The notes beneath the pieces were generated by a model. The model was not told the DNA's origin, made no database searches, and saw nothing but the letters and a program-made list of their open reading frames with translations. A stretch of DNA of 64,000 nt from Actinospineispora acaciae DSM 45401 (GTDB taxonomy: Bacteria; Actinomycetota; Actinomycetes; Mycobacteriales; Pseudonocardiaceae), in the NCBI RefSeq assembly GCF_000620785.1, contig NZ_JIAI01000003.1, positions 124,001 to 188,000 of the forward strand. The letters run 5' to 3'. The position numbers and the translations under genes are program-made. This document shows, one piece after another, positions 1 through 64,000 of this stretch. Position 1 is the stretch's first letter. The number at the start of each line of letters is the position of its first letter.

Positions 1-569
1 CCGCCGCCCCGCTGCCGGCCGAACCGCCGGCGCTGGCCTACGACGTGGGCACCGGCACCGGGGTGCTGGCCGCCGTGCTGGTCCGCCGGGGCGTGCGGCG
101 CGTGCTGGCCACCGACATCGACCCGAGGGCCGTGGCGTGCGCGCGGGAGAACGTCCAGCGCCTCGGCATCGCCGACCGGGTGCGGGTGCGGCGGGCCGAC
201 CTGTTCCCCGCCGGCCGGGCCGACCTGGTGGTCTGCAACCCGCCGTGGCTGCCGGCCCGCCCGCGCACCCCGCTGGACCGCGCGGTGTACGACCCCGGCG
301 GCCGGATGCTGCGCGGGTTCCTCGACGGGCTCGCCGCCCACCTGAACCCGGCCGGCGAGGGCTGGCTGGTCCTCTCCGACCTCGCCGAGCTGCTCGGCCT
401 GCGCCCGCGCGCCGAGCTGACCGCCCTGATCGAGGCCGCCGGCCTGAGCGTCATCGCCCGGAGCCGGACCCGCCCACGCCACGCCACCGCCGTGTCCGAC
501 CCAGCCGCCGACCCGCTGCGCGCGGCCAGGGCCGCCGAGGTGACCTCGCTCTGGCGGCTCAGACGGTGA
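1..569 (+). CDS. SAM-dependent methyltransferase (N-terminus outside window)
   Basis: The frame is open from the first bases, so the gene begins upstream of the window. The visible part is the Rossmann-like core of a class I SAM-dependent methyltransferase. It has a glycine-rich motif I (DVGTGTG), an acidic residue ending strand 2 (ATDIDP), and the NPPW signature of HemK/PrmC/RsmC-type N-methyltransferases, which methylate amide or exocyclic nitrogens. The substrate cannot be told from this fragment. The stop overlaps the convergent hydrolase gene by 11 nt. The family assignment is secure and the specific function is not. Confidence 0.8.
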   Translation, partial: AAPLPAEPPALAYDVGTGTGVLAAVLVRRGVRRVLATDIDPRAVACARENVQRLGIADRVRVRRADLFPAGRADLVVCNPPWLPARPRTPLDRAVYDPGGRMLRGFLDGLAAHLNPAGEGWLVLSDLAELLGLRPRAELTALIEAAGLSVIARSRTRPRHATAVSDPAADPLRAARAAEVTSLWRLRR

Positions 570-1311
570 CCCGCTCGCCCGGCCGGGGCAGGTGGAACCG
601 CTCGGCCAGCCCGCGCCGCCCGAACGCCGCGCGCAGCTCCTCGGCGCCCTCGGTGAAGTGCGCCCAGCCCTCGAAGTGCAGCGGTACGACCTGCTCGGCG
701 GCCAGGATCTCGGCGGCCTCGGCGGCGTCCTCGCTGGTCAGCGTCAGGGGACCGCCGGGGACGAGCTCCGTCCGCGCGGCGCCGGCGAACAGCACGGCCA
801 CCTGGACCGGGCCGATCCGCCGCGCCACCTCCCGCACCACCGGCAGCGACGCGTTGTCCCCGCTGACGTACACCGTGGGCAGCCCGTCGCCGGACAGCAC
901 GAACCCGGTCACCTCGCCGACCAGCGCCTCGGTGCCGTCCGGCCCGTGCTGCGCCGGCACGCCGGTGACCCGCACCGGGCCCAGCTCGACGTCCGTCCAG
1001 TTCGGCACCGCCCGCACGTTGCCGCCCAGCCGCCCGGCCGCCGCGTTCGTGGACAGCACCGTCGGCACCGTGGCCAGGTACTCCCGGCCGGCACCGTCCA
1101 GGTTGTCCGGATGCTGGTCGTGCGACAACAGCACCGCGTCCACCCGCCCGATCTCGGCCGGCCCGAACGCAGGCCCGGCCAGCTTGGTCAACTTACGGTC
1201 GCCGATCGGATAGTCCCCCGGCGGGTCGAAGGTCGGGTCGACCACCAGCCGCACCCCGCCCAGCTCCAGCACCGCCGTCGGCCCGCCCGCGTACCACACA
1301 TCCACGCTCAT
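559..1311 (-). CDS. Metallo-beta-lactamase-fold hydrolase, UlaG-like
   Basis: The 250-residue product has the layout of small cytoplasmic metal-dependent hydrolases related to UlaG. The metal motif is a variant: residues 63-70 read SHDQHPDN rather than the usual HxHxDH. Further ligand candidates lie in the AQHGPDG segment, the SGDNA turn and a late PLHFEGW. The start at 1311 is chosen because AAGGTGG lies just before its ATG and homology-like sequence begins there; the open frame extends further upstream but with poor composition. The substrate is unknown. The gene converges on the methyltransferase and is divergent from the GNAT gene. Confidence 0.8.
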   Translation of the reverse strand: MSVDVWYAGGPTAVLELGGVRLVVDPTFDPPGDYPIGDRKLTKLAGPAFGPAEIGRVDAVLLSHDQHPDNLDGAGREYLATVPTVLSTNAAAGRLGGNVRAVPNWTDVELGPVRVTGVPAQHGPDGTEALVGEVTGFVLSGDGLPTVYVSGDNASLPVVREVARRIGPVQVAVLFAGAARTELVPGGPLTLTSEDAAEAAEILAAEQVVPLHFEGWAHFTEGAEELRAAFGRRGLAERFHLPRPGERVTV

Positions 1312-1537
1312 GGACCCACCTTCGTCGACGACCGCCGAGACCGCCACGGTCGGGGTCGATCTCGGACGGGGCCGTAGGCCATTCGGGCGGTTCCTATGCG
1401 GTTCACAGGTACGGATGGCAGGGTGGCCGACGGCGTTGTCCAGCCCCCCGTGTGCCCGTCGGATCCGAAGCGAGAGTCGACATGGCAAGAAGCGCGTCGT
1501 CCGTGATCGTCACCCGGCCGGCCGGGGCGTCGGCGCT

Positions 1538-2269
1538 GTGACCGGGGCGGCCTGGCACGGCGAGGTGGACGGCTGGTGGGCCGACGTGCTGAAGGTTCCG
1601 GCGGACGCGCTGCGGGCCGGCGGCGTGCTCGGGCTCGACCACCTGGACCACGTCGGGGTCGTCGCGGTCGCGGGCGCGGACGCCCCGCTGGTGTACGGGC
1701 CGGCCGAGCTCCAACCCGCGCTGCGCGCCGCCGTGCGCGCCAGCGACGGCGACGGTGACCTGCTCGGCGGCGAGCTGCTCACCGCCGCGCTGCCCGGCAC
1801 CAGCCGCGCCCTGGGTCCCGCCTGGTACGGCTACGCCACGGCCGCGCCCCCGGGCGGCGACGGCCTCGGTGACGGCGTGCGCCCGCTGGCCGAACCGGAC
1901 CTCCCGCAGCTCGCCCGCCTGCGCGAACAGACCCCCGGACCGGAGCGCGACGAGAGCGGCACCGACGGGCTGCCCGCGTTCGGCTACCGGGAGGACGGCG
2001 AGCTGCTGGCCGTCGCCAGCCTCGGCGACTGGCACGGGATGCCCACCATCGGCGTGCTCACCCACCCCGGCGCGCGCGGGCGCGGGCTGGGCGGACGGGT
2101 CGTCGGCGCCGCCGTCCGCACCGGCCTGACCCGCCGCGCCGTCGTCCAGTACCGGGCGTGGCACCGCAACCAGGCCTCGATCGCGCTGGCCCGCCGCTGC
2201 GGTTTCGTCCACTACTGCGACGGCCTGGTCATCGACCTCGGCGGCCCCACCCCGCGCCCCCACCCGTGA
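1538..2269 (+). CDS. GNAT-family N-acetyltransferase
   Basis: About 243 residues. The C-terminal third carries the acetyl-CoA pyrophosphate loop ([11 protein letters not shown], around residues 175-186), followed by the typical hydrophobic helix and a C-terminal NQASIALARRCGF segment, as in GNAT enzymes where the second strand pair closes over the cofactor. The N-terminal half is a less conserved region that may bind substrate. The start is uncertain: the frame is open further upstream, and GTG at 1538 is chosen because upstream codons look non-coding. The stop codon lies inside the left arm of the 2264-2307 hairpin. The acceptor substrate is not predictable. Confidence 0.75.
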   Translation: MTGAAWHGEVDGWWADVLKVPADALRAGGVLGLDHLDHVGVVAVAGADAPLVYGPAELQPALRAAVRASDGDGDLLGGELLTAALPGTSRALGPAWYGYATAAPPGGDGLGDGVRPLAEPDLPQLARLREQTPGPERDESGTDGLPAFGYREDGELLAVASLGDWHGMPTIGVLTHPGARGRGLGGRVVGAAVRTGLTRRAVVQYRAWHRNQASIALARRCGFVHYCDGLVIDLGGPTPRPHP

Positions 2270-2307
2270 GTGGTTAGCGTTGTCATAGCAACGCTAACCA
2301 CTCACGG
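2264..2307. repeat. Intergenic palindrome, copy 1 (bidirectional terminator-like)
   Basis: Perfect 19-bp arms (left arm CCGTGAGTGGTTAGCGTTG) flank the 6-nt loop TCATAG. It sits between the convergent GNAT and DUF445 genes and carries the TGA stop of the GNAT gene in its left arm. Related copies lie at 4979-5022 and 22250-22295. No T-run follows, so it would be a U-tail-less terminator, or a mobile palindromic element that serves as one. Confidence 0.85.
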
Positions 2308-2308
2308 C

Positions 2309-3511
2309 TCAGTGCCCGACCAGGAGCAGCAGCTGCAGCTCGCCGACCACCGCGCCGAGGATGCCGCCGACCAGGATCAGCTTCCACTCGTCCTGCCGGA
2401 ACGCCGGGCGCAGCACCGACTCGAACTCCTCCGGGGTGAGCGCGCGCATCGCGCCGGCCACGGTGTGCTCGACGGCCAGGGCGTCGCGCGCGTAGGCCAT
2501 CGCGGGGGCCATCGCGGCGGGCGCCTCGGCCAGGACGCGGGCGGCGATGTCCGCCTTGAGCCGGCGGTAGCGGTGCGAGCCGACGGTGAGCACCACCAAC
2601 GGCAGGGCCGGCCCGAGCTGGCGGTCCACCACCCGAGACACGTGCCGCTGCACCAGCCCGATCAGCCGGTCCGACTTGGGGCCGGTGAGCAGCGCCGCCA
2701 CGATCTTGGGCGCGGTCAGCACCTCGTCCGCGACCACCCGCCCGTAGTCGGTGGCCACCTCGGTGCGCCGCTTCTGGAACAGCCCCTGCCAGCGGAACAC
2801 GCCGAGGAACCGCCGCTCCTCGCGCGGGTAGAAGATCATCTTCAGCGCCAGCCAGTCCGTGCTCAGCCCGACGATCGCGCCGAAGACCGGCATCACCAGC
2901 GGCTCGTGGGTGAGCGACCAGACCGCCGCCTGCAACAGCCCGATGATCAGCCCGAAGTACAGCCCGCTGCGCGCGATGAACCGCAGCTCCGGCTGGCCCA
3001 CGTCCTTGACCAGCCGGTTCAGCACGCCACGGTCGCCGGCCAGGTTCCGCAGCGCCATGTCCCTGGTGTCCAGGTAGGCCTCGGGGTTGCGCGCGAGGTC
3101 GGCCAGCAGCTCGGCCACCGCCTCCGGCGCCTGCTCCGCGACCTGCTCCAGCAGCCGCCGCCGGGCCCGCTCCGGCAGCGCGTCCCACAGCCGGGGCTGG
3201 TACCTGGTCATCAGGTCGGTGCCGATCTCGGTCACCGCCCGGCGCAGCGGCTCGCGCAGCTCCTCGGTGATCCGGCCCGGGTCCACCCTGGCCAGGATCT
3301 TGCCCGGATCGATCAGGCGCCCGAGCAGCAGGTTCACCGCGACGCTGCCGATGCGCCCCACGTTGCGCGGGATCACGCCCTGCCAGCCCAGGAACGGCCG
3401 CACGCCCACAAACTCCACCGGCCGGAACATCATCTCGATGGCCACCAGCTTGGTGACGTATCCGATGAACGCGGCGAGCAGCGGCATCGACAGAACGGTC
3501 AGCCAGCTCAC
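2309..3511 (-). CDS. DUF445 family membrane-associated protein
   Basis: The 400-residue product matches the DUF445/YheB family. It has an N-terminal hydrophobic segment followed by the conserved IGYVTKLVAIEMMFRP stretch, a repeated version of it in the middle (AIVGLSTDWLALKMIFYP), and a hydrophobic C-terminus. The duplicated N(T/D)WxAxxxxF-type motif is the family hallmark. Function is unknown; members are thought to be membrane anchored with a long helical domain. The gene lies 17 nt downstream of the small gene at 3528-3803, probably in the same transcript, and ends at the hairpin 2264-2307. Confidence 0.85.
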   Translation of the reverse strand: MSWLTVLSMPLLAAFIGYVTKLVAIEMMFRPVEFVGVRPFLGWQGVIPRNVGRIGSVAVNLLLGRLIDPGKILARVDPGRITEELREPLRRAVTEIGTDLMTRYQPRLWDALPERARRRLLEQVAEQAPEAVAELLADLARNPEAYLDTRDMALRNLAGDRGVLNRLVKDVGQPELRFIARSGLYFGLIIGLLQAAVWSLTHEPLVMPVFGAIVGLSTDWLALKMIFYPREERRFLGVFRWQGLFQKRRTEVATDYGRVVADEVLTAPKIVAALLTGPKSDRLIGLVQRHVSRVVDRQLGPALPLVVLTVGSHRYRRLKADIAARVLAEAPAAMAPAMAYARDALAVEHTVAGAMRALTPEEFESVLRPAFRQDEWKLILVGGILGAVVGELQLLLLVGH

Positions 3512-3527
3512 CCGATCCCCCGGTCGG

Positions 3528-3803
3528 TCACCCCGTCATCTTGCCGGACCGCTGGGTGGCCCGGGCGCGAACGGTCGGGGTCTGGGACGGCGTTCGCGCC
3601 CGGGCCTGCTCGGCGGCCTGCGAGCGGGCCTTCTCGAAGCCGACGTTGACGATCCACTGGTACCGGATCCGGCCGTCCGGCAGGCGGCGGAACACCGGCT
3701 CGCCGACGTCCCGGCGCAGCCGCCGCACCTCGACGGTGACCAGCGACAACCACAACGACTGGGCGGCGAGCCCGAACACGGCGGCGAATGCGTCGACGGT
3801 CAT
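3528..3803 (-). CDS. Hypothetical small protein, upstream partner of DUF445 gene
   Basis: A 91-residue product not recognised as a named family. Residues 5-25 form one hydrophobic helix, followed by a basic and polar region rich in Arg, Gln and Thr. This suggests a single-pass or peripherally bound membrane protein with a cytoplasmic tail. The start at 3803 is supported by GGAGG six bases before the ATG. It precedes the DUF445 gene by 17 nt and is divergent from the XRE regulator, so it could come under the control of the palindrome at 3853-3868. Confidence 0.65.
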   Translation of the reverse strand: MTVDAFAAVFGLAAQSLWLSLVTVEVRRLRRDVGEPVFRRLPDGRIRYQWIVNVGFEKARSQAAEQARARTPSQTPTVRARATQRSGKMTG

Positions 3804-3852
3804 GCGCGGCCTCCGGCCCTGGTGGCGGTATGGTGGAGACTCTATCACGCTA

Positions 3853-3868
3853 TCTCGTAATTGCGAGA
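3853..3868. promoter_or_regulatory. Probable operator of the XRE regulator
   Basis: Imperfect palindrome TCTCGTAATTGCGAGA (14 of 16 positions symmetric) in an AT-rich stretch between divergent genes. It touches the ribosome-binding site of the XRE gene (AGAAGGAG, 3866-3873) and would overlap the -35 area of the opposite promoter, whose -10 candidate is TAGAGT (plus-strand 3838-3843). Position and symmetry suggest autoregulation. Confidence 0.5.
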
Positions 3869-3879
3869 AGGAGATGGGT

Positions 3880-4755
3880 ATGGCGACGCCGACGGTGCGC
3901 AAGCTCCAGCTCGGGCACGAGCTGCGCCGGCTGCGGGAGGCGGCCAGGCTCACCCCCGCCGACGCCGCCCGCGCCCTGGCGTGCACCACGGCGAAGATCA
4001 GCCGCCTGGAGTCCGGCGAGAACGCGATCAGCCTCGGCGACCTGAAACTGCTGCTGGAGCTGTACGAGGACGGCCCCGAGCACCGGACGTGGATGATCGA
4101 GCTGTCCAGGGACAATCGCCGCCGGCGCCGCTGGACCGGGCACTGGGCCGCCGTTCCGGAGTGGTTCCGCACGTTCGTCGACCTGGAACGGGACGCCGAA
4201 GACATCCGGATCGTGGCGTCCGAGGTGATCCCCGGCCTGCTCCAGACCGAGGCGTACATGCGCGCGCTGTTCGAGACGGGGTCGGCAATTGGCGGCCCGA
4301 CGGACGTCGAAAGCTCGATCAAGACGCGGCTCGAGCGTCAGGCCCTCCTCGACAAGGACGACCCACCGATGCTGAGCATCATCCTGTCCGAGTCCTGCGT
4401 GCGCCGGATGGTCGGCGACCGGGCGCTGATGGCCGAACAACTGGAGCACGTGGCCACCATGGCCGGCCGCCGTCGCATTCAGCTGCAATTGCATCCGTTC
4501 GACGGTGAAACGACAGTCGTTTTGAAACGTTTCATAATGATCCGGGTACGGACCCTGGGCGGCGACGCGTTACCGTTCGCCTACTGCGAGGACCCGGACG
4601 ACGCCCGCTACATCGACGATCCGAGGGCGCTTCGGATCTACGAGTCACTGTGGGGCGCGCTGCAGGCTGCGGCGCTCGGACCAGGTGAAACCCGGAGTAG
4701 GCTGCGGGAGATGGCCGGTCGGCTCGCGGAAGGTTCTGTCGATGACCACGGATGA
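3880..4755 (+). CDS. XRE-family regulator with DUF5753 domain
   Basis: The 291-residue product has an N-terminal helix-turn-helix of the Xre/Cro type (residues about 10-65, with the typical AxxLxxxxxKISRLESGE pattern) and then a C-terminal DUF5753 effector domain with the conserved VIPGLLQTEAYMRALF segment. Such proteins are abundant in streptomycetes and relatives, usually paired with a small DUF397 protein, as here; WhiJ-like developmental regulators belong to this group. ATG 3880 is preferred over the in-frame ATG at 3874 because AAGGAG sits six bases before it. The gene overlaps the DUF397 gene by 14 nt. Confidence 0.9.
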   Translation: MATPTVRKLQLGHELRRLREAARLTPADAARALACTTAKISRLESGENAISLGDLKLLLELYEDGPEHRTWMIELSRDNRRRRRWTGHWAAVPEWFRTFVDLERDAEDIRIVASEVIPGLLQTEAYMRALFETGSAIGGPTDVESSIKTRLERQALLDKDDPPMLSIILSESCVRRMVGDRALMAEQLEHVATMAGRRRIQLQLHPFDGETTVVLKRFIMIRVRTLGGDALPFAYCEDPDDARYIDDPRALRIYESLWGALQAAALGPGETRSRLREMAGRLAEGSVDDHG

Positions 4756-4954
4756 CTTCGCCGACGCGACCTGGTTCAAGAGCAGCCGCTCGGACGAGAA
4801 TGTGGCCGAATGTGTCGAGGTCGCCGTGCTTCCCGGCCGAGTCGGAGTCCGCGACTCCAAGGCTCACGGCCACGGCCCCGTCCTGACGTTCCCGCCCGCC
4901 CAGTGGCGCGCCTTCGTGACCGCCGTACTCACCGACAAGCTCACCCCGCGCTAG
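4742..4954 (+). CDS. DUF397 domain small protein
   Basis: A 70-residue protein spanning the whole DUF397 domain. It has the WFKSSRS opening, the ECVEVA strand, the VGVRDSK motif and the closing FPPAQWRAFV. It starts inside the 3' end of the XRE/DUF5753 gene, implying translational coupling. In related actinomycetes the DUF397 protein is a partner that modulates the XRE regulator, and some authors compare such pairs to toxin-antitoxin modules. The partner role here is inferred from arrangement. The copy 2 hairpin follows the stop codon. Confidence 0.9.
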   Translation: MTTDDFADATWFKSSRSDENVAECVEVAVLPGRVGVRDSKAHGHGPVLTFPPAQWRAFVTAVLTDKLTPR

Positions 4955-4978
4955 GCCACCGTTTGGGCAGGTCAGAGG

Positions 4979-5022
4979 CCGTGAGTGGTTAGCGGTGCCA
5001 TAGCACCTCTAACCACTCACGG
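4979..5022. repeat. Intergenic palindrome, copy 2 (bidirectional terminator-like)
   Basis: Left arm CCGTGAGTGGTTAGCGGTGC pairs with the right arm over 20 positions with one mismatch, loop CATA. It lies between the convergent DUF397 and RNA methyltransferase genes. The TAG stop of the methyltransferase is inside the right arm, so the element supplies the end of the protein. The outer 14 bp are identical to copy 1. Confidence 0.85.
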
Positions 5023-5851
5023 GTGGTGAGCTGGGGGTTCCCGGCCTGTGGGGGAAGGCGGTGCGGCGCGTCTCGTAGAGCATCAGTGCGGCGGCCACCG
5101 CCAGGTTCAGCGACTCGGCGGTGCCCACCATCGGGATCCGCACGCACGTGTCGGCGGCTTTGAGCAGCTCGTCCGGCAGCCCTTCGCCCTCGCTGCCCAA
5201 CAGCACGGCCAGCGGCGGGCGGTAGGTCACCGACCAGTGCGCGCGCTCGGCGTACCCGGAGGCGGCCACCACGTCGACGGCCCGCTCGCGCGCCCAGGCC
5301 AGGAACGCGTCCGCGCCGGCGGCCGCGATCGGCACCGCGAACAGCGAGCCCATGCTCGCCTTCACGGCGGCGGGCGCGAACGGGTCGGTGGTCTCGCCCA
5401 GCAGGATCACCCCGGCCGCGCCGGCGGCGTCGGCGGTTCGGATCACGGTGCCCAGGTTCCCGGGGTTGCCGACGTCGTGCAGCGCCACGAACACCGCGTC
5501 CGGCGGCACCGGCAGCTCGCCCAGCGTGGACGTCCGCGCCCGCACCACGGCGAACAGGCCGGGCGGGCGGTCACGGTCGGTCAGCCTGGCCGCCAGCTCC
5601 GCGCTCAGCTCGGCCACCCGGGTGCCGTCCGCGCGCCGCCGCGCCACCATCGGCTCGGCGGACGCCGGCAGGTGCTCGGGCACCACCAGCAGCGTCTCGA
5701 TCTCCCAGCCGGCCTCCACCGCGCGCCAGACCGGCTGCACGCCCTCCACCACGAACGCACCCTCGCGGCGTCGCCCTTTCCGGTCCGTCAAGGCCCGAAC
5801 CCGTTTGACCAGCGGGTTGGCCGCGCTCGTGATCAACTCCGGTGGACTCAT
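5009..5851 (-). CDS. TrmH/SpoU-family RNA 2'-O-methyltransferase
   Basis: The 280-residue SPOUT enzyme has an N-terminal substrate-binding domain (residues 1-105) that begins ITSAANPLVKRVRAL, as in rRNA methyltransferases. The knotted catalytic domain follows, with motif 1 (NPGNLGTVIRTADA, about 131-144), motif 2 (GSEGEGLP, about 219-226) and motif 3 (SLNLAVAAALMLYE, about 246-259). It is expected to methylate a ribose 2'-hydroxyl in rRNA or tRNA using SAM. The N-terminal domain favours a 23S rRNA target, but the nucleotide cannot be named. The stop codon is within hairpin copy 2. Confidence 0.88.
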   Translation of the reverse strand: MSPPELITSAANPLVKRVRALTDRKGRRREGAFVVEGVQPVWRAVEAGWEIETLLVVPEHLPASAEPMVARRRADGTRVAELSAELAARLTDRDRPPGLFAVVRARTSTLGELPVPPDAVFVALHDVGNPGNLGTVIRTADAAGAAGVILLGETTDPFAPAAVKASMGSLFAVPIAAAGADAFLAWARERAVDVVAASGYAERAHWSVTYRPPLAVLLGSEGEGLPDELLKAADTCVRIPMVGTAESLNLAVAAALMLYETRRTAFPHRPGTPSSPPVSG

Positions 5852-5926
5852 CGCGGCACCAATCTAACTACCGGCGCGCGGAGGGCTTTACTAGCGTGGG
5901 ACACAGGCACCCCCGAAGGAGCTTTC

Positions 5927-6424
5927 ATGGCCCAGTCCGACTCCTCCCCCAGCACACCGGCCAAGACGGCGCGGCCCAAGACCTCGCGCGCCAAGACGAA
6001 GAAGCCGCCCGAGCCCGCGCCGGTGGACGTGGTCACCGAGTTCCTGGCCGCCCTGGAGCGCCTGGACACCGACGCCGCGCTGGCCCTGCTCTCCGACGAC
6101 GTCGTCTACCAGAACGTCTCGCTGCCCGAGGCCCGCGGCCGCGATGCGGTGGGCAAACAGCTCGCGCTGCTCAACCGCTACGCCACCGGGTTCAGGGCGA
6201 TCAACCACCGGATCGTCGGTGACGGCCGCACGGTGCTGACCGAGCGCACCGACATCATCGAGATCCGCCGGGTGCGCGCGGCGTTCTGGGTGTGCGGGCG
6301 GTTCGAGGTCACCGACGGGAAGATCACCGAGTGGCGCGACTACTTCGACTGGGCGAACGTACTGGCCGGGTTCGCCGCCGGCGCCGGGAAGGCCGTGCTC
6401 GGCCTGCTCCGCCGCGCCCGCTGA
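5927..6424 (+). CDS. Limonene-epoxide-hydrolase-like protein (EphG type)
   Basis: A 165-residue cytoplasmic protein. A Lys/Pro/Thr-rich N-terminal tail (residues 1-32) precedes an NTF2-like cone. The residues that form the limonene-1,2-epoxide hydrolase active site appear conserved: Tyr61 and Asn63 (VVYQNVS), Arg107 and Asp109 (TERTDI), and Asp138 (EWRDYF). In the family these activate water for one-step epoxide opening. Mycobacterial EphG is a relative. GAAGGAG lies six bases before the ATG. It is convergent with the sugar-ABC ATPase gene. The epoxide substrate is unknown, and the basic tail is additional to the family core. Confidence 0.8.
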   Translation: MAQSDSSPSTPAKTARPKTSRAKTKKPPEPAPVDVVTEFLAALERLDTDAALALLSDDVVYQNVSLPEARGRDAVGKQLALLNRYATGFRAINHRIVGDGRTVLTERTDIIEIRRVRAAFWVCGRFEVTDGKITEWRDYFDWANVLAGFAAGAGKAVLGLLRRAR

Positions 6425-6433
6425 CGCTCGCGG

Positions 6434-7534
6434 TCAGTCCGGCAGCCGCTCGCCGCTGGTCGGGTGGAAAGCGTGCGTGCGCCCCTGGCCGCGCAGCCCG
6501 ACCCGGACGGTCTCGCCGAACGCCGGGATCTCCGCGCCCGGCGTGCGCACGATGACCCGTTTCGGCTCCGAACCGATCCGGGCCTCGCCGTACACGAACG
6601 CGTCCGCGCCCAGCTCCTCCACCAGCTCCACCGTCATCGAAAGGCCCGGCTCGTCCGCCCCGACCAGCCGCAGCGCCTCCGGCCGGATGCCCAGCGTCAC
6701 CTCGCTGAGCCCTTCGGCGCGCGCCGCGTCCACGGTGGCCCGGGACAGTGGCACCGCCAGCCCGTCCAGCTCGACGCCGCCGTCGGACAGTGGCACGGCG
6801 GTCAGGTTCATCGCGGGCGAGCCGATGAAGCCGGCCACGAACGTGTTCACCGGCCGGTCGTAGAGCTCCCTCGGCGTGGCGCACTGCTGCAGCACGCCGT
6901 CCTGCAGCACCGCCACCCGGTGGCCCATGGTCATCGCCTCGACCTGGTCGTGGGTCACGTAGATCGTGGTGGTGCGCAGCCGGGTCTGCAGCGCGGTGAT
7001 GTTCGCCCTGGTCTCCACCCGGAGCTTGGCGTCCAGGTTGGACAGCGGCTCGTCCATCAGGAACACGCTCGGCTCGCGCACGATCGCCCGGCCCATCGCC
7101 ACCCGCTGGCGCTGCCCGCCGGACAGCGCGCGCGGGCGGCGGTCCAGGTACGGGGTCAGGTCGAGCATCCGCGCGGCCTCGGCGACCCGCTCGGCGATCT
7201 CGGCCTTGGGCCGATGCTTGAGCTTGAGCGCGAACGCCATGTTCTCCGCGACGGTCATGTGCGGATACAGCGCGTAGGACTGGAACACCATCGCGATGTC
7301 CCGTTCCTTGGGCGGCATGGACGTGACGTCCCGGCCACCGATGCTGATCGCGCCCTCGTCGACGTCCTCCAGCCCCGCGAGCATCCGCAGCGCCGTGGAC
7401 TTGCCGGAACCCGACGGGCCGACCAGCACCAGGAACTCACCGTCGGTGATGTCCAGGCTGAGCTTGTCGACGGCGCGCACGGGCGGGGAACCTGGGAAGA
7501 GCCGGGAAGCGTCCCGGTAGCTGACCTCGGCCAT
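6434..7534 (-). CDS. Sugar ABC transporter ATP-binding protein, MsiK/UgpC type
   Basis: The 366-residue ATPase has Walker A GPSGSGKST (residues 39-47), Q-loop, signature LSGGQ, Walker B with the DEP motif, and a switch His in YVTHD. A C-terminal TOBE/MalK-like regulatory region runs from about 240. This matches the multi-purpose carbohydrate importer ATPases of actinobacteria (MsiK, UgpC), which energise several separate permease systems. No permease or binding-protein gene lies nearby, which fits an orphan ATPase shared between transporters. Predicted location is the inner face of the membrane. Confidence 0.92.
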   Translation of the reverse strand: MAEVSYRDASRLFPGSPPVRAVDKLSLDITDGEFLVLVGPSGSGKSTALRMLAGLEDVDEGAISIGGRDVTSMPPKERDIAMVFQSYALYPHMTVAENMAFALKLKHRPKAEIAERVAEAARMLDLTPYLDRRPRALSGGQRQRVAMGRAIVREPSVFLMDEPLSNLDAKLRVETRANITALQTRLRTTTIYVTHDQVEAMTMGHRVAVLQDGVLQQCATPRELYDRPVNTFVAGFIGSPAMNLTAVPLSDGGVELDGLAVPLSRATVDAARAEGLSEVTLGIRPEALRLVGADEPGLSMTVELVEELGADAFVYGEARIGSEPKRVIVRTPGAEIPAFGETVRVGLRGQGRTHAFHPTSGERLPD

Positions 7535-7590
7535 CCCGGATCATCCTGGCATCTCGCCGCCCGCTTGGGCAGACCTCGGACGAAAAAGAG

Positions 7591-7812
7591 TCAGCGGAAA
7601 AGGCGGCGCAGCAACACCAGCACCACCAGTACAACGATCCCGATCAAGGCGAACTTGATTTTGGGGTCGGACAGCTTGGCGTGTGCCGACTCGTTGACGT
7701 CCTCGACCAGCCGCTTCGGGTTGGCCCTTTCGGCAAGCTCATCCAGGGTGCCCGCGAGCGCCGTGCGAGCGTCCTCGATCTCGCGCTGGATGGTGTCCGG
7801 GTCGCGTGCCAC
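7591..7812 (-). CDS. DUF3618 domain small membrane protein
   Basis: A 73-residue protein with the DUF3618 core: DPDTIQREIEDARTALAGTLDEL, an amphipathic helix starting at residue 4, then a LVEDV segment, one transmembrane helix (about residues 53-70) and a short basic tail. Such proteins are tail-anchored and common in actinobacteria beside DUF1269/YtxH-like or stress genes; no biochemical role is established. It sits in reverse orientation between the ABC ATPase and the MT0933-like gene. Confidence 0.85.
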   Translation of the reverse strand: MARDPDTIQREIEDARTALAGTLDELAERANPKRLVEDVNESAHAKLSDPKIKFALIGIVVLVVLVLLRRLFR

Positions 7813-7921
7813 GACTCCTCCTCGCCTCGAAACGCGCGCGGGACGCGCGCAGGGACCAACGGTAGATCACCCTTTCGTCTGTCGGTGAGCCAGCCGGCCT
7901 TCCGCTCACTCGAAACGCGGA

Positions 7922-7927
7922 TAGGCT
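7922..7927 (+). promoter_or_regulatory. -10 box TAGGCT for a leaderless start
   Basis: TAGGCT ends six bases before GTG 7934. No Shine-Dalgarno sequence is visible, so transcription probably starts at or next to the start codon. Confidence 0.5.
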
Positions 7928-7933
7928 TTGGAC

Positions 7934-8455
7934 GTGGACGCGGACGAGATTCGTAAGCAGGGCAAAGAGCTCGCCGACAAACTGCGCCACGGCGCGGGCG
8001 AGCAGGTCGCCCAGCACGAAGACAAGATCAAGGAAACGATCGGCAAGGTCGTCGACTTCGTCAACGCCAAGACCGACGGCAAGTACGCCGAGCAGGTCGG
8101 CAAGGCGGCGAGCTTCGTCGAGCACGGGGTGCACCGGTTGGCCGAGGAGGGCCGCCCGGCCGACCAGCCGGAGGCCACCTCGACGGCGGAGGGCACGGCG
8201 GGCGCCGAGAAGCCGGCGACCGGGACATCGACACCCGAGGCGCCGGGGCGGACCGACACCGCCCCACCCGAGACGTCCACGCCCGAGACCTCGCCGTCCG
8301 GTACGCCGACGCCTGAGACGCCGAAGCCTCAGACGTCCGCATCCGAGACACCGAGTGCGGAGACGGCGGCGGCCGACGACACTCCCGGCGAGAGCGGCGG
8401 CGGGTCGACCCGGGGCGGGACCGGCTCGGGCTCGGATGCGCCGTCGACCGGCTGA
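7934..8455 (+). CDS. MT0933-like antitoxin-family protein with Thr/Pro/Glu-rich tail
   Basis: About 173 residues. The first 65 match the small MT0933/Rv0909-type family: a helical region followed by VDFVNAKTDGKYAEQVGKA, the hallmark TGGKYAxQVxKA pattern. The rest is low-complexity Thr, Pro, Glu, Ser and Gly with repeated PET/SETP units, probably disordered. No toxin gene is next to it, so the antitoxin label is only a family name. GTG 7934 fits a leaderless promoter; TTG at 7928 is an alternative in the same frame. It runs in the same direction as bcp, 24 nt upstream of it. Confidence 0.7.
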   Translation: MDADEIRKQGKELADKLRHGAGEQVAQHEDKIKETIGKVVDFVNAKTDGKYAEQVGKAASFVEHGVHRLAEEGRPADQPEATSTAEGTAGAEKPATGTSTPEAPGRTDTAPPETSTPETSPSGTPTPETPKPQTSASETPSAETAAADDTPGESGGGSTRGGTGSGSDAPSTG

Positions 8456-8467
8456 TCGGGGCAGCGG

Positions 8468-8473
8468 TAGCGT
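8468..8473 (+). promoter_or_regulatory. -10 box TAGCGT for leaderless bcp
   Basis: TAGCGT ends six bases before the bcp ATG at 8480, with no separate ribosome-binding site, matching the leaderless layout seen repeatedly in this window. Confidence 0.5.
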
Positions 8474-8479
8474 CGGGGC

Positions 8480-8947
8480 ATGACCTCCCGCCTCGAGCCC
8501 GGTGACCCGGCGCCCGGTTTCACGCTGCCCGACGCCGACGGCAAGCCCGTGTCGCTCGCCGATTACAAGGGCCGCCGGGTGATCCTCTACGCCTACCCGG
8601 CCGCCAGCACGCCGGGCTGCACCAAGCAGGCCTGCGACTTCCGCGACAACCTCGCCGAGCTCAACGACGCCGGCCTGGACGTCATCGGCATCTCGCCGGA
8701 CAAGCCGGCCAAGCTGGCCACCTTCCGCGACGCTGAGGGCCTGACGTTCCCGCTGGTCTCCGACCCGGACAAGGCGGTGCTCACGGAGTACGGCGCGTTC
8801 GGCGAGAAGCAGATGTACGGCAAGACGGTCACCGGCGTCATCCGCTCCACGTTCGTGATCGACCCGGACGGAAAGATCGAGCACGCGCTTTACAACGTGC
8901 GCGCCACCGGTCACGTCGCCAAGCTGCGCAAGGACCTGAAGCTCTGA
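8480..8947 (+). CDS. bcp: Thiol peroxidase Bcp (thioredoxin-dependent peroxiredoxin)
   Basis: The 155-residue peroxiredoxin of the BCP/PrxQ class has peroxidatic Cys47 (STPGCTKQA) and a resolving Cys52 five residues later, the arrangement of intramolecular disulfide BCPs recycled by thioredoxin. The active-site PxxxTPxC context and a later conserved Arg (RSTFVIDPDG) are present, and the length is typical. It reduces hydrogen peroxide and organic hydroperoxides in the cytoplasm. The gene is convergent with the tRNA gene, whose 3' end lies 8 nt beyond its stop codon. Confidence 0.93.
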   Translation: MTSRLEPGDPAPGFTLPDADGKPVSLADYKGRRVILYAYPAASTPGCTKQACDFRDNLAELNDAGLDVIGISPDKPAKLATFRDAEGLTFPLVSDPDKAVLTEYGAFGEKQMYGKTVTGVIRSTFVIDPDGKIEHALYNVRATGHVAKLRKDLKL

Positions 8948-8954
8948 GCGCGGG

Positions 8955-9029
8955 TGCCGGCGGCGGGATTCGAACCCGCACTGGCTAGGACCTAAACCTA
9001 GTGCCTCCTGCCAATTGGGCTACGCCGGC
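8955..9029 (-). tRNA. tRNA with anticodon UAG (nominally Leu), class I shape
   Basis: Reverse strand, 75 nt. The acceptor stem GCCGGCG pairs perfectly with CGCCGGC, with discriminator A. The anticodon stem CTAGG/CCTAG carries loop TTTAGGT, giving anticodon TAG with G at position 37. The T arm is GCGGG-TTCGAAT-CCCGC. The variable region is only five bases (CCAGT). Bacterial leucine tRNAs have a long variable arm, so this short-arm tRNA reading CUA is unusual. The D stem has only three clear pairs. CCA is not encoded. Confidence 0.85.
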
Positions 9030-9058
9030 GCGAGGGTCAGAATACCCAGCCGGGCCGG

Positions 9059-9691
9059 TCACCCCACGGCCGCTTCCCGCTCGCCCGGGCGCAGCGCCCC
9101 GTGCAGGAACAGGTCGACGGCACCGTTGACGTCGAGCACCGGCTCGTTCTCCGACCACCCGGGCGAGCGGGACAGCGCCATCACGACGAAACCGAACCAC
9201 GAGGCCAGCGTGTACGCGGGCAGGCGGAGCCGGTCGCTGTCCGGTTCGAGCAGCTCGGCGAGCGCGGCCGAAGTGGCGGTGAGCGACTCCTCCCGGCTGT
9301 TCTCCGGGGCCGGCGGTTCCGGCCGCTCGCGCTGCAGCGCCCCGGAGGCGTACAGCGCGCCCACCACGGCGCCCATCCGTCCCAGGTAGGCGGTCAGCGC
9401 GTCGGCGGCCTGCACCAACCGCTCGCGCAGCGGGTCGTCCAGGGAGATCGACGCGAGCTCGGTGAGCATCCGGTCCGGGCGGATTGCCTCGGCGACGCAG
9501 GCCCGCAGCAACGTGTCCTTGTCCTCGAACGCCCGGAAGATCGTCGCCTCCCCGATGCCGGCGGCGCGCGCGATCTGCTGCGTGGAGACGCTGGAGCCGT
9601 ACTCCGCGACCAGCGGGAGGGCGACCTGGACGATCATGTCCCGGCGCTGCTCGGGGCTCATGCCCGGGGCGCGCTTCCTCGGTGGGTTCAT
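9059..9691 (-). CDS. TetR/AcrR-family transcriptional regulator
   Basis: About 210 residues. An N-terminal helix-turn-helix (residues about 15-60, with STQQIARAAGIGEATIFRAFEDKDTLL) is followed by a variable ligand-binding domain, typical TetR length and layout. Start 9691 is chosen because GGTGG precedes it; ATG 9703 is an alternative. The gene is divergent from an EamA-type exporter, and a perfect palindrome (9707-9724) lies directly upstream, so it most likely represses itself and possibly the exporter. The inducing ligand is unknown. Confidence 0.88.
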   Translation of the reverse strand: MNPPRKRAPGMSPEQRRDMIVQVALPLVAEYGSSVSTQQIARAAGIGEATIFRAFEDKDTLLRACVAEAIRPDRMLTELASISLDDPLRERLVQAADALTAYLGRMGAVVGALYASGALQRERPEPPAPENSREESLTATSAALAELLEPDSDRLRLPAYTLASWFGFVVMALSRSPGWSENEPVLDVNGAVDLFLHGALRPGEREAAVG

Positions 9692-9706
9692 GGCGTCCAC
9701 CATACC

Positions 9707-9724
9707 GGAGTGAGTTCTCACTCC
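9707..9724. promoter_or_regulatory. TetR operator candidate
   Basis: Perfect inverted repeat GGAGTGAG-TT-CTCACTCC in the divergent region, 16 bases upstream of the TetR start at 9691. Size and symmetry fit a TetR dimer site. Confidence 0.6.
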
Positions 9725-9819
9725 GTCATGTCGTCGGCTTTATGCAGAAGTAATCCTTACGAATTTCCTTCAGAAACATCCGCTTGTCCTTGATGGTTCG
9801 TCCTATCACGCTGAACGCC

Positions 9820-10881
9820 ATGACAACCACCGAGCTGTCCACACGCCCGCAGGCCGGTCCGGTCGCGGCCTACACCGCCCGGTTCGACCCACGCCTGCTC
9901 GCCGCGGTGGGCAGCCTGTGCGTGGCGTTGTCCTCGACGTTCATCAAGGTCTCCGGGGCGAGCGGGGCGACCAGTTCGTTCTGGCGCTGCCTGGTGGCGC
10001 TGCCGCCGCTGGCGCTGCTCGCCCTCGCCGAGGCTCGGCGCACCGGCGTCCGCGCGAAGGTCAGGCTGCCGCTCGTGGCCGGGCTCGGGCTCGGGCTGGA
10101 CATGGTGCTGTGGGGCGAGGCCATCCCGAGGGTCGGCGCCGGCGTCGCCACTGTGCTGCTGTCGGTCCAGGTGGTGATCGTGCCGGTGCTGGCGCTGCTG
10201 TTCCTGTCCGAACGGCCGGGGCGGCGGTTCGTGTTCACCACCCCGGTGCTGCTCGGCGGCATCGTGCTGGCGGGCGGGTTCGCCGGCACCGCCGTCACGG
10301 GTGCCGACCCGTTCGTGGGAGCGCTCGCCGCGCTCGCGGCCGGCGCCGGGTACTCCGTCTATCTGCTCCTGCTGCGGGTCGGCGGCGGATCCTCGACCCA
10401 GGTGCGTTCGTTGCTGCTGGCGACGTTGTCGGCGGGCGCCGTTGCCGTGGCGGTTGGCCTTCCGTCCCACCGGCTCGACCTCGCGCCCGGCTGGCCGACC
10501 CTCGGGTGGCTGGTGGCGCTGGGCGTGATCAGCCAGGTCGCCGGGTGGCTGCTGATCGCCGGTGCGCTGCCGAGGATGTCGGCCGCCACGGGCGCGACGC
10601 TGATGCTGCTGGAGCCGGTCGCGGCGGTCGGGTTCGGGGTCGTGCTGCTGGGCGAGCGGCCGAGCCCGTTGCAGCTGATCGGCTGCGCGGTCGTGATCGC
10701 CGCGGTCTGCTTCGCCGGCCGCGGCCGGCCGGTGGGCGACCCCGCGGTGCCGGGCGGCCTTCTCAACGGCTCGCCGACGTTTCCTCGCCGGGTGCGGGGT
10801 GCCGCCCAGGCCCTCCTCGGCCGGTTCGCCCGCCGTGCGGCGCCTGGCCCGATCCCGCCGCCGAGTCGGGGATACTGCTGA
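9820..10881 (+). CDS. EamA/DMT-superfamily transporter
   Basis: About 353 residues with ten predicted membrane helices in two five-helix EamA repeats (roughly residues 20-140 and 165-295) and a basic, Pro/Arg-rich cytoplasmic C-terminal tail. Members export amino acids, metabolites or drugs by proton-coupled exchange; the substrate is not predictable here. A TTG at 9784 in the same frame is an alternative start, but ATG 9820 begins the family-like N-terminus. The divergent TetR gene and palindrome suggest substrate-induced expression. It ends 1 nt before the LysE start codon. Confidence 0.85.
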   Translation: MTTTELSTRPQAGPVAAYTARFDPRLLAAVGSLCVALSSTFIKVSGASGATSSFWRCLVALPPLALLALAEARRTGVRAKVRLPLVAGLGLGLDMVLWGEAIPRVGAGVATVLLSVQVVIVPVLALLFLSERPGRRFVFTTPVLLGGIVLAGGFAGTAVTGADPFVGALAALAAGAGYSVYLLLLRVGGGSSTQVRSLLLATLSAGAVAVAVGLPSHRLDLAPGWPTLGWLVALGVISQVAGWLLIAGALPRMSAATGATLMLLEPVAAVGFGVVLLGERPSPLQLIGCAVVIAAVCFAGRGRPVGDPAVPGGLLNGSPTFPRRVRGAAQALLGRFARRAAPGPIPPPSRGYC

Positions 10882-10882
10882 C

Positions 10883-11593
10883 GTGAGCCTCCCGATCCCG
10901 AGCCTGCTGGTGCCGTTCCTGGTGGTCGTCGCGGTCATCACGATCACGCCCGGCCCGGACATGGCGCTGATGCTGCGCAACGGAGCGCGCGGCGGCGTCC
11001 GGTTCGCCTGGTACACCGGGTTGGGCTGCTGTACCGGGATTGCGATGCACGCGTGCGCGGCCGTGCTCGGGCTGTCCGCGCTGCTGGCGGCGTCGGCGAC
11101 GGCGTTCACGGTGGTCAAGCTCGTCGGGGCGGTGTACCTGGGGTGGTTGGGGGTGTCCGCGCTGTGGCACAGCAGGCCGCGCGGACTCCGTACCCGCCAC
11201 CGCCCGCACGGCCCGCTCCGTCCGCACCCGAGACAGACCGACCGTCGGTCGGTCTCCGACGACGCGCCCGCCGCGACGCCGGCCAGGCCATTTCGGCGGC
11301 GCGACGGCTACCGCCAGGGGCTGCTCACCAACCTGTTCAACCCCAAGATCGCGTTGCTGTTCCTCACCCTGCTGCCGCAGTTCGTCGCCGGCGGCGAGCC
11401 CAGGGCCACCACCTCGGCGGTGCTGGCCACGGTGTTCCTGCTGGTCGCGGTGCTCTGGTGCCGGCTGTTCTCGCTGGCGGCGGGCGGGCTGGCCGGCGTG
11501 CTGGCCAGGCCGGCGGTACGCACCGCGCTGGAACGCGTGACCGGGGTGGCGCTGCTCGGCCTCGGCGTGCGGGTCGCCGCCGACCGCTCCTAG
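10883..11593 (+). CDS. LysE-family amino-acid exporter
   Basis: The 236-residue inner-membrane protein has the LysE/RhtB hallmarks: a first helix ending in TPGPDMALMLRNGARGG, about six membrane segments, and the NLFNPKIALLFLTLLPQF signature in the second half. GTG 10883 follows the EamA stop by one base; GATACT six bases upstream of it could serve as its own -10. The cytoplasmic loop after helix 3 is longer than usual (residues about 97-138), rich in Arg, Pro and His, and its DNA contains a striking palindrome (11235-11255). Confidence 0.87.
   Translation: MSLPIPSLLVPFLVVVAVITITPGPDMALMLRNGARGGVRFAWYTGLGCCTGIAMHACAAVLGLSALLAASATAFTVVKLVGAVYLGWLGVSALWHSRPRGLRTRHRPHGPLRPHPRQTDRRSVSDDAPAATPARPFRRRDGYRQGLLTNLFNPKIALLFLTLLPQFVAGGEPRATTSAVLATVFLLVAVLWCRLFSLAAGGLAGVLARPAVRTALERVTGVALLGLGVRVAADRS
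11235..11255. repeat. Perfect 10+1+10 palindrome inside the LysE gene
   Basis: AGACCGACCG, a central T, then CGGTCGGTCT. This is the size and style of TetR-family operators (repeated GACCG half-sites), but it lies inside the expanded loop-coding part of a LysE gene, not in a promoter. It may be a regulator site carried within a coding insertion or a by-product of biased codons. Confidence 0.5.
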
Positions 11594-11596
11594 TCT
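11591..11596 (+). promoter_or_regulatory. -10 box TAGTCT for leaderless pcaB
   Basis: TAGTCT overlaps the LysE stop codon and ends six bases before ATG 11603. No Shine-Dalgarno is visible, supporting a separate leaderless transcript for pcaB-pcaC. Confidence 0.5.
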
Positions 11597-11602
11597 GTGA
11601 TC

Positions 11603-12925
11603 ATGCCGTCGGAGTTCGATCAGGGTCTGCTCGCCCCGGTCTGGGCAGGCAGCCTCGCCGAGGCCCGCACCGGGGACGCGGCGCTGGTCCGCGCGCTGCT
11701 GGACGCCGAGGTCGCGCTGGCCACAGCGCTGGTCACCGCCGGCCTGGCGCCGGCCCGGTCCGCCGACGTGATCACCCGGGTGGCCGCCGAGCTGCGCCCC
11801 GACCCCCGCGAGCTGGCGCTGGCCGCCCGCGCCGGAGGGAACCCGGTAATCCCGCTGGTCCGCGAGCTGCGGGCGGCGGTGTCCTCCGCCGACGAGGACG
11901 CCGCGGTCTGGGTCCACCGGGGTGCCACCAGCCAGGACATCCTGGACACCGCGCTGGTCACGGTGTCAGCCCGGGTGTTGGACGACGCGCTGCTGCCCGC
12001 GTTGGCCACCGCCGCCGACGCCGCGGCCGCCCAGGCCGCCGCGCACCGAACCACCGCGATCGCCGGCCGCACGCTCACCCAGCACGCGGTGCCCACCACG
12101 TTCGGCGCCAAGGCGGCCGGCTGGCTGTCCGGGCTGCTGGACGCCGAGCAACGCTGCCGCGAGGTGCGCGCCCGGCTGCCCGCCCAGTTCGGCGGCGCGG
12201 CCGGGACGCTGGCCGCGCTGGGCGAGCCGACCGGGGGCCTGGCCGTCGGCGAGGCGTTCGCCGCCGCGTGCGGGCTGGCGTACCGGGAGACGCCGTGGCA
12301 CACCGTCCGCACTCCGGTCGCCGAGCTGGCCGCCGCGCTCGCACTCGCCGCCGGGGCGTGCGGCAAGCCCGCGCTGGACGTCACAGTGCTGGCCCAGTCC
12401 GAGCTCGGCGAGGTCGCCGGCGACCCGGGCGGGGAGTCCTCGGCGATGCCGCAGAAGCGCAACCCGGTGACCGCCGTGCTCGTCGTGGCCGCCGCAAGAG
12501 AAGCACCGTCCGCGCTCGCCGCCGTCCACCTGGGCCTGCTCGCGGAGAACGAGCGCCCGGCCGGGGCGTGGCACGCCGAGTGGCAACCGTGGCGTTCGCT
12601 GCTGCGGCTGGCCGGCGGCGCGGCGGAGGCCACCGCGCGCCTGCTCACCGAGCTGCGCCCGGACCCCGCCGCGATGACCGAGACCATCCGGCGCGCCGAG
12701 GGCAGCCTGCTGGCCGAGCGGCTGGCCGGCGCGCTGCGGCCGACCCTGGGCACCGGCGCGGCGGCGGCCGTCCGGGAGGCGGCGCTGGCCGGCCGGCTGC
12801 CCGAGCTGCTCGCCGAGCACGGTGTGGACGATCCGGCCGGGTACCTGGGCGCGGCGCCGAAGTTCGTGGACCGCGCGCTGGCGCGGTACGCACGTCAGAC
12901 GGGAAGGGAACCGCATGGAGCTTGA
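11603..12925 (+). CDS. pcaB: 3-carboxy-cis,cis-muconate cycloisomerase-like lyase
   Basis: About 440 residues of the fumarase/aspartase (ASL) superfamily, with the signature SSAMPQKRNP near residues 278-288 and the upstream GATSQDILDT region. The C-terminal domain resembles bacterial PcaB. PcaB converts 3-carboxy-cis,cis-muconate to 4-carboxymuconolactone in protocatechuate degradation. The overlapping downstream pcaC, encoding the next enzyme, makes this assignment much stronger than adenylosuccinate lyase. The dioxygenase and later pathway genes are not in the window. The alternative GTG at 11597 adds two residues. Confidence 0.88.
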   Translation: MPSEFDQGLLAPVWAGSLAEARTGDAALVRALLDAEVALATALVTAGLAPARSADVITRVAAELRPDPRELALAARAGGNPVIPLVRELRAAVSSADEDAAVWVHRGATSQDILDTALVTVSARVLDDALLPALATAADAAAAQAAAHRTTAIAGRTLTQHAVPTTFGAKAAGWLSGLLDAEQRCREVRARLPAQFGGAAGTLAALGEPTGGLAVGEAFAAACGLAYRETPWHTVRTPVAELAAALALAAGACGKPALDVTVLAQSELGEVAGDPGGESSAMPQKRNPVTAVLVVAAAREAPSALAAVHLGLLAENERPAGAWHAEWQPWRSLLRLAGGAAEATARLLTELRPDPAAMTETIRRAEGSLLAERLAGALRPTLGTGAAAAVREAALAGRLPELLAEHGVDDPAGYLGAAPKFVDRALARYARQTGREPHGA

Positions 12926-13289
12926 TCCGGACGGCCTCGCGGTGCGCCGCGAGGTGCTCGGGCCCGAGTACGTGGACGCCGCGGTGGCCCGCGCCGACGA
13001 GTTCACCTCGGAGTTCCAGGAGCTGATCACGCGGTACGCCTGGGGGACGATCTGGACGCGCCCGGGCCTGGACCGGCGGATGCGCAGTGCGATCACGCTG
13101 ACGGCGCTGGTCGCGGGCGGGCATACGGACGAGCTGGCGCTGCACGTGCGGGGGGCGCTGCGCAACGGCCTGACCGCCGACGAGATCGCCGAGGTGCTTC
13201 TGCAGTCCGCGATCTACTGCGGCGTGCCGGCCGCCAACTCCGCGTTCGCCGTCGCCCGCAAGGTCATCGCCGAAGAAACGGCCCCCTGA
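12915..13289 (+). CDS. pcaC: 4-carboxymuconolactone decarboxylase
   Basis: 124 residues of the carboxymuconolactone decarboxylase family, spanning the full domain: RRMRSAITLTALVAGGHTDELALHV with the conserved catalytic-region His, then LRNGLTADEIAEVLLQSAIYCGVPAANSAF, which is diagnostic of true PcaC rather than AhpD (no CxxC). It decarboxylates 4-carboxymuconolactone to the beta-ketoadipate enol-lactone. The ATG overlaps the pcaB stop by 11 nt and is preceded by GGGAAGGGA, so the two are co-translated. Confidence 0.92.
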   Translation: MELDPDGLAVRREVLGPEYVDAAVARADEFTSEFQELITRYAWGTIWTRPGLDRRMRSAITLTALVAGGHTDELALHVRGALRNGLTADEIAEVLLQSAIYCGVPAANSAFAVARKVIAEETAP

Positions 13290-13439
13290 CCGACGCCGGG
13301 CACCCCGCGAAACCGGACGGAACCGATCGCGCACCGCTCGCGTCCATACAAGTAGCCGGCCAGACACCGCCACCAGCGGCGCGACCAGCGAACTCCGGCG
13401 GCGGGCACGACCGCCGTCGGAGCGGACGACGCGTACGGT

Positions 13440-13467
13440 TCCCGGCCCGTTCGGGCGCGGGCCGGGA
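13440..13467. terminator. Strong hairpin between convergent pcaC and rdgB
   Basis: Perfect 10-bp GC-rich arms TCCCGGCCCG and CGGGCCGGGA around an 8-nt loop, in the 281-nt gap between convergent genes. There is no T-run. It can act in both directions. I see no gene in the remainder of the gap (13290-13570), which is low-complexity and C-rich near 13510-13570. Confidence 0.6.
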
Positions 13468-13570
13468 CCACGTGCCCGCCGTTCAGTGGATCACGTGCGC
13501 CTACCTGGGGGAGGGGGGAGGGCCCACACACAACCACGACCCACGGCACCCACGCCGCCGCCCCCGCGAG

Positions 13571-14179
13571 TCACCCCCCGGCCAGCTCCCGCAACGCCGG
13601 CAGCAACGCCCGAAACGCCCGCCCCCGGTGCGACGCCGCATCCTTCTCGGCGGCCGACAGCTCCGCCGACGTCCGCTCCTCCCCATCCGGCACGAAGATC
13701 GGGTCGTACCCGAACCCCCCCGACCCACGAGGCGCACGAGCCAACCGCCCGCGCCACTCCCCATGCGTCACGGTCGTCGCGCCCTCCGGACTCACCAGCG
13801 CCGCCGAACACACGAACGCCGCCCCCCGACGCTCGTCCGGCACATCCGCGACCTGCCCGAGCACGAGCTCCAAGTTCGCGACATCATCCCCATGCCGCCC
13901 GGCCCACCGCGCCGACAACACCCCCGGCATGCCGTTCAACGCATCCACCGTCAGCCCGGAGTCATCCGCAACCGACGCCAACCCGCTAGCCCCCACCGCA
14001 TCCCGCGCCTTCGCCAGCGCATTCTCCGCGAACGTCGCACCGGTCTCCGGCGCCTCCGGATACGGCGCGACATCCCCCAACCCCAGCACCTCGATCTCCA
14101 GACCAGGCCCGACCTCACCCAGAATCCGCCTCAGCTCACGCAGCTTGCCCGGGTTGCGGGTGGCCAGCAGCAACTTCAT
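13571..14179 (-). CDS. rdgB: XTP/dITP diphosphatase (RdgB/HAM1)
   Basis: The 202-residue enzyme has the HAM1 hallmarks in order: [12 protein letters not shown] at the N-terminus (nucleotide phosphate loop), the [13 protein letters not shown] motif, the GVLSARWAG segment, [11 protein letters not shown], and a late SHRGRA motif. It hydrolyses non-canonical purine triphosphates such as dITP and XTP, keeping deaminated bases out of DNA and RNA. It overlaps the rph stop by 4 nt (ATGA), the same order as in mycobacteria. Codon choice near the 3' end is unusually CCC/CGA-rich but the protein is intact. Confidence 0.95.
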
Positions 14180-14934
14180 TCCTCGTCGGCCCCGGGCAGC
14201 TGCCCCGGATACGGCTCGGCCAGCGCGTCGGCCTGGGCGGTGGCCAGCTTGGCGCAGCCGGCCAGCGCCAGGTCCAGCATGGAGTCCAGCGTCGACCGGG
14301 TGAACGTGGCCCCCTCCGCGGTGCCCTGCACCTCGACCAGGGTGCCCACGTCGGTGGCCACCACGTTCATGTCCACCTCGGCCCGGGAGTCCTCGTCGTA
14401 AGGAAGATCCAGCCGCACCCGTCCGTCCACCACCCCGACGCTGACCGCCGCGATCTGGCAGGACAGCGGCTTCGGGTCGTTGAGCATGCCGGCCGCGCCC
14501 AGCCAGGTCACCGCGTCGGCCAACGCCACATAGCCGCCGGTGATCGCCGCGGTGCGGGTGCCGCCGTCGGCCTGCAGCACGTCGCAGTCGATGGCGATGG
14601 TGTTCTCGCCGATCGCGGCCAGGTCGATGCAGGCACGCAGCGAGCGGCCGATCAGCCGGCTGATCTCGTGGGTGCGCCCGCCGATCCGCCCGCGCACCGA
14701 CTCCCGGTCGCTTCGGGTGTGGGTGGCCGAGGGCAGCATCGCGTACTCGGCGGTCACCCAGCCCAGCCCGGAGCCCTTGCGCCAGCGCGGCACGCCGGGC
14801 GTCACGCTGGCCGCGCACAGCACCTTGGTCTCGCCGAACGACATCAACACCGAGCCCGCGGGATGCCGCTGGAACCCCCGGACGATCCGAACCGGGCGGA
14901 GCTCGTCATCCGCCCTACCGTCTTCTCGTGTCAC
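14176..14934 (-). CDS. rph: Ribonuclease PH
   Basis: The 252-residue phosphorolytic exoribonuclease trims the 3' ends of tRNA precursors and other RNAs. It has the family opening [16 protein letters not shown], the [14 protein letters not shown] strand, the [27 protein letters not shown] helix, the [17 protein letters not shown] phosphate-site region and the [14 protein letters not shown]-terminal segment. Length is typical. GTG 14934 has TAGGGT six bases upstream (14941-14946 on the plus strand). It is co-translated with rdgB. Confidence 0.96.
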
Positions 14935-14940
14935 CGGCCC

Positions 14941-14946
14941 ACCCTA
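14941..14946 (-). promoter_or_regulatory. -10 box TAGGGT for rph
   Basis: On the minus strand TAGGGT ends six bases before GTG 14934, the same layout as other leaderless candidates here. The GGTGGG in this stretch might also serve weakly as a ribosome-binding site. Confidence 0.4.
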
Positions 14947-15068
14947 CGGCGGCGGCACATCCCACCCCTCCGCACCCACCGTCGCACCACAACATCACCA
15001 TGCGCAACAGCGGAGATGACGCCAACGTCACTGTGAACCTCGGTGACCCCCCGAGCGTTGGTCCAGGT

Positions 15069-15560
15069 ATGACATTGATCGGCGGACTGCCCGCCCATCC
15101 ACTGATCGTTCACGGGGTCGTGGTGCTGCTCCCGCTGGCAGCCGTGGGCACGCTGGTGGTCGCGGCCCGGTCGACCTGGCGGCGCAGTCTGGGCGTGCCG
15201 GTGTTCCTCATCGCGCTGCTCGGGGTGGGGCTGGTCCCCATCGCGACCAAGACTGGCGACCAGCTCGAACACGTGCTCGGCGGGACCAACCCGCAGATCC
15301 AGGTGCATGAGGCCCGCGCGGACCGACTGCTCCCGTTCGCGTTGATCTTCCTGGTGCTGCTGTTGATCACACTGCTGCTGGGCTGGCGCGCGGACCGCGC
15401 CGCCGACACCGGCGACGCCGGCACCGCCCGGACGCAGGCCCGCCTGACCACGACGGCGTCGGTGCTGGCCGCGCTCGCCGGGGTGCTGGTCGCCGGCCTG
15501 GTGGTGTGGATCGGCGAAGCCGGCGCCACGTCGGTCTGGGACCACGTGGTGGCCGAGTGA
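15069..15560 (+). CDS. DUF2231 membrane protein
   Basis: 163 residues with four predicted membrane helices. The N-terminal LIGGLPAHPLIVHGVVVLLPLAA motif is the DUF2231 signature, with the conserved HPLIVH histidines near the membrane face and a second helix-rich half. Function is not established; the histidines may bind heme or metal. ATG 15069 is chosen because the family motif begins right after it; upstream in-frame codons look non-coding. The gene is divergent from rph and convergent with the hydrolase at 15601-16383. Confidence 0.8.
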   Translation: MTLIGGLPAHPLIVHGVVVLLPLAAVGTLVVAARSTWRRSLGVPVFLIALLGVGLVPIATKTGDQLEHVLGGTNPQIQVHEARADRLLPFALIFLVLLLITLLLGWRADRAADTGDAGTARTQARLTTTASVLAALAGVLVAGLVVWIGEAGATSVWDHVVAE

Positions 15561-15600
15561 CGGCTGTGACGGATAAGACGACTGTGACGACAGGAGACGG

Positions 15601-16383
15601 CTAGACCCGGTACGTCGCGCCGGCGGTGACCACCTCGACCGGGCCGTCGAACGCCGCCTTGGCCTCGGCGAGCAGGTCGGCCGGGTCGTACCACACCTGC
15701 ACGTGGGTGAGCAGCAGCCGGCCGACCCCGGCGGCGGCCGCGTGCTCGCCTGCCTCCCGCCCGGACAGGTGCACCCCCGGCGGGCGCGGCCCGGTGTGCG
15801 GCCAGGTGGCCTCGCAGAGCAGCAGGTCCGCGCCCCGGGCCAGCTCGACCAGCGCGTCGCAGGCCCCGGTGTCGCCGCTGTAGACCAGGCTGCGCCCGCC
15901 GTGCTCCAGGCGCACCGCGTAGGACTCGCAGGGATGCACCGTCCGGCACGCCCGCAGCGCGCAGCCACCCACCGACACGCGCAGCCGTTCGGAAAGCTCC
16001 CGGAACTCGAAAACGTCGGAGAGGTCCTCCTCGGCGCGCTCGGCCGCCGACGCCGAGCACAGCGCGCCCAGCCGGTCCGCCGTCTCGAGCGGTCCGTAGA
16101 CCGGCAGCCGCCGGGCGGTGGGCGGGTACGGCGGCGTCGGGTGGTAGCGGCGGTACACCACCAGCGACGCGACGTCGGCGCAGTGGTCCGGGTGCAGGTG
16201 CGAGAGCAGCAGCGCGTCCAGGTCGAACGGATCCACATAACGGTGCAGCGCACCCAGGGTGCCGTTGCCGAGGTCGAGCCCGAGCGCGTGATCGTCCATC
16301 CGTACCAGGTAGCCCGACGACGGCGAGTCCGGTCCCGGTCCGCTGCCCGAGCAGCCCAGCACGGTGAGTTCCATGGCGGACAT
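15601..16383 (-). CDS. Metallo-beta-lactamase-fold phosphodiesterase, Rv1339-like
   Basis: 260 residues. The metal site is intact: His62, His64, Asp66 and His67 (SHLHPDHCAD), His150, Asp171 (YSGDTGACD) and His227 (LTHVQVW), plus the GVHLSGREAG loop around residue 205. Gene order (rdgB, rph, this gene, murI, rhomboid, cysM) matches M. tuberculosis, where the equivalent Rv1339 has been reported as an atypical class II cyclic-AMP phosphodiesterase. A cyclic-nucleotide phosphodiesterase role is a fair inference, but this sequence alone shows only the fold. ATG 16374 is an alternative start. Confidence 0.83.
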   Translation of the reverse strand: MSAMELTVLGCSGSGPGPDSPSSGYLVRMDDHALGLDLGNGTLGALHRYVDPFDLDALLLSHLHPDHCADVASLVVYRRYHPTPPYPPTARRLPVYGPLETADRLGALCSASAAERAEEDLSDVFEFRELSERLRVSVGGCALRACRTVHPCESYAVRLEHGGRSLVYSGDTGACDALVELARGADLLLCEATWPHTGPRPPGVHLSGREAGEHAAAAGVGRLLLTHVQVWYDPADLLAEAKAAFDGPVEVVTAGATYRV

Positions 16384-16416
16384 CTTGCCCGCACCCGGCC
16401 GCTTTGGCCCGATATC

Positions 16417-16839
16417 TCAGTGGTCAGCCGGCCCGAGGCGACGCCCGGTCCGGAACAGCCACAGCAGCCCCAGCACCGGCAGCACCAACGGCACCCAGCC
16501 GTACCCGGCGCCGTACCCCGACCACACCGTGGCGCGCGGGAACGCCACCGGGTCGAACACGCTCAGCGAGCCGACCACCAGCACCCCGACCAGCTCGACC
16601 AACACCGCGGTCCAGGCCAGCCGCCGCGCCCCCGGGCCGGACCGGGCGAGCCCGACGGTGGCCAGGATGTACACCACGCCGGAGAACGCGGACAGCAGGT
16701 ACGCCACCGGCGCCTCGGAGAACCGCGTGGCCAGCTGCACCCCGGCCCGGGCGGTGGCGGCCAGCGCGAACACCGCGTACACCGCGATCAACGCCCGCCC
16801 CGGCCCGGTCGCGGTGGGCCGCGCCTCAGCCACCGGCAC
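16417..16839 (-). CDS. Hypothetical four-helix membrane protein
   Basis: The 140-residue product has four strongly hydrophobic segments (about residues 15-33, 45-63, 73-95 and 113-131) and a short basic C-terminus; I do not recognise a named family with confidence. GTG 16839 lies 14 nt inside the upstream gene at 16826-17194, so the two are translationally coupled. Both stand between murI and the Rv1339-like gene. Confidence 0.7.
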   Translation of the reverse strand: MPVAEARPTATGPGRALIAVYAVFALAATARAGVQLATRFSEAPVAYLLSAFSGVVYILATVGLARSGPGARRLAWTAVLVELVGVLVVGSLSVFDPVAFPRATVWSGYGAGYGWVPLVLPVLGLLWLFRTGRRLGPADH

Positions 16840-17194
16840 CGCCCCACAACGAGAGCAGCCGCAGCACCGCCACCCCGACCGCGACCGAGCCCACCGCGAT
16901 CACCGTGCCGCCCCACCGGTTCGGCGGCTCCGCGCGGGCGAACTGCAGCGCGATCGGCAGCACGCACACCGAGACCAGCAGGTAGATCAGGAACGTGGAC
17001 GTCTCCGCCGGCCGCGCCCCGCCGAACACCCGGGCGGCGCCGATCAGCGCCTGCGCCACCAGCACCGCCTCGACCGCGCCGGCGGCCAGCACGTGCTCCC
17101 GCCCCGGCGGGCGCGCCAGCACGGTGCTGACCAACCCGAAGATCGCCAACGCCCCGGTCAGCACCAGCGCGACGACCGCCAACGAGTGGATCAC
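16826..17194 (-). CDS. Hypothetical four-helix membrane protein
   Basis: A 122-residue product with about four membrane helices and little else (segments near residues 3-26, 36-56, 67-85 and 95-115). No catalytic motif is visible. GTG 17194 is preceded by TATCGT seven bases upstream on the minus strand, which suggests a leaderless transcript for this two-gene unit. The stop overlaps the next gene by 14 nt. Family not recognised. Confidence 0.7.
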   Translation of the reverse strand: MIHSLAVVALVLTGALAIFGLVSTVLARPPGREHVLAAGAVEAVLVAQALIGAARVFGGARPAETSTFLIYLLVSVCVLPIALQFARAEPPNRWGGTVIAVGSVAVGVAVLRLLSLWGGAGG

Positions 17195-17201
17195 GAAGCG
17201 G

Positions 17202-17207
17202 ACGATA
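17202..17207 (-). promoter_or_regulatory. -10 box TATCGT
   Basis: Minus-strand TATCGT ends seven bases before GTG 17194, with no ribosome-binding site between. It lies within the short gap after the murI stop, implying a promoter separate from murI. Confidence 0.4.
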
Positions 17208-17218
17208 CCCGCCCGGGC

Positions 17219-18076
17219 TCAGGCGCCACCGAACGCGGCGGGCACCGCGACCGGCCCGATCTCCGGCCCGAGGAAGCGCCGGCCCAGCCGGCGGAACGGC
17301 TCCGGGTCCCCGGTGGCCAGGAACTCGTGCCCGCGCTCCGGCTCCTCCGCCGGCTCGCGCAGCAGCTCCAGCTCGGAGAGCACGCGGAGTACGTCCTTGG
17401 CGGTCTCCTCCGCGCTGGACACCAGGGTGACCTCCGGCCCGAGCGCGAGCTGCAGCACGCCGGACAGCAGCGGATAGTGCGTGCAGCCCAGCACCACGGT
17501 GTCCACCTCGGCGCGCTGCAGCGGCTCCAGGTAGCTCTGCGCCAGCCCGAGCACCTGCCGCCCGCTGGTCATGCCGCGCTCCACGAAGTCCACGAACCGG
17601 GGGCAGGCCACCGGCACCACCTCGACGTCGCGCGCGCCGGCGAACGTGTCGGTGTAGGCGCCGGACCGGATGGTCACCTCGGTCCCGAGCACCCCGATCC
17701 GGCCGTTGCGGGTGGCCGCCACCGCGCGCCGCACCGCCGGCCTGATCACCTCGACCACCGGCACCGGATACCGCTCACGGGCGTCCATCAGGCACGCCGA
17801 CGACGCCGCGTTGCACGCGATGACCAGCATCTTCACCCCGCGCCCCAGCAGCTCGTCGCCGAGCGCGAGCGACAGCCGGCGCACCTCGGCGACCGGCCGG
17901 GGCCCGTACGGGTTGTGCGCGGTGTCGCCCAGGTACACCAGCCGCTCGGCGGGCAGCTGGTCGATCACCGCGCGGGCCACCGTCAGCCCGCCGACCCCGG
18001 AGTCGAACACCCCGATCGGCGCGTCCACCGGCAGCTCACGGAAGCTCTCCGACCGCCGCACCCACGGCCTCACCAC
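17219..18076 (-). CDS. murI: Glutamate racemase
   Basis: The 285-residue Asp/Glu racemase has the catalytic pair Cys88 (VIACNAAS) and Cys198 (LGCTHYP), plus the N-terminal [12 protein letters not shown] with the conserved Asp-Ser and the GDTAHNPYG substrate loop. It supplies D-glutamate for peptidoglycan stem peptides. The first 18 residues exceed the usual family start, so GTG 18076 may be slightly early; [11 protein letters not shown] would be the conserved beginning. It is co-directional with the rhomboid gene, 58 nt downstream of it. Confidence 0.95.
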
Positions 18077-18134
18077 ACCACGCCCCTCCGCACACCGCCC
18101 GCTCGTCCCGGTCCGAACGGCCAGTATGACGGCC

Positions 18135-18863
18135 TCAGCGTGGCAGCACCGGGCCGCCCGCGCCGGACCATCCGCCCGGCGACGGCCCTGGTCCGGCCGG
18201 TCCGTACCCGCCGCCCTCCGCGCCCGGGCCGCCGGGACCGACCTCGCGCCGCGCCCGCCGCCGGTCCGCGCCGGCCACCAACCGGGCCGCCAGCACCCCG
18301 GCCAGCGCGCCGCACAGGTGCGCCTGCCAGGACACCCCCGGCGTGCCCGGCAGCACCCCCCAGAGGATGCCGCCCCAGAAGAAGAACAGCACCAGCCCCA
18401 GCACGATCTGCTTGCCGCTGCGCGCGAAGAACCCTCTGACCAGCAGGAACACCAACCAGCCGAAGATCACCCCGGAAGCGCCGATGGTGGACGCGTCGCT
18501 CGGGCCGATCAGCCACACGCCCATCCCGCCGAGCAGCCAGATGGTCGCGGTGACCGCGATGAACTGGCGTATCCCGCCGGCCATGGCCAGGAAGCCGAAG
18601 GCCAGGAACGGCAGCGTGTTGCCGGCCAGGTGGTCCCAGTTGGCGTGCAGCAGCGGCGAGAACACCACGCCGTCGAGGTGGTCGACGTTGCGGGAGACGA
18701 TGCCGCCCGCGCGGTCCAGCATCCCGCCGGTGCCCTGGTCGACGGCCTCGATGACGTAGAGCAGGAACGTGAACACCGCCATGGCCACGGCGGCGGCGAA
18801 CGGCCTGGCCGGGAGCACCCTGGCGACCGAACGGCTGGATGACGACCGGAGTGGGCTCACCAT
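18135..18863 (-). CDS. Rhomboid-family intramembrane serine protease
   Basis: The 242-residue polytopic protein has the rhomboid landmarks: [11 protein letters not shown] (HxxxxHxxxN, residues 73-82), the catalytic Ser130 in GASGVIFG, and catalytic His182 (AHLCGALAG) in the last core helix. About six membrane helices are followed by a Gly/Pro-rich cytoplasmic tail. It cleaves membrane-spanning substrates inside the bilayer; substrates are unknown. Position between murI and cysM matches Rv1337. ATG 18863 is preceded by TAGCCT seven bases upstream on the minus strand, suggesting leaderless expression. Confidence 0.92.
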
Positions 18864-18870
18864 GGTTTCG

Positions 18871-18876
18871 AGGCTA
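18871..18876 (-). promoter_or_regulatory. -10 box TAGCCT for the rhomboid gene
   Basis: Minus-strand TAGCCT ends seven bases before ATG 18863. No Shine-Dalgarno is visible between them. Confidence 0.45.
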
Positions 18877-18909
18877 CGCGAGCGCGGGCGCCATGGGACC
18901 AACGAATAA

Positions 18910-20193
<1,284 letters not shown>

Positions 20194-20239
20194 TCACGAC
20201 GGGGCCGGATGGATAGAGCGCCCCGCGCCGCGACGCCGG

Positions 20240-20695
20240 TCAGCGACAGTCGGGGACGTCGTCGGCGCCGGTGTGGGAGAACATGTAGCTCTCGACCACG
20301 TCGACCGGCTCCTCGGTGACCTCACCGTCGACGATGCGGAACGACCGGAACTTCGGCTCGATGGCGGGGTTGGTGGCCACCAGCACGTAGTGGGCCTCGG
20401 GATACCCGGCGATCTTGACGTCGGTGCGCGAGGGGTAGGCCTCGGTCTCGGTGTGCGAGTGGTAGATCACCACCCGCTCCTCGTCGCGGCTCTCCAGCTC
20501 GCGGTGCAGCCGCAGGTCCTCGCCCGAGTCGAACTGGTAGAACGTCGGTGACCGGGCCGCGTTCGTCATCGGGATGAACCGCTCCGGGCGGTCCGACCCG
20601 GCGGGCCCGGCGATCACGCCGCAGGCCTCGTCGGGATGGTCCCGACGGGCGTGCGCAACGATCTCGTCCACGAGATCCTTCCGGATCACCAGCAC
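20240..20695 (-). CDS. mec: Mec, JAMM/MPN+ zinc metalloprotease
   Basis: 151 residues with a complete JAMM centre: Glu23 (DEACG), His79 and His81 (YHSHTETEAY), Ser89 and Asp92. In mycobacteria Mec cleaves the CysO-cysteine adduct to release cysteine and regenerate CysO. Here it may also trim the extra C-terminal Ala of CysO, as JAMM proteins do for some sulfur carriers. GTG 20695 is supported by minus-strand TACCCT six bases upstream and by the conserved LVIRKDLVDEIVAHAR start. It is the first gene of mec-cysO-cysM. Confidence 0.93.
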   Translation of the reverse strand: MLVIRKDLVDEIVAHARRDHPDEACGVIAGPAGSDRPERFIPMTNAARSPTFYQFDSGEDLRLHRELESRDEERVVIYHSHTETEAYPSRTDVKIAGYPEAHYVLVATNPAIEPKFRSFRIVDGEVTEEPVDVVESYMFSHTGADDVPDCR

Positions 20696-20701
20696 CTGTA
20701 C

Positions 20702-20707
20702 AGGGTA
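20702..20707 (-). promoter_or_regulatory. -10 box TACCCT for leaderless mec
   Basis: Minus-strand TACCCT, six bases (GTACAG) before GTG 20695; no Shine-Dalgarno sequence. This would drive the mec-cysO-cysM unit. Confidence 0.45.
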
Positions 20708-20768
20708 CGGGCACTCCGCCGAGGTGCGCACGCGATGCGCGCCACTCCCAGGACCGCTAGGCCCGCCG

Positions 20769-21191
20769 CTACCCAACGCCGGCCCCGACCGGTTCGCGGC
20801 GCGCGTCGTACTCGGCCCGCGCCGTCTCCACCTCGGCCATGTGCCGGTACGCCCAGCCGTTGATCGTGCTCAGCAGGTCGACCAGCGAGCGCCCGAGCGG
20901 GGTCAGCCGGTAGTCCACCCGCACCGGGACGGCCGGCGTGACGGCCCGCTCCAGCAGCCCGTCGCGCTCCAGCGCGCGCAGCGTCTGGGTGAGCATCTTC
21001 TGGCTCGCGCCCGGCACCTCGCGGGACAGCTCGCCGTAGCGGCGCCCGCCGTCCGCGAGCGTGACCAGCACCAGGCTCGCCCACTTGTCGCTGAGCCGGC
21101 CGAGCAGCCGTTGCGTCGGGCAGGTCCGCACGTACTCCTGGTACGCCGCGGCCGCCTCGTGGCGACGCTGCGCGGCGGTGCGGGTCGGCAT
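20769..21191 (-). CDS. HxlR-family winged-helix regulator
   Basis: 140 residues of the HxlR family: an N-terminal CPTQRLLGRLSDKWASLVLVTL, then the winged helix with RRYGELSREVPGASQKMLTQTLRALERDGLLER and the wing VDYRLTPLGRSL. Members sense thiol stress, aldehydes or other electrophiles, often through the N-terminal Cys present here. GGAAGGAG is optimally placed before ATG 21191. It is divergent from a quinone-reductase-like gene and shares a 115-nt region with two overlapping palindromes, so it probably regulates that gene and itself. Confidence 0.92.
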   Translation of the reverse strand: MPTRTAAQRRHEAAAAYQEYVRTCPTQRLLGRLSDKWASLVLVTLADGGRRYGELSREVPGASQKMLTQTLRALERDGLLERAVTPAVPVRVDYRLTPLGRSLVDLLSTINGWAYRHMAEVETARAEYDARREPVGAGVG

Positions 21192-21214
21192 CCGCTCTCC
21201 TTCCGGTGCGGTAC

Positions 21215-21244
21215 GCACTCGCGAGTGCCTTCTTACCAAGGCAC
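21215..21244. promoter_or_regulatory. Overlapping palindromes, HxlR operator candidates
   Basis: Two inverted repeats share bases: the perfect 14-mer GCACTCGCGAGTGC (21215-21228), and GTGCCTT-CTTACC-AAGGCAC (21225-21244, perfect 7-bp arms). They lie between the divergent HxlR and oxidoreductase genes. The CTTACCAAG core resembles sites used by HxlR-type regulators. Confidence 0.55.
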
Positions 21245-21306
21245 ACGCCCCGTCCATATGTTCCCGATCGGCGAACACAGTGCCGAGACGAGCAGGAGGA
21301 AGCGAT

Positions 21307-22245
21307 ATGCGCGCGGTGGTGGTACGGACGTTCGGCGGGCCGGAGGCGTTGGAGGTCGCGGAGGTCCCGACGCCGGTCCCCGGGCCGGGCCAGGTGCGGA
21401 TCCGGGTACGGGCGGCGGCGGTGAACCCGGTGGACGCGTTCGTCCGCTCCGGGATGGCCACCCAGGTCGGCATGCAGCCGGAGCGCGACGGCGACGTGGG
21501 CGTCGGCTGGGACGTGGCCGGCGTGGTGGACGCCCTCGGCGAGCACACGGCGGGGTTCTCGGTCGGTGACGAGGTGATCGGGCTGTCCGACCGGCTGGAC
21601 GTCCCGACCGGCGGCTACGCCGAGTACCTGGTGCTGGACGCCGGCGCGGTGGCGCGCGCCCCGCGCGGGGTGTCCCCGGAGCTGGCGGCCACGCTGCCGC
21701 TCAACGCGCTGACCGCCGCCCAGGCCCTGGACCGGGCCGAGCTGGACGCGGGCCGGACGCTGCTGGTCACCGGGGCGGCCGGCGCGGTCGGCGGGTACGC
21801 CGTGCAACTGGCCGCCTCGGACGGCATCCGGGTGCTCGCCACCGCGTCCGCCGCCGACGAAAAGCTGGTCAGAAGCCTCGGCGCCGCCGAGTTCGTCCCC
21901 CGAGGCGAACACCTCGCCACCGCCGTCCGCGCCCTCGTCCCGTCCGGGGTAGACGCCGTGATCGACGCCGCCGCCCTCGGCACCCGGGCGCTGGACGCGG
22001 TGCGCGGCGGCGGCACGTTCGTCGCCGTGCTGGACGTGGCCGTCCCGAAGCCCCTGCGCGGCACCCGGGTCCGCACCGTCTACGTCCAGGCCGACGGCCG
22101 CCGCCTCGCCGACCTGGTAGCCCGCACCGAAACCGGCCGCCTCACCCCGAGAGTGGCCGAGACCTACCCCCTGGACAAGGCCTCCGAAGCCCACCACCGC
22201 CTCGCCCAAGGTGGCCTGCGCGGGCGCCTCGTGCTGGTGCCGTGA
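21307..22245 (+). CDS. Zinc-independent NADP-dependent quinone oxidoreductase
   Basis: 312 residues of the medium-chain dehydrogenase/reductase superfamily, quinone oxidoreductase branch. It has an N-terminal GroES-like domain (AAVNPVDAFVRSG) and a Rossmann domain with TGAAGAVGGYAVQLA around residues 158-172. There are no zinc-binding cysteines, as expected for QOR enzymes that reduce quinones or enones with NADPH. AGGAGGAAG lies a few bases before ATG 21307. Its pairing with HxlR suggests a role in electrophile detoxification. Hairpin copy 3 follows the stop. Confidence 0.88.
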   Translation: MRAVVVRTFGGPEALEVAEVPTPVPGPGQVRIRVRAAAVNPVDAFVRSGMATQVGMQPERDGDVGVGWDVAGVVDALGEHTAGFSVGDEVIGLSDRLDVPTGGYAEYLVLDAGAVARAPRGVSPELAATLPLNALTAAQALDRAELDAGRTLLVTGAAGAVGGYAVQLAASDGIRVLATASAADEKLVRSLGAAEFVPRGEHLATAVRALVPSGVDAVIDAAALGTRALDAVRGGGTFVAVLDVAVPKPLRGTRVRTVYVQADGRRLADLVARTETGRLTPRVAETYPLDKASEAHHRLAQGGLRGRLVLVP

Positions 22246-22249
22246 CCGA

Positions 22250-22295
22250 CCCGTGAGTGGCTAGGGCCGCTATGACGGCCCTAGCCACTCACGGG
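22250..22295. repeat. Intergenic palindrome, copy 3 (bidirectional terminator-like)
   Basis: Perfect 20-bp arms (left arm CCCGTGAGTGGCTAGGGCCG) around loop CTATGA. The loop is the reverse complement of the TCATAG of copies 1 and 2, so this copy is inserted in the opposite orientation. It lies between the convergent oxidoreductase and DUF2017 genes; the stop of the latter is 4 nt beyond the right arm. Confidence 0.85.
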
Positions 22296-22298
22296 GGT

Positions 22299-22850
22299 CT
22301 ACAGCGCGGTCGAACGGGTCTGGACGAGGGCGTCCTGTACGAACGTCAGCCAGTGGTAGACGCTCAGGTGCGCGGCGGCGGTCTCGTCGGGCGGTGGGTC
22401 CTCGGGCATGTCCTCGGTCACGCCGAGGGTGGTGCCCACGGCCAGGCGCACGTCGTTCAGGGCGGCCAGCCAGGCGTCGGCCTGTTCCACGGTCAGCTCG
22501 GCGCGGCCGCCGTCGGGCGGGCAGGTCTCCAGCACCACGGCCGCGGCCTGGGCCTTCGCCTCGATCAGCTCCGGCTCCCTGGCCGCGCGCAGCATGCCGG
22601 ACAGCTCGGAGTCCTCCCGGTGGAAGTCCGGCAGCAGCCTGGCCAGCACCGCGTCCTCGGGCGCCCGGGTGTGGCCGGAGCGGATGCCGGTCAGCTCGGC
22701 CAGCTCGTCGGCGGGGGCGTCCGCCACCCGGTCGGCCAGCATCGAGCTGACCTGCCCGACCAGGCCGCGCAACAGGCTGGCCTCCTGCTGGTCCAGCACC
22801 CCGATCAGGCGCAGCTTCGCGCCCCGCCCTTGTCGTTTCCAGCCGTTCAC
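22299..22850 (-). CDS. DUF2017 family protein (Rv1332-like)
   Basis: 183 residues of the actinobacterial DUF2017 family. An N-terminal [17 protein letters not shown] helix is followed by an acidic middle part ([17 protein letters not shown]), an [21 protein letters not shown] helix, and a C-terminal [17 protein letters not shown]. Molecular function is not known. GTG 22850 overlaps the clpS stop (GTGA), and the clpS-DUF2017 pair matches Rv1331-Rv1332, so a link to ClpS-dependent proteolysis is possible but unproven. Confidence 0.85.
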
Positions 22851-23143
22851 GAGCGCTGCATGGTGGCCCACAGGCCGGCGGCATGCAGCTTCGCCACGTC
22901 GCCCTCGACCTTCTCCCGCGATCCGGAGGAGACCGTCGCACGGCCCTTGTGGTGAACGTCGAGCATCAGCTTCGTCGCCTTGTCCCGGTCGTAGCCGAAC
23001 AGCTTCTGGAACACGTAGGTCACGTAGGACATCAGGTTGACCGGGTCGTTCCACACGATGGTCTGCCAGGGCACCTCGATGGCACCGGTCTCGTCCGCGA
23101 CCTGCTCTGCCGACTGGGCAGGCGTGGAAAGTGGTGCGGCCAT
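22847..23143 (-). CDS. clpS: ATP-dependent Clp protease adaptor ClpS
   Basis: 98 residues. A flexible N-terminal extension (1-25) is followed by the ClpS fold: [26 protein letters not shown], with the Asn-Asp-x-Val loop that reads N-degrons, then [20 protein letters not shown] and the [17 protein letters not shown] helix. ClpS delivers N-end-rule substrates to ClpC/ClpA. Length and motifs are typical. The gene is divergent from pncB and translationally coupled to the DUF2017 gene. Confidence 0.95.
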
Positions 23144-23217
23144 GTCCCTATGGTGACAGCTCCGGCGCGGGCCGTGCACGCCCGGGCGGGAAATCCGGAC
23201 CGGTCGTGGCGGGCGAT

Positions 23218-23223
23218 TAGGCT
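23218..23223 (+). promoter_or_regulatory. -10 box TAGGCT for pncB
   Basis: TAGGCT ends eight bases before ATG 23232 in the 88-nt region between divergent clpS and pncB. No clear ribosome-binding site is present. Confidence 0.45.
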
Positions 23224-23231
23224 GGCGTTCC

Positions 23232-24530
23232 ATGACCGGTTCCCGGAACGACGGCGCCAGCACGGGGCTGCTCACCGACAGGTACGAGCTGACCATGCTC
23301 GCCGCCGCGCTCGCCGACGGCACGGCCGATCGCCGCTGCACGTTCGAGGTGTTCGCCCGCCGGCTGCCGGACGGACGGCGCTACGGCGTGGTGGCCGGCA
23401 CCGGGCGGCTGCTGGACGCGATCTCCCGGTTCCGGTTCGGCGACGCCGAGCTGGCCCAGCTCGCCGAGACCGGGGTCGTCGGGGCGGACACGCTGGACTG
23501 GCTGGCCGGCTACCGGTTCTCCGGCGACATCGACGGCTACCCCGAGGGCGAGCTGTACTTCCCCGGCTCCCCCGTGCTGACGGTGACCGGCACCTTCGCC
23601 GAGGCCGTGCTGCTGGAGACGCTGGTGCTGTCGGTGCTCAACCACGACTGCGCGATCGCCTCGGCGGCCGCCCGGATGGTGGGCGCCGCCGGTGGCCGTC
23701 CGCTGATCGAGATGGGCTCGCGGCGCACCCACGAGCAGGCCGCGGTGGCCGCCGCCCGCGCCGCCTACCTGGCCGGCTTCGCCAGCACGTCCAACCTGGC
23801 GGCCGGCCGCGCGTTCGGCATCCCCACGGCAGGGACGGCGGCGCACGCGTTCGTACTGCTGCACGATGACGAGCAGCGCGCGTTCGCCAGCCAGGTCGCC
23901 GCCCAGGGCACCAAGACCACGCTGCTGGTGGACACCTACGACATCCGCCGGGGCGTGGAGCGGGCGGTGGCGGCGGCCGGCACCGAGCTGGGCGCCATCC
24001 GGATCGACTCCGGCGACCTGGGCGAGCTGGCCCGCCAGGCCCGCGAGCAGCTCGACGAGCTGGGCGCGCGGGCCACCCGGATCGTGCTCTCCGGCGACCT
24101 GGACGAGTACGCCATCGCCGCGCTGCGCGCCGAGCCGGTGGACGCCTACGGGGTGGGCACCGCCCTGGTCACCGGCTCCGGGGCGCCCACCGCCGGGATG
24201 GTCTACAAGCTGGTCGAGGTGGAGGGGCGGCCGGTGGCCAAGCGCAGCTCGTCCAAGGAGTCCAAGGGCGGCCACAAGTCCGCGCTGCGCCGCTACAAGC
24301 CGACCGGCACCGCCCTGGAGGAGGTCGTCCACCCCGTCACGGACCCGGTGCCGCCCGGCCCGCACGACAGGGTGCTGCCGGTGCCGCTGGTCTCCGCCGG
24401 CGAGCCGGTGCCCGGGCTGGACACCCTGGAACAGTCCCGCGAGCGGCTGCGCGCCGCGCTCGTCTCGGTCCCCTGGGAGGGCCTCAAGCTGTCCAGGGGC
24501 GAGCCCGCGATCCCGACAGTGTTCTCCTAG
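23232..24530 (+). CDS. pncB: Nicotinate phosphoribosyltransferase
   Basis: The 432-residue type II phosphoribosyltransferase makes nicotinate mononucleotide from nicotinic acid in NAD salvage. It opens [15 protein letters not shown], has the regulatory His167 in [10 protein letters not shown] (autophosphorylated to couple ATP hydrolysis) and the [14 protein letters not shown] and [14 protein letters not shown] segments around the phosphoribosyl site. Length is normal. It lies 10 nt before pncA and divergent from clpS, equivalent to pncB1 (Rv1330c) of M. tuberculosis. Confidence 0.95.
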
Positions 24531-24540
24531 GGAGCCCACG

Positions 24541-25089
24541 ATGCGTGCCTTGATCATCGTCGACGTCCAGCTCGACTTCTGCGAGGGCGGCTCGCTGGCG
24601 GTGGCCGGCGGCGCCTCGGTGGCCGAGCGGATCAACGCCCGCTCCACCTCCGGCGACTACGCCGAGGTGGTGGCCACCAGGGACTACCACGTCGACCCCG
24701 GCGACCACTTCTCCGAGACCCCCGACTTCGTGCGCTCCTGGCCGCCGCACTGCCGGGTCGGCACCGCCGGCGCGGCGTTCCATCCCGCGCTGGACGTGGC
24801 GCCGGTGCGGGCGGTGTTCTCCAAGGGCGAGTACACCGCCGCCTACTCCGGCTTCGAGGGCGCCGAGCCCGGCGGCCAGGCGCTCGCCGACTGGCTGCGA
24901 GCCCGCGGCATCACCGAGGTCGACGTGGTCGGCATCGCCACCGACCACTGCGTCCGCGCCACCGCCCTGGACGCCGCCCGCGCCAACTTCACCACCACCG
25001 TCCTCACCGACCTGACCGCCGGCGTCTCCCCCGACACCACCACCGCCGCCCTCACCGAACTCCGCGCCGCCGGCATCACCGTCGCGTGA
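24541..25089 (+). CDS. pncA: Nicotinamidase
   Basis: 182 residues of the isochorismatase fold with the nicotinamidase active site. The triad is Asp8 (IVDVQLDF), Lys95 (VFSKGEY) and Cys137 (GIATDHCVRA); metal ligands are Asp48, His50, His56 and His70. These match M. tuberculosis PncA offset by one residue. It converts nicotinamide to nicotinic acid, the substrate of the PncB encoded immediately upstream, so the pair forms an NAD salvage unit. ATG 24541 is preceded by AGGGAG. In M. tuberculosis pncA is elsewhere. Confidence 0.95.
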   Translation: MRALIIVDVQLDFCEGGSLAVAGGASVAERINARSTSGDYAEVVATRDYHVDPGDHFSETPDFVRSWPPHCRVGTAGAAFHPALDVAPVRAVFSKGEYTAAYSGFEGAEPGGQALADWLRARGITEVDVVGIATDHCVRATALDAARANFTTTVLTDLTAGVSPDTTTAALTELRAAGITVA

Positions 25090-25187
25090 TCCGCGTGGCA
25101 CACCCACTCCGTATGCCACACACGCGCTGGAGCAGGTGTGCCGGGTACGAACCGGGTGTGCGGCCCGATCGCGGCACGGGCACGCGG

Positions 25188-25193
25188 TAGCGT
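25188..25193 (+). promoter_or_regulatory. -10 box TAGCGT for dinG
   Basis: TAGCGT ends eight bases before GTG 25202, with no ribosome-binding site. The 112-nt gap after pncA also holds an inverted repeat GTGGCA/TGCCAC (25095-25119, 13-nt spacer). Confidence 0.4.
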
Positions 25194-25201
25194 CAGCGGT
25201 C

Positions 25202-27277
25202 GTGCCGAGCCAGCTCACCGCGAACGCCCCGACCCCGACGGAGCTGCCTGGGGTGGATGAGTTGTTGGCCACTGCCGTCGAGGCGGTGGGGGGACAGCCG
25301 AGGGACGGGCAGGCGCGGATGGTGCATGCGGTGCGGGATGCGCTGCGGTCGGGGGAGCACCTGGCCGTGCAGGCCGGCACCGGGACCGGGAAGTCGCTGG
25401 CGTACCTGGTGCCGTCGATCCGTCATGCCATCGAGCGGGACACCACGGTGGTGGTGTCCACCGCGACGATCGCGCTGCAGCGCCAGCTGGTGGACCGCGA
25501 CCTGCCCCGGCTGGCCGAGGCGCTGGCGCCGGTGCTGGGGCGGGCGCCGACCTTCGCGATCCTCAAGGGCCGGCGCAACTACCTGTGCCTGCACCGGCTG
25601 GACGGCGGCGCGGACGCCCCGGAGCCCGACGACCAGCTGTTCGACCCGTTCGCGGTGTCCGCGCTGGGCCGGCAGGTCAAGCGGATGCACGAGTGGGCGG
25701 CCAAGACCGACACCGGCGACCGGGACGAGCTGGTGCCCGGGGTGCCGGACTCGGCGTGGCGGCAGGTCTCGGTGTCCGCGCGGGAGTGCCTGGGGGTGTC
25801 GCGCTGCCCGGTCGGCACCGACTGCTTCGCCGAGCGGGCCCGGCACGAGGCCGGCCGGGCCGACGTGGTGGTCACCAACCACGCGCTGCTGGCCATCGAC
25901 GCGCTGGAGAACCGCGCGGTGCTGCCCGAGCACGACGTGGTGGTGGTCGACGAGGCGCACGACCTGGTGGACCGGGTGACCGGGGTGGCCACCGCCGAGC
26001 TGTCCGCCGGCCTGGTCAGCGCCGCCGCCCGCCGCTGCGGCCGGCTGGTGGACCAGGCGATCGCGGACCGGCTGGCCGAGGCCGGCGACGGGCTCGGCAT
26101 GGTGCTCACCGACGCCCCGCTGGGCCGCTGGGAGCGCGGGCTGCCGCCGCCGGTCAAGGGGGCGCTCGTGACGGTGCTGGACGCGGGCGCGAGCTGCCGC
26201 ACGGCGATCGGCTCGGAACGGCGCGAGGACCCGGCCCAGGCCACCGCGCGCAAGCTCGCGCTCGCCCTGCTCGACGAGGTCACCGAGACCTCCGCGCGGC
26301 TGCTCAAGGCGTTCGACGAGGAGGACCCGGCCAAGCGCTACGACGTGGTCTGGCTGGGCGAGCAGGGGCCGGACTCGTCGCGGACCAGGGCGCTGCGGGT
26401 GGCGCCGCTGTCGGTCGGCGGGCTGCTGCGCGAGCGGCTGTTCGGCCAGCGCACCGTGGTGCTCACCTCGGCCACGCTGGCCCTGGGCGGATCGTTCGAC
26501 GCCCTGGCCAGACAATGGGGGCTGGGGCCGGAGAAGCCAACCGAGCCGGACAACACCGAGGAGCCAGACCCGATCCCCGACCCGGAGCGCCCGCGCTGGT
26601 CCGGGCTGGACGTCGGCTCGCCGTTCCAGCACCAGCGCGCCGGGATCCTGTACGTGGCCAAGCGGCTGCCCACCCCCGGGCGCGACGGCCTCCCGCCGGC
26701 CTACCTGGACGAGATCGCCGAGCTGGTCACGGCGGCCGGCGGCGGCACGCTCGGGCTGTTCTCCTCGATGCGCGCGGCCAAGCAGGCGACCGAGGCGCTG
26801 CGTCCCCGGCTGGAGCAGCCGATCCTGTGCCAGGGCGACGACGCCACCGGCCTGCTGGTCACCAGGTTCGCCGAGGACGACGCCACCTGCCTGTTCGGCA
26901 CGCTGTCGCTGTGGCAGGGGGTGGACGTGCCGGGCCGCTCGCTGCGGCTGGTGCTGATCGACCGCATCCCGTTCCCCCGGCCGGACGACCCGCTGGTGTC
27001 CGCGCGGCAGCGGGCGGTGGACGCGCGCGGCGGCAACGGCTTCCTCACCGTGTCGGCCACCCACGCCGCGCTGCTGCTCGCCCAGGGCGCCGGCCGGCTG
27101 CTGCGCGGGATGGACGACCGCGGCGTGGTGGCCGTCCTGGATCCACGGCTGGCGACCGCCCGCTACGGCGGTTTCCTGCGCGCCTCGCTGCCGCCGTTCT
27201 GGCCGACCACCGACCCCGAGGTGGTGCGTGCCGCGCTGCGCCGGCTGGCCTCGGCGGGCGCCGGCATCACCCGATAG
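25202..27277 (+). CDS. dinG: ATP-dependent DNA helicase DinG/XPD family
   Basis: The 691-residue superfamily 2 helicase has Walker A AGTGTGKS (58-65) and DEAH near 250. Four cysteines between them (one in NYLCLH near 129, three in RECLGVSRCPVGTDC near 195-207) would bind an iron-sulfur cluster as in XPD/DinG enzymes. C-terminal motifs include GTLSLWQGVDVPG and QGAGRLLRG. It unwinds 5'-tailed DNA, R-loops or quadruplexes. It matches Rv1329c in the same neighbourhood. GTG 25202 is selected; in-frame upstream codons look non-coding. The stop lies within the palindrome 27273-27293. Confidence 0.92.
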   Translation: MPSQLTANAPTPTELPGVDELLATAVEAVGGQPRDGQARMVHAVRDALRSGEHLAVQAGTGTGKSLAYLVPSIRHAIERDTTVVVSTATIALQRQLVDRDLPRLAEALAPVLGRAPTFAILKGRRNYLCLHRLDGGADAPEPDDQLFDPFAVSALGRQVKRMHEWAAKTDTGDRDELVPGVPDSAWRQVSVSARECLGVSRCPVGTDCFAERARHEAGRADVVVTNHALLAIDALENRAVLPEHDVVVVDEAHDLVDRVTGVATAELSAGLVSAAARRCGRLVDQAIADRLAEAGDGLGMVLTDAPLGRWERGLPPPVKGALVTVLDAGASCRTAIGSERREDPAQATARKLALALLDEVTETSARLLKAFDEEDPAKRYDVVWLGEQGPDSSRTRALRVAPLSVGGLLRERLFGQRTVVLTSATLALGGSFDALARQWGLGPEKPTEPDNTEEPDPIPDPERPRWSGLDVGSPFQHQRAGILYVAKRLPTPGRDGLPPAYLDEIAELVTAAGGGTLGLFSSMRAAKQATEALRPRLEQPILCQGDDATGLLVTRFAEDDATCLFGTLSLWQGVDVPGRSLRLVLIDRIPFPRPDDPLVSARQRAVDARGGNGFLTVSATHAALLLAQGAGRLLRGMDDRGVVAVLDPRLATARYGGFLRASLPPFWPTTDPEVVRAALRRLASAGAGITR

Positions 27278-27293
27278 GGCACACTGCCCTATC
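27273..27293. promoter_or_regulatory. Perfect palindrome between dinG and next start codon
   Basis: GATAGGGCA-CAC-TGCCCTATC, 9-bp perfect arms, covering the dinG TAG stop and ending one base before ATG 27295. It could be an operator over a leaderless promoter, a small terminator, or a hairpin hiding the start codon. Confidence 0.5.
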
Positions 27294-27294
27294 C

Positions 27295-28227
27295 ATGAGC
27301 CCTGTCAGCCGCCGCCGCAGGCCGGCGAAGAAGAAGCGGACGGCAGCACGACCACGCCCGCCACTCCCGTCGCTGCACCCGGCCGAGGAGCCCGACCCTC
27401 CGGACGATCACAGTGATGATCACCATGACAACCACCAGGACGACCACCCGGCCGACCGCAGGGCCGACCGCCGGGCCGACCCGAGCCCGCACGAACCGCT
27501 GGAGGACCTCCTCTCCGACGCCTCGGACCTGAGCGCGTCGGACGACCCGTGGCTCGCCGAGCAACGCGGGGCGGCGGTGGTCGAGCTGGCCGAGCGCCGT
27601 GGTAGCCAGGAGGGTGACCGGGAGCGCACCCTGCTGGACGAGGTCATCCCGCTGCTCGAGGAACGCGCGGACGCGAGCGCGGCGGCGCTGCTGCTCGCCG
27701 TCGGCGCGGTGGCGTCGGGCGAGGCCGGGCACACCGCGACGGCGGCGGCCGGGCGGCTGCTGGCGGCCGGGGCGCCCCGACCACCCTGGGCCGACGAGCT
27801 TGCCGAGCCGGTGGGGCTCGACGAGTGCTGGCGGGTGGCGCTGCCGACCGCCAAGCTCTCGCTGCTCGGCGCGGTGTGCCGTCGGGCCGAGCGCTCGCGC
27901 GCGTTCCTGGTCGTCGTCAACGAGGCCGAAGGCGGGGCCGCCATCGACATCATGTCGGTGGCCCCCCAGCGCCTGGCCGGGGCGATGGAGACGATCGCCG
28001 GGACCGAGCCGCGCGACGACCTCAAGCCCACCAGGACCGAGGTCGACCCGGACGAGTTCCGCCGGCTGGTGGTCTCGGCGCTGGACGCGCGGGCCGAACC
28101 CGGTCAGGACGACGAGTTCCCCGAGACCGGGCGCCTCAACGGTCCCCCCTTCCGGGTCCTCGCCGCCGTGGTGCGAGCCAACCTGAGCCCGGATATATCC
28201 GGGCACGCGCCTTCACCGGTTACCTAA
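27295..28227 (+). CDS. Hypothetical protein with His/Asp-rich N-terminal tract
   Basis: A 310-residue protein not recognised as a named family. Residues 1-20 are very basic (SRRRRPAKKKR), and residues 38-68 are almost only Asp, His, Arg, Pro and Ala (DDHSDDHHDNHQDDH), a plausible disordered metal- or nucleic-acid-binding stretch. From about 80 the sequence is ordinary and mixed alpha/beta, with a hydrophobic core near 125-150 and conserved-looking CWRVALPTAKLSLLGAVC. No signal peptide or membrane helix. It starts 17 nt after dinG and ends 10 nt before the histidine kinase. Confidence 0.7.
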   Translation: MSPVSRRRRPAKKKRTAARPRPPLPSLHPAEEPDPPDDHSDDHHDNHQDDHPADRRADRRADPSPHEPLEDLLSDASDLSASDDPWLAEQRGAAVVELAERRGSQEGDRERTLLDEVIPLLEERADASAAALLLAVGAVASGEAGHTATAAAGRLLAAGAPRPPWADELAEPVGLDECWRVALPTAKLSLLGAVCRRAERSRAFLVVVNEAEGGAAIDIMSVAPQRLAGAMETIAGTEPRDDLKPTRTEVDPDEFRRLVVSALDARAEPGQDDEFPETGRLNGPPFRVLAAVVRANLSPDISGHAPSPVT

Positions 28228-28230
28228 ACT
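28225..28230 (+). promoter_or_regulatory. -10 box TAAACT for the sensor kinase gene
   Basis: TAAACT overlaps the upstream stop codon and ends seven bases before GTG 28238; no Shine-Dalgarno. This suggests a leaderless two-component operon transcript. Confidence 0.5.
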
Positions 28231-28237
28231 CCGCCGG

Positions 28238-29263
28238 GTGCTCGCCGCCCGTGTAACCGATCCGGTGCTGGCCGCCGGCGTGGGCATCGTCGTCGTCCTG
28301 GGCACGCTGCCCCAGCTGCGCGGGCTCGCGGACCTGACCGGGCACCGCGCGCTGGCCTGGGCGCTGATCGCGGCCGCCTGCGCCGCGCTGTGCGTGCGCC
28401 GCCGGTATCCGGTGGCGGTCGCGGCGGTCACGCTGGTCGCTGCGCTGGCCTACTACCCGTCGGACGTGCCGGACGGTCCGATCGTGCTCGCATTCGTGGT
28501 CGCGCTGTACACGGCGGCCGCGCGTGGGCGGCTGGCCGCCTCGGGGGCGCTGGCGGCCGTCGCATTGATCGCGACCGGGGCCGGCGAGCTGGCCGCGAGT
28601 ACCCCGCCGCTCGGCGCCGCCGCCGTGTCCCTGCTGGCCGGCTGGCTGGTCGCGGCGGTCACCATGGGCGCGCTGGCCCGCAACGCCGAGCTGCGCGAGC
28701 GGCAACGGATCGCCGGCGAGCTGCACGACGTGCTCGGCCACGGCGTGTCGCTGATCAACGTGCAGGCCGGCGCGGCGCTGCACCGCATGGGCGACGACGT
28801 CGAGCCGGCCCGCGCCGCGCTGGAGTCGATCAAGCAGACCAGCAGGCATGCGCTGCGGGCCAGCCTGGGCGTGCTCCACGACACGGACCGGCCGGGCCTC
28901 GCCGAGCTGACCGCACTGGTCGAACGGGCGCGCCGGGCCGGGCTCACGGTGGTCGCAACGATCGACGACCGCCCGGTGCCCGACGAGCCGGCGCGCGCCG
29001 CCTACCGGATCGTCCAGGAGTCGCTGACCAACGTGGCCAGGCACGCTCCGGGCGCTACCGCCACCGTCCGCGTCACCGTGACCACCGACGCCCTGCTGGT
29101 CACGGTCGAGGACGACGGCACGGCCGAACACCCGGTTACCGAAGGCACCGGCATCCGAGGCATGCGCCTACGGGCCACCGCGCTCGGCGGCGCGCTCGAC
29201 GTAGCCCGCACCCCCTCCGGCGGCGTCCAGGTGTCCGCCCGCCTCCCCCACCCGCCGGCATGA
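28238..29263 (+). CDS. NarL-class sensor histidine kinase
   Basis: 341 residues. The N-terminal membrane part has about five helices (residues 8-145) without an obvious periplasmic sensor. The HisKA_3 dimerisation region has phospho-acceptor His163 (ELHDVLGHGVS), and the HATPase domain has an N-box (AYRIVQESLTNVARHA) and G-boxes (VEDDG, GTGIRGMRLRA). It is predicted to phosphorylate the response regulator encoded by the overlapping downstream gene (ATGA). The signal is unknown; the intramembrane architecture resembles kinases for cell-envelope stress. Confidence 0.92.
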   Translation: MLAARVTDPVLAAGVGIVVVLGTLPQLRGLADLTGHRALAWALIAAACAALCVRRRYPVAVAAVTLVAALAYYPSDVPDGPIVLAFVVALYTAAARGRLAASGALAAVALIATGAGELAASTPPLGAAAVSLLAGWLVAAVTMGALARNAELRERQRIAGELHDVLGHGVSLINVQAGAALHRMGDDVEPARAALESIKQTSRHALRASLGVLHDTDRPGLAELTALVERARRAGLTVVATIDDRPVPDEPARAAYRIVQESLTNVARHAPGATATVRVTVTTDALLVTVEDDGTAEHPVTEGTGIRGMRLRATALGGALDVARTPSGGVQVSARLPHPPA

Positions 29264-29937
29264 TCCGGGTGCTGCTCGCCGACGACCAGACCCTGGTCCG
29301 GGCCGGGTTCCGGGCCATCCTGGACGGCGAGCCGGACATCGACGTAGTGGCCGAGGCCGGCGACGGCGAACAAACGCTGCGCGCCGCCGCCCGACACCGC
29401 CCCGACGTCGTGCTCACCGACATCCGCATGCCCGACCCCGACGGCGTCCACACCACCGCCCGGATCGCCGGCGACCCCCACCTGGCCGCCGTGAGAGTGA
29501 TCATCCTGACCGGGTTCGACCTGGACGAGTACGTCTACGGCGCGCTGCGCGCCGGGGCCAGCGGCTTCCTGGTCAAGGACGTCGAGCCGGCCGAGCTGGT
29601 CCACGCGGTACGGGTGGTGGCCAGGGGCGACGCCATGCTCGCGCCCTCGGTCACCGCCCGGCTCATCGCCCGGTTCGCCCGCCGACCGCTCCTGCCCGCC
29701 CGCCTCTCACACCGCGCCCGGCTGCGCGCCCTGCGCACCCTGACCGCCCGCGAGCGCGAGGTCCTCGAACTGGTCGCAACCGGCCTGTCCAACGACGAGA
29801 TCGCGGCGGAGCTCGTGCTCAGCCCGGCCACCGCGAAGACCCACGTCAGCCACGTCATGACCAAGCTCGACGCCAGGGACCGGGCCCAGCTCGTGATCAC
29901 CGCCTACGAGTCGGGCCTGGTCACCCCGGGGACGTAG
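29260..29937 (+). CDS. NarL/LuxR-type response regulator
   Basis: 225 residues. The receiver domain has acidic pocket Asp8/Asp9, phospho-acceptor Asp54 (VLTDIRMP) and Lys106 (FLVKD). A LuxR-type helix-turn-helix occupies about 160-220 (LTAREREVLELVATGLSNDEIAAELVLSPATAKTHV). Its start codon overlaps the kinase stop by 4 nt, so the two form a cognate pair. Target genes cannot be told; the adjacent membrane-protein gene at 30016 is a possibility only by location. Confidence 0.94.
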   Translation: MIRVLLADDQTLVRAGFRAILDGEPDIDVVAEAGDGEQTLRAAARHRPDVVLTDIRMPDPDGVHTTARIAGDPHLAAVRVIILTGFDLDEYVYGALRAGASGFLVKDVEPAELVHAVRVVARGDAMLAPSVTARLIARFARRPLLPARLSHRARLRALRTLTAREREVLELVATGLSNDEIAAELVLSPATAKTHVSHVMTKLDARDRAQLVITAYESGLVTPGT

Positions 29938-30015
29938 GACCGCAACCCCGGTGGTACCCGAACACGCAACCCCAGCCCGACGACCCGCGCCGCCAGCCCG
30001 GCCATGATCGGCGTC

Positions 30016-30526
30016 ATGGCTCGCACCCTCCGGTTCGCCGTCGTGCTCGTCTTCTGCTGGCTGGCCACGATGCTCTACGGCGCCCTGCTGCTGGAGACGT
30101 TCGTGTTCTACCCGGACTTCTTCCGCGACGTGCCCAGGTCGCTGACGCTCACGGCCGAGTTCATGACCCCCGTGAAGCCCGGGCACTTCTTCCGGCCGGT
30201 CGGGATGGCCACCACCGCGTTCGCGCTGGCCGCCGTGGTCGCGGCCTGGCGGGTGGCCACCGCCCGCCACCTGTTCGCCGCCGCGCTGGCCCTGCTCGGG
30301 ATCGGCGAGGGCGTCTACTCGGCGCTGTTCTTCTGGCCGAAGTGGACGATCCTGATGACCGAGGGCGCCGCCGTGCACCCGGCCGGCTACCTGCGGCAGG
30401 TGGCCGACCAGCTACAGGCCTGGCACTGGCTCCGGGTCGGCGCCTTCACCCTGGCCGTGGCCTGCGTGTTCGCCGGCCTGCTGGCGTTCCACCGGGACCG
30501 CGTCACCACCGCCGTCACCACCGCCG

Positions 30527-30549
<23 letters not shown>
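30016..30549 (+). CDS. Hypothetical four-helix membrane protein
   Basis: About 177 residues with four hydrophobic segments (near residues 5-28, 62-82, 86-106 and 143-163) and a loop with conserved-looking FYPDFFRDVP and KPGHFFRPVG. Family not recognised. ATG 30016 is preferred over in-frame ATG 30004 because CATGAT seven bases upstream could be its -10 and the downstream residues look like a membrane-protein start. The C-terminus is a threonine-alanine-valine repeat encoded by three 12-bp units. It overlaps the convergent PTH2-like gene by 23 nt. Confidence 0.65.
30502..30537. repeat. 12-bp tandem repeat, three units
   Basis: Three head-to-tail copies of GTCACCACCGCC (last base differs in the third) span the tail-to-tail overlap of the membrane-protein and PTH2-like genes, encoding VTTA repeats in one and the C-terminal residues in the other. 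Confidence 0.75.
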
Positions 30550-32529
<1,980 letters not shown>

Positions 32530-34284
32530 TCAGTGTTCTTTGGGGTCACCGCCAGGCACCGCTTCCGGCCCGGATTTCGCCGCCGCCACTTCCGACGGTG
32601 TGGCGTGCCTGGAGCCGTGCGCCTCGGCCCGCAGCCGGGGCACCAGGTGCGGGTAGTGCAGCTCGAAGGCCGGGCGCTCGGAGCGGATGCGGGGCAGCTC
32701 GGTGAAGTTGTGCCTGGGCGGCGGGCACGACGTGGCCCACTCCAGGGAGTTGCCGTGCCCCCACGGGTCGTCCACCGTGACCACCCTGCCGTAGCGGTAG
32801 CTGCGGAAGACGTTCCAGATGAACGGCAGCGTGGACGCGCCCAGCACGAACGCGCTGATCGAGGACACCGTGTTCAGCGTGGTGAACCCGTCGGTGGGCA
32901 GGTAGTCCAGGTACCGGCGCGGCATGCCCTCGTTGCCCAGCCAGTGCTGGACCAGGAAGGTGCCGTGGAAGCCCAGGAAGGTCAGCCAGAAGTGGATCTT
33001 GCCGAGGGTCTCGTCCATCATCCGGCCGGTCATCTTCGGGAACCAGAAGTAGATGCCGGCGTAGGTGGCGAACACGATCGTGCCGAACAGCACGTAGTGG
33101 AAGTGCGCCACCACGAAGTACGTGTCGGTGATGTGGAAGTCCACCGGCGGCGAGGCCAGCAGGATGCCGGTCAGCCCGCCCAGCAGGAACGTCACCACGA
33201 ACCCCACCGCGAACAGCATCGGCGACTCGAACGTCAACTGCCCCCGCCACATCGTCCCGATCCAGTTGAAGAACTTGATGCCGGTCGGGATCGCGATCAG
33301 GAACGTGGTGAACGAGAAGAACGCCAGCAGCACCGCGCCGGTGGCGTACATGTGGTGCGCCCAGACGGCGACCGACAGGGCGGCGATGGAGATCGTCGCG
33401 TAGACCAGCGCCTTGTAGCCGAACAGCGGCTTGCGGCTGAACACCGGGAACACCTCGGTCACGATGCCGAAGAACGGCAGCGCCACGATGTAGACCTCGG
33501 GGTGGCCGAAGAACCAGAACAGGTGCTGCCACAGGATGACCCCGCCGTTGGCCGGGTCGAACACGTGCGCACCCAGGTGGCGGTCCGCCTCCAGGCCGAG
33601 CAGCGCGGCGGTGAGCACCGGGAACGCGATCAGGACCAGGATCACCGTGATGAAGATGTTCCAGGTGAACACCGGCATCCGGAACATGGTCATGCCCGGC
33701 GCGCGCAGGCAGATCACCGTGGTCAGGAAGTTGACACCGCCCAGGATCGTGCCCAGACCGGCGATCACCAGACCCATGATCCACAGGTCGCCGCCGACGC
33801 CCGGCGAGTGCGTGGCGTTGGCCAGCGGGGTGTAGGCGAACCAGCCGAAGTCCGCGGCGCCGCCCGGGGTCAGGAACCCGGACATCACGATCGTGCCGCC
33901 GAACAGGAACAGCCAGTACGAGAACGCGTTCAAGCGAGGGAACGCCACGTCCGGCGCGCCGATCTGCAGCGGCAGGATGTAGTTGGCGAAACCGAACAGG
34001 ATCGGCGTCGCGTACAGCAGCAGCATGATCGTGCCGTGCATGGTGAACAGCTGGTTGTACTGCTCCGGCGAGAGCACCTGCGCGCCCGGCCGGGCCAGCT
34101 CCACCCGCATCAGCAGGGCCATCGCCCCGCCCGCCATGAAGAACGCGAACGAGGTCACCAGGTAGAGAATCCCGATGTCCTTCGGGTCCGTGGTGTGCAG
34201 GAAGCGCACCAGGGACGTTCCCTTGACCGTCCGCCGCGCCGGGTACGGGCGCGTCGAGATCGGCTGGGGGGCGACGGCGGTCAC
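32530..34284 (-). CDS. ctaD: Cytochrome c oxidase subunit I (aa3 type)
   Basis: The 584-residue heme-copper oxidase subunit has twelve membrane helices, the [22 protein letters not shown] motif with the copper-B histidine and cross-linked tyrosine, the [29 protein letters not shown] stretch holding the D/K-channel threonine-lysine, and the [10 protein letters not shown] double-histidine for hemes a and a3. GTG 34284 is fixed by AGGAGGTAGTA just before it. Other ctaC/ctaE/qcr genes are not in the window. A likely promoter TAATAT lies on the minus strand around 34320-34326. Confidence 0.96.
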
Positions 34285-34926
34285 TACTACCTCCTGCGGC
34301 ACCTGCGGATGCGTCTGGGCAATATTAGATCCCGCCGCGCCGCCCCCGGCGGGCCGGTGTCCACAGCGGGTGCGTGAGCTTGGGCTCACGGTTACGCTGA
34401 GTGTTTGCTGAGACCCGCAGTGGGGGCACGCACGGGACGATCTAGGTCGCGGGTACGGTCGACCCCGACGGGGGTTCGCCACCAACGTGGCACAGCAGAG
34501 ACAGCCGAGCCCCCGCCGACAGGCCAGGCGGGGCAGCCGCCAGCCGGGCGCAACCAGCGCTCGGTACCAGACCCCGGTGGAGCGGTCCAGGGACGGCTGG
34601 ATAACGGATTGATGACAGTTACGCGGCGATACCACCAGGCGCCGGGCCCGCCGTGGGGCGAGCCCGTGTTCCTCGTCATGCGCATCGATCCCGTGCACGC
34701 ACCGTTATACATGACAAAACCCGAGGCCAGCCCCCCGATGGGCGGCTCGGCCACGCCCGCCCGATACGGCTATGTCTTTGACGCTGCTTGTGATGCGACC
34801 GACCATGGAGCGGGTAACAACGAGCCTGCACATGTCGACGTTTCAGGGGATGTCGGGTTGGTGCGAGAACTCGGTCTGGGATCAGACGTACGCCCGGTCA
34901 GGGCCTGAAGCAACGGAGGTCAATTG
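34285..34926. other. Long intergenic region before the polysaccharide operon
   Basis: Contains the ctaD ribosome-binding site and promoter at the left, a perfect GTGAGC-TTGG-GCTCAC palindrome (34374-34389), several GC-rich inverted repeats such as ACCCC-GACG-GGGGT near 34466-34479, and a possible -35/-10 pair (TTGACG at 34778 and GACCAT 17 nt later) before the oxidoreductase gene. A 98-codon open frame to 34908 has weak codon bias and I do not call it. No riboswitch family is recognised. It probably gives the operon a long untranslated leader or several promoters. Confidence 0.5.
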
Positions 34927-36009
34927 ATGGGTCGCACACCCACGCGCGTCGGGGTGGTCGGTTACGGGTACTGGGGCTCCAAGCACGTACGCGTGCTGAA
35001 CAGCCTGCCCGACGTCGAGGTCACCGTGATCGACCAAGACGAACAGCGGCTGCGTGAGGCGATGTCGAGCTTCCCGTCGGTCCGCATCGCCACCGACCTG
35101 GCCGACGAGCTGGAGTCGCAGGACGCCGTCGTCGTCGCCACCCCGCCCGGGGTGCACGCGCCGATCGCGCTGCAGGCCCTCAAGGCCGGGCTGCACACGC
35201 TGGTGGAGAAGCCGCTGGCCACCTCGGTCGAGGAGGCCGAGTCGCTGGTGGAGGCCGCGCGCTCCGCCGACGTGCGGCTCATGGTCGGTCACACCTTCGA
35301 GTACAACCCGGCGGTCTGGAAGCTCAAGGAGATCATCGCCTCCGGCGAGCTCGGGCGGGTCCTCTACATCGACGCCGCCCGGCTGAGCCTGGGCCGCTAC
35401 CAGCACGACTGCAACGTGATCTGGGACCTGGCGCCGCACGACATCTCGATCGTGTCCTACCTGCTCGACGAGGTCCCGCAGACCGCGTCGGTGTGGGCGC
35501 AGCGCAACGTGGGCGGCCAGCACGAGGACGTGGCCTACATCCGGCTGGAGTTCGAGCAGTCCGGCGCGCCGGCGTTCGTGCACCTGAGCTGGCTGCACCC
35601 GGAGAAGGTCCGCCGGGTCACCGTGGTCGGCGAGAAGAAGATGGCCATCTACAACGACATGTCCGACAACGAGCGGATCCGCATCTACGACGTCGGCGTG
35701 GACCCGGCCCAGGTGGACGAGGGCGCCTCGCACGGCTTCCCGGTCAGCTACCGGTTCGGCGACATCGTCTCCCCGTTCATCCCGTTCCAGGAGCCGCTGC
35801 TGGTCCAGGACGGCCACTTCGTGGAGTGCGTGCGCACCGGCCGCGAGCCGCAGACCCCGGGCGAGCGCGGGCTGGACATCGTGCGCGTGCTGGCCGCCAC
35901 CGACGTGTCGACCGCCACCGGCGGCCCGGCCACCATCCCGTCCACCCTCGAGGTCGCCGGGAACGGCACCGGCAACGGCTCGGTGCGCCTGAGCGGGGTG
36001 CGCCCGTGA
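34927..36009 (+). CDS. Gfo/Idh/MocA oxidoreductase, WlbA/WbpB-like
   Basis: 360 residues. The Rossmann domain begins VGVVGYGYWGSKHVRVL (nucleotide motif 12-17), has the family EKP motif Glu94-Lys95-Pro96 and, further on, a WDLAPHDIS segment with the conserved catalytic-region His. The C-terminal alpha/beta domain binds the sugar. With the following DegT aminotransferase and the UDP-sugar dehydrogenase at 50456, the best role is oxidation at C3 of a UDP-N-acetylhexosaminuronate, as WlbA/WbpB. GGAGGT sits seven bases before ATG 34927. It is the first gene of the operon, overlapping the next by 4 nt. Confidence 0.87.
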   Translation: MGRTPTRVGVVGYGYWGSKHVRVLNSLPDVEVTVIDQDEQRLREAMSSFPSVRIATDLADELESQDAVVVATPPGVHAPIALQALKAGLHTLVEKPLATSVEEAESLVEAARSADVRLMVGHTFEYNPAVWKLKEIIASGELGRVLYIDAARLSLGRYQHDCNVIWDLAPHDISIVSYLLDEVPQTASVWAQRNVGGQHEDVAYIRLEFEQSGAPAFVHLSWLHPEKVRRVTVVGEKKMAIYNDMSDNERIRIYDVGVDPAQVDEGASHGFPVSYRFGDIVSPFIPFQEPLLVQDGHFVECVRTGREPQTPGERGLDIVRVLAATDVSTATGGPATIPSTLEVAGNGTGNGSVRLSGVRP

Positions 36010-37127
36010 GCGAGAATCTGGAGCCGGTCCCGTTCCTGGACCTGGCCGGGGTGAACGGCGCGCTCCGTGAGGAGTACGAGCGGGCGTTCTCCGGCGTGCT
36101 GGACCACGGCAAGTTCATCGGCGGCCCCGAGGTCGCCGCGTTCGAGGCCGAGTTCGCGGACTACTGCTCCGCGCGCGAGGCCATCGGGGTGGGCAACGGC
36201 ACCGACGCGCTGGAGCTGATCCTGGCCGGGCTGGGCATCGGCCCCGGCGACGAGGTGATCGTCCCGGCCAACACGTTCATCGCCACCGCCGAGGCGGTCT
36301 GCTACGTGGGCGCCCGGCCCCGGTTCGTGGACGTGCTGCCGGACACCCTGCTGCTCGACCCGGACGCGGCCGACGCGGCGGTGAACAAGAACACCGCGGC
36401 GATCATCGGCGTGCACCTGTTCGGCCAGATGGTGGACGTGGACCGGGTCGGCGCGGTGGCCGCCAAGCACGGCGTGGCCTTCGTCGAGGACGCCGCGCAG
36501 GCGCACGGCGCCCGGTTCGCCGGCCAGCGCGCCGGCAGCGTCGGGGTGGCCGCCGGGTTCAGCTTCTACCCCGGCAAGAACCTCGGCGCGCTCGGTGACG
36601 CCGGCGCGGTGGTCACCCAGGACGCCGAGCTGGCCGGCAAGATCCGCCGGCTGGCCGACCACGGCCGCTCCGCCGACAGCCGCTTCCACCACGACCTGCG
36701 CGGGCGCAACAGCCGCATGGACTCGGTGATCGCCGGCGCGCTGTCGGCCAAGCTGCGCGGGCTGGACGCGGCCAACGCCGGCCGGGTGCGGGCCTGGGAG
36801 CAGTACGTGGCCCAGCTGCCCGCCGGCGCCACCCCGGTCGCCCGCCACCCCAAGGCCGAGGCCGTCTACCACCTCGGCGTGGTGCAGGTGGAGAACCGCG
36901 AGCAGGTCTGCAAGACGCTCACCGAGGCCGGCATCGGCTGGGGCCTGCACTACCCGGTGCCCTGCCACCTGGACGCCGCCTACGGCGACTTCAGGGAGTC
37001 GCTGCCGGTGGCCGAGGCCGCGGCCGAGCGCATCCTGTCGCTGCCCATGTCGCCCACCCTGGACTCGGCCCAGGTCGCCAGGGTGTGCAACGTCCTGCGA
37101 GATGCCACCAGGGGTGCACCGGCATGA
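36006..37127 (+). CDS. DegT/DnrJ/EryC1 sugar aminotransferase
   Basis: The 373-residue PLP aminotransferase has Lys191 in SFYPGKNLGALGDAG (Schiff base), Asp162-Gln165 (EDAAQAHGA) and GNGTDALELIL for the phosphate. It most resembles WbpE/WlbC-type enzymes that convert the 3-keto intermediate into UDP-2-acetamido-3-amino uronate with glutamate as donor. GTG 36006 overlaps the oxidoreductase stop (GTGA). No N-acetyltransferase of the WbpD left-handed beta-helix type follows, which would normally complete the diacetamido sugar. Confidence 0.88.
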   Translation: MSENLEPVPFLDLAGVNGALREEYERAFSGVLDHGKFIGGPEVAAFEAEFADYCSAREAIGVGNGTDALELILAGLGIGPGDEVIVPANTFIATAEAVCYVGARPRFVDVLPDTLLLDPDAADAAVNKNTAAIIGVHLFGQMVDVDRVGAVAAKHGVAFVEDAAQAHGARFAGQRAGSVGVAAGFSFYPGKNLGALGDAGAVVTQDAELAGKIRRLADHGRSADSRFHHDLRGRNSRMDSVIAGALSAKLRGLDAANAGRVRAWEQYVAQLPAGATPVARHPKAEAVYHLGVVQVENREQVCKTLTEAGIGWGLHYPVPCHLDAAYGDFRESLPVAEAAAERILSLPMSPTLDSAQVARVCNVLRDATRGAPA

Positions 37128-37981
37128 CACGTCCGTCCGACGCGACGCGGGGGTCGGGGAGCAACAGCACCCCGACCGCCGTTCCCGGCAACCGGCAACC
37201 CCTGCCCGGGCCCCCCGGTGGGCCGCAGGGCGGGTTCCGGCCCGGGCCGCGCTTCGCGCCAGCGCCGCCACCCCGGCGGCGGCTGACGCCCGCGCAGGGG
37301 TCGCGCCTGGGCCTGATCTCGGGCCTGATCGTCGTGCTCGGCGCGGCGGCCGGCCTGGCGGTGACGCTGCTGGTGCCCACGCTCTACGCGGCGCGCACCG
37401 ACATCGAGTACACCGTGTCGAGGGAGAACGCCAGCGAGTTCCTCCGCACCGACCGCAACCTGACCACCCAGACCGTGCTGATCACCAGCCGCACCGTGCT
37501 GGGTCCCGTCGCCGACGCGAACGGCGTCTCCCCCGACGAGCTGACCGGCCGGGTCAGCGCCAAGATCCTGATGGGCAAGGACCAGGTCACCAGCGAGGTC
37601 ATCGAGGTGACCGTGCTGGACCCTGACCGGCAGGCCGGCGTCAAGCTGGCCGACGACGTGGCCAAGCAGTACCTCAAGGTGTTCTCCCAGAACGGGCCGA
37701 AGGCCTACCTGCAGGCCCAGCTCGACGAGGCCCGCCGCCAGCTGGCCTCCGCGCCGGCGGCCACCGCGCCTCAGGTCCAGACCCGGATCAACACGCTGCA
37801 GGGCCAGCTGGACACCGTGAACATCGCCGGCAACCGGGCGGCCATCCTGGTGCCGGCATACTCGGTGTCGGCACCCGCGTACCCGAACCCCATGCTGTTC
37901 GCCGCCACCGGCGCGCTGTGTGGTCTGGTCGTGGCCGCGCTGGTGGCGATCGCACTGTCCCGACGTTGGACGCGGAGTTGA
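37124..37981 (+). CDS. Wzz-like chain-length/export protein, paralog 1
   Basis: 285 residues. A Pro/Gly-rich cytoplasmic N-terminal tail (1-60) precedes transmembrane helix 1 (about 63-85), an extracytoplasmic helical domain with TDRNLTTQTVLITSRTVLG and a coiled region (QLDEARRQLAS), and transmembrane helix 2 near 258-278, ending LSRRWTRS. This is the topology of polysaccharide co-polymerases (Wzz/CapA/YveK) without a fused tyrosine kinase. The ATG overlaps the aminotransferase stop. The next gene is a close paralog. Confidence 0.82.
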   Translation: MTRPSDATRGSGSNSTPTAVPGNRQPLPGPPGGPQGGFRPGPRFAPAPPPRRRLTPAQGSRLGLISGLIVVLGAAAGLAVTLLVPTLYAARTDIEYTVSRENASEFLRTDRNLTTQTVLITSRTVLGPVADANGVSPDELTGRVSAKILMGKDQVTSEVIEVTVLDPDRQAGVKLADDVAKQYLKVFSQNGPKAYLQAQLDEARRQLASAPAATAPQVQTRINTLQGQLDTVNIAGNRAAILVPAYSVSAPAYPNPMLFAATGALCGLVVAALVAIALSRRWTRS

Positions 37982-37988
37982 TGCTCAG

Positions 37989-38990
37989 ATGACGCGCGCC
38001 TCAGACGCCGCCCGCAACACCGGCGACGCCGACCGGCCACCGCGGCCCGGCGGCGGAAGCTCGGGCGGCGGCTCTGGCCCGTCCGGCGGGTCCAACGGCG
38101 GCGAGGGCTCGGGCTCCGGCCAGGGTTCCGCCGCCCCGTCGAGACAGCAGCCCGCACAGCAACCGGCGCAGCAGCCCGCCCCGCCCAGGGGTCGCCAGCC
38201 GCTGCCGGGGCCACCGCCCGGTGCCCGGGTGCCCGGCCCGCCCATGATGGGTGGCGGCCCCCGGTTCGCCCCGCCCCCGCCGCCGCGCCGCCAGCTCAGC
38301 GCCGGCCAGCGCACCAAGCTGGTCGGCATCACCCTGGCGCTGGTCGCGGTGGGCGCCCTGCTGGGCTCGGTCGTCGCGCTGGTGATTCCCACCCAGTACG
38401 CGGCGCAGACCACCATCCAGTACAACATCGCCGGCGAGAACACCGGCGACTTCCTCAAGACCGACCGCAACCTGACCACCCAGGTGGTGCTGGTCACCAG
38501 CCGCAACGTGCTGCAGCCGGTCGCGGACGCGAACGGCATCTCGGTCGACAGCCTGACCAGGCGCGTCACCGCGACCATCCTGAACAGCAGCAACATCATC
38601 CAGGTACAGGTCAAGGACCCGAGCCGGGAGAACGGCATCAACCTGGCCAACGCGATCGCCAAGCAGTACCTCACGGTGGCCAACAGCAGCGGCCCGCAGG
38701 GCTACCTGCAGAACCAGCTGAACGAGGTGCGCCGCCAGCTGGCCGCGCCGAGGCCGGGCACCACCGCCGCCGAGACCCAGGCGCTCAACGCGCGCGCGGT
38801 CACCCTGCAGTCCCAGCTGGACGAGATGAACGTGACCGCCAACCAGTCCACGGTGCTGGCGCCGGCCTACTCGGTGACCGACCCGGTCTCGCCGAACAAG
38901 GGCGTCGCCGGGCTCACCGGCGGGGTGGCGGGCCTGCTCATCGCCCTGATGACAGTCGTGACGCTGAGCCGTCGCTGGACCCGGAGCTGA
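37989..38990 (+). CDS. Wzz-like chain-length/export protein, paralog 2
   Basis: 333 residues with the same plan as its neighbour and many identical blocks: TDRNLTTQ, PVADANG, PAYSV and the terminal LSRRWTRS. The N-terminal tail is longer and repetitive (Ser-Gly runs, then QQPAQQPAQQPAP, then PPPPPRR). Helix 1 is at about 111-133 and helix 2 at about 305-323. The two genes lie 7 nt apart and clearly arose by tandem duplication. They may form a mixed oligomer controlling chain length or coupling polymerisation to export. Confidence 0.82.
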   Translation: MTRASDAARNTGDADRPPRPGGGSSGGGSGPSGGSNGGEGSGSGQGSAAPSRQQPAQQPAQQPAPPRGRQPLPGPPPGARVPGPPMMGGGPRFAPPPPPRRQLSAGQRTKLVGITLALVAVGALLGSVVALVIPTQYAAQTTIQYNIAGENTGDFLKTDRNLTTQVVLVTSRNVLQPVADANGISVDSLTRRVTATILNSSNIIQVQVKDPSRENGINLANAIAKQYLTVANSSGPQGYLQNQLNEVRRQLAAPRPGTTAAETQALNARAVTLQSQLDEMNVTANQSTVLAPAYSVTDPVSPNKGVAGLTGGVAGLLIALMTVVTLSRRWTRS

Positions 38991-38992
38991 CC

Positions 38993-39841
38993 ATGCCCAC
39001 CACCGTCGACCCGCACGGCCCCCGGATGTCCTGGCGGATGCCCCGGGTGCTGATGTACCACAACTTCGGCCACCCGCCGGCCAGCGGCGACCCGGAGCAC
39101 CTGTTCGTCCCGGTTGACGTCTTCCGCGCGCACCTGGAGCTGCTGCGCGACGGCGGCTGGCAGGCGCTGTCCCTCGACCAGTTCATGGCCGTGCTGGACG
39201 GCGCCCCGGCGCCGCGCAAGTCCTACCTGGTCACGATCGACGACGGGCACGAGTCCGTGCTCAGCACCGCCGCTCCCATCCTGGCCGAGTACGGCGTCCC
39301 CTCGGTGCTGTTCGTGCCGCCAGGCGTGCTCGGCGGCCCGGTGACCTGGAACCCGGCGTACGCGTCGGAGAAGCTCTCCAGCAAGGCCGAGATCGCCACC
39401 CTGGCCGGCACCGGCATGGAGGTCGGCGTGCACGGCTACGACCACATCCGGATGCTCGACCTGGACGCCCCGACGCTGCACCGCAACGTGGTGGCCGCGC
39501 GCGACGAGGTCACCGAGATGATGGGCTACACGCCCCGCTCGTTCGCCTACCCGTACGGCAGCCACGACGCGGACGCCCGCGCCACGCTGGCCGCCACCGG
39601 CTACGCGGTCAGCTTCGCGGTGGCCAGGGAGCGCGGCCGGTTCGCGGTGGACCGGATCTACGTCAAGGGCACCGACTCGCTGGGCATGTTCCGGTTCAAG
39701 CTCTCCATGGCCTACCGGTTCGCCTCCAGGGTGGGCGGGCGCACGCCGTGGCTGCGGCACAAGGTCAGGGCACTGGTACAGCTGGTCAAGGGAGGCCAGC
39801 GGCGGGACTCTCCCGATCAGGCGGGTCATCGGGGTGGATAG
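38993..39841 (+). CDS. Polysaccharide deacetylase (NodB-like)
   Basis: 282 residues. The carbohydrate esterase 4 fold has Asp83-Asp84 in TIDDGHES (base and metal ligand), metal histidines His147 and His151 (GVHGYDHIRM), and RSFAYPYGSHDA near 180-190. There is no signal peptide, so it probably acts in the cytoplasm on a lipid-linked or nucleotide sugar, or is exported by another route. Removing N-acetyl groups would create free amines on the polymer. It is 2 nt downstream of the second Wzz-like gene. Confidence 0.85.
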   Translation: MPTTVDPHGPRMSWRMPRVLMYHNFGHPPASGDPEHLFVPVDVFRAHLELLRDGGWQALSLDQFMAVLDGAPAPRKSYLVTIDDGHESVLSTAAPILAEYGVPSVLFVPPGVLGGPVTWNPAYASEKLSSKAEIATLAGTGMEVGVHGYDHIRMLDLDAPTLHRNVVAARDEVTEMMGYTPRSFAYPYGSHDADARATLAATGYAVSFAVARERGRFAVDRIYVKGTDSLGMFRFKLSMAYRFASRVGGRTPWLRHKVRALVQLVKGGQRRDSPDQAGHRGG

Positions 39842-39882
39842 TCCCACCGCTCGATCATGACGGCGGAAGGAGTTCAAGGCGG

Positions 39883-41637
39883 GTGAGTCGCGGGCACCCA
39901 CCGAAACCTGGTTCAGACGCGTTCACACAAGGGGCAGCGAAGCGTGAAGGTACGTCCCGATCCGATCTCGATCCGCTCGTCGCGGCGGATCCGGGGCTGA
40001 TCGCGATGGCCGAACCCACCACCGTCCCGATGAACATGAACCCACACGCCTCGGACGACTCCGCCCGCGAGGCCACCGCCCGCAACTCCGTCACCGTCGT
40101 CGTCTGGACCCTGCTGAGCAGGGTGGCCGGGCTGGCCCGGGTCCTGATCATCGGCGCCCTGATGGGCCCGACCTTCTTCGCCAACATCTTCCAGGCCGGC
40201 TACGTCCTGCCGAACACCATCCACTCCACGCTGGCCGGCCCGATCCTGGCCATGGTGCTGATCCCGTCGATCGTGCGGGCACTGGACGGCGCCGGAGCCA
40301 CCCGCGCCAAGGAGCTGCTCAGCAAGGTCGCCGGCCGCATCCTGGGCCTGGCGGCCCTGGGCGCCGGCGGGCTCATGGTGCTCTCCCCCGCGGTGGCCTG
40401 GTCGTTCGTCGCCGGCTTCCCGGAGCCGATCCGGCAGCGGGCCTGGGTGCTCACCATCATCCTGATCCTGTTCGTGGCGCCCCAGATCGTGCTCTACGGG
40501 GTGTGTGCGTTCGGGGTGGCCGCGCAGCAGTCCCGGGGGCGGTTCGCGCTGCCCGCCGCGGCGCCGGCGATCGAGAACGTCGGCTCCATCGTCACCGTCC
40601 TGCTGGCCTCGTGGATCTACGGCACCGGGCTGGAGGTGGACCAGGCGCCGTTCGGCATGATGATCATGCTCGGGATCGGCACCACGCTCGCCGTGGTGCT
40701 GCAGGCCGTGCTGCAGATGTACGGCACCTACCGGTGCGGGCTGCTCACCCTGCCCCGGCGGGGCTGGAAGCGCGACCCCGAGTCGGCCGACGCGATCCGC
40801 CGGGTGCTGCGCTCGGTGCCGGTCGCGGCGTGCCCCTCGGTCACGAACTACACGCTGACCGCCATCTCCTCCACCGCGCCCGGCGGCGTGCTGGTGGTGC
40901 AGCTGTCGTACCAGGTCTACTACGCGCTGTCCTTCCTCGGCACCCGCGCGGTCTCCATGGCCGCGCTGCCCCGCCTCGCCCAGGCCGCCAGCTCGACGAA
41001 CCTGCGCCGGTTCGGCGTGGCCTGGCGGCAGGGGCTGTTCTTCGCGGTGATCGCCGGGATGCCGCAGCTGTGCCTGCTCGCCGCGTTCGCCGCGCCGACC
41101 GCCGACCTGCTGGCCAACGGCGAGCTGCGGGAGGCCAACCTGATCAACGACCTGGCCGGCTGCCTCGCGGTGGCGGCGTTCGCCCAGATGGCCGGCGGCA
41201 TCCACGACTTCGGCCGGCAGGCGCTGTTCTCCCGGATGGACGACAGGGGCCCGCTGATCGCCAGCTTCGTCGGGCTGTTCGTCGGCATCGCCATCGCGTT
41301 CAGCACGCTGGCCCTGCCTCCCGACGGCTCCCGGCTGGCCGGGCTGGTGGTGTGCGTGCTGGCCGGCGAGACGGCCTCCTCGATCACCGTGCTGACCAGG
41401 CTGCGGCGGGCGATCCGACCCGAGGCGTTCATCCTTCGCGGGCACATGCTCGCAATCGGGCTGGCCACGGTGGCAATGTTCCCGGTGATCGCGGCGGGGT
41501 GGTGGCTGTTGTGGCTGCTGCACCCGGAGCGACTGGTGGAACTGGGTCTCCTGCTGGCGTGCGGGGCCGTCTCGCTCGGCGCGTTCCTGCTGGTGGTCCG
41601 GTACATCGGCATGAAGCTAACGGCGGAGCAGGCATGA
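39883..41637 (+). CDS. MurJ/Wzx-type lipid-linked glycan flippase, paralog 1
   Basis: About 584 residues from GTG 39883 or 543 from ATG 40006. After a hydrophilic N-terminal tail there are 13-14 membrane helices of the MviN/MurJ MOP superfamily, beginning NSVTVVVWTLLSRVAGLARVLIIGALMGPTFFAN. In this setting, just before a polymerase gene, it most likely moves the undecaprenyl-linked repeat unit across the membrane rather than lipid II. GGAAGGAG ten bases before GTG 39883 supports the longer form. A paralog is at 57303. Confidence 0.83.
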   Translation: MSRGHPPKPGSDAFTQGAAKREGTSRSDLDPLVAADPGLIAMAEPTTVPMNMNPHASDDSAREATARNSVTVVVWTLLSRVAGLARVLIIGALMGPTFFANIFQAGYVLPNTIHSTLAGPILAMVLIPSIVRALDGAGATRAKELLSKVAGRILGLAALGAGGLMVLSPAVAWSFVAGFPEPIRQRAWVLTIILILFVAPQIVLYGVCAFGVAAQQSRGRFALPAAAPAIENVGSIVTVLLASWIYGTGLEVDQAPFGMMIMLGIGTTLAVVLQAVLQMYGTYRCGLLTLPRRGWKRDPESADAIRRVLRSVPVAACPSVTNYTLTAISSTAPGGVLVVQLSYQVYYALSFLGTRAVSMAALPRLAQAASSTNLRRFGVAWRQGLFFAVIAGMPQLCLLAAFAAPTADLLANGELREANLINDLAGCLAVAAFAQMAGGIHDFGRQALFSRMDDRGPLIASFVGLFVGIAIAFSTLALPPDGSRLAGLVVCVLAGETASSITVLTRLRRAIRPEAFILRGHMLAIGLATVAMFPVIAAGWWLLWLLHPERLVELGLLLACGAVSLGAFLLVVRYIGMKLTAEQA

Positions 41638-43094
41638 CTCAGACGCACCCACCACCGTCCGCTGCGCACCCGGTGCGCATCGAGGCCAAGGACCCGACCA
41701 AGGGCACCGGCTGGATCGTCGGGCTGGCCGTGCTGTGCTCGGCGGTCGCCGGGGCGCTGGGCGCCGCGATCGGCCAGGCGGCCGCCTACGGCTTCGTGGG
41801 CGGGCTGTTCGGCATCATGCTGGTCGCCGCCGCCGCCCGGTACCCGCTGTTCGCCACCTACGCCTATCTGTGCACCATGCCGATCCTGGCCGGCATGGAC
41901 CGGGACAAGCTGATCCCGCTGGTCCGGCCCAACGAGGCGCTGCTGGTCATCGTGATGGCCGGCGCGGTGATCGGGGCGTACCTGCGGATGCTGCGCGGCG
42001 ACGACGTCCGGCCCCGGTTCCTGCCGGCGGTGGACATCCCGCTGGCGGTCTTCCTGCTGTTCGGCACCATCTGGCCGCTGGCCTCGCTGACCCTGCGCGG
42101 CCAGATCCCGACCGGGACGGAGTGGGCCGGCACGCTGATCATCACCAAGCTGGTCGGGATCTACTTCCTGGTCCGCTACACGGTGAGGACCGAGCAGGAC
42201 ATCGTCAGGGCCATCCGGTTCATCGTCTGGCCCGGTGCCGTGGTCGGGCTCATCGCGGTGTTGCAGACGCTGAAGTTCCCGCCGGTGATCGCGCTGCTGA
42301 ACACCTTCTGGGCGTCGGCGGAGAACGCCGGTGAGATCGCCGAGCTGGGCTCTCGCGGCAGCGCCACCCTGGGCTCCCCGATCGCGGCCGGCGACGTCAT
42401 CATCATCTCCCTCATCCTGGTCCTCTGCTGCGGCGCCAGGGGCATCCTGGGCCGCCAGGAGCGGCTGATCCTGGCGCTGTGCCTGGGCAGCGGGGTGTTC
42501 GCCGCCGGCCAGTTCTCCACCTGGATCGCGGCGCTGGTCGGCTTCGCGCTGATCGCCTGGCGGTTCCCGGAGATGCGCCGGCAGGCCAAGCGGTTCGCCC
42601 CGCTCGGCGTGGTCGCGTTGATCATCGGCGCGCCGGCCTTCATCAACCGGCTGGAGGGCATCGGCGAGTACGGGGTGCCCGTCCCGGAGAGCTGGATGGG
42701 CCGCTACGACAACCTGGTGTACCTGTACATGCCGCACTTCGATTGGGTGACGATCCTCATGGGGGTGTCACCCAACACGGTGCTGCACGCCCCCGAACGC
42801 TGGCGCGAGGTCATCTACCTGGAGTCCGGCATCCTCTGGTTCATCTGGATCGGGGGCCTGCCACTGCTGCTGGCGTTCCTGTGGCTGTCCTTGAGGGTGT
42901 TACGCACAGTGCGCCCCGCCATCCGCCATCCGGGTGCCTTCGGTGCGTGCGCGTCAAGTCTGGAAATCGTTTGGCTGTTCTTGCTCGTTCTTACTCTCAT
43001 TGACCCACATCTTCAGCTCCGTGGCACCGGAGACCTGATCTTCACGTTGCTGGCGATCACCGTTGGAGGGATCGATGCCCGACGTCGGACTTGA
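41634..43094 (+). CDS. Wzy/O-antigen-ligase-like polymerase
   Basis: 486 residues and about eleven membrane helices, with one large extracytoplasmic loop near residues 340-400 (GEYGVPVPESWMGRYDNLVYLYMPHFDW), the layout of Wzy polymerases and WaaL ligases. Sequence motifs are weak, as usual for this family, so the call rests on topology and on its place between the flippase and the initiating transferase. Start and stop overlap the neighbours (4 nt and 20 nt), a sign of tight co-translation. Confidence 0.75.
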   Translation: MTQTHPPPSAAHPVRIEAKDPTKGTGWIVGLAVLCSAVAGALGAAIGQAAAYGFVGGLFGIMLVAAAARYPLFATYAYLCTMPILAGMDRDKLIPLVRPNEALLVIVMAGAVIGAYLRMLRGDDVRPRFLPAVDIPLAVFLLFGTIWPLASLTLRGQIPTGTEWAGTLIITKLVGIYFLVRYTVRTEQDIVRAIRFIVWPGAVVGLIAVLQTLKFPPVIALLNTFWASAENAGEIAELGSRGSATLGSPIAAGDVIIISLILVLCCGARGILGRQERLILALCLGSGVFAAGQFSTWIAALVGFALIAWRFPEMRRQAKRFAPLGVVALIIGAPAFINRLEGIGEYGVPVPESWMGRYDNLVYLYMPHFDWVTILMGVSPNTVLHAPERWREVIYLESGILWFIWIGGLPLLLAFLWLSLRVLRTVRPAIRHPGAFGACASSLEIVWLFLLVLTLIDPHLQLRGTGDLIFTLLAITVGGIDARRRT

Positions 43095-43737
43095 CTCTGC
43101 ACTGCCTCAGGCAGCGACTTGGGAGTCAGTTGCGCGCCGAGCGGTGGATCTGTTGGTCTCGGGTCTCGCGCTGGCCGTGCTGGCCATACCGATGATCATC
43201 ATCGGCCTGACGATCAAGTGGACCAGCGTCGGGCCGGCGCTGTTCCAGCAGCAGCGGGTAGGCCTGGGCGGCCGCACGTTCACCATGTACAAGTTCCGCA
43301 CCATGCGCACCGGTGTGGGTGACGAGATGCTCCGCGAGCTGATCGCCGCCGAGCTGCGCGGCGAGGACACCTCGTCGAACGGCAGCTACAAGCTCGACGC
43401 CGACCCCCGGGTCACCCCGATCGGGGAGTTCCTGCGCAAGACCAGCATGGACGAGCTGCCGCAGCTGATCAACGTGCTGTTCGGCGACATGTCCCTGGTC
43501 GGCCCGCGCCCGTGCCTGGAGTGGGAGGCGCGGATGTTCCCGGCCGAGTTCCAGGCCCGGTTCGCGGTGCGCCCCGGCCTGACCGGCCTGTGGCAGGTCT
43601 CCGGCCGCTCCACCATGGGTACCCTGGAGATGCTTCACCTGGACCTGGCGTACGTTCGGACCCGCAACCTGGTAGGCGACCTCTCCATCCTGGTCCGGAC
43701 CATCCCTTCGATGCTGCGGGAGAGCGGCGCTCGATGA
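43075..43737 (+). CDS. Initiating phosphoglycosyl transferase (WbaP/ExoY type)
   Basis: 220 residues of the monotopic sugar transferase family. A re-entrant membrane helix (about 25-47) is followed by the catalytic domain with KFRTM (73-77), the Asp126-Glu127 dyad in [19 protein letters not shown] and [13 protein letters not shown]. It transfers a sugar phosphate from a UDP-sugar to undecaprenyl phosphate, starting the repeat unit. There is no long N-terminal membrane domain, so it is the short form. GGAGGG precedes ATG 43075, which overlaps the polymerase gene by 20 nt. Confidence 0.93.
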
Positions 43738-44720
43738 CCACGCTGTTCGTCGCCACCACCGGCGGTCACCTGGCCCAGCTGGACGGCCTGTCCCGACGGA
43801 TCCCGCACGACCCGGACTCGGTCTGGGTGACGCATGCCAACGAGCAGTCCACCTCGCTGCTGGCCGGCCGCGACGTCGAGTACGTGCCGTACATCGGCTT
43901 CCACTCGGTGCCCGGGGTGTTGCGGGCCGTGCCGCATGCGGCGCGGCTGCATCGGGAGCGGCGGTTCACCCGCGCGGTCTCGACCGGGTCCGGGATCGCG
44001 TTGGCGTACCTGCCGTACCTGGCCGCGCGGGGCGTGGAGTGCCACTACATCGAGAGCGCCGCCCGGGTTACCAGCCCGTCCGCGACCGGCAAGCTGCTGC
44101 GGCGGTTCCCCGGTATTCATACGCATACGCAGTACCCGAGCTGGGCGGATCCGGGCTGGCACTACGGCGGCAGCAGTTTCGACGTCTACCGTCCGGTCGA
44201 GCAGGTTCGTGAGTTCGGCGACACGGTCCGTGTTGTGGTCACTGTTGGGACCGCTGGGGAGTTTCCGTTTCGCCGGCTGATCGAGCCGCTGGCCGAGTTG
44301 CTGCGCGAGGACGGGCCGTTGGCTCGTGCCGTGGGGCGGCCGGTGGAGGTGCTCTGGCAGACGGGGTGTACTCCCGTTGACGATCTGGGGATCGCGGCCA
44401 AGCCGTTCCTTCCGGCGGCTGAGCTGGCGGAGGCGTTGGCGGAAGCTGACTTCGTGGTCGCTCATGCGGGGACGGGGTCGGCTATGGCGGTTCTGGATGG
44501 CGGCCGGTTTCCGCTGATGGCGTTGCGGAAGGAACGCTACGGCGAGGCCGGGGATGACCATCAGCAGGATCTGGCCGCCGAGCTGGTGCGGCGTGGGTTG
44601 GCTCGTACTATTCCGGATCCGTCGGCTTTGTCCGTTGACGATCTGATGGGGACTCTGGGGGTGGCCGTGGTGAAGACGGACACGCCGCCGCCGTTCTTGT
44701 TGAGTGGATCTGGTTCGTGA
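43734..44720 (+). CDS. Glycosyltransferase, Alg14/Alg13-like fusion
   Basis: 328 residues. The N-terminal half (LFVATTGGHLAQLDGL) resembles the membrane-recruiting EpsE/Alg14 part, and the C-terminal half has the GT28 nucleotide-binding fold (VVVTVGTAGEFPFRRL, VVAHAGTGSAMAVLDGG), as in EpsF/Alg13. It should add the second sugar to the lipid-linked acceptor and is the only classical glycosyltransferase seen in the cluster. Codon usage shifts: after about 44200 many codons end in T or G without the usual C bias, unlike the upstream genes. Confidence 0.82.
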   Translation: MTTLFVATTGGHLAQLDGLSRRIPHDPDSVWVTHANEQSTSLLAGRDVEYVPYIGFHSVPGVLRAVPHAARLHRERRFTRAVSTGSGIALAYLPYLAARGVECHYIESAARVTSPSATGKLLRRFPGIHTHTQYPSWADPGWHYGGSSFDVYRPVEQVREFGDTVRVVVTVGTAGEFPFRRLIEPLAELLREDGPLARAVGRPVEVLWQTGCTPVDDLGIAAKPFLPAAELAEALAEADFVVAHAGTGSAMAVLDGGRFPLMALRKERYGEAGDDHQQDLAAELVRRGLARTIPDPSALSVDDLMGTLGVAVVKTDTPPPFLLSGSGS

Positions 44721-44749
44721 TCGTGCGTGCCGTCTTTTGTTTCGTTCGA

Positions 44750-44767
44750 AAATCGCTGGCGCGATTT
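44750..44767. terminator. Hairpin downstream of the glycosyltransferase
   Basis: AAATCGC-TGGC-GCGATTT, a perfect 7-bp stem in an AT-richer stretch, about 30 nt after the stop. It may end the polysaccharide operon transcript. The flanks (44721-44884) have no gene. Confidence 0.45.
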
Positions 44768-44871
44768 CCGACGACCTGAGTTTGTAGGTTGCTTGGTGCC
44801 GTCCCCCGGTGGCGGCTGGGCGCGTTGGGTCTGGCTTCCTGCGGCAGCCAGGTTTTGTCGGTGCCTGCCGC

Positions 44872-44877
44872 TAGCGT
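44872..44877 (+). promoter_or_regulatory. -10 box TAGCGT for the HNH gene
   Basis: TAGCGT ends seven bases before ATG 44885, without a ribosome-binding site, so this gene has its own promoter separate from the polysaccharide operon. Confidence 0.45.
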
Positions 44878-44884
44878 CTTGGGT

Positions 44885-46411
44885 ATGGCAAACGGGCAGG
44901 TCACGACGGGGTTGGCGGAGCTTGCGCCCGGCCCCGAGCTGGCTGCTGCCCTGGATGGGATCGATCTGTCCACAGTGTCGAACGGTGAGATTATCGCGGT
45001 GTTGCAGGCCCGCTCGCGGCAGCGCGCCCACGATGACGCCCGGTTCTTGGCGGTGGTGGCTGAGGTCGGCCGCCGCGACCCTTTCGCCGCCCTGGACGAG
45101 ATCGGGCGGTTGGGCGGGCCGGCGCGGTATGGCGCGGACGAAACCCGGCTGGCGTTGGCCTGGACGCGGCGGGCGGCGGAGGCCGAACACGACTTCGCCG
45201 AAGCGCTGACCTCTCAGCTACCGGCGGTGTGGGCGGCGTTGGATGTCGGGGAGATTGACCGCCCCAAGGCCCGCGCTTTCACCGACCATTTGGTAGGTCT
45301 GCCTGCTGCGGAGATTGAGCGGATCTGCCGTGCGCTGTTGCCGAAGGCCGGGGGGTTGACGTCGGGGCAGTTGCGGGCGCGGCTGGCGCGCATGGTCATC
45401 GCCGCCGACCCCGAGCGTGCCCGTGACCAATACGAGAAGGCCGTCACCGAGCGATCCGTGGTCGGGTATTTGAACCCGGATGGCACCGCCGTGATCACCG
45501 CCGACGGGCTGCCACCTGACGAGGCGGCAGCGGCGTGTGAACGGATCGACCGGTTGGCTCGCGCGGCGAAACGAGCCGGGCATCCCGGGCGGTTGGATCA
45601 GATCCGCGCGGATGTGTTCCTCGGGCTACTCAACGGCCGCTACGACCAGATGGACCGCGAGCAGATCATCGCCCACCTCCTGCACACCCACAGCGACGGT
45701 GCGGCCGTTCCCGCCGGCGTTGAGGTGCGGGTCGAGCTGGCCACCCTGCTCGGCCACAACGACCATCCTGGGGAGATCCCCGGCTGGGGGCCGCTGCACG
45801 CCCACCTCGCCCGCCACGTCGTCGCCCGCCAACGCCGCGCCGAATGGCGCTTTGCCATCACCAACCACACCGGCCACCTGATCTGCGGTGGCATCACCCG
45901 CCACCGACCCGCCGGCGTCCAGGACGGCGCCGACGGCGGGGTCGTCGAGCTGCACATCCCGGCCACCCTCTTGGCCAAGCTGGCCGCGAACCCGCCACCC
46001 GGCTGGGCCTCGGTGATCAGCGACCTGGCCCGCCAGTACGCCGCCTGGCCAGCCACCAAACGAGGGTTCGACCAGAAACCCGGGCGGCGGCTGCCCACCA
46101 CCGGGCTACGCCGACACACCCAAATCCGCGACCGCACCTGCCGCGGACCGGGCTGCCGCCTGTCGGCGATCAAAACGGAGTTCGACCACACCCGCGACTA
46201 TCGGTACGGCGGACCCACCATCGAGATCAACGGCGGTCATGTCTGCAACCACGACCATGACCTCAAAACGAAGGGAGGCTGGCGACTCGAACAACCCGAA
46301 CCCGGAACGTTTACCTGGATCAGCCCACTCGGACAAACCCACATAACCCAGGGCGAATCCGTCATCACCCCACTACTACCCGAGCCCGACGACGATCTAC
46401 CACCGTTCTGA
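44885..46411 (+). CDS. DUF222 / HNH endonuclease-like protein (13E12 family)
   Basis: 508 residues. The N-terminal DUF222 region is helical (TSQLPAVWAALDVGEIDRPKARAF, LPPDEAAAACERIDRLARAAK), and a C-terminal HNH motif lies near residues 410-465: CRGPGCRLSAIKTEFDHTRDYRYGGPTIEINGGHVCNHDHDLK, with CxxxxC for zinc. This family is abundant in actinobacteria and includes the 13E12 repeat proteins of mycobacteria, which are associated with mobile elements. The gene separates the two parts of the polysaccharide region. Whether the nuclease is active is unknown. Confidence 0.9.
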   Translation: MANGQVTTGLAELAPGPELAAALDGIDLSTVSNGEIIAVLQARSRQRAHDDARFLAVVAEVGRRDPFAALDEIGRLGGPARYGADETRLALAWTRRAAEAEHDFAEALTSQLPAVWAALDVGEIDRPKARAFTDHLVGLPAAEIERICRALLPKAGGLTSGQLRARLARMVIAADPERARDQYEKAVTERSVVGYLNPDGTAVITADGLPPDEAAAACERIDRLARAAKRAGHPGRLDQIRADVFLGLLNGRYDQMDREQIIAHLLHTHSDGAAVPAGVEVRVELATLLGHNDHPGEIPGWGPLHAHLARHVVARQRRAEWRFAITNHTGHLICGGITRHRPAGVQDGADGGVVELHIPATLLAKLAANPPPGWASVISDLARQYAAWPATKRGFDQKPGRRLPTTGLRRHTQIRDRTCRGPGCRLSAIKTEFDHTRDYRYGGPTIEINGGHVCNHDHDLKTKGGWRLEQPEPGTFTWISPLGQTHITQGESVITPLLPEPDDDLPPF

Positions 46412-46469
46412 GCGACGGGCTCATGAGCGGCGGACAAGGTGTACACAGCTGACGCACAGGCGGCGTTCC

Positions 46470-46475
46470 TACCTT
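46470..46475 (+). promoter_or_regulatory. -10 box TACCTT for a FemAB-like gene
   Basis: TACCTT ends six bases before GTG 46482 in the 70-nt gap after the HNH gene, with no ribosome-binding site. Confidence 0.45.
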
Positions 46476-46481
46476 GGGTGC

Positions 46482-47792
46482 GTGTCCACAGCCACGATCC
46501 GCGTGATCCGTCCGCTTCCCGTTACGACGGTTGTCGTGACCGACCGGCCCTCGGCCGCCGCAATGGCGGCGTGGGGGCGGCTGGTGGCCGAGACCCCGGG
46601 CGGTGACGTGGCGCAGCTCCCGGGGTGGGCCAGGTTGCGCGGCACGGTGGGGTTCGCGGCGCGGTACGTGTTCGTGTACGCGCGCGGCGAGGAGCACGGA
46701 CCCGAGGCGGACGGTGAGCTGGTCGGCGGCGCTCAGGTCCTGGAACGGCGGCTGCCGGGCCTGGGCCGTGTGGGGTATGTGCCGTATGGGCCGTTGGTCT
46801 CCGAGCGACTCAGTGGCCAGCCAGCGGTCCGCGCGGCCGTCGTCCGGGAGCTCGTCGACGCGCTGAGCGACATGGGGCGGGAGCGGCTGGGGATGCTGTT
46901 CGTGCAGCCGCCGCCGGGGGTCGACGCGGTCGGTGGAGGGCTGCTCGGGCGTGGGTTCCGGGTGTCCGACGCCGGTATCGCGCCGGGGCAGTCGCTGCGG
47001 CTGGACCTGCGCCAGGACACCGCGGCGCTGCGGGCGGGGCTGAGCAAGCGGCTGCGGACCTGGACCAACCGGTGGGAGTCACGGGGGGTTCGGGTACGGA
47101 CGGCCACGGTGGACGACCTGCCGACGGTGGCGCGGCTGGTGGCCCAGTCCGGCGAGCACCAGGGGTTCGCCGCGGTGGGCGACGGGTACCTGCGGACCTT
47201 GCTGACCGAGCTGCCGGGAGCCGTGGCGTTCATCGGGGAGCTGGACGGCGCGCCGGTGGCGGCCGCGATCTTCACCCGGTGCGCGGACACCGTCAAGCTG
47301 CGGTTCGCCGGCATGGACAGGGACGACGCGGTGGCCAAGCTCAACGTCCCGGCCGCCGTGCAGTGGCACGCCATCGGCTGGGCGCGGGCGGCCGGGGTGC
47401 GGTGGTTCGACTTCGGCGGCATCAGCCCGGAGGCGGCGGACCTGCTGGCCGACGGCGGGCGCCGGGACGGGCTGCGCGGGGTGGACAGGTTCAAGGCCGG
47501 GTTCGGCGGCGAGCTGTACCGCTACCCCCAGGCCGTCGAGCTCATCGCGGGGCGGATGACCAGGTTCGGCTACGACCTGTCCCGGCGGTGGCCGGCGGGG
47601 CGGCGGGCGATCGAGCTCGCCAAGGCCGCGTTGCGCACCGGGCGGCTGGGCAGGTCGGCGCCTGTCACTTCGGACACACCAGAACCATCTGTCACACCGA
47701 TCAGGTTCATCGGCGCGGTCCGGAGCGGATCTGGGCGTGGGGTTGAAACGCCGAACGGGGGGTCGCGCGATACACAGGGTGCCGGCCGCTGA
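46482..47792 (+). CDS. FemAB-like GNAT-fold aminoacyltransferase, paralog 1
   Basis: 436 residues with the double GNAT fold of FemABX/BioF2-like proteins. A first module has QLPGWARLRGTVGFAARYVFVYA and YVPYGPLVSERL; a second has SKRLRTWTNRWESRGVRVRTATVDDLPTVARL, PVAAAIFTRCADTVKLRFAGMD and FDFGGISPEAADL...GVDRFKAGFGGELYRYPQ. Such proteins use aminoacyl-tRNA to attach amino acids to amino sugars or peptides. It closely parallels the gene at 58928-60088 (same order of motifs). The acceptor could be an amino sugar of the polymer; that is inference. Confidence 0.83.
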   Translation: MSTATIRVIRPLPVTTVVVTDRPSAAAMAAWGRLVAETPGGDVAQLPGWARLRGTVGFAARYVFVYARGEEHGPEADGELVGGAQVLERRLPGLGRVGYVPYGPLVSERLSGQPAVRAAVVRELVDALSDMGRERLGMLFVQPPPGVDAVGGGLLGRGFRVSDAGIAPGQSLRLDLRQDTAALRAGLSKRLRTWTNRWESRGVRVRTATVDDLPTVARLVAQSGEHQGFAAVGDGYLRTLLTELPGAVAFIGELDGAPVAAAIFTRCADTVKLRFAGMDRDDAVAKLNVPAAVQWHAIGWARAAGVRWFDFGGISPEAADLLADGGRRDGLRGVDRFKAGFGGELYRYPQAVELIAGRMTRFGYDLSRRWPAGRRAIELAKAALRTGRLGRSAPVTSDTPEPSVTPIRFIGAVRSGSGRGVETPNGGSRDTQGAGR

Positions 47793-47877
47793 GCCATTGG
47801 GTTGAAGCACTCAGCCATTGGTGAGCCGCCGGTCCCGACCGACGTACCGACGAGCGATGAACCGAGGGTGGTCAGGC

Positions 47878-48090
47878 ATGTCCGAGCGGCGTTCGATGGG
47901 ATCCGGCGAGCTTCGGCTGGAGGAATGGCGTCCGTCGCCCGCCGACATCGCCGAGATCGGCGGCACCGGGGATCTGCTCGGCTCGCTGCGCGGCGTGCTG
48001 ATCGACTTCGTGCCCGCCCTGCCGTACACGTCGGTGCCGGCCCAGCGCACCACGCCCGAGGTCGCGGCGCGGCTGCGTGGCCACGGCTGA
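47878..48090 (+). CDS. Small protein of unknown function
   Basis: 70 codons with strong third-position GC bias and a good ribosome-binding site (GAGGGTGG, six bases before ATG 47878), so it is likely real. The product is SERRSMGSGELRLEEWRPS, a DIAEIGGTGDLLGSLRGVL stretch and a Thr/Pro-containing C-terminus. No signal peptide, cysteine or membrane helix. It lies between a FemAB-like gene and the convergent beta-helix gene, so a precursor or carrier role could be considered but nothing shows it. Confidence 0.6.
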   Translation: MSERRSMGSGELRLEEWRPSPADIAEIGGTGDLLGSLRGVLIDFVPALPYTSVPAQRTTPEVAARLRGHG

Positions 48091-48121
48091 CCAGCACGGT
48101 CACGGCCCGATCCGGGGCGGC

Positions 48122-49225
48122 TCAGCGCGACGAGCGGTTGCCCCGGGCCTGGACCGGCCGGGAGGCGGGGTCGGCCTCGTACGCCGGGCGGTCCACCAGC
48201 ATGACGTTGTCCAGGACGGCGCCGTCGGTGGAGCCGCCGGAGAGGTAGACCCCCCGGTACAGGTTCGGACCGGTGATCGTGTTGTCCCGGACGTCCACGT
48301 GCGGGTAGCCGTCCAGGCCCACCGCCTGCGCGCCGCCGACGTCGCAGCGGTTGCCCGCGAACGTGATCGCCCGCGTGTCGGCGGGCACCCCGGGGTTGCC
48401 GTGGCGCCCGGTGGCGATCAGGCACTGCTCGTCCACCCGCTCGCAGCGGTTGTCGGAGATCAGTACGTCGTAGCTGGGCGGGCCGTCCGAGGTGAAGGTC
48501 TGGAAGCAGTCCGGGTGCGGCGCCTCGTTCTCGGCGTAGCCGGCGGCCGAGATGTCGTGCACGGAGTTCTGGGTGATCCGGAGCTCGCTGCCGAAGAAGC
48601 GCACGCCGTCGGCGTCGGCGGCCTTGCGGCGCACCGACCCGCTGACCGCGTTGCCCCGCACGGTGATGCGCTGGCCGGACACCCAGATGCCGGTGCCGTC
48701 GGTGCCGTCCACCACGTTGGACTCGACGGCGCCGTCGGTGCAGTTGCAGGTGATGCCGCTCTGCCGGGCGTTGAGCACGTTGTTGTGGTGCGCGCGCAGC
48801 CCGGCGCCGCGCAGGCTCAGCCCGCCGCCGTCGCGCAGCGTGAACCCGGCCACCTCGACCTGGTCGGCGTGCACGCTCAGGTCCTGCACCTCGGCGCCGT
48901 CGGAGAGCACCCGGATCGGCTGGCCGGGCGCACCGGACCTGGTGATCCGCAGGTTCGCCGAGACCAGCCCGGGGCCGCCCAGGCACACCTGGTCCCCCGG
49001 CCGGGCGGTGTCCAGCGCCCGCTGCGCCACGCCCGGGTCGTCGATGAGCGCGCAGCCGCCCGGGGGCAGCGCGTTCTGCGGCGCCGGCGCCGGTCGGTTG
49101 GCCGGCACGCCGCCTCCGCTGGCGTTCGCGCCGGTACCGCCGCCGCAGCCGGCCAGCGCCACCGCGAGCACCCCCGCCAGCAACCCCGTCAGCAACACAG
49201 CCTGGGGCCTGGACCACACCGGCAC
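48122..49225 (-). CDS. Lipoprotein with right-handed parallel beta-helix
   Basis: 367 residues. A signal peptide with lipobox (LAVALAGC, Cys about residue 27) is followed by a Gly/Pro linker and then repeated short strands with Asn/Gly turns (RITRSGAPGQPI, VSGQRITVRGNAVSG, LRITQNSVHDI, VLISDNRCERVD), the pectate-lyase/NosD-like parallel beta-helix. It should be anchored outside the membrane and bind or cleave polysaccharide, for example as a lyase or epimerase acting on the uronic-acid polymer. GTG 49225 has GAGGGGAG before it. It is divergent from the FemAB-like gene at 49315. Confidence 0.85.
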   Translation of the reverse strand: MPVWSRPQAVLLTGLLAGVLAVALAGCGGGTGANASGGGVPANRPAPAPQNALPPGGCALIDDPGVAQRALDTARPGDQVCLGGPGLVSANLRITRSGAPGQPIRVLSDGAEVQDLSVHADQVEVAGFTLRDGGGLSLRGAGLRAHHNNVLNARQSGITCNCTDGAVESNVVDGTDGTGIWVSGQRITVRGNAVSGSVRRKAADADGVRFFGSELRITQNSVHDISAAGYAENEAPHPDCFQTFTSDGPPSYDVLISDNRCERVDEQCLIATGRHGNPGVPADTRAITFAGNRCDVGGAQAVGLDGYPHVDVRDNTITGPNLYRGVYLSGGSTDGAVLDNVMLVDRPAYEADPASRPVQARGNRSSR

Positions 49226-49314
49226 CGCGCTCCCCTCGTCGGGTCGTCTGGAGGCGACCGTGTATGTGAAGGCGACAGGGTATGCGAACGGCACCGGCCG
49301 GCCAGACAGGTATC

Positions 49315-50418
49315 GTGGCGGGCGGGACGCTCGCGGGGTCCAGTGATCATGTCAGAGCTCACGTCAAGGAGAGCACCGTCAACGCGATTCAGCGGGTAGA
49401 CCCCCGCACGGACCCCGGCTGGCAGCGGCTGGCGGGTGGACCGGCCGGCGGCCTGTTCACCTCGCCGCCCTGGATCCGGGCCGTCAGCGACAGCTACGAC
49501 TTCACCCCGGAGGCCCGGCTCTCGGTGTCCGACGCCGGCGAGCCGGTCGGCGGCTTCGCCTGGGTCACCGTCGACGACATCAGGGGCGAGCGGATCTCCA
49601 GCCTGCCGTTCTGCGACCGGGCCGACCCGATGGTGGTCGAACCGGGCGCCTGGGCCGGGCTGGCCGACGACGCGCTGGCCACCGGCACGCCGCTGACCAT
49701 GCGCTGCTTCTCGGACAACCCGGCGACCGCCGACCCCCGGCTGCGCGCCGTGGGCGAGGTGGCCTGGCACCACACGCCGCTGGCCGGCCTCACCGAGGAG
49801 GAGCTGTACAAGAAGATCAGCTCCACCTCCCGGCGCAACCTCAAGGCCGCCGACCGCAACGGCGTGACGGTCACCGCCAGCACCGAGCTGGACGCCGTGC
49901 ACACCTTCCACAAGCTGCACGTGGGGCTGCGCAAGCGCAAGTACCGGCTGCTGGCCCAGCCGGTGGAGTTCTTCGAGAAGATCTGGCAGCAGTTCACCGG
50001 CGAGGACGCGGTGATCACCCTGCTCGCCGAGGTCGACGGCGAGATCGCCGCCGGCGCGATGTACCTGGTCTGGGGCGACAAGCTGTACTACAAGTTCGGC
50101 GCCTCGCTGTCCGAGCACCTGCCCAAGCGCCCGAACGACGCGCTGTACTGGGCGGCGCTCAAGCTTGCCATGTCCCGGGGGCTGACCAGCGTGGACTGGG
50201 GCGTCTCCGACCTCGACCAGCCCGGGCTGGTGTCCTACAAGCGCAAGTGGGCGAGCGAGGAGCGCCGCGTCGTCACCCTGCGGGGCGGCCCGGACCCGAC
50301 GCCCAAGAGCGAGGTCGGCGCCATGCTCGGCGAGCTGACCAGGCTCTTCACCGAGGAGTCGGTGCCGGACGAGATCAGCACCCAGGCCGGCGCGCTTCTC
50401 TACCGTCACTTCTGTTGA
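49315..50418 (+). CDS. FemAB-like GNAT-fold aminoacyltransferase, paralog 2
   Basis: Up to 367 residues; the family-like region begins near nt 49381. Motifs: LFTSPPWIRAVSDSY, SSTSRRNLKAADRNGVTVTAS, KLHVGLRKRKYRLLAQP, AAGAMYLVWGDKLYYKFGAS and SVDWGVSDLDQPGLVSYKRKWASEE, matching lipid II:glycine glycyltransferase/FemAB-type proteins of polysaccharide clusters. The start is unclear: GTG 49315 is used, but the best ribosome-binding site (AAGGAG, 49366-49371) precedes a GTC at 49378, not a normal start codon. The UDP-sugar dehydrogenase gene follows by 38 nt. Confidence 0.83.
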   Translation: MAGGTLAGSSDHVRAHVKESTVNAIQRVDPRTDPGWQRLAGGPAGGLFTSPPWIRAVSDSYDFTPEARLSVSDAGEPVGGFAWVTVDDIRGERISSLPFCDRADPMVVEPGAWAGLADDALATGTPLTMRCFSDNPATADPRLRAVGEVAWHHTPLAGLTEEELYKKISSTSRRNLKAADRNGVTVTASTELDAVHTFHKLHVGLRKRKYRLLAQPVEFFEKIWQQFTGEDAVITLLAEVDGEIAAGAMYLVWGDKLYYKFGASLSEHLPKRPNDALYWAALKLAMSRGLTSVDWGVSDLDQPGLVSYKRKWASEERRVVTLRGGPDPTPKSEVGAMLGELTRLFTEESVPDEISTQAGALLYRHFC

Positions 50419-50455
50419 CAGGCATTCCACGAGTTTCGTGAGGGGTTCGTTCCAA

Positions 50456-51724
50456 ATGACACAGGACACACGCCGGGTGGTCATCCTCGGCCAGGGCTAC
50501 GTGGGGCTGCCGGTCGCGATGCGGGCCGTGGAGGTCGGCTTCGACGTGGTCGGCTTCGACGTGGCCAAGGACCGGGTGGACCGGCTGCGCCGGGGCGAGA
50601 CGTTCATCGACGACATCACCGACGCCGAGGTGGCCGCCGCGCTGGCCACCGGCCGCTACACCCCGTCCTACGACCCCGCCGACATGGCCGGCTTCGACGT
50701 GGCCGTCATCTCGGTGCCGACCCCGCTGCAGGACGGCGCGCCCGACCTGTCCTACATCGAGCGGGCCTCGGACACGCTGGCCCCGCACGTGAGCAAGGGC
50801 TGCTGCGTGATCCTGGAGTCCACCACGTACCCGGGGACCACCGAAGAGATCGTGGTCCCCCGGCTGGAGGGCGGCAGCGGGCTGCGCGCCGGCGAGGACT
50901 TCCAGGTCGGGTTCAGCCCGGAGCGGATCAACCCCGGCGACAAGGTGTACCGGCTGCAGAACACCCCGAAGATCGTGTCCGGGATCGACGAGGGCTCGCT
51001 GCGCGCGGTGTCGGAGTTCTTCGGCGCGCTGGTCGACGAGGTCGTGCCGGTGACAGGCACCAAGGAGGCCGAGCTGGCCAAGCTGCTGGAGAACACCTTC
51101 CGGCACGTCAACATCGCGCTGGTCAACGAGCTGGCGGTGTACTGCCACGGGATGGGCATCGACGTCTGGTCGGTGATCGACGCGGCGGCGAGCAAGCCGT
51201 TCGGCTTCATGAAATTCACCCCGGGACCCGGCGTCGGCGGGCACTGCCTGCCGATCGACCCGTCCTACCTGTCCTGGCAGGTGCGCCGCTCGCTGGGGCA
51301 GAGCTTCCGGTTCGTGGACATCGCCAACGACGTCAACGACCACATGCCCGACTACGTGGCCACCCGCGCCACCGCGCACCTCAACCGCGACCGCAAGGCC
51401 GTCAACGGCAGCACGATCCTGCTGATCGGGCTGGCCTACAAGCCGAACTCCGGCGACGCCCGCGAGTCCCCGGCCATCGCGGTGGCGAACCGGCTGCGCG
51501 ACCTGGGCGCGAACCTGCGCGCGGTCGACCCGCTGATCGACACCGAGCACGTGCCGTCCGGGATCGAGCTGGTGGACTGCACGGAGGCCGAGGTGACCGG
51601 CGCCGACCTGGTCATCGTGCTGACCGACCACGACGTGGTGGACTGGCCGCTGCTGGAGCGCCACGCGCAGAACGTGCTGGACACCCGCAACCGGCTGCGC
51701 AGCCCGTCGGTCGACCGGCTCTAA
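50456..51724 (+). CDS. UDP-N-acetyl-sugar 6-dehydrogenase, WbpA/WecC type
   Basis: 422 residues. The NAD-binding motif is GQGYVGLPVA (12-21) and the catalytic cysteine is Cys264 in GPGVGGHCLPIDPSYL; LESTTYPGTTEE and FSPERINPGD are characteristic of the UDP-GlcNAc/ManNAc dehydrogenase branch rather than UDP-glucose dehydrogenase. It oxidises C6 to the uronic acid. With the genes at 34927 and 36006 it would supply a 2,3-diamino uronic acid route, as WbpA-WbpB-WbpE. An in-frame GTG at 50438 is an alternative start. It is convergent with the ATP-grasp gene (4-nt overlap). Confidence 0.92.
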   Translation: MTQDTRRVVILGQGYVGLPVAMRAVEVGFDVVGFDVAKDRVDRLRRGETFIDDITDAEVAAALATGRYTPSYDPADMAGFDVAVISVPTPLQDGAPDLSYIERASDTLAPHVSKGCCVILESTTYPGTTEEIVVPRLEGGSGLRAGEDFQVGFSPERINPGDKVYRLQNTPKIVSGIDEGSLRAVSEFFGALVDEVVPVTGTKEAELAKLLENTFRHVNIALVNELAVYCHGMGIDVWSVIDAAASKPFGFMKFTPGPGVGGHCLPIDPSYLSWQVRRSLGQSFRFVDIANDVNDHMPDYVATRATAHLNRDRKAVNGSTILLIGLAYKPNSGDARESPAIAVANRLRDLGANLRAVDPLIDTEHVPSGIELVDCTEAEVTGADLVIVLTDHDVVDWPLLERHAQNVLDTRNRLRSPSVDRL

Positions 51725-52935
51725 CGAACCTTGGACGGGGTGAGCTGCTCGCGCGCGGACTTCGCCCCGGGTACCGGCACGGCGGCGGCCAGGGTCCGGA
51801 CCGTGTCCCAGGCGCGGACCCTGGCCGGCCCCTGGTCCTGGGAGTCCCAGACGGCCGCCACGTGCGGCGAGAGGTACGGGCGCAGGAACCGGCTCAGCGA
51901 GTAGTCGTCCCGGCGCAGGTAGGACGGCGCTTCCTTCAGGTCGCGGGTGATGTCGATCCAGTACAGGCCGCGCTGGTAGGGCGTCTGCACGGGCCGCTCG
52001 CCGTAGACCAGGTGGCGGTACTGCAGCCACGGGAAGTTGATCCCGGCGTGGTACGCCAGCGCCGCCGACAGGTTGTGCCGGGCGTTCACCTCGATGATCT
52101 TGTAGACGCCGTCCCGGGGGTCGCGCTTGAACTCGACGTTCGCGAACCCGTGGTAGCCCAGCGCGCGCAGCATGTCCCGGCCGGGGCCGAGCACGTCGGG
52201 CAGGTCCCTGGAGACGGCCACGCACGGCGAGCCGGTCTCGGCCGGGGAGTTCCTGATCTTCGCGGCGGTCATCTCCACCAGCGGCTCGCCGGCCCAGAAG
52301 TACGCGTTGTAGTTCGCCCCGCACAGCTCGTCGCCGGGGATCAGCTCCTGCAGGATCACCTCGAGGCCGGCGTCGTGCGCCTGCCGGTACTCCGCGACCG
52401 CGTGCGCCAGGCCGTCCACCCGCGTCCACTTGCGGCCGAACACCGCGTAGTAGCGGTGGCTGATGGTGGGCTTGAGCACGGCGGGGAACGGTGCCCGTGC
52501 GGCGTAGCGCTCGATGTCACCGACGCCGGCGACCGCGATGGTGGCCGGCGAGGGCACGCCGTTGCACTCCGCGAGCAGGTAGGTGTCGGACTTGTCCAGG
52601 CACACCCGCGCCACCCGGGCGTCCGGCGCGGCCACCACGTAGCCGGCCCGCACCAGGGCGGCGGCGTTGCTGGACACGGCGGCCAGCGCCTGGTCCGAGC
52701 TGGGCACCAGCATCGCCTTCGGGTACCGCGCGGCCAGCCGGACCAGGAACGCCACGAACCTGGCCTCCTCGGCCTCCGGGTGCGGGCAGTCCACCAGCTC
52801 CCGGACGAACTTGGACGCCTGACCCATGTCCCGCTTGTGGTACCGGGCCACGACCACCGGAACGCCCCTCGAACCGAGCGCCCGGATGACCGCGAGCCCG
52901 GGGGTATAGGCCCCCACCACAACCACAGGCCTCAT
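51721..52935 (-). CDS. ATP-grasp ligase, paralog 1
   Basis: 404 residues. An N-terminal Rossmann-like part (VVVVGAYTPGLAVIRALGSRGVPVVVARY) and an ATP-grasp core follow each other: LDKSDTYLLAECNGVPSPATIAV, PAVLKPTISHRYYAVFG, VILQELIPGDE, GFANVEFKRDPRDGVYKIIEVNARHN, the last giving the Mg-binding Glu/Asn. Such enzymes join a carboxylate to an amine through an acyl-phosphate. It is related to the second ATP-grasp at 61168 (shared ANVEFKRDPRDG). ATG 52935 is chosen since GGAGGG is nine bases upstream; ATG 52944 is too close to it. Its substrates may be the amino sugar or a peptide. Confidence 0.86.
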   Translation of the reverse strand: MRPVVVVGAYTPGLAVIRALGSRGVPVVVARYHKRDMGQASKFVRELVDCPHPEAEEARFVAFLVRLAARYPKAMLVPSSDQALAAVSSNAAALVRAGYVVAAPDARVARVCLDKSDTYLLAECNGVPSPATIAVAGVGDIERYAARAPFPAVLKPTISHRYYAVFGRKWTRVDGLAHAVAEYRQAHDAGLEVILQELIPGDELCGANYNAYFWAGEPLVEMTAAKIRNSPAETGSPCVAVSRDLPDVLGPGRDMLRALGYHGFANVEFKRDPRDGVYKIIEVNARHNLSAALAYHAGINFPWLQYRHLVYGERPVQTPYQRGLYWIDITRDLKEAPSYLRRDDYSLSRFLRPYLSPHVAAVWDSQDQGPARVRAWDTVRTLAAAVPVPGAKSAREQLTPSKVR

Positions 52936-53353
52936 GAACCGCATCCCTCCCCGCCGAGTCGGTTCGACTCCACCGGCCGGACGCGCTCCGGGCCTTCGGG
53001 TGGCCGTCAGCGGCAACCATCGGCTGTCAGCGGACCGACCGTTATCAAGCAGGAACCGAGCGTACGTGACCCCTGTGATAACAGTTTCGGCCGCCCGCCG
53101 CGCGCTGAGCTGGGTGAACTCGCGCGCGGCCGTGAGAAGCCGCTCAGCCTCGCTGCGCCGTCTCACCCAACGTCACACCCATTCCCCGACCGCTGCTCCA
53201 TCCAGCCCGCATTTCACACGGAATTGCGGCAACTGGGTCCACAGCGTGGCGCCTGACGGCGAGATGGCGGAGAAACGTACCTCATCGGGTGGGTGGACCT
53301 TGAAAAGTTCCGCCACCATGCGTGTTGGTCGGCGGTGCGGGCGCTCGGCCGGG
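52936..53353. other. Intergenic region upstream of the ATP-grasp gene
   Basis: 418 nt with lower GC bias. It holds the ATP-grasp ribosome-binding site, an inverted repeat GTTATCA/TGATAAC (53041-53047 and 53076-53082), and a minus-strand 48-codon open frame (53173-53319, starting MVAELFKVHPPDE) with weaker codon bias and no Shine-Dalgarno site. I do not call this frame as a gene. No RNA gene is recognised. Confidence 0.4.
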
Positions 53354-54178
53354 TTATGGCTGGTGGCGGGCCAGCGTTCGGCGGAGCCTGGCCAGCGCGC
53401 CGGGGCGCACGTGCACGCTGTCGAGCGGCAGCCGCTCGCGGCGCAGCGCCGCGCGCACCGCGCGGTGGTCGTAGGGCACCGCGAGGAACCGCACGGTGAT
53501 CGCGGCGGGGCCGGACTCGGGGACCTCCAGCAGCGCGCACCGCGCCAGCGGCCGCCGCTCCCGCTGCCGGGACTGGCCGACCGAGCCGGGGTTGACCAGG
53601 TACCTGGACTCGTGGGCCAGCGTGACCTCGGTGGCCTGGCCGGCGGCGCGCGCCGGTACGGCGTCGGGGATGGTGCCCGAAACAGAATCACGGCCCTGGC
53701 GGTAGAGCCACGCGCGGTGGGTGTGGCCGAGCACGAGGACCCGCGCGCCGGGGTGCTCGGCGGCCAGCAGGTCGAGCTGCGCCTCGGCCTGGTCCTCGCG
53801 GCGGACGTACTCCTCCGGGTCGGTCAGCGAGCCGTGCGCCATCACCACCCCGGGCACCTCCGCCAGCGGGGGCAGCGCGGCCAACCAGCGGCGGGAGTCG
53901 TCGGTGAGCACCGTCCGGGTCCAGGCCAGCGACGCCCGGGCGCGCGGGGAGTACCTGTCGTCGGGCAGCTCGCCGAGGGCGGCCAGCTCGTGGTTGCCGA
54001 CGATGCAGACCGGGTCGAGCGCGGCCAGCTCGGCGACGCACTCGTTCGGCTGCGGCCCGTAGTCGATCACGTCGCCGGCGCACAGCCACCGGTCCACGCC
54101 CAGCTCGGACAGCCGCCGCACGGCGGCGGTCAACGCCGGCAGGTTGGCGTGGACGTCGGAGAGCAGCCCGTAGCGCAT
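53354..54178 (-). CDS. Calcineurin-like metallophosphoesterase
   Basis: 274 residues of the YfcE/MJ0936-like class. The metal motifs are all visible in order: GLLSDVHANLPAL (Asp/His), CAGDVIDYGPQP (Asp), IVGNHELA (Asn-His), MAHGSLTD (His) and VLGHTHRAW (His-x-His). The GSVGQSRQRERR segment near the C-terminus is typical of bacterial members. It is cytoplasmic and hydrolyses phosphodiesters or phosphomonoesters; the substrate is unknown. It is downstream of the MoxR/VWA gene but 34 nt apart, possibly in the same transcript. Confidence 0.86.
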   Translation of the reverse strand: MRYGLLSDVHANLPALTAAVRRLSELGVDRWLCAGDVIDYGPQPNECVAELAALDPVCIVGNHELAALGELPDDRYSPRARASLAWTRTVLTDDSRRWLAALPPLAEVPGVVMAHGSLTDPEEYVRREDQAEAQLDLLAAEHPGARVLVLGHTHRAWLYRQGRDSVSGTIPDAVPARAAGQATEVTLAHESRYLVNPGSVGQSRQRERRPLARCALLEVPESGPAAITVRFLAVPYDHRAVRAALRRERLPLDSVHVRPGALARLRRTLARHQP

Positions 54179-54212
54179 GATGTGACGGTCATCGCGCACG
54201 GTGCTCAGACTG

Positions 54213-56072
54213 TTACACACTGCTAAGGACCGCGCCGACGGCGGGTGCGATGTCGGTGAGCCGGCGCACCACCCGGTACCGGCCGCCGCCGCGCTCGGCC
54301 AGTGCACTGGCAGCCCGGGTGGCTTCCTGAGCGTCCGGGGCCAGTGGGCAGAGGACGTGCAGGCGGTCGATGCCGGCCAGCGCGGTGGCGGGGTCCGCGC
54401 CCGTGGTGTGCTGGCCGTCGGAGAGCAGGATGGCGACACGCTCGTCGGCGGGAGCGGAGGCGAGCTGGCGGGCGGCTTCCCGCAGCGCGGCCGCGATGTC
54501 GGTCAGGCCGTGCCCGCGCAGCGAGACCAGCTCGGCGACCAGGTCCTCCGGCGGGCGGTGCACGCCGTGCGGGGCGAGCACGGTGACCTCCTCGCCGAAC
54601 GCCAGCACGCTCGTGTCCAGCCGCCGGCCCCTGTCGTTCCCGCTGGCCAGCACCACGCCGGCGGCGGCCACCGCGGCCAGCGCCACCGCCAGCCCGGACA
54701 TCGAGCCGCTGGAGTCGACCAGCAGGCAGACGGCCCGCCGGTGCGCCGTCCAACCCAGCGTGACCAGCTCGTCCCCGGCCGGCGGCCAGCGCCCCGACCA
54801 GCCGTCCAGGGTGCGTTCGAGGTCCAGGTCGCCGTCCCCGCCCCGGCGCGGGCCGATCCTGCGGGTGCCCCTGGCGCGGGCCGGCCCGGTGCGGCCCAGC
54901 TCGATGAACACCCGGCCGGCCAGGCGGCGGGCGGCGGCGCGCAGCTCACGGTCGGTGGCGCGGGCCAGCTCGGCCAGCAGCGCGGCGGCCGCGTCCGGGT
55001 CGGACCGCATGGCCTCGGCGAAGGCATCCTCGTCCAGCTCGCCGACCTTCGGGGACACGGTGGCGAAGGCCTCGTGGCGGGCGGCCAGCTCGGCGCGGCC
55101 GTGGGTGCGGGCGGACTGGTTGCGGCGGGGACGGGAACGCTGTGGGGGGCCTGCCCCGTTCGGTGGCGGCGGCAGGCTAGGGGCTTTTCCCGGATCGCCC
55201 CCTTCTTCGGGGGGCTCGTCCGGCTCGTCGGGCTCGTCGGGGGGCCAGAGCTGGTCCAGCAGCTCGTCGATCACGGACTCGGCGGTGCGGTCCACGCCGT
55301 CGGCCACCCGGATCCGGCCGGACAGCGCGGCGTAGGCGGCGTCCCGCGCGGTCTCCCGGACCGGGGCCGGCTCGCCGCGCAGCCGGCCCAGCCCGGTCAG
55401 CAGGTGCACCAGGTCGATGGCGCCGCGCACGCTGGAGCCCATCCGCACGTCGCGGTGCTCCCTGGTGGCCCTGGCCAGCGCGACCGACAGCTCCACCGGC
55501 CGCCCGGCGACCCCGGTCATCGCGGTGGTGATGGCCCGCTCGGCGGCCTCGTCCTGGTAGCCGAGCACCACCCGGCACATCCGGTCGGCGATGGCCTGGC
55601 TGACCCGGGCGGTCCCGACCGCGTCGAACGGGTTCATCGCGGCGATCAGCCGGAACCTCGGGCCGGCGTGCACCGTGCCCAGCCTTGGCACCGCGATCTC
55701 GCCCTCGGTGAGCACGGTGATCAGCACGTTCAGGGTCTCCTCGGGGACCCGGTTCAGCTCCTCCAGGTAGAGCAGCCCGCCCCCGCGCATGGCGGTGAGC
55801 AGGGGGCCGTCCAGGAATGTGTCCGGGCGGTAGCCCTCGGAGAGCACCTGGGACGGGTCGAACGCACCGATCAGCCTCGCCGGGGTCAGCTCGGCGTTGC
55901 CCTCGACGAACACGACCTCCTGGCCGGTCTCACGCGCGATGGACCGCAGCAGGGTGGACTTGCCGGTGCCCGGCGGGCCCTCGATGACCACGTGCCGGCC
56001 GGTGTCCAGCGCGACGGTCAGCACCTCGCGCTCGCGGCGCAGCCCGATGATCGGTGCCAGACCCGTGCTCAC
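54213..56072 (-). CDS. MoxR-type AAA+ ATPase fused to a von Willebrand A domain
   Basis: 619 residues. The N-terminal AAA+ module has Walker A GPPGTGKST (32-40), Walker B LLYLEELNR near 100-108, and a sensor RLIAAMNPFD. A Pro/acidic linker (about 300-345) follows, then a C-terminal VWA domain with the MIDAS motif DSSGSMS near 450 and a late LLSDGQHTTG. This unites in one chain what BchI/BchD magnesium chelatase subunits or MoxR/VWA pairs do as two. It may insert metal or remodel a partner enzyme. Its start overlaps the alcohol dehydrogenase stop by 4 nt, which makes that enzyme a candidate client. Confidence 0.86.
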   Translation of the reverse strand: MSTGLAPIIGLRREREVLTVALDTGRHVVIEGPPGTGKSTLLRSIARETGQEVVFVEGNAELTPARLIGAFDPSQVLSEGYRPDTFLDGPLLTAMRGGGLLYLEELNRVPEETLNVLITVLTEGEIAVPRLGTVHAGPRFRLIAAMNPFDAVGTARVSQAIADRMCRVVLGYQDEAAERAITTAMTGVAGRPVELSVALARATREHRDVRMGSSVRGAIDLVHLLTGLGRLRGEPAPVRETARDAAYAALSGRIRVADGVDRTAESVIDELLDQLWPPDEPDEPDEPPEEGGDPGKAPSLPPPPNGAGPPQRSRPRRNQSARTHGRAELAARHEAFATVSPKVGELDEDAFAEAMRSDPDAAAALLAELARATDRELRAAARRLAGRVFIELGRTGPARARGTRRIGPRRGGDGDLDLERTLDGWSGRWPPAGDELVTLGWTAHRRAVCLLVDSSGSMSGLAVALAAVAAAGVVLASGNDRGRRLDTSVLAFGEEVTVLAPHGVHRPPEDLVAELVSLRGHGLTDIAAALREAARQLASAPADERVAILLSDGQHTTGADPATALAGIDRLHVLCPLAPDAQEATRAASALAERGGGRYRVVRRLTDIAPAVGAVLSSV

Positions 56073-57181
56073 GTGTCGTAGCGAATCACACCCCGCACGT
56101 TCTTGCCGTCCAGCAGGTCCCGGTAGCCCTGGTTGACCTCGTCCAGGGTGTACGTCCTAGTGATCAGTTCGTCCAGCTTGATCTGGCCGGCCTGGTACAT
56201 GTTGACCAGCCTGGGGATGTCCCGGAACGGGTCGCCGGAGCCGAACAGCGAGCCCTGGATGCGCTTCTCGAACAGGGTGAGCAGCGCGCCGGGGATCTCC
56301 ACGGTGTTCTTGGTCGGGTCGGCCAGGCCGGTGATCACGACCGTGCCGCCCTTCCGGATGCAGTGCACGGCGGCCGTGGTGACCTCGGTGTTCACGATGT
56401 CCACCGTGATGATCGCCTTGTCCGCGCCGACCCCGTGGGTGAGCTGCTGGATCAGCTCGTGCGCCTCCTCGGCGCCGGCCACGCTGTGCGTCGCGCCGAC
56501 CTGCTCGGCCATCTCCCGCTTGTTGGCCAGCGGGTCGATCGCCACCACGTTGGCCGCGCCGGCCAGCGCGGCGCCCTGCACGGCGTTGATCCCGATGCCG
56601 CCGATGCCGTAGATGGCGATGGTGTCGCCCGGCTCGGTCTCGGCGGCGTGCACGGCCGAGCCGAATCCGGTCGGCACCCCGCAGCCGATCAGCACCGCCT
56701 TGTCCAGCGGCACGTCGTCGGCGACCTTGACGCAGGACGTCTCGGAGATGGTGGCGCGCTCGGAGAACGTGCCGATCATGCACATGGCGCCGAGGTCCTC
56801 GCCGTTCTGGTGGAACCGGAAGGTCCCGTCCGGCATGCAGCCTTCCAGGATGGTGGCGCCCAGGTCGCACAGGTTGGTCTTGCCGCTGGCGCAGAACCGG
56901 CAGTGCCCGCACACCGGCAGGAACGAGCAGATCACGTGGTCGCCGGGCGCGAGCCGGGTGACCCCCTCGCCCACCTCCTCGATGATCCCCGCGCCCTCGT
57001 GGCCGCCCACGATCGGGAACCGGGGCACGATGTCGCCGTGGCGCAGGTGCTCGTCCGAGTGGCACAGGCCGGCCGCCACATACCTGATCAGGACCTCGCC
57101 GGCCCGGGGCGGATCGAGGTCCACCTCGGTGACCTCGAAGTCCTGGTTCACTCCGCGCAGGATCGCAGCTCTGGTCTTCAT
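56069..57181 (-). CDS. NDMA-dependent zinc alcohol dehydrogenase
   Basis: 370 residues, MDR superfamily. Catalytic zinc ligands begin with Cys40 and His61 (GGHEGAG); structural zinc cysteines are Cys91, Cys94, Cys97 and Cys105; the Rossmann motif is IYGIGGIGINAVQ. The FGSGDPFRDIPRLVNMYQAG and KTNLCDLGATILEG segments match the actinobacterial NDMA-dependent family, enzymes with tightly held NADH that in several species work with mycofactocin as external electron carrier. No mft gene is visible here. GGGAGG precedes ATG 57181. It is co-translated with the MoxR/VWA gene. Confidence 0.9.
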   Translation of the reverse strand: MKTRAAILRGVNQDFEVTEVDLDPPRAGEVLIRYVAAGLCHSDEHLRHGDIVPRFPIVGGHEGAGIIEEVGEGVTRLAPGDHVICSFLPVCGHCRFCASGKTNLCDLGATILEGCMPDGTFRFHQNGEDLGAMCMIGTFSERATISETSCVKVADDVPLDKAVLIGCGVPTGFGSAVHAAETEPGDTIAIYGIGGIGINAVQGAALAGAANVVAIDPLANKREMAEQVGATHSVAGAEEAHELIQQLTHGVGADKAIITVDIVNTEVTTAAVHCIRKGGTVVITGLADPTKNTVEIPGALLTLFEKRIQGSLFGSGDPFRDIPRLVNMYQAGQIKLDELITRTYTLDEVNQGYRDLLDGKNVRGVIRYDT

Positions 57182-57289
57182 TGACCCTCCCAACCGCGCT
57201 TCGGGTCATTCGTTCATAGCACCGCGCCCGGGGGTCGTGAAAGATCCGAAAGAGCCTATGCCGCGCTCCGCCGGGGGGTCGGCGGGCGA

Positions 57290-57295
57290 TAGCGT
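57290..57295 (+). promoter_or_regulatory. -10 box TAGCGT for the second flippase gene
   Basis: TAGCGT ends seven bases before ATG 57303, in the 121-nt gap between divergent genes. No ribosome-binding site. Confidence 0.45.
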
Positions 57296-57302
57296 GTCCG
57301 GA

Positions 57303-58931
57303 ATGGAACGCGGCCCGGCGACCGAGCCCGAGCCGCCGAGCACGGCGCGCGGTTCGGCCACGGTCGCGGTGTGGACGCTGGTCAGCAGGGTCACCGGGCT
57401 GCTGCGGGTGGTGGCCATCGGCGCGGTGCTGGGGCCGACGTTCTTCGCCAACGCGTTCCTGTCCGCGAACACGGTGCCGAACCTGACGTACACCGCTCTG
57501 GCCGGCCCGATCCTGGCGCTGGTGCTGGTGCCCGCGCTGGTCCGGTCGCTGGCCGAGCGCGGCGTCGCGGCGTCCGGGGAGCTGCTCGGACGGGTCAGCG
57601 GGTACCTGCTGTTCTGGTCGGGGGTGGCGGCGGCCGGGCTGGTGCTGGCCTCGCCGCTGGTGGCGCTGGCGGTGACGGCGGGCATCCCGGACGCGGACAC
57701 CCGCTGGCGGGCGTGGCGGCTGACCGTCCTGGTGCTGGTGTTCGTGGCGCCGCAGGTGCTCTGCTACACGCTGGCCGCGATCGGGGCGGCGGTGCAGCAG
57801 GCCAGGGGGCGCTTCGCGCTGGCCGCCGCGGCGCCCGCTCTGGAGAACCTGGGGCTGGTCGCGACCGTGGGCCTGGTGGCGCTGTGGTTCCGGCCCGGGG
57901 TGGACGTGGCGAACGCGTCGCTGACCATGGTGTTCGTGCTCGGGGTGGGCGCCACGGCGTCGGTGGCCACGCATGCGGTGGCGCAGTTGGTCGGCGCCTG
58001 GCAGGTCGGGATGCCGGTGCTGCCGCGCCGCGGCTGGCGGGCGGACGAGGCCACCCGGGAGGTCACCGGGCGGTTGCGCCGCTCGGTGGTCGTGGCGGCG
58101 TTCCCGTCCGTGTCCATGTTCGGGATGCTGGCGGTGGCGGCCACCGTGCCCGGCGGGGTGTTCGTGTTCCAGGCCGCCATGTCGGTGTACTTCGTGATCG
58201 CCGCGCTGGGCGCCAAGGCGGTGACGGTCGCGGCGCTGCCGGGGATGAGCGCCGCTGCGGACGGGCAGGACGCCGAGAGGTTCGGCACCGCGTGGCGGCA
58301 GGCGTTGAGCTACTCGGTGATCGCCAGCCTGCCCGCGCTGTGCCTGCTGTGGGCCTACGCCGAACCGGTGGCCGCCACGCTGGCCAACGGCAGGCTGCAC
58401 GACCCCTCGATCGTGCGCTGGCTGACCGCCTGCCTGGTCGTGTTCGCCATCGCGCAGTTCGCCGACGCGGTCAACGAGGTGGCCCGCCAGGCCCTGTTCG
58501 CGCGCCTGGACGTGACCGGGCCGCGCTACGTCAGCACCGTGACGCTGGCGGTGCGGCTGGCGGTCGCGCTGGGCGCGCTGGCGCTGCCGGCCGGCGGGGA
58601 TCGGCTGATCGGGCTGAGCTGCGCGGTGCTGCTGGCCGACCTGGTCGCCGCGGCCCTCGCGCTGGCCATGGTGCGCGCGGCGATCCGCCCGCAGCCGCTG
58701 CTCGACCCGCGCCGGCTGACCGCCGTGCTCGCGGCCGCCGTGGCCATGGTCCCGGCGGCGGTGCTCGGCGCCTGGGCGGTGGAGCGGCTGCACCACCGGG
58801 TGCCGCAGCTGGTCGCGGGGGTCGCGCTGGGCGCCACCGCACTGGCCTGCTTCGGGTTCGCGCTGGCGCTGTTCACCGGGCAGCTGCCGACGGTGATCGC
58901 CAAGGTGCGGGCTCGCGTGTCCGGCTCTTAG
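57303..58931 (+). CDS. MurJ/Wzx-type flippase, paralog 2
   Basis: 542 residues with the same MOP-superfamily layout as the protein at 39883-41637; the openings run in parallel (ATVAVWTLVSRVTGLLRVVAIGAVLGPTFFANAF here). About 13-14 membrane helices, a short hydrophilic N-terminus and a basic C-terminal end. It should translocate an undecaprenyl-linked glycan or related lipid. Two such genes in one cluster suggest either two repeat units or one lipid-linked donor for later modification. Its stop overlaps the convergent FemAB-like gene by 4 nt. Confidence 0.85.
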   Translation: MERGPATEPEPPSTARGSATVAVWTLVSRVTGLLRVVAIGAVLGPTFFANAFLSANTVPNLTYTALAGPILALVLVPALVRSLAERGVAASGELLGRVSGYLLFWSGVAAAGLVLASPLVALAVTAGIPDADTRWRAWRLTVLVLVFVAPQVLCYTLAAIGAAVQQARGRFALAAAAPALENLGLVATVGLVALWFRPGVDVANASLTMVFVLGVGATASVATHAVAQLVGAWQVGMPVLPRRGWRADEATREVTGRLRRSVVVAAFPSVSMFGMLAVAATVPGGVFVFQAAMSVYFVIAALGAKAVTVAALPGMSAAADGQDAERFGTAWRQALSYSVIASLPALCLLWAYAEPVAATLANGRLHDPSIVRWLTACLVVFAIAQFADAVNEVARQALFARLDVTGPRYVSTVTLAVRLAVALGALALPAGGDRLIGLSCAVLLADLVAAALALAMVRAAIRPQPLLDPRRLTAVLAAAVAMVPAAVLGAWAVERLHHRVPQLVAGVALGATALACFGFALALFTGQLPTVIAKVRARVSGS

Positions 58932-60088
58932 TACCGGGGCAGCCCGCCCCGGCGCATCCAGCCGCGGGCCCGGTCCACCAGGAACCGTCCCGCCGACGCC
59001 GAGTCCAGTGCGTCGTAGCCGGCGCGCAGCAGCGTGGACGAGATCAGCTCGACCGCGCGCGGGTACGCATGCAGCCGGCCGCCGAAGGCGACCTTGAACA
59101 GCTCCGGCCCGGTCAGCGAGGACGTGCTGAAGCCCTCCGCCCGCACCACCGAGGCGGCGTCCTCCGACAGCCCGCCCACGTCGAACTCGCGCAGGCCGGC
59201 GCGCTTGGCCCAGCGGATGGCCTCCCAGTCCAGCGCCGAGGTCACGCTCAGCCGCACCGCCGGGCTGGAGCGGTCCAGGCCGGTGAACCGGCTGCGCAGC
59301 ACCCCGCCGCAGGCGGTGAACAGCTCGGCGGCGACCGGCTCGCCGTCCACCTCGCCGACGAAGATCTCCGCGTGCCCGCCGCCGGCGAGCCGGTGGTAGA
59401 GGTTGCGCACGTAGCGTCCGGACAGCTCGGGGAAGCCCTGGTGCGCGGCGGTGCGGCCGATCAGCCCGATGAGCAGGTCCACGTCACGGGCGGTGCCCCG
59501 GCGCACCGCGACCCCGCAGCGCTCCCACTTGCCGGTCCAGCGGCGGATCCGCCTGCTCATGCCGGCGCGCAGCTCGTCCTCGTCGACGGACAGGTCGATG
59601 CGCACCGTGGTGGCCGGCGCCACCCCGGCCGTGGAGCACCGGAACCCGCGCGCCAGCAACGCGCGGCTGACGTCGTCCCCACCGTCCGCCGGCTGGACGA
59701 ACAGCGCGCGCAACCGGTGTCTGGCCAGCCGAGACAGCGCGTCGGCGAGCGCCGTCACCACGGCCGGGCGAGGGGCGCCGGCGGCCACCAGCGGACCGTA
59801 GGCGACGTAACCGACCGTGCCGATCACCGGCAGCCGGCGCATCAGCACCTGCGCCCCGCCGACCAACCGTCCGTCCCGCCAGGCGAACACGTACAGCGGC
59901 CGGTAGCCGACGCTGCCGCGCACCCCGGCCCAGCCGCTGAGCTGGGTGACATCGCTGCCCGGCAGGTCGGAGACGAGCCCGTCCCACGTCGACAGCGTGG
60001 CGACACCGGGCTGCGCGGACACGGTCGTGGAGATCGGCTCGGTCTTCACTCGCAACCGGTCGTCCACCTGCCCTAACTCCAACCGCAC
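58928..60088 (-). CDS. FemAB-like GNAT-fold aminoacyltransferase, paralog 3
   Basis: 386 residues, parallel to the protein at 46482: QLSGWAGVRGSVGYRPLYVFA, YVAYGPLVAAG, SRRIRRWTGKWERCGVAVRRGTARDVDLL, PVAAELFTACGGVLRSRFTGLDR, FDVGGLSEDAA and FKVAFGGRLHAYPRAVEL, all in the same order. GTG 60088 has minus-strand TAGTGT six bases upstream. It may attach an amino acid to the polymer or to a lipid-linked unit. It is convergent with the flippase gene and starts 19 nt after the dehydrogenase stop. Confidence 0.84.
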   Translation of the reverse strand: MRLELGQVDDRLRVKTEPISTTVSAQPGVATLSTWDGLVSDLPGSDVTQLSGWAGVRGSVGYRPLYVFAWRDGRLVGGAQVLMRRLPVIGTVGYVAYGPLVAAGAPRPAVVTALADALSRLARHRLRALFVQPADGGDDVSRALLARGFRCSTAGVAPATTVRIDLSVDEDELRAGMSRRIRRWTGKWERCGVAVRRGTARDVDLLIGLIGRTAAHQGFPELSGRYVRNLYHRLAGGGHAEIFVGEVDGEPVAAELFTACGGVLRSRFTGLDRSSPAVRLSVTSALDWEAIRWAKRAGLREFDVGGLSEDAASVVRAEGFSTSSLTGPELFKVAFGGRLHAYPRAVELISSTLLRAGYDALDSASAGRFLVDRARGWMRRGGLPRY

Positions 60089-60094
60089 CCCCGG

Positions 60095-60100
60095 ACACTA
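60095..60100 (-). promoter_or_regulatory. -10 box TAGTGT for FemAB paralog 3
   Basis: Minus-strand TAGTGT ends six bases before GTG 60088; no ribosome-binding site. It suggests a promoter of its own despite the tight spacing behind the dehydrogenase gene. Confidence 0.45.
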
Positions 60101-60106
60101 GCAACG

Positions 60107-61171
60107 TCATAACAGTTTCGAGATGACCGCCGCGGCGAACTCGGCCGTGCCGAGCGCACCGTCCCCCGATCGGTGCGGCGTCAGGTCGTAGGTGTGCCTG
60201 CCGTCCGCGAGCGCCGCGGCCACGGCGTCCTCCACCCGGCGCGCGGCCTCGTCCTCACCGAGGCGACGCAGCGCCAGCGCGCCGGACAGGATGGTGGCCA
60301 CCGGGTTGGCCCGGTTGCGGCCGGCGTGGCGGGGCGCGCTGCCGTGCGCGGGCTCGAACAGCGACACGCACGAGCCGTGGTTCACCCCGGGGACCATGCC
60401 GATGCCGCCGACCAGGGCACCGCCGAGGTCGGCCATGATGTCGCCGTACTGGCCGGGCAGCACCAGCACGTCCAGCTCCTCCGGCCGCTGCACCAGGTGT
60501 GCGGCCAGCGCGTCCACCGCGATGGTGTCGAACTCCAGGTGGGTGCGGGCGGTCACCACGGCGCGGCCGGTCGCCACGAACAGCCCGTCGGTGGCCGGCA
60601 GCACGGTGGCCTTGTGCACGGCGGTCAGCCTGCGGCGGCCGTGGTGCTCGGCGTAGTCGGCGGCGAACTCGAACGCCCGCCTCGCCCCGGCCGCCGAGGC
60701 GACCTTGACCGCCAGCGCCGCCCCTGCCGGCACCGGCATGCCCCTCGCGCGCAGCCAGTCGGCCAGCTCCTCGGCGCTGTCCTCGGCAAGCTCGATGCCG
60801 GCGTAGACGTCCTCGGTCGTCTCCCTGATGATGATCAGGTCCACGTGCCGCCCCGGAACGCCGGGCAGGGTCCGCACGTGGCGGGCGTTGGCGTACAGGT
60901 CCAGCTCGCGGCGCAGCGCGATGTTGACCGAGGGCATGCTGCCGTCCGCCGGGGTGGTGAACGGCCCCTTCAGCGCCACCCCGCGGTCCGCGATGGCCTC
61001 GACGACGTGCCGGGGCAACGGCTCCTTCGCGCCGGCGGCCAGGGCGGTCAGGCCAGCCTGGTGGACCTCCCAGTCGAGGTCCGCGCCGGAGGCGTCCAGC
61101 ACGGCGCGGGCCGCCGCGGTGACCTCCGGCCCGATCCCGTCGCCCGGCAGCAGGATGATCCGGTGACTCAT
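60107..61171 (-). CDS. Isocitrate/isopropylmalate-family dehydrogenase
   Basis: 354 residues. It opens RIILLPGDGIGPEVTAAA, has the substrate motif SVNIALRRELDLYANARHV (closest to NAD-isocitrate dehydrogenases, Ser/Asn plus Arg), IRETTEDVYAGIE, and the Mg-binding aspartates in QYGDIMADLGGALVGG followed by the NAD-site FEPAHGSAP. It oxidatively decarboxylates a 2-hydroxy acid; whether isocitrate, isopropylmalate, homoisocitrate, tartrate or another is not clear. Its start overlaps the ATP-grasp stop by 4 nt, which suggests it makes the acid or precursor joined by that ligase. Confidence 0.88.
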   Translation of the reverse strand: MSHRIILLPGDGIGPEVTAAARAVLDASGADLDWEVHQAGLTALAAGAKEPLPRHVVEAIADRGVALKGPFTTPADGSMPSVNIALRRELDLYANARHVRTLPGVPGRHVDLIIIRETTEDVYAGIELAEDSAEELADWLRARGMPVPAGAALAVKVASAAGARRAFEFAADYAEHHGRRRLTAVHKATVLPATDGLFVATGRAVVTARTHLEFDTIAVDALAAHLVQRPEELDVLVLPGQYGDIMADLGGALVGGIGMVPGVNHGSCVSLFEPAHGSAPRHAGRNRANPVATILSGALALRRLGEDEAARRVEDAVAAALADGRHTYDLTPHRSGDGALGTAEFAAAVISKLL

Positions 61172-62340
61172 CCGATCGCGCGGACCCGGCCGGTGACCGC
61201 CCTGGACACCCGGCCGGCGGCCCGCGCCAGCGCCGGCCCCGGGTCGCTCAGCCGCAGGTAGGGCAGGATCTGGCGGCCATGCGCGACGCTGCGCAGCCAG
61301 TCCGCGACGGTCAGCTCGCCGGTGCGGCGCAGCGCGAGCAGGGCGCGGACGTCGTTCGTCGGGTGCCACAGCCGCAGCCCCTCGCGGTACGTCCTCGGCC
61401 AGCGCACCGGCTCGCCAAGGATCCGCCGGTAGACCAGCCGCGCCAGGTCGATGCCCGCCGCCGCGACCAGCGCGTTCGACGCCACGAACCGCGCGTTGCA
61501 CTCCATCAGCCTGAGCGTGCCGTCCCGCGGGTCGCGCTTGAACTCCACGTTGGCCAGCCCGCGCACCCCGGCCGCCCTGACCATCCGCAGCCCGACGTCG
61601 CGGACCTCCGGGTTCACGTCGGTGACGTGGTAGCAGCCGAATCCCTGCCGGGGCGGGAACCGACGGATGATCCGCTTGGTGAAATGGAACGCCGGCTCGC
61701 CGTCCTCCGCGATGTAGGTGAAGTAGCTGCACAGCAGCGAGTCCGGGCCCTCGATGGTCTCCACCAGCATGCACTCGATGCCGGCCTCGCCCATCGCCCG
61801 GTACTGGGCCACCAGCTCCCCGCCGTCGCGCGCGGTCCTGAACTTGCCGGGGAACCGCGCCTGGTACTCGTGCGAGCGCAGCGGCTTGAGCAGCAGCGGG
61901 TAGGCGAACTCGTCGCGGCGGGCGAGCAGCTCGTCCGCGCCGCCGACCATCCAGTACCTCGGGGTCGGCACGTCCGCCTTGGTCGCGATCTCGTACGTGG
62001 CGTGCTTGTCGAGCATGTCCAACTGGGCGGCCGGGTCGGAGATGTCCAGCTCGAACCGCTCGGCCAGCCGCTCGCGGTTGCGGGCGACCAGCGTCAGCGC
62101 GACGTCGTCGCAGGCCAACAGCACGGCACCGGCCAACCGGGCGCCGGGCGCGCCGAGCAGCCAGTCGGTACGGACCCGCTCGTCGTTCTCCCCCGGTAGG
62201 AACACCGTCCGGAACGCCCGCGAGTGGCGCAGCTCGCGCCCGGTGCCCAGCCCGTACACCCGCACCCCGAGCGCGGCCAGCCGACGCCCCACCGACAGCG
62301 TCTGCGGGTTCCCGCCCACCAATAGCGCCGGCGGCCTCAT
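61168..62340 (-). CDS. ATP-grasp ligase, paralog 2
   Basis: 390 residues. The N-terminal part is ALLVGGNPQTLSVGRRLAALGVRVYGLG, then comes an ATP-grasp core with LDKHATYEIATKADVPTPRYWMV, YPLLLKPLRSHEY, CMLVETIEGPDSLLCSY, HFTKRIIRRFPPRQGFG, and ANVEFKRDPRDGTLRLMECNARF with the metal-binding Glu and Asn. It shares these blocks with the protein at 51721. ATG 62340 overlaps the stop of a 56-codon gene and its stop overlaps the dehydrogenase start (both ATGA), so three products are co-translated. Confidence 0.87.
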   Translation of the reverse strand: MRPPALLVGGNPQTLSVGRRLAALGVRVYGLGTGRELRHSRAFRTVFLPGENDERVRTDWLLGAPGARLAGAVLLACDDVALTLVARNRERLAERFELDISDPAAQLDMLDKHATYEIATKADVPTPRYWMVGGADELLARRDEFAYPLLLKPLRSHEYQARFPGKFRTARDGGELVAQYRAMGEAGIECMLVETIEGPDSLLCSYFTYIAEDGEPAFHFTKRIIRRFPPRQGFGCYHVTDVNPEVRDVGLRMVRAAGVRGLANVEFKRDPRDGTLRLMECNARFVASNALVAAAGIDLARLVYRRILGEPVRWPRTYREGLRLWHPTNDVRALLALRRTGELTVADWLRSVAHGRQILPYLRLSDPGPALARAAGRVSRAVTGRVRAIG

Positions 62341-62507
62341 GGCGAGACCTCGCAGTGCAGCGTCTCCAGGATGTGGTCGGCCCAGCCGTTGTCGAACTCG
62401 CCCCGGTCCACCACCCGCACCGTGCACGCCGAGCCGACCAGCGGGCCCACGCCGGGATGCGGTCGGGCCGAGCGGGGCGGCTCGGACCACTCGCGCGTGG
62501 TGTCCAT
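62337..62507 (-). CDS. 56-residue protein co-translated with ATP-grasp ligase
   Basis: Minus-strand frame with almost every codon ending in G or C, a -10 box (TAGGCT) eight bases before ATG 62507 and an ATGA overlap with the ATP-grasp gene, so it is very probably real although short. The product begins MDTTREWSEPPRSARPHPGV and ends in an acidic, Cys-containing helix-like part (FDNGWADHILETLHCEVSP). Two cysteines, no signal peptide. Not recognised. It could be a substrate, carrier or regulator of the ligase. Confidence 0.65.
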   Translation of the reverse strand: MDTTREWSEPPRSARPHPGVGPLVGSACTVRVVDRGEFDNGWADHILETLHCEVSP

Positions 62508-62515
62508 GAGCGGCG

Positions 62516-62521
62516 AGCCTA
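62516..62521 (-). promoter_or_regulatory. -10 box TAGGCT for the small gene/ATP-grasp operon
   Basis: Minus-strand TAGGCT ends eight bases before ATG 62507. With the plus-strand box at 62561 it makes a compact divergent promoter pair in 65 nt. Confidence 0.45.
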
Positions 62522-62560
62522 ACCAGGCCGAGGGCCGCGATCACGGCTACCCGTGGCCGG

Positions 62561-62566
62561 TATTCT
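62561..62566 (+). promoter_or_regulatory. -10 box TATTCT for a JmjC-like gene
   Basis: TATTCT ends six bases before GTG 62573 with no ribosome-binding site, the clearest leaderless layout in the window. Confidence 0.5.
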
Positions 62567-62572
62567 CGCCGC

Positions 62573-63493
62573 GTGCCGCGCATCATCCAGCGACTCGAGC
62601 CGCGCCACCGCGCGGTCTGGGGCCGGCACACCGTCAAGCTCCGCCACGGCCTCACCGAGCTGGACCTGTTCTCCGACGAGGTGCTGGCCGCGCTGCTCGA
62701 TACGTACGACGAGAAGCGCCTGATCATGCACACCATGGCCGACGACGTATCGACCTGGAAGTCGGTGGCCAGGGGCGGGGTGTCCGGGCGGCGCATCCTG
62801 GACGCGGTCCGCTCCGGCCGGGTGTGGATCAACATGACGGACGTGCAGGACGCCGACCCCCGATTCCGCGAGCTGCTGGACGCCATCTACGCCGAGTGGG
62901 CGCGGGAGGTTCCCGGGTTCAACGCCTTCAAGCGCAAGATCGGACTGCTGGTCTCCTCGCCGAACGCCCGCGTGTTCTACCACTGCGACCCCGCCGGCCA
63001 GGCGCTCTGGCAGGTCCGGGGCCGCAAGCGGATCTACCTCTACCCGCCGGCGCCGCCGTTCCTGCAGCCCGCCGAGCTGGAGAACGTGATCCGCAGCGTC
63101 ACCGCCGAGGAGCTCAGCTACCAGCCCTGGTACGACGACCACGCCGAGGTGTACGACCTCGAACCCGGCCAGATGCTGCACTGGGCGCTCAACTGCCCGC
63201 ACCGCATCGACAACCATGACGAGATCAACGTCTCGCTGACCAGCGAACACTTCACCCCGGAGATCCTCCGCCGGTGGGCCGTGAACTACGGCAACGGGGT
63301 GCTGCGCTCGCTGGGATACACGCCACGCTCGCGCTCGGTGCACGGCGCGGCATTCTGGACGAAGGTCGCCGTCACGACGCTGTGGCGCGCGACCGTCCAG
63401 GAGAGGCAGAGTTACAAGCGCGTCCCGGAGTTCGTTCCCGATCCGGACGCCCCCAACGGGGTGCGCCCGATCGCCGCCGCGGGCGTGAGCTGA
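62573..63493 (+). CDS. JmjC/cupin-like protein, paralog 1
   Basis: 306 residues. An N-terminal helical region (residues 1-125) precedes a cupin core with His137-x-Asp139 (VFYHCDPAG), followed by LWQVRGRKRIYLYPP and a distal His210 in LHWALNCPHRIDN. This is the facial triad seen in JmjC/cupin_8-type iron and 2-oxoglutarate hydroxylases. No Gly/Trp clamp can be judged from sequence alone. Substrates could be a protein, peptide or amino acid of the neighbouring pathway. It is divergent from the ATP-grasp operon, and the next gene is a paralog. Confidence 0.8.
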   Translation: MPRIIQRLEPRHRAVWGRHTVKLRHGLTELDLFSDEVLAALLDTYDEKRLIMHTMADDVSTWKSVARGGVSGRRILDAVRSGRVWINMTDVQDADPRFRELLDAIYAEWAREVPGFNAFKRKIGLLVSSPNARVFYHCDPAGQALWQVRGRKRIYLYPPAPPFLQPAELENVIRSVTAEELSYQPWYDDHAEVYDLEPGQMLHWALNCPHRIDNHDEINVSLTSEHFTPEILRRWAVNYGNGVLRSLGYTPRSRSVHGAAFWTKVAVTTLWRATVQERQSYKRVPEFVPDPDAPNGVRPIAAAGVS

Positions 63494-63574
63494 GGGATTT
63501 TCAGTATGGGTGCCCGGTCGTGACCGGGCAGGGGGAGAGTCGCCCGCATCGGGTGACTCACGAAGGGGCCTGTC

Positions 63575-64000
63575 GTGTTATCAGTTATCGACCCACTCGA
63601 CGCGCACCAGCGCGAGCTGTGGGGCCACCAGACCGTCAAGCTGCGCCACCACCTGGCGGAGATGGACCTGTTCTCCGACGACTCGCTGGCCAAGCTGATC
63701 GAGACCGCCGCGCCGAAGAGCCTGGCCATGCACACCGAGGGCGGCACCGACCCGTCCACCTGGCCGTCCGTGGCGCGCGGCACCGTGCCCGGCGCCGGCG
63801 TCCTTGAGGCGGTGCGCGACGGCAAGCTGTGGATCAACCTGGTCGGCATCAGCGAGTGGGACCCGCGCTTCGCCGAGCTGGCCGACAAGATCTTCGCCGA
63901 GTTCGCCGCCCAGGTGCCCGGCCTGGACGTGGTCAAGCGCAAGCTCGGCGTGCTGATCTCCTCGCCGAAGGCCACCGTGCATTACCACATCGACATCCCC
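63575..64000 (+). CDS. JmjC/cupin-like protein, paralog 2 (3' end outside window)
   Basis: The frame is open for 142 codons to the last base of the window, so the gene is cut. It parallels the previous gene residue for residue in places: TVKLRHHLAEMDLFSDDSLAKLI, STWPSVARGTV, LWINLVGISEWDPRF and, at the edge, HYHID with His138-x-Asp140 of the metal site. AAGGGG is six bases before GTG 63575. The 81-nt gap after paralog 1 suggests the same transcript. The distal His and C-terminus lie beyond the edge. Confidence 0.8.
   Translation, partial: MLSVIDPLDAHQRELWGHQTVKLRHHLAEMDLFSDDSLAKLIETAAPKSLAMHTEGGTDPSTWPSVARGTVPGAGVLEAVRDGKLWINLVGISEWDPRFAELADKIFAEFAAQVPGLDVVKRKLGVLISSPKATVHYHIDIP

Follow-up and report, generated by a model that had tools for sequence, protein, structure and literature searches.

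The window, a stretch of 64,000 nucleotides from a Pseudonocardia, was found to carry a locus for what is predicted to be a Wzx/Wzy-type surface polysaccharide, in which a FemX-like protein (Fem2) may N-acylate the 3-amine of a sugar instead of WbpD, probably with an amino acid, a reading to which a probability of about 0.5 is assigned. Fem2 (49315..50418, plus strand) was recognised as a FemABX-like protein, a putative N-acyltransferase, by PF13480, PF02388, its neighbourhood and profile searches, and the core locus has the order Gfo/Idh, DegT, (Wzz), (PDA), MurJ, Wzy, initiating transferase, GT28, Fem2, UDP-sugar dehydrogenase. Each of the 40 other Fem2 neighbourhoods in the tally, which come from across the Pseudonocardiaceae, has this core, whole or in part. 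Fem2 orthologues (E ≤ 1e-20) were found in 19 of 62 Pseudonocardia genomes and in 35 of 297 genomes of the family, where they fall in 6 of 46 genera (the genome of origin being counted in both sets). A DegT gene lies near Fem2 in 37 of the 40 other loci and a Gfo/Idh gene in 36; the exceptions are short contigs or contig ends (for DegT, loci L096, L109 and L116), and in L092, beyond those 36, the Gfo/Idh gene is cut by the contig end. What stays constant is Fem2 with the two genes for a 3-amino sugar, Gfo/Idh and DegT, and an amino-sugar pathway with a FemAB protein in the place of WbpD is a conserved arrangement rather than an accident of one genome. To this extent the preliminary description, which had read the final 29 kb as a polysaccharide region combining amino-uronate genes with amide-forming enzymes and had proposed co-occurrence as a check, was borne out; the ATP-grasp ligases it included are not part of the locus in most other species, and the 29 kb region is not a single pathway.

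The WbpA-type, WbpB/WlbA-like and WbpE-like genes, three FemAB-like genes and two ATP-grasp genes named in that description are all present, and profile searches placed them in the families claimed. The Gfo/Idh/MocA gene (34927..36009, plus; PF01408, E 6.5e-26) encodes a putative NAD-dependent sugar 3-dehydrogenase, WlbA/WbpB or GnnA-like. Its best NCBIfam match was UDP-GlcNAc 3-dehydrogenase (NF040723, scoring 196 bits where the cut-off is 450), and its 46 matches to PDB chains were headed by 3c1a and included 3q2k (E 8.5e-18) and 7bvj (2e-17), which we take to be WlbA and GnnA, respectively. The stop of this gene is overlapped by the start of a DegT/WbpE-like sugar aminotransferase (36006..37127, plus; DegT, E 4e-106), for which WbpE (3nyu, 3e-82) ranked after 2oga and QdtB (3frk). 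Directly downstream of Fem2 lies a putative UDP-N-acetylhexosamine 6-dehydrogenase of the WbpA/WecC group (50456..51724, plus), closer to family models of UDP-ManNAc and UDP-GlcNAc dehydrogenases than to UDP-glucose ones, at scores below their cut-offs. Dehydrogenase, oxidase and aminotransferase thus occur together in the window, and an amino-uronate product is plausible for this species. It is less certain across the whole family because an orthologous dehydrogenase lies within ~10 kb of Fem2 in only 22 of the 40 loci, all three genes being found within the stretch in at most 22 relatives.

No hexapeptide acyltransferase was detected by six-frame profile search of positions 28001-64000 of the window, and a WbpD-like protein used as a direct query gave no match there; as a positive control, the same hexapeptide profile picked up a true WbpD-like protein at 5.5e-14. 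Over the draft genome (93 contigs, completeness 98.1, contamination 7.3) PF00132 gave 15 matches, read manually as ~9 genes, none of them of the WbpD type, and nothing matched the WbpD-like query at E ≤ 1e-8. The lack of a WbpD-type N-acetyltransferase reported earlier held for the window region, and none was found elsewhere in the draft assembly. One QdtC-like hexapeptide protein is encoded elsewhere in this genome (L006) beside a family-25 glycosyltransferase; no amino-sugar synthesis genes were recognised around it, and none of the remaining 61 of the 62 genus genomes has a match to it. No WbpD was found in any of 43 stretches by six-frame search, with positive control, or by direct WbpD query. 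Within the genus, the WbpD-like query at E ≤ 1e-20 matched 27 of the 62 genomes, but only three of the 19 bearing Fem2 (Fisher p 0.005, for genomes which are not independent). In these three the two genes are 26 kb, 629 kb and 1.76 Mb apart, and two further Fem2 genomes (G005 and G054) gave weak, partial WbpD matches (1e-9 to 1e-10). As for the 2-epimerase WbpI, the sole PF02350 gene of the draft genome is not at the locus and lies on contig C12, by manual reading in another polysaccharide locus, from where it could still serve in trans.

Of the Wzx/Wzy gene set in the window, the initiating transferase and the MurJ-type flippase are clear. The former, a polyprenyl-phosphate sugar transferase (43144..43737, plus), matched PF02397 at E 2e-58 and TIGR03025 below cut-off; the latter (MurJ1; 40006..41637, plus; PF03023, E 3e-37) is the presumed exporter of the lipid-linked unit, with a MurJ-type gene inside 29 of the 40 other loci. 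Two Wzz/CpsC-like chain-length proteins are weaker, the first (37334..37981, plus) matching TIGR01006 at E 5e-4 and being syntenic in relatives, the second (38244..38990, plus) at E 2.4e-9, below cut-off. A putative Wzy/O-antigen polymerase (41634..43094, plus) was named by its position and by eye from its sequence, family searches giving no match, and has a relative in 30 of the 40 other loci. A right-handed beta-helix protein (48122..49198, minus), assigned by family match, is encoded near 8 of the 40 core loci. The GT28-C glycosyltransferase (43734..44720, plus), found near Fem2 in 34 of the 40 loci, is uronosyltransferase-like, being closest to the glucuronosyltransferase WelK and to PssD/PssE in family models, below their cut-offs. 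In the window 4.6 kb and three genes separate Fem2 from GT28; in six of the 40 relative loci, all of one genus, the two form a single fused open frame, and Pfam recovered both the GT28 and the Fem domains in the two of these six proteins that were scanned.

From this computed gene set, its conservation, the lack of a detected WbpD, the fusion and the relationship to FemABX proteins, we infer an acceptor, a donor and an order of steps for the Fem2 pathway. The Gfo/Idh and DegT proteins would aminate C3 of a UDP-N-acetylamino sugar, and the 3-amino sugar so formed, or a partner sugar, could be turned into a uronic acid by the dehydrogenase adjoining Fem2. The initiating transferase would load the first sugar onto polyprenyl phosphate and the PssDE/WelK-like GT28 would add the next. 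Fem2, partnered with GT28 (and fused to it in the one genus), would N-acylate the free 3-amine, so that WbpD would be unnecessary. As with FemX and with Orf11 of BD-12, aminoacyl-tRNA would probably supply the acyl group, an amino acid. The unit would be exported by the MurJ-family flippase and polymerised by the Wzy-like protein, with the Wzz-like proteins setting chain length.

The three FemAB-like proteins expected in the region all scored above cut-off with both PF02388 and PF13480 but are of two kinds, Fem2 belonging to the core and relatives of Fem1 and Fem3 lying near 13 of the 40 core loci. Fem1 (46563..47792, plus) was assigned by family profiles. Fem3 (58928..60067, minus) belongs to a second module, in which family profiles also identified a further MurJ-superfamily flippase (MurJ2; 57207..58931, plus), an isocitrate/isopropylmalate/tartrate-dehydrogenase family protein (IDH-like; 60107..61171, minus) and, overlapping the latter gene, ATP-grasp 2 (61168..62319, minus). 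The module further includes a Cupin_8 protein (62573..63493, plus; PF13621, E 6e-7) and a second cupin-like protein (63575..64000, plus; PF13621 below cut-off), which extends beyond the window and is complete in L020 (1575-2513). A MurJ-type gene accompanies relatives of ATP-grasp 2 and Fem3 in L055 and L056. Alternatively, the modules of Fem1, Fem3, the ATP-grasps and MurJ2 may modify and translocate a cell-wall precursor resembling lipid II, in no relation to the polysaccharide; this is suggested by the nearest solved relative of Fem3, the S. aureus lipid II:glycine FemX (6snr, E 8.5e-12), and by MurJ being the lipid II flippase family. However, MurJ-type genes and Fem1/Fem3-group genes occur at the polysaccharide loci as counted above, and no cell-wall genes were recognised in the modules. 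This explanation is less likely than not.

Fem2 might replace WbpD and yet move a plain acyl group (acetyl, formyl or hydroxybutyryl) from acyl-CoA, as a non-homologous acetyltransferase for an ordinary diacetamido sugar polymer. Its stronger domain match is indeed PF13480, named acetyltransferase (60.0 bits, against 31.6 for PF02388), and among four other orthologues scanned PF02388 was below cut-off in three and not listed in one; moreover, the authors who described the FemX-like HfsK of Caulobacter assign it to an N-acetyltransferase family that acts on holdfast polysaccharide (PMC5362036). Against this, at E ≤ 0.001 the Fem2 profile matched six distinct solved sequences and a profile of nine FemABs matched nine, all of them FemX, FemA or aminoacyl-tRNA-dependent peptide synthases, and neither profile found a solved CoA-dependent GNAT; the solved relatives found with the Fem2 profile all use aminoacyl-tRNA, and one acts on an amino sugar. 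R/QxxGxG/A is the acyl-CoA loop motif, and it stood at no conserved position in 15 aligned Fem2 sequences (the window's and 14 of its 40 relatives). The lysine of a [FY]K motif was invariant in all 15 and in 9 of 9 paralogues; it aligns with the FK of S. aureus FemX and matches Lys305 of Weissella FemX by spacing, the Weissella alignment ending about six residues short. The structure model of Fem2 is poor (mean pLDDT 51.8), and its fold matches therefore carry little weight; some CoA-dependent GNATs were listed, only after FemX, FemA and tRNA-dependent synthases. A CoA donor is rather unlikely; by homology and analogy, aminoacyl-tRNA is the more probable donor and an amino acid the group transferred.

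The preliminary description had also drawn the two ATP-grasp ligases into the amino-sugar pathway, and the whole 29 kb could then be one pathway in which a short peptide on the glycan is begun by the FemABs and lengthened by the ATP-grasps. Both proteins have the fold and the conserved Lys/Glu/Asn positions, presumably catalytic. ATP-grasp 1 (51721..52944, minus; family profile) gave a model closest to L-amino acid ligase, with biotin carboxylases close behind, and Fem genes are repeatedly grouped with ATP-grasp genes, in many cases alongside a MurJ-type gene (the genome's own contig C2 (L021), module 2 of the window, L052, L054, L055 and L056). Nevertheless, an ATP-grasp was found in only one of the 40 other core loci by six-frame search (two by gene calling). 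In P. eucalypti the core (L053) and a module comprising ATP-grasp 2, a MurJ, the IDH-like gene and Fem3 (L055) are on separate contigs. With the ATP-grasps, the IDH-like gene and the cupins nearly absent from other core loci and forming clade-specific modules, a single pathway is improbable and the ATP-grasp modules are accessory ones that may be linked to this polymer. Least probable of all is that Fem2 works on an amine freed by the NodB-type deacetylase of the operon (38993..39841, plus), which resembles PgaB, IcaB and HfsH below their cut-offs and recalls the suggestion made for holdfast HfsH and HfsK, since a deacetylase is near Fem2 in 9 of the 40 loci against 37 for the aminotransferase and 36 for Gfo/Idh, so that Fem2 appears to track the amine of the aminotransferase rather than one freed by deacetylation.

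A WbpD-less amino-sugar locus with a FemAB protein in its place was not found in the published literature. From their chemistry, surface polysaccharides are known whose 3-amino sugars or uronic acids carry amino acids, examples being 3-(N-acetylalanyl)amino sugars and an alanine amide of an aminogalacturonate (PMC3210612). If correct, the Fem2 reading would give a gene handle and a mechanism for placing an amino acid on a polysaccharide amine, and would add an exopolysaccharide to peptidoglycan and small antibiotics as targets of tRNA-dependent aminoacylation. Its fullest form falls a little short of even odds: an actinobacterial family of Wzy-type glycans whose amino sugar receives an amino acid on its 3-amine from a FemX-type transferase that works with the uronosyltransferase, and is fused to it in one genus. 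Drawing on aminoacyl-tRNA, this enzyme would replace WbpD and tie exopolysaccharide synthesis to the charged-tRNA pool, and ATP-grasps may lengthen or cap the residue in Pseudonocardia clades.

The dehydrogenase, Gfo/Idh oxidase and DegT aminotransferase are shared with the WbpA-WbpB-WbpE-WbpD-WbpI route to UDP-ManNAc3NAcA in P. aeruginosa and with the Utr cluster of Streptomyces griseus for teichuronic acid, likewise a surface glycan of an actinomycete (PMC13274773). Unlike these, the present locus has a FemX-like protein, with no WbpD/UtrJ-type acetyltransferase nearby and no linked WbpI/UtrH-type epimerase, and it has Wzy-type assembly genes, which go unmentioned for Utr in the available passages of that source. 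Fem2 resembles the FemABX aminoacyl transferases (Weissella FemX, S. aureus FemX/FemA; PMC4964394) in profile and in the [FY]K lysine, but at low identity; its gene sits among those for amino-sugar and polysaccharide synthesis, and one genus has it joined to a glycosyltransferase in a single protein. HfsK likewise belongs to an exopolysaccharide system with a deacetylase, but its role is indirect and c-di-GMP regulated, and the sections of PMC5362036 available describe no linked amino-sugar synthesis. The best NCBIfam match of Fem2 was TIGR03019, the FemAB family of XrtA/PEP-CTERM polysaccharide loci, yet far under the cut-off (57 against 260 bits). Orf11 of BD-12, which uses Gly-tRNA to attach glycine to the amine of an amino sugar (PMC12945691, PMC10156733), shares with the Fem2 proposal a Fem-like enzyme acting on such an amine, although on a small antibiotic rather than at a polymer locus. 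Sba18 and Sbb17, whose names and streptothrisamine ligand come from the fold search, were picked up by both Fem profiles.

Every gene named in the preliminary description was present in the window, which belongs to a draft genome of 9.93 Mb. Orthologues of Fem2, the core FemABX-like protein (window 49315–50418), were found in 19 of 62 genomes of the genus and in 35 of 297 genomes of the family, representing six of 46 genera. Gene counts were taken from a six-frame search of 40 neighbourhoods (L091–L130), as a simple gene-caller tally undercounts; outside this tally are the Fem2 loci of genomes G108, G178, G243, G275 and G273 and the syntenic P. eucalypti locus L053. An initiating transferase was present in 38 of the 40 loci, a DegT aminotransferase in 37, a Gfo/Idh oxidoreductase in 36, a GT28 glycosyltransferase in 34 and the orthologous dehydrogenase in 22, along with Wzz-like (30), Wzy-like (30) and MurJ-type (29) assembly proteins. 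The three neighbourhoods lacking DegT (L096, L109 and L116) are short contigs or lie close to a contig end. Less frequent were FemAB proteins of the Fem1/Fem3 type (13) and beta-helix proteins (eight), and a deacetylase, found in only nine of the 40, was rejected as a general source of the amine for Fem2. ATP-grasp and cupin genes were detected in a single core locus each and IDH-like genes in none, and relatives of ATP-grasp 2 recur together with MurJ and Fem3 in two other stretches, L055 and L056; the view of the region as a single operon or pathway was consequently rejected. An ORF at window 44789–46411, which we take to be DUF222/HNH-like, splits the core between GT28 and Fem1; it was missed by the codon-usage gene caller and has no Pfam match. 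An ORF with a similar start occurs elsewhere on the same contig (L027 17417–18586).

For the UDP-sugar dehydrogenase of the window, models for UDP-ManNAc/UDP-GlcNAc dehydrogenases outscored those for UDP-glucose dehydrogenases, with all scores below the cut-offs. The DegT aminotransferase matched WbpE with an E value of 3e-82, 2oga and QdtB being slightly better. The Gfo/Idh protein scored nearly equally against 3q2k (67.8 bits) and 7bvj (66.6 bits), which are WlbA and GnnA, respectively, while the Gfo/Idh protein adjoining a WbpD-like gene in the genus genome G016 scored 66.2 and 76.0 bits. From these scores, the substrate may be UDP-GlcNAc or UDP-GlcNAcA. The orthologous dehydrogenase was missing from 18 neighbourhoods, and the genomes of 17 were checked (L092 is at a contig end). 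Five of the 17 encode it elsewhere at 64–72% identity, five have just distant relatives and seven gave no relative at E ≤ 1e-40. Since all seven of the latter carry some PF03721 dehydrogenase, a UDP-uronic acid is possible in each of these genomes.

It had been remarked that the region has no WbpD-type N-acetyltransferase, and this was upheld. A hexapeptide profile, made from proteins of the genome itself, was searched against the six-frame translation (7,134 segments) of 43 stretches, which comprised L053, L075, window 28001–64000 and 40 relatives. No WbpD was found in the 43 stretches, the only matches being GlmU (L113) and a protein resembling L001, a hexapeptide protein of the same genome, in L101 and L102. 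This L001-like protein, WcaF-like by eye, lies ~9 kb from Fem2 in these two relatives. As a control, the profile detected a true WbpD-like protein, L156 (E = 5.5e-14); L156 as query likewise yielded no WbpD in the 43 stretches, matching only the two L001-like proteins (2e-4 and 5e-4). The draft genome has 15 matches to PF00132, which by eye are gamma-carbonic-anhydrase-like, WcaF-like, GDP-mannose pyrophosphorylase-like, GlmU, NRPS-associated and, in one case (L006), QdtC-like. L006 is adjoined by a family-25 glycosyltransferase, and as query it matched none of the 61 further genomes in the 62-genome genus set. With none of these genomes sharing it, one glycosyltransferase neighbour and no recognized amino-sugar genes, L006 was considered unlikely to be the dedicated acetyltransferase.

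Within the genus, genes for WbpD-like, DegT, Gfo/Idh and dehydrogenase proteins form a cluster of their own in G016 (L167 6488–10488, equal to G016:C1:5126488–5130488), at a distance of 26 kb from the Fem2 locus of this genome. Using this WbpD as query, matches were obtained in 29 of 62 genus genomes at E ≤ 1e-8 and in 27 at E ≤ 1e-20. Three of the 19 Fem2 genomes were among these 27 (G016, where WbpD lies 26 kb from Fem2, G056, where the distance is 629 kb, and G025, where it is 1.76 Mb), and weak partial matches (1e-9 to 1e-10) occurred in two more (G005 and G054). At E ≤ 1e-20 Fem2 and WbpD were anti-associated (Fisher p = 0.005, with related genomes treated as independent).

At E ≤ 0.001, a Fem2 profile (15 sequences) matched six distinct solved sequences, each of them FemX or an aminoacyl-tRNA-dependent peptide synthase, and a profile of nine FemAB proteins matched nine, all FemX, FemA or aminoacyl-tRNA-dependent peptide synthases. 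A lysine preceded by F or Y was invariant in all 15 aligned Fem2 sequences, the lysine alone in all nine paralogues. However, PF13480 "acetyltransferase" was the stronger Pfam match of Fem2, which speaks against the FemX reading; PF02388 was below the cut-off in three of four other Fem2 orthologues and unlisted in the fourth. The structure model of Fem2 was poor (pLDDT 51.8), and little weight is given to the ranking of its predicted fold matches, in which FemX, FemA and Sba18/Sbb17 took the first eleven places, ahead of aminoacyl-phosphatidylglycerol synthases, with CoA-dependent GNATs lower still. Judged from sequence, aminoacyl-tRNA is more likely than acyl-CoA to be the donor.

Of the 34 loci having both GT28 and Fem2, 22 have them fused or on one strand no more than 60 bases apart, and seven more have them adjacent on opposite strands. 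A single GT28–Fem2 open frame was found in six loci, all of one genus (g25), three other loci of which are unfused; both fusions analyzed with Pfam contained Glyco_tran_28_C and Acetyltransf_6. GT28 was closest to the WelK glucuronosyltransferase and PssD/PssE, at scores below all cut-offs. Two observations make the 3-amine the presumed acceptor: Fem2 keeps company with the aminotransferase and the glycosyltransferase rather than with the deacetylase, and WbpD was not found. Fem2 would acylate this amine either on the nucleotide sugar or on the lipid-linked unit. Published work gives a UDP precursor as the substrate of Weissella FemX (PMC4964394) and, in Orf11 of BD-12, which glycylates an amino-sugar amine, a direct precedent for the proposed chemistry (PMC12945691, PMC10156733). 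Among the matches listed from the open-licence literature, searches aimed at the locus found no conserved WbpD-less locus with Fem2. The combinations FemAB, ATP-grasp and polysaccharide, ATP-grasp, MurJ and FemAB, and PEP-CTERM, FemAB and exosortase likewise had no match in this literature.

The closest named relatives of the ATP-grasp proteins were from Pseudonocardia, with P. eucalypti at the top; neighbourhoods were inspected for the stronger matches only (40 stretches). ATP-grasp 1 adjoins a MoxR-like gene in L051 and L053, with one gene intervening in the window, and a 30% identical relative adjoins MoxR in L075. Its structure model was confident (pLDDT 86.9), the best match being an L-amino acid ligase, followed by biotin carboxylases. 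Relatives of ATP-grasp 2, MurJ and Fem3 co-occur in L055 and L056, L055 additionally having IDH, cupins, an Ldh_2 dehydrogenase and an RraA-like aldolase. ATP-grasps of other genomes with at least 45% identity to a reference (n = 23) had, within 6 kb, a reference-set FemAB in five cases, MurJ in six and a deacetylase in 12, compared with one, none and four, respectively, for those below 45% (n = 22). These modules may decorate the polymer of the Fem2 locus, a different polymer or a precursor of the cell wall.

On other contigs of the genome, FemAB and/or ATP-grasp genes form three further operon-like sets with a MurJ-family flippase, namely Fem–ATP-grasp–MurJ on C2, ATP-grasp–ATP-grasp–MurJ on C7 and Fem–MurJ on C19 (L021 9016–13076, L022 6570–11074 and L026 8324–10980). 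In other Pseudonocardia, a second ATP-grasp-like protein occurs by ATP-grasp 2 relatives (L057 7472–8089, L062 10876–11961 and L065 5688–6272; neither of two scanned matched Pfam), with motifs which are presumably those of cyanophycin synthetase. RraA-like, Ldh_2 or DUF1932 dehydrogenase genes also accompany ATP-grasp 2 relatives (L055 8100–9974, L057 5425–9408 and L058 8962–9732; three scanned with Pfam, the others judged by eye), a hint that an unusual organic acid is synthesized. A single ORF (L134 4539–6947) in a different polysaccharide locus of the window's own genome contains both initiating sugar transferase and Polysacc_synt_2 domains.
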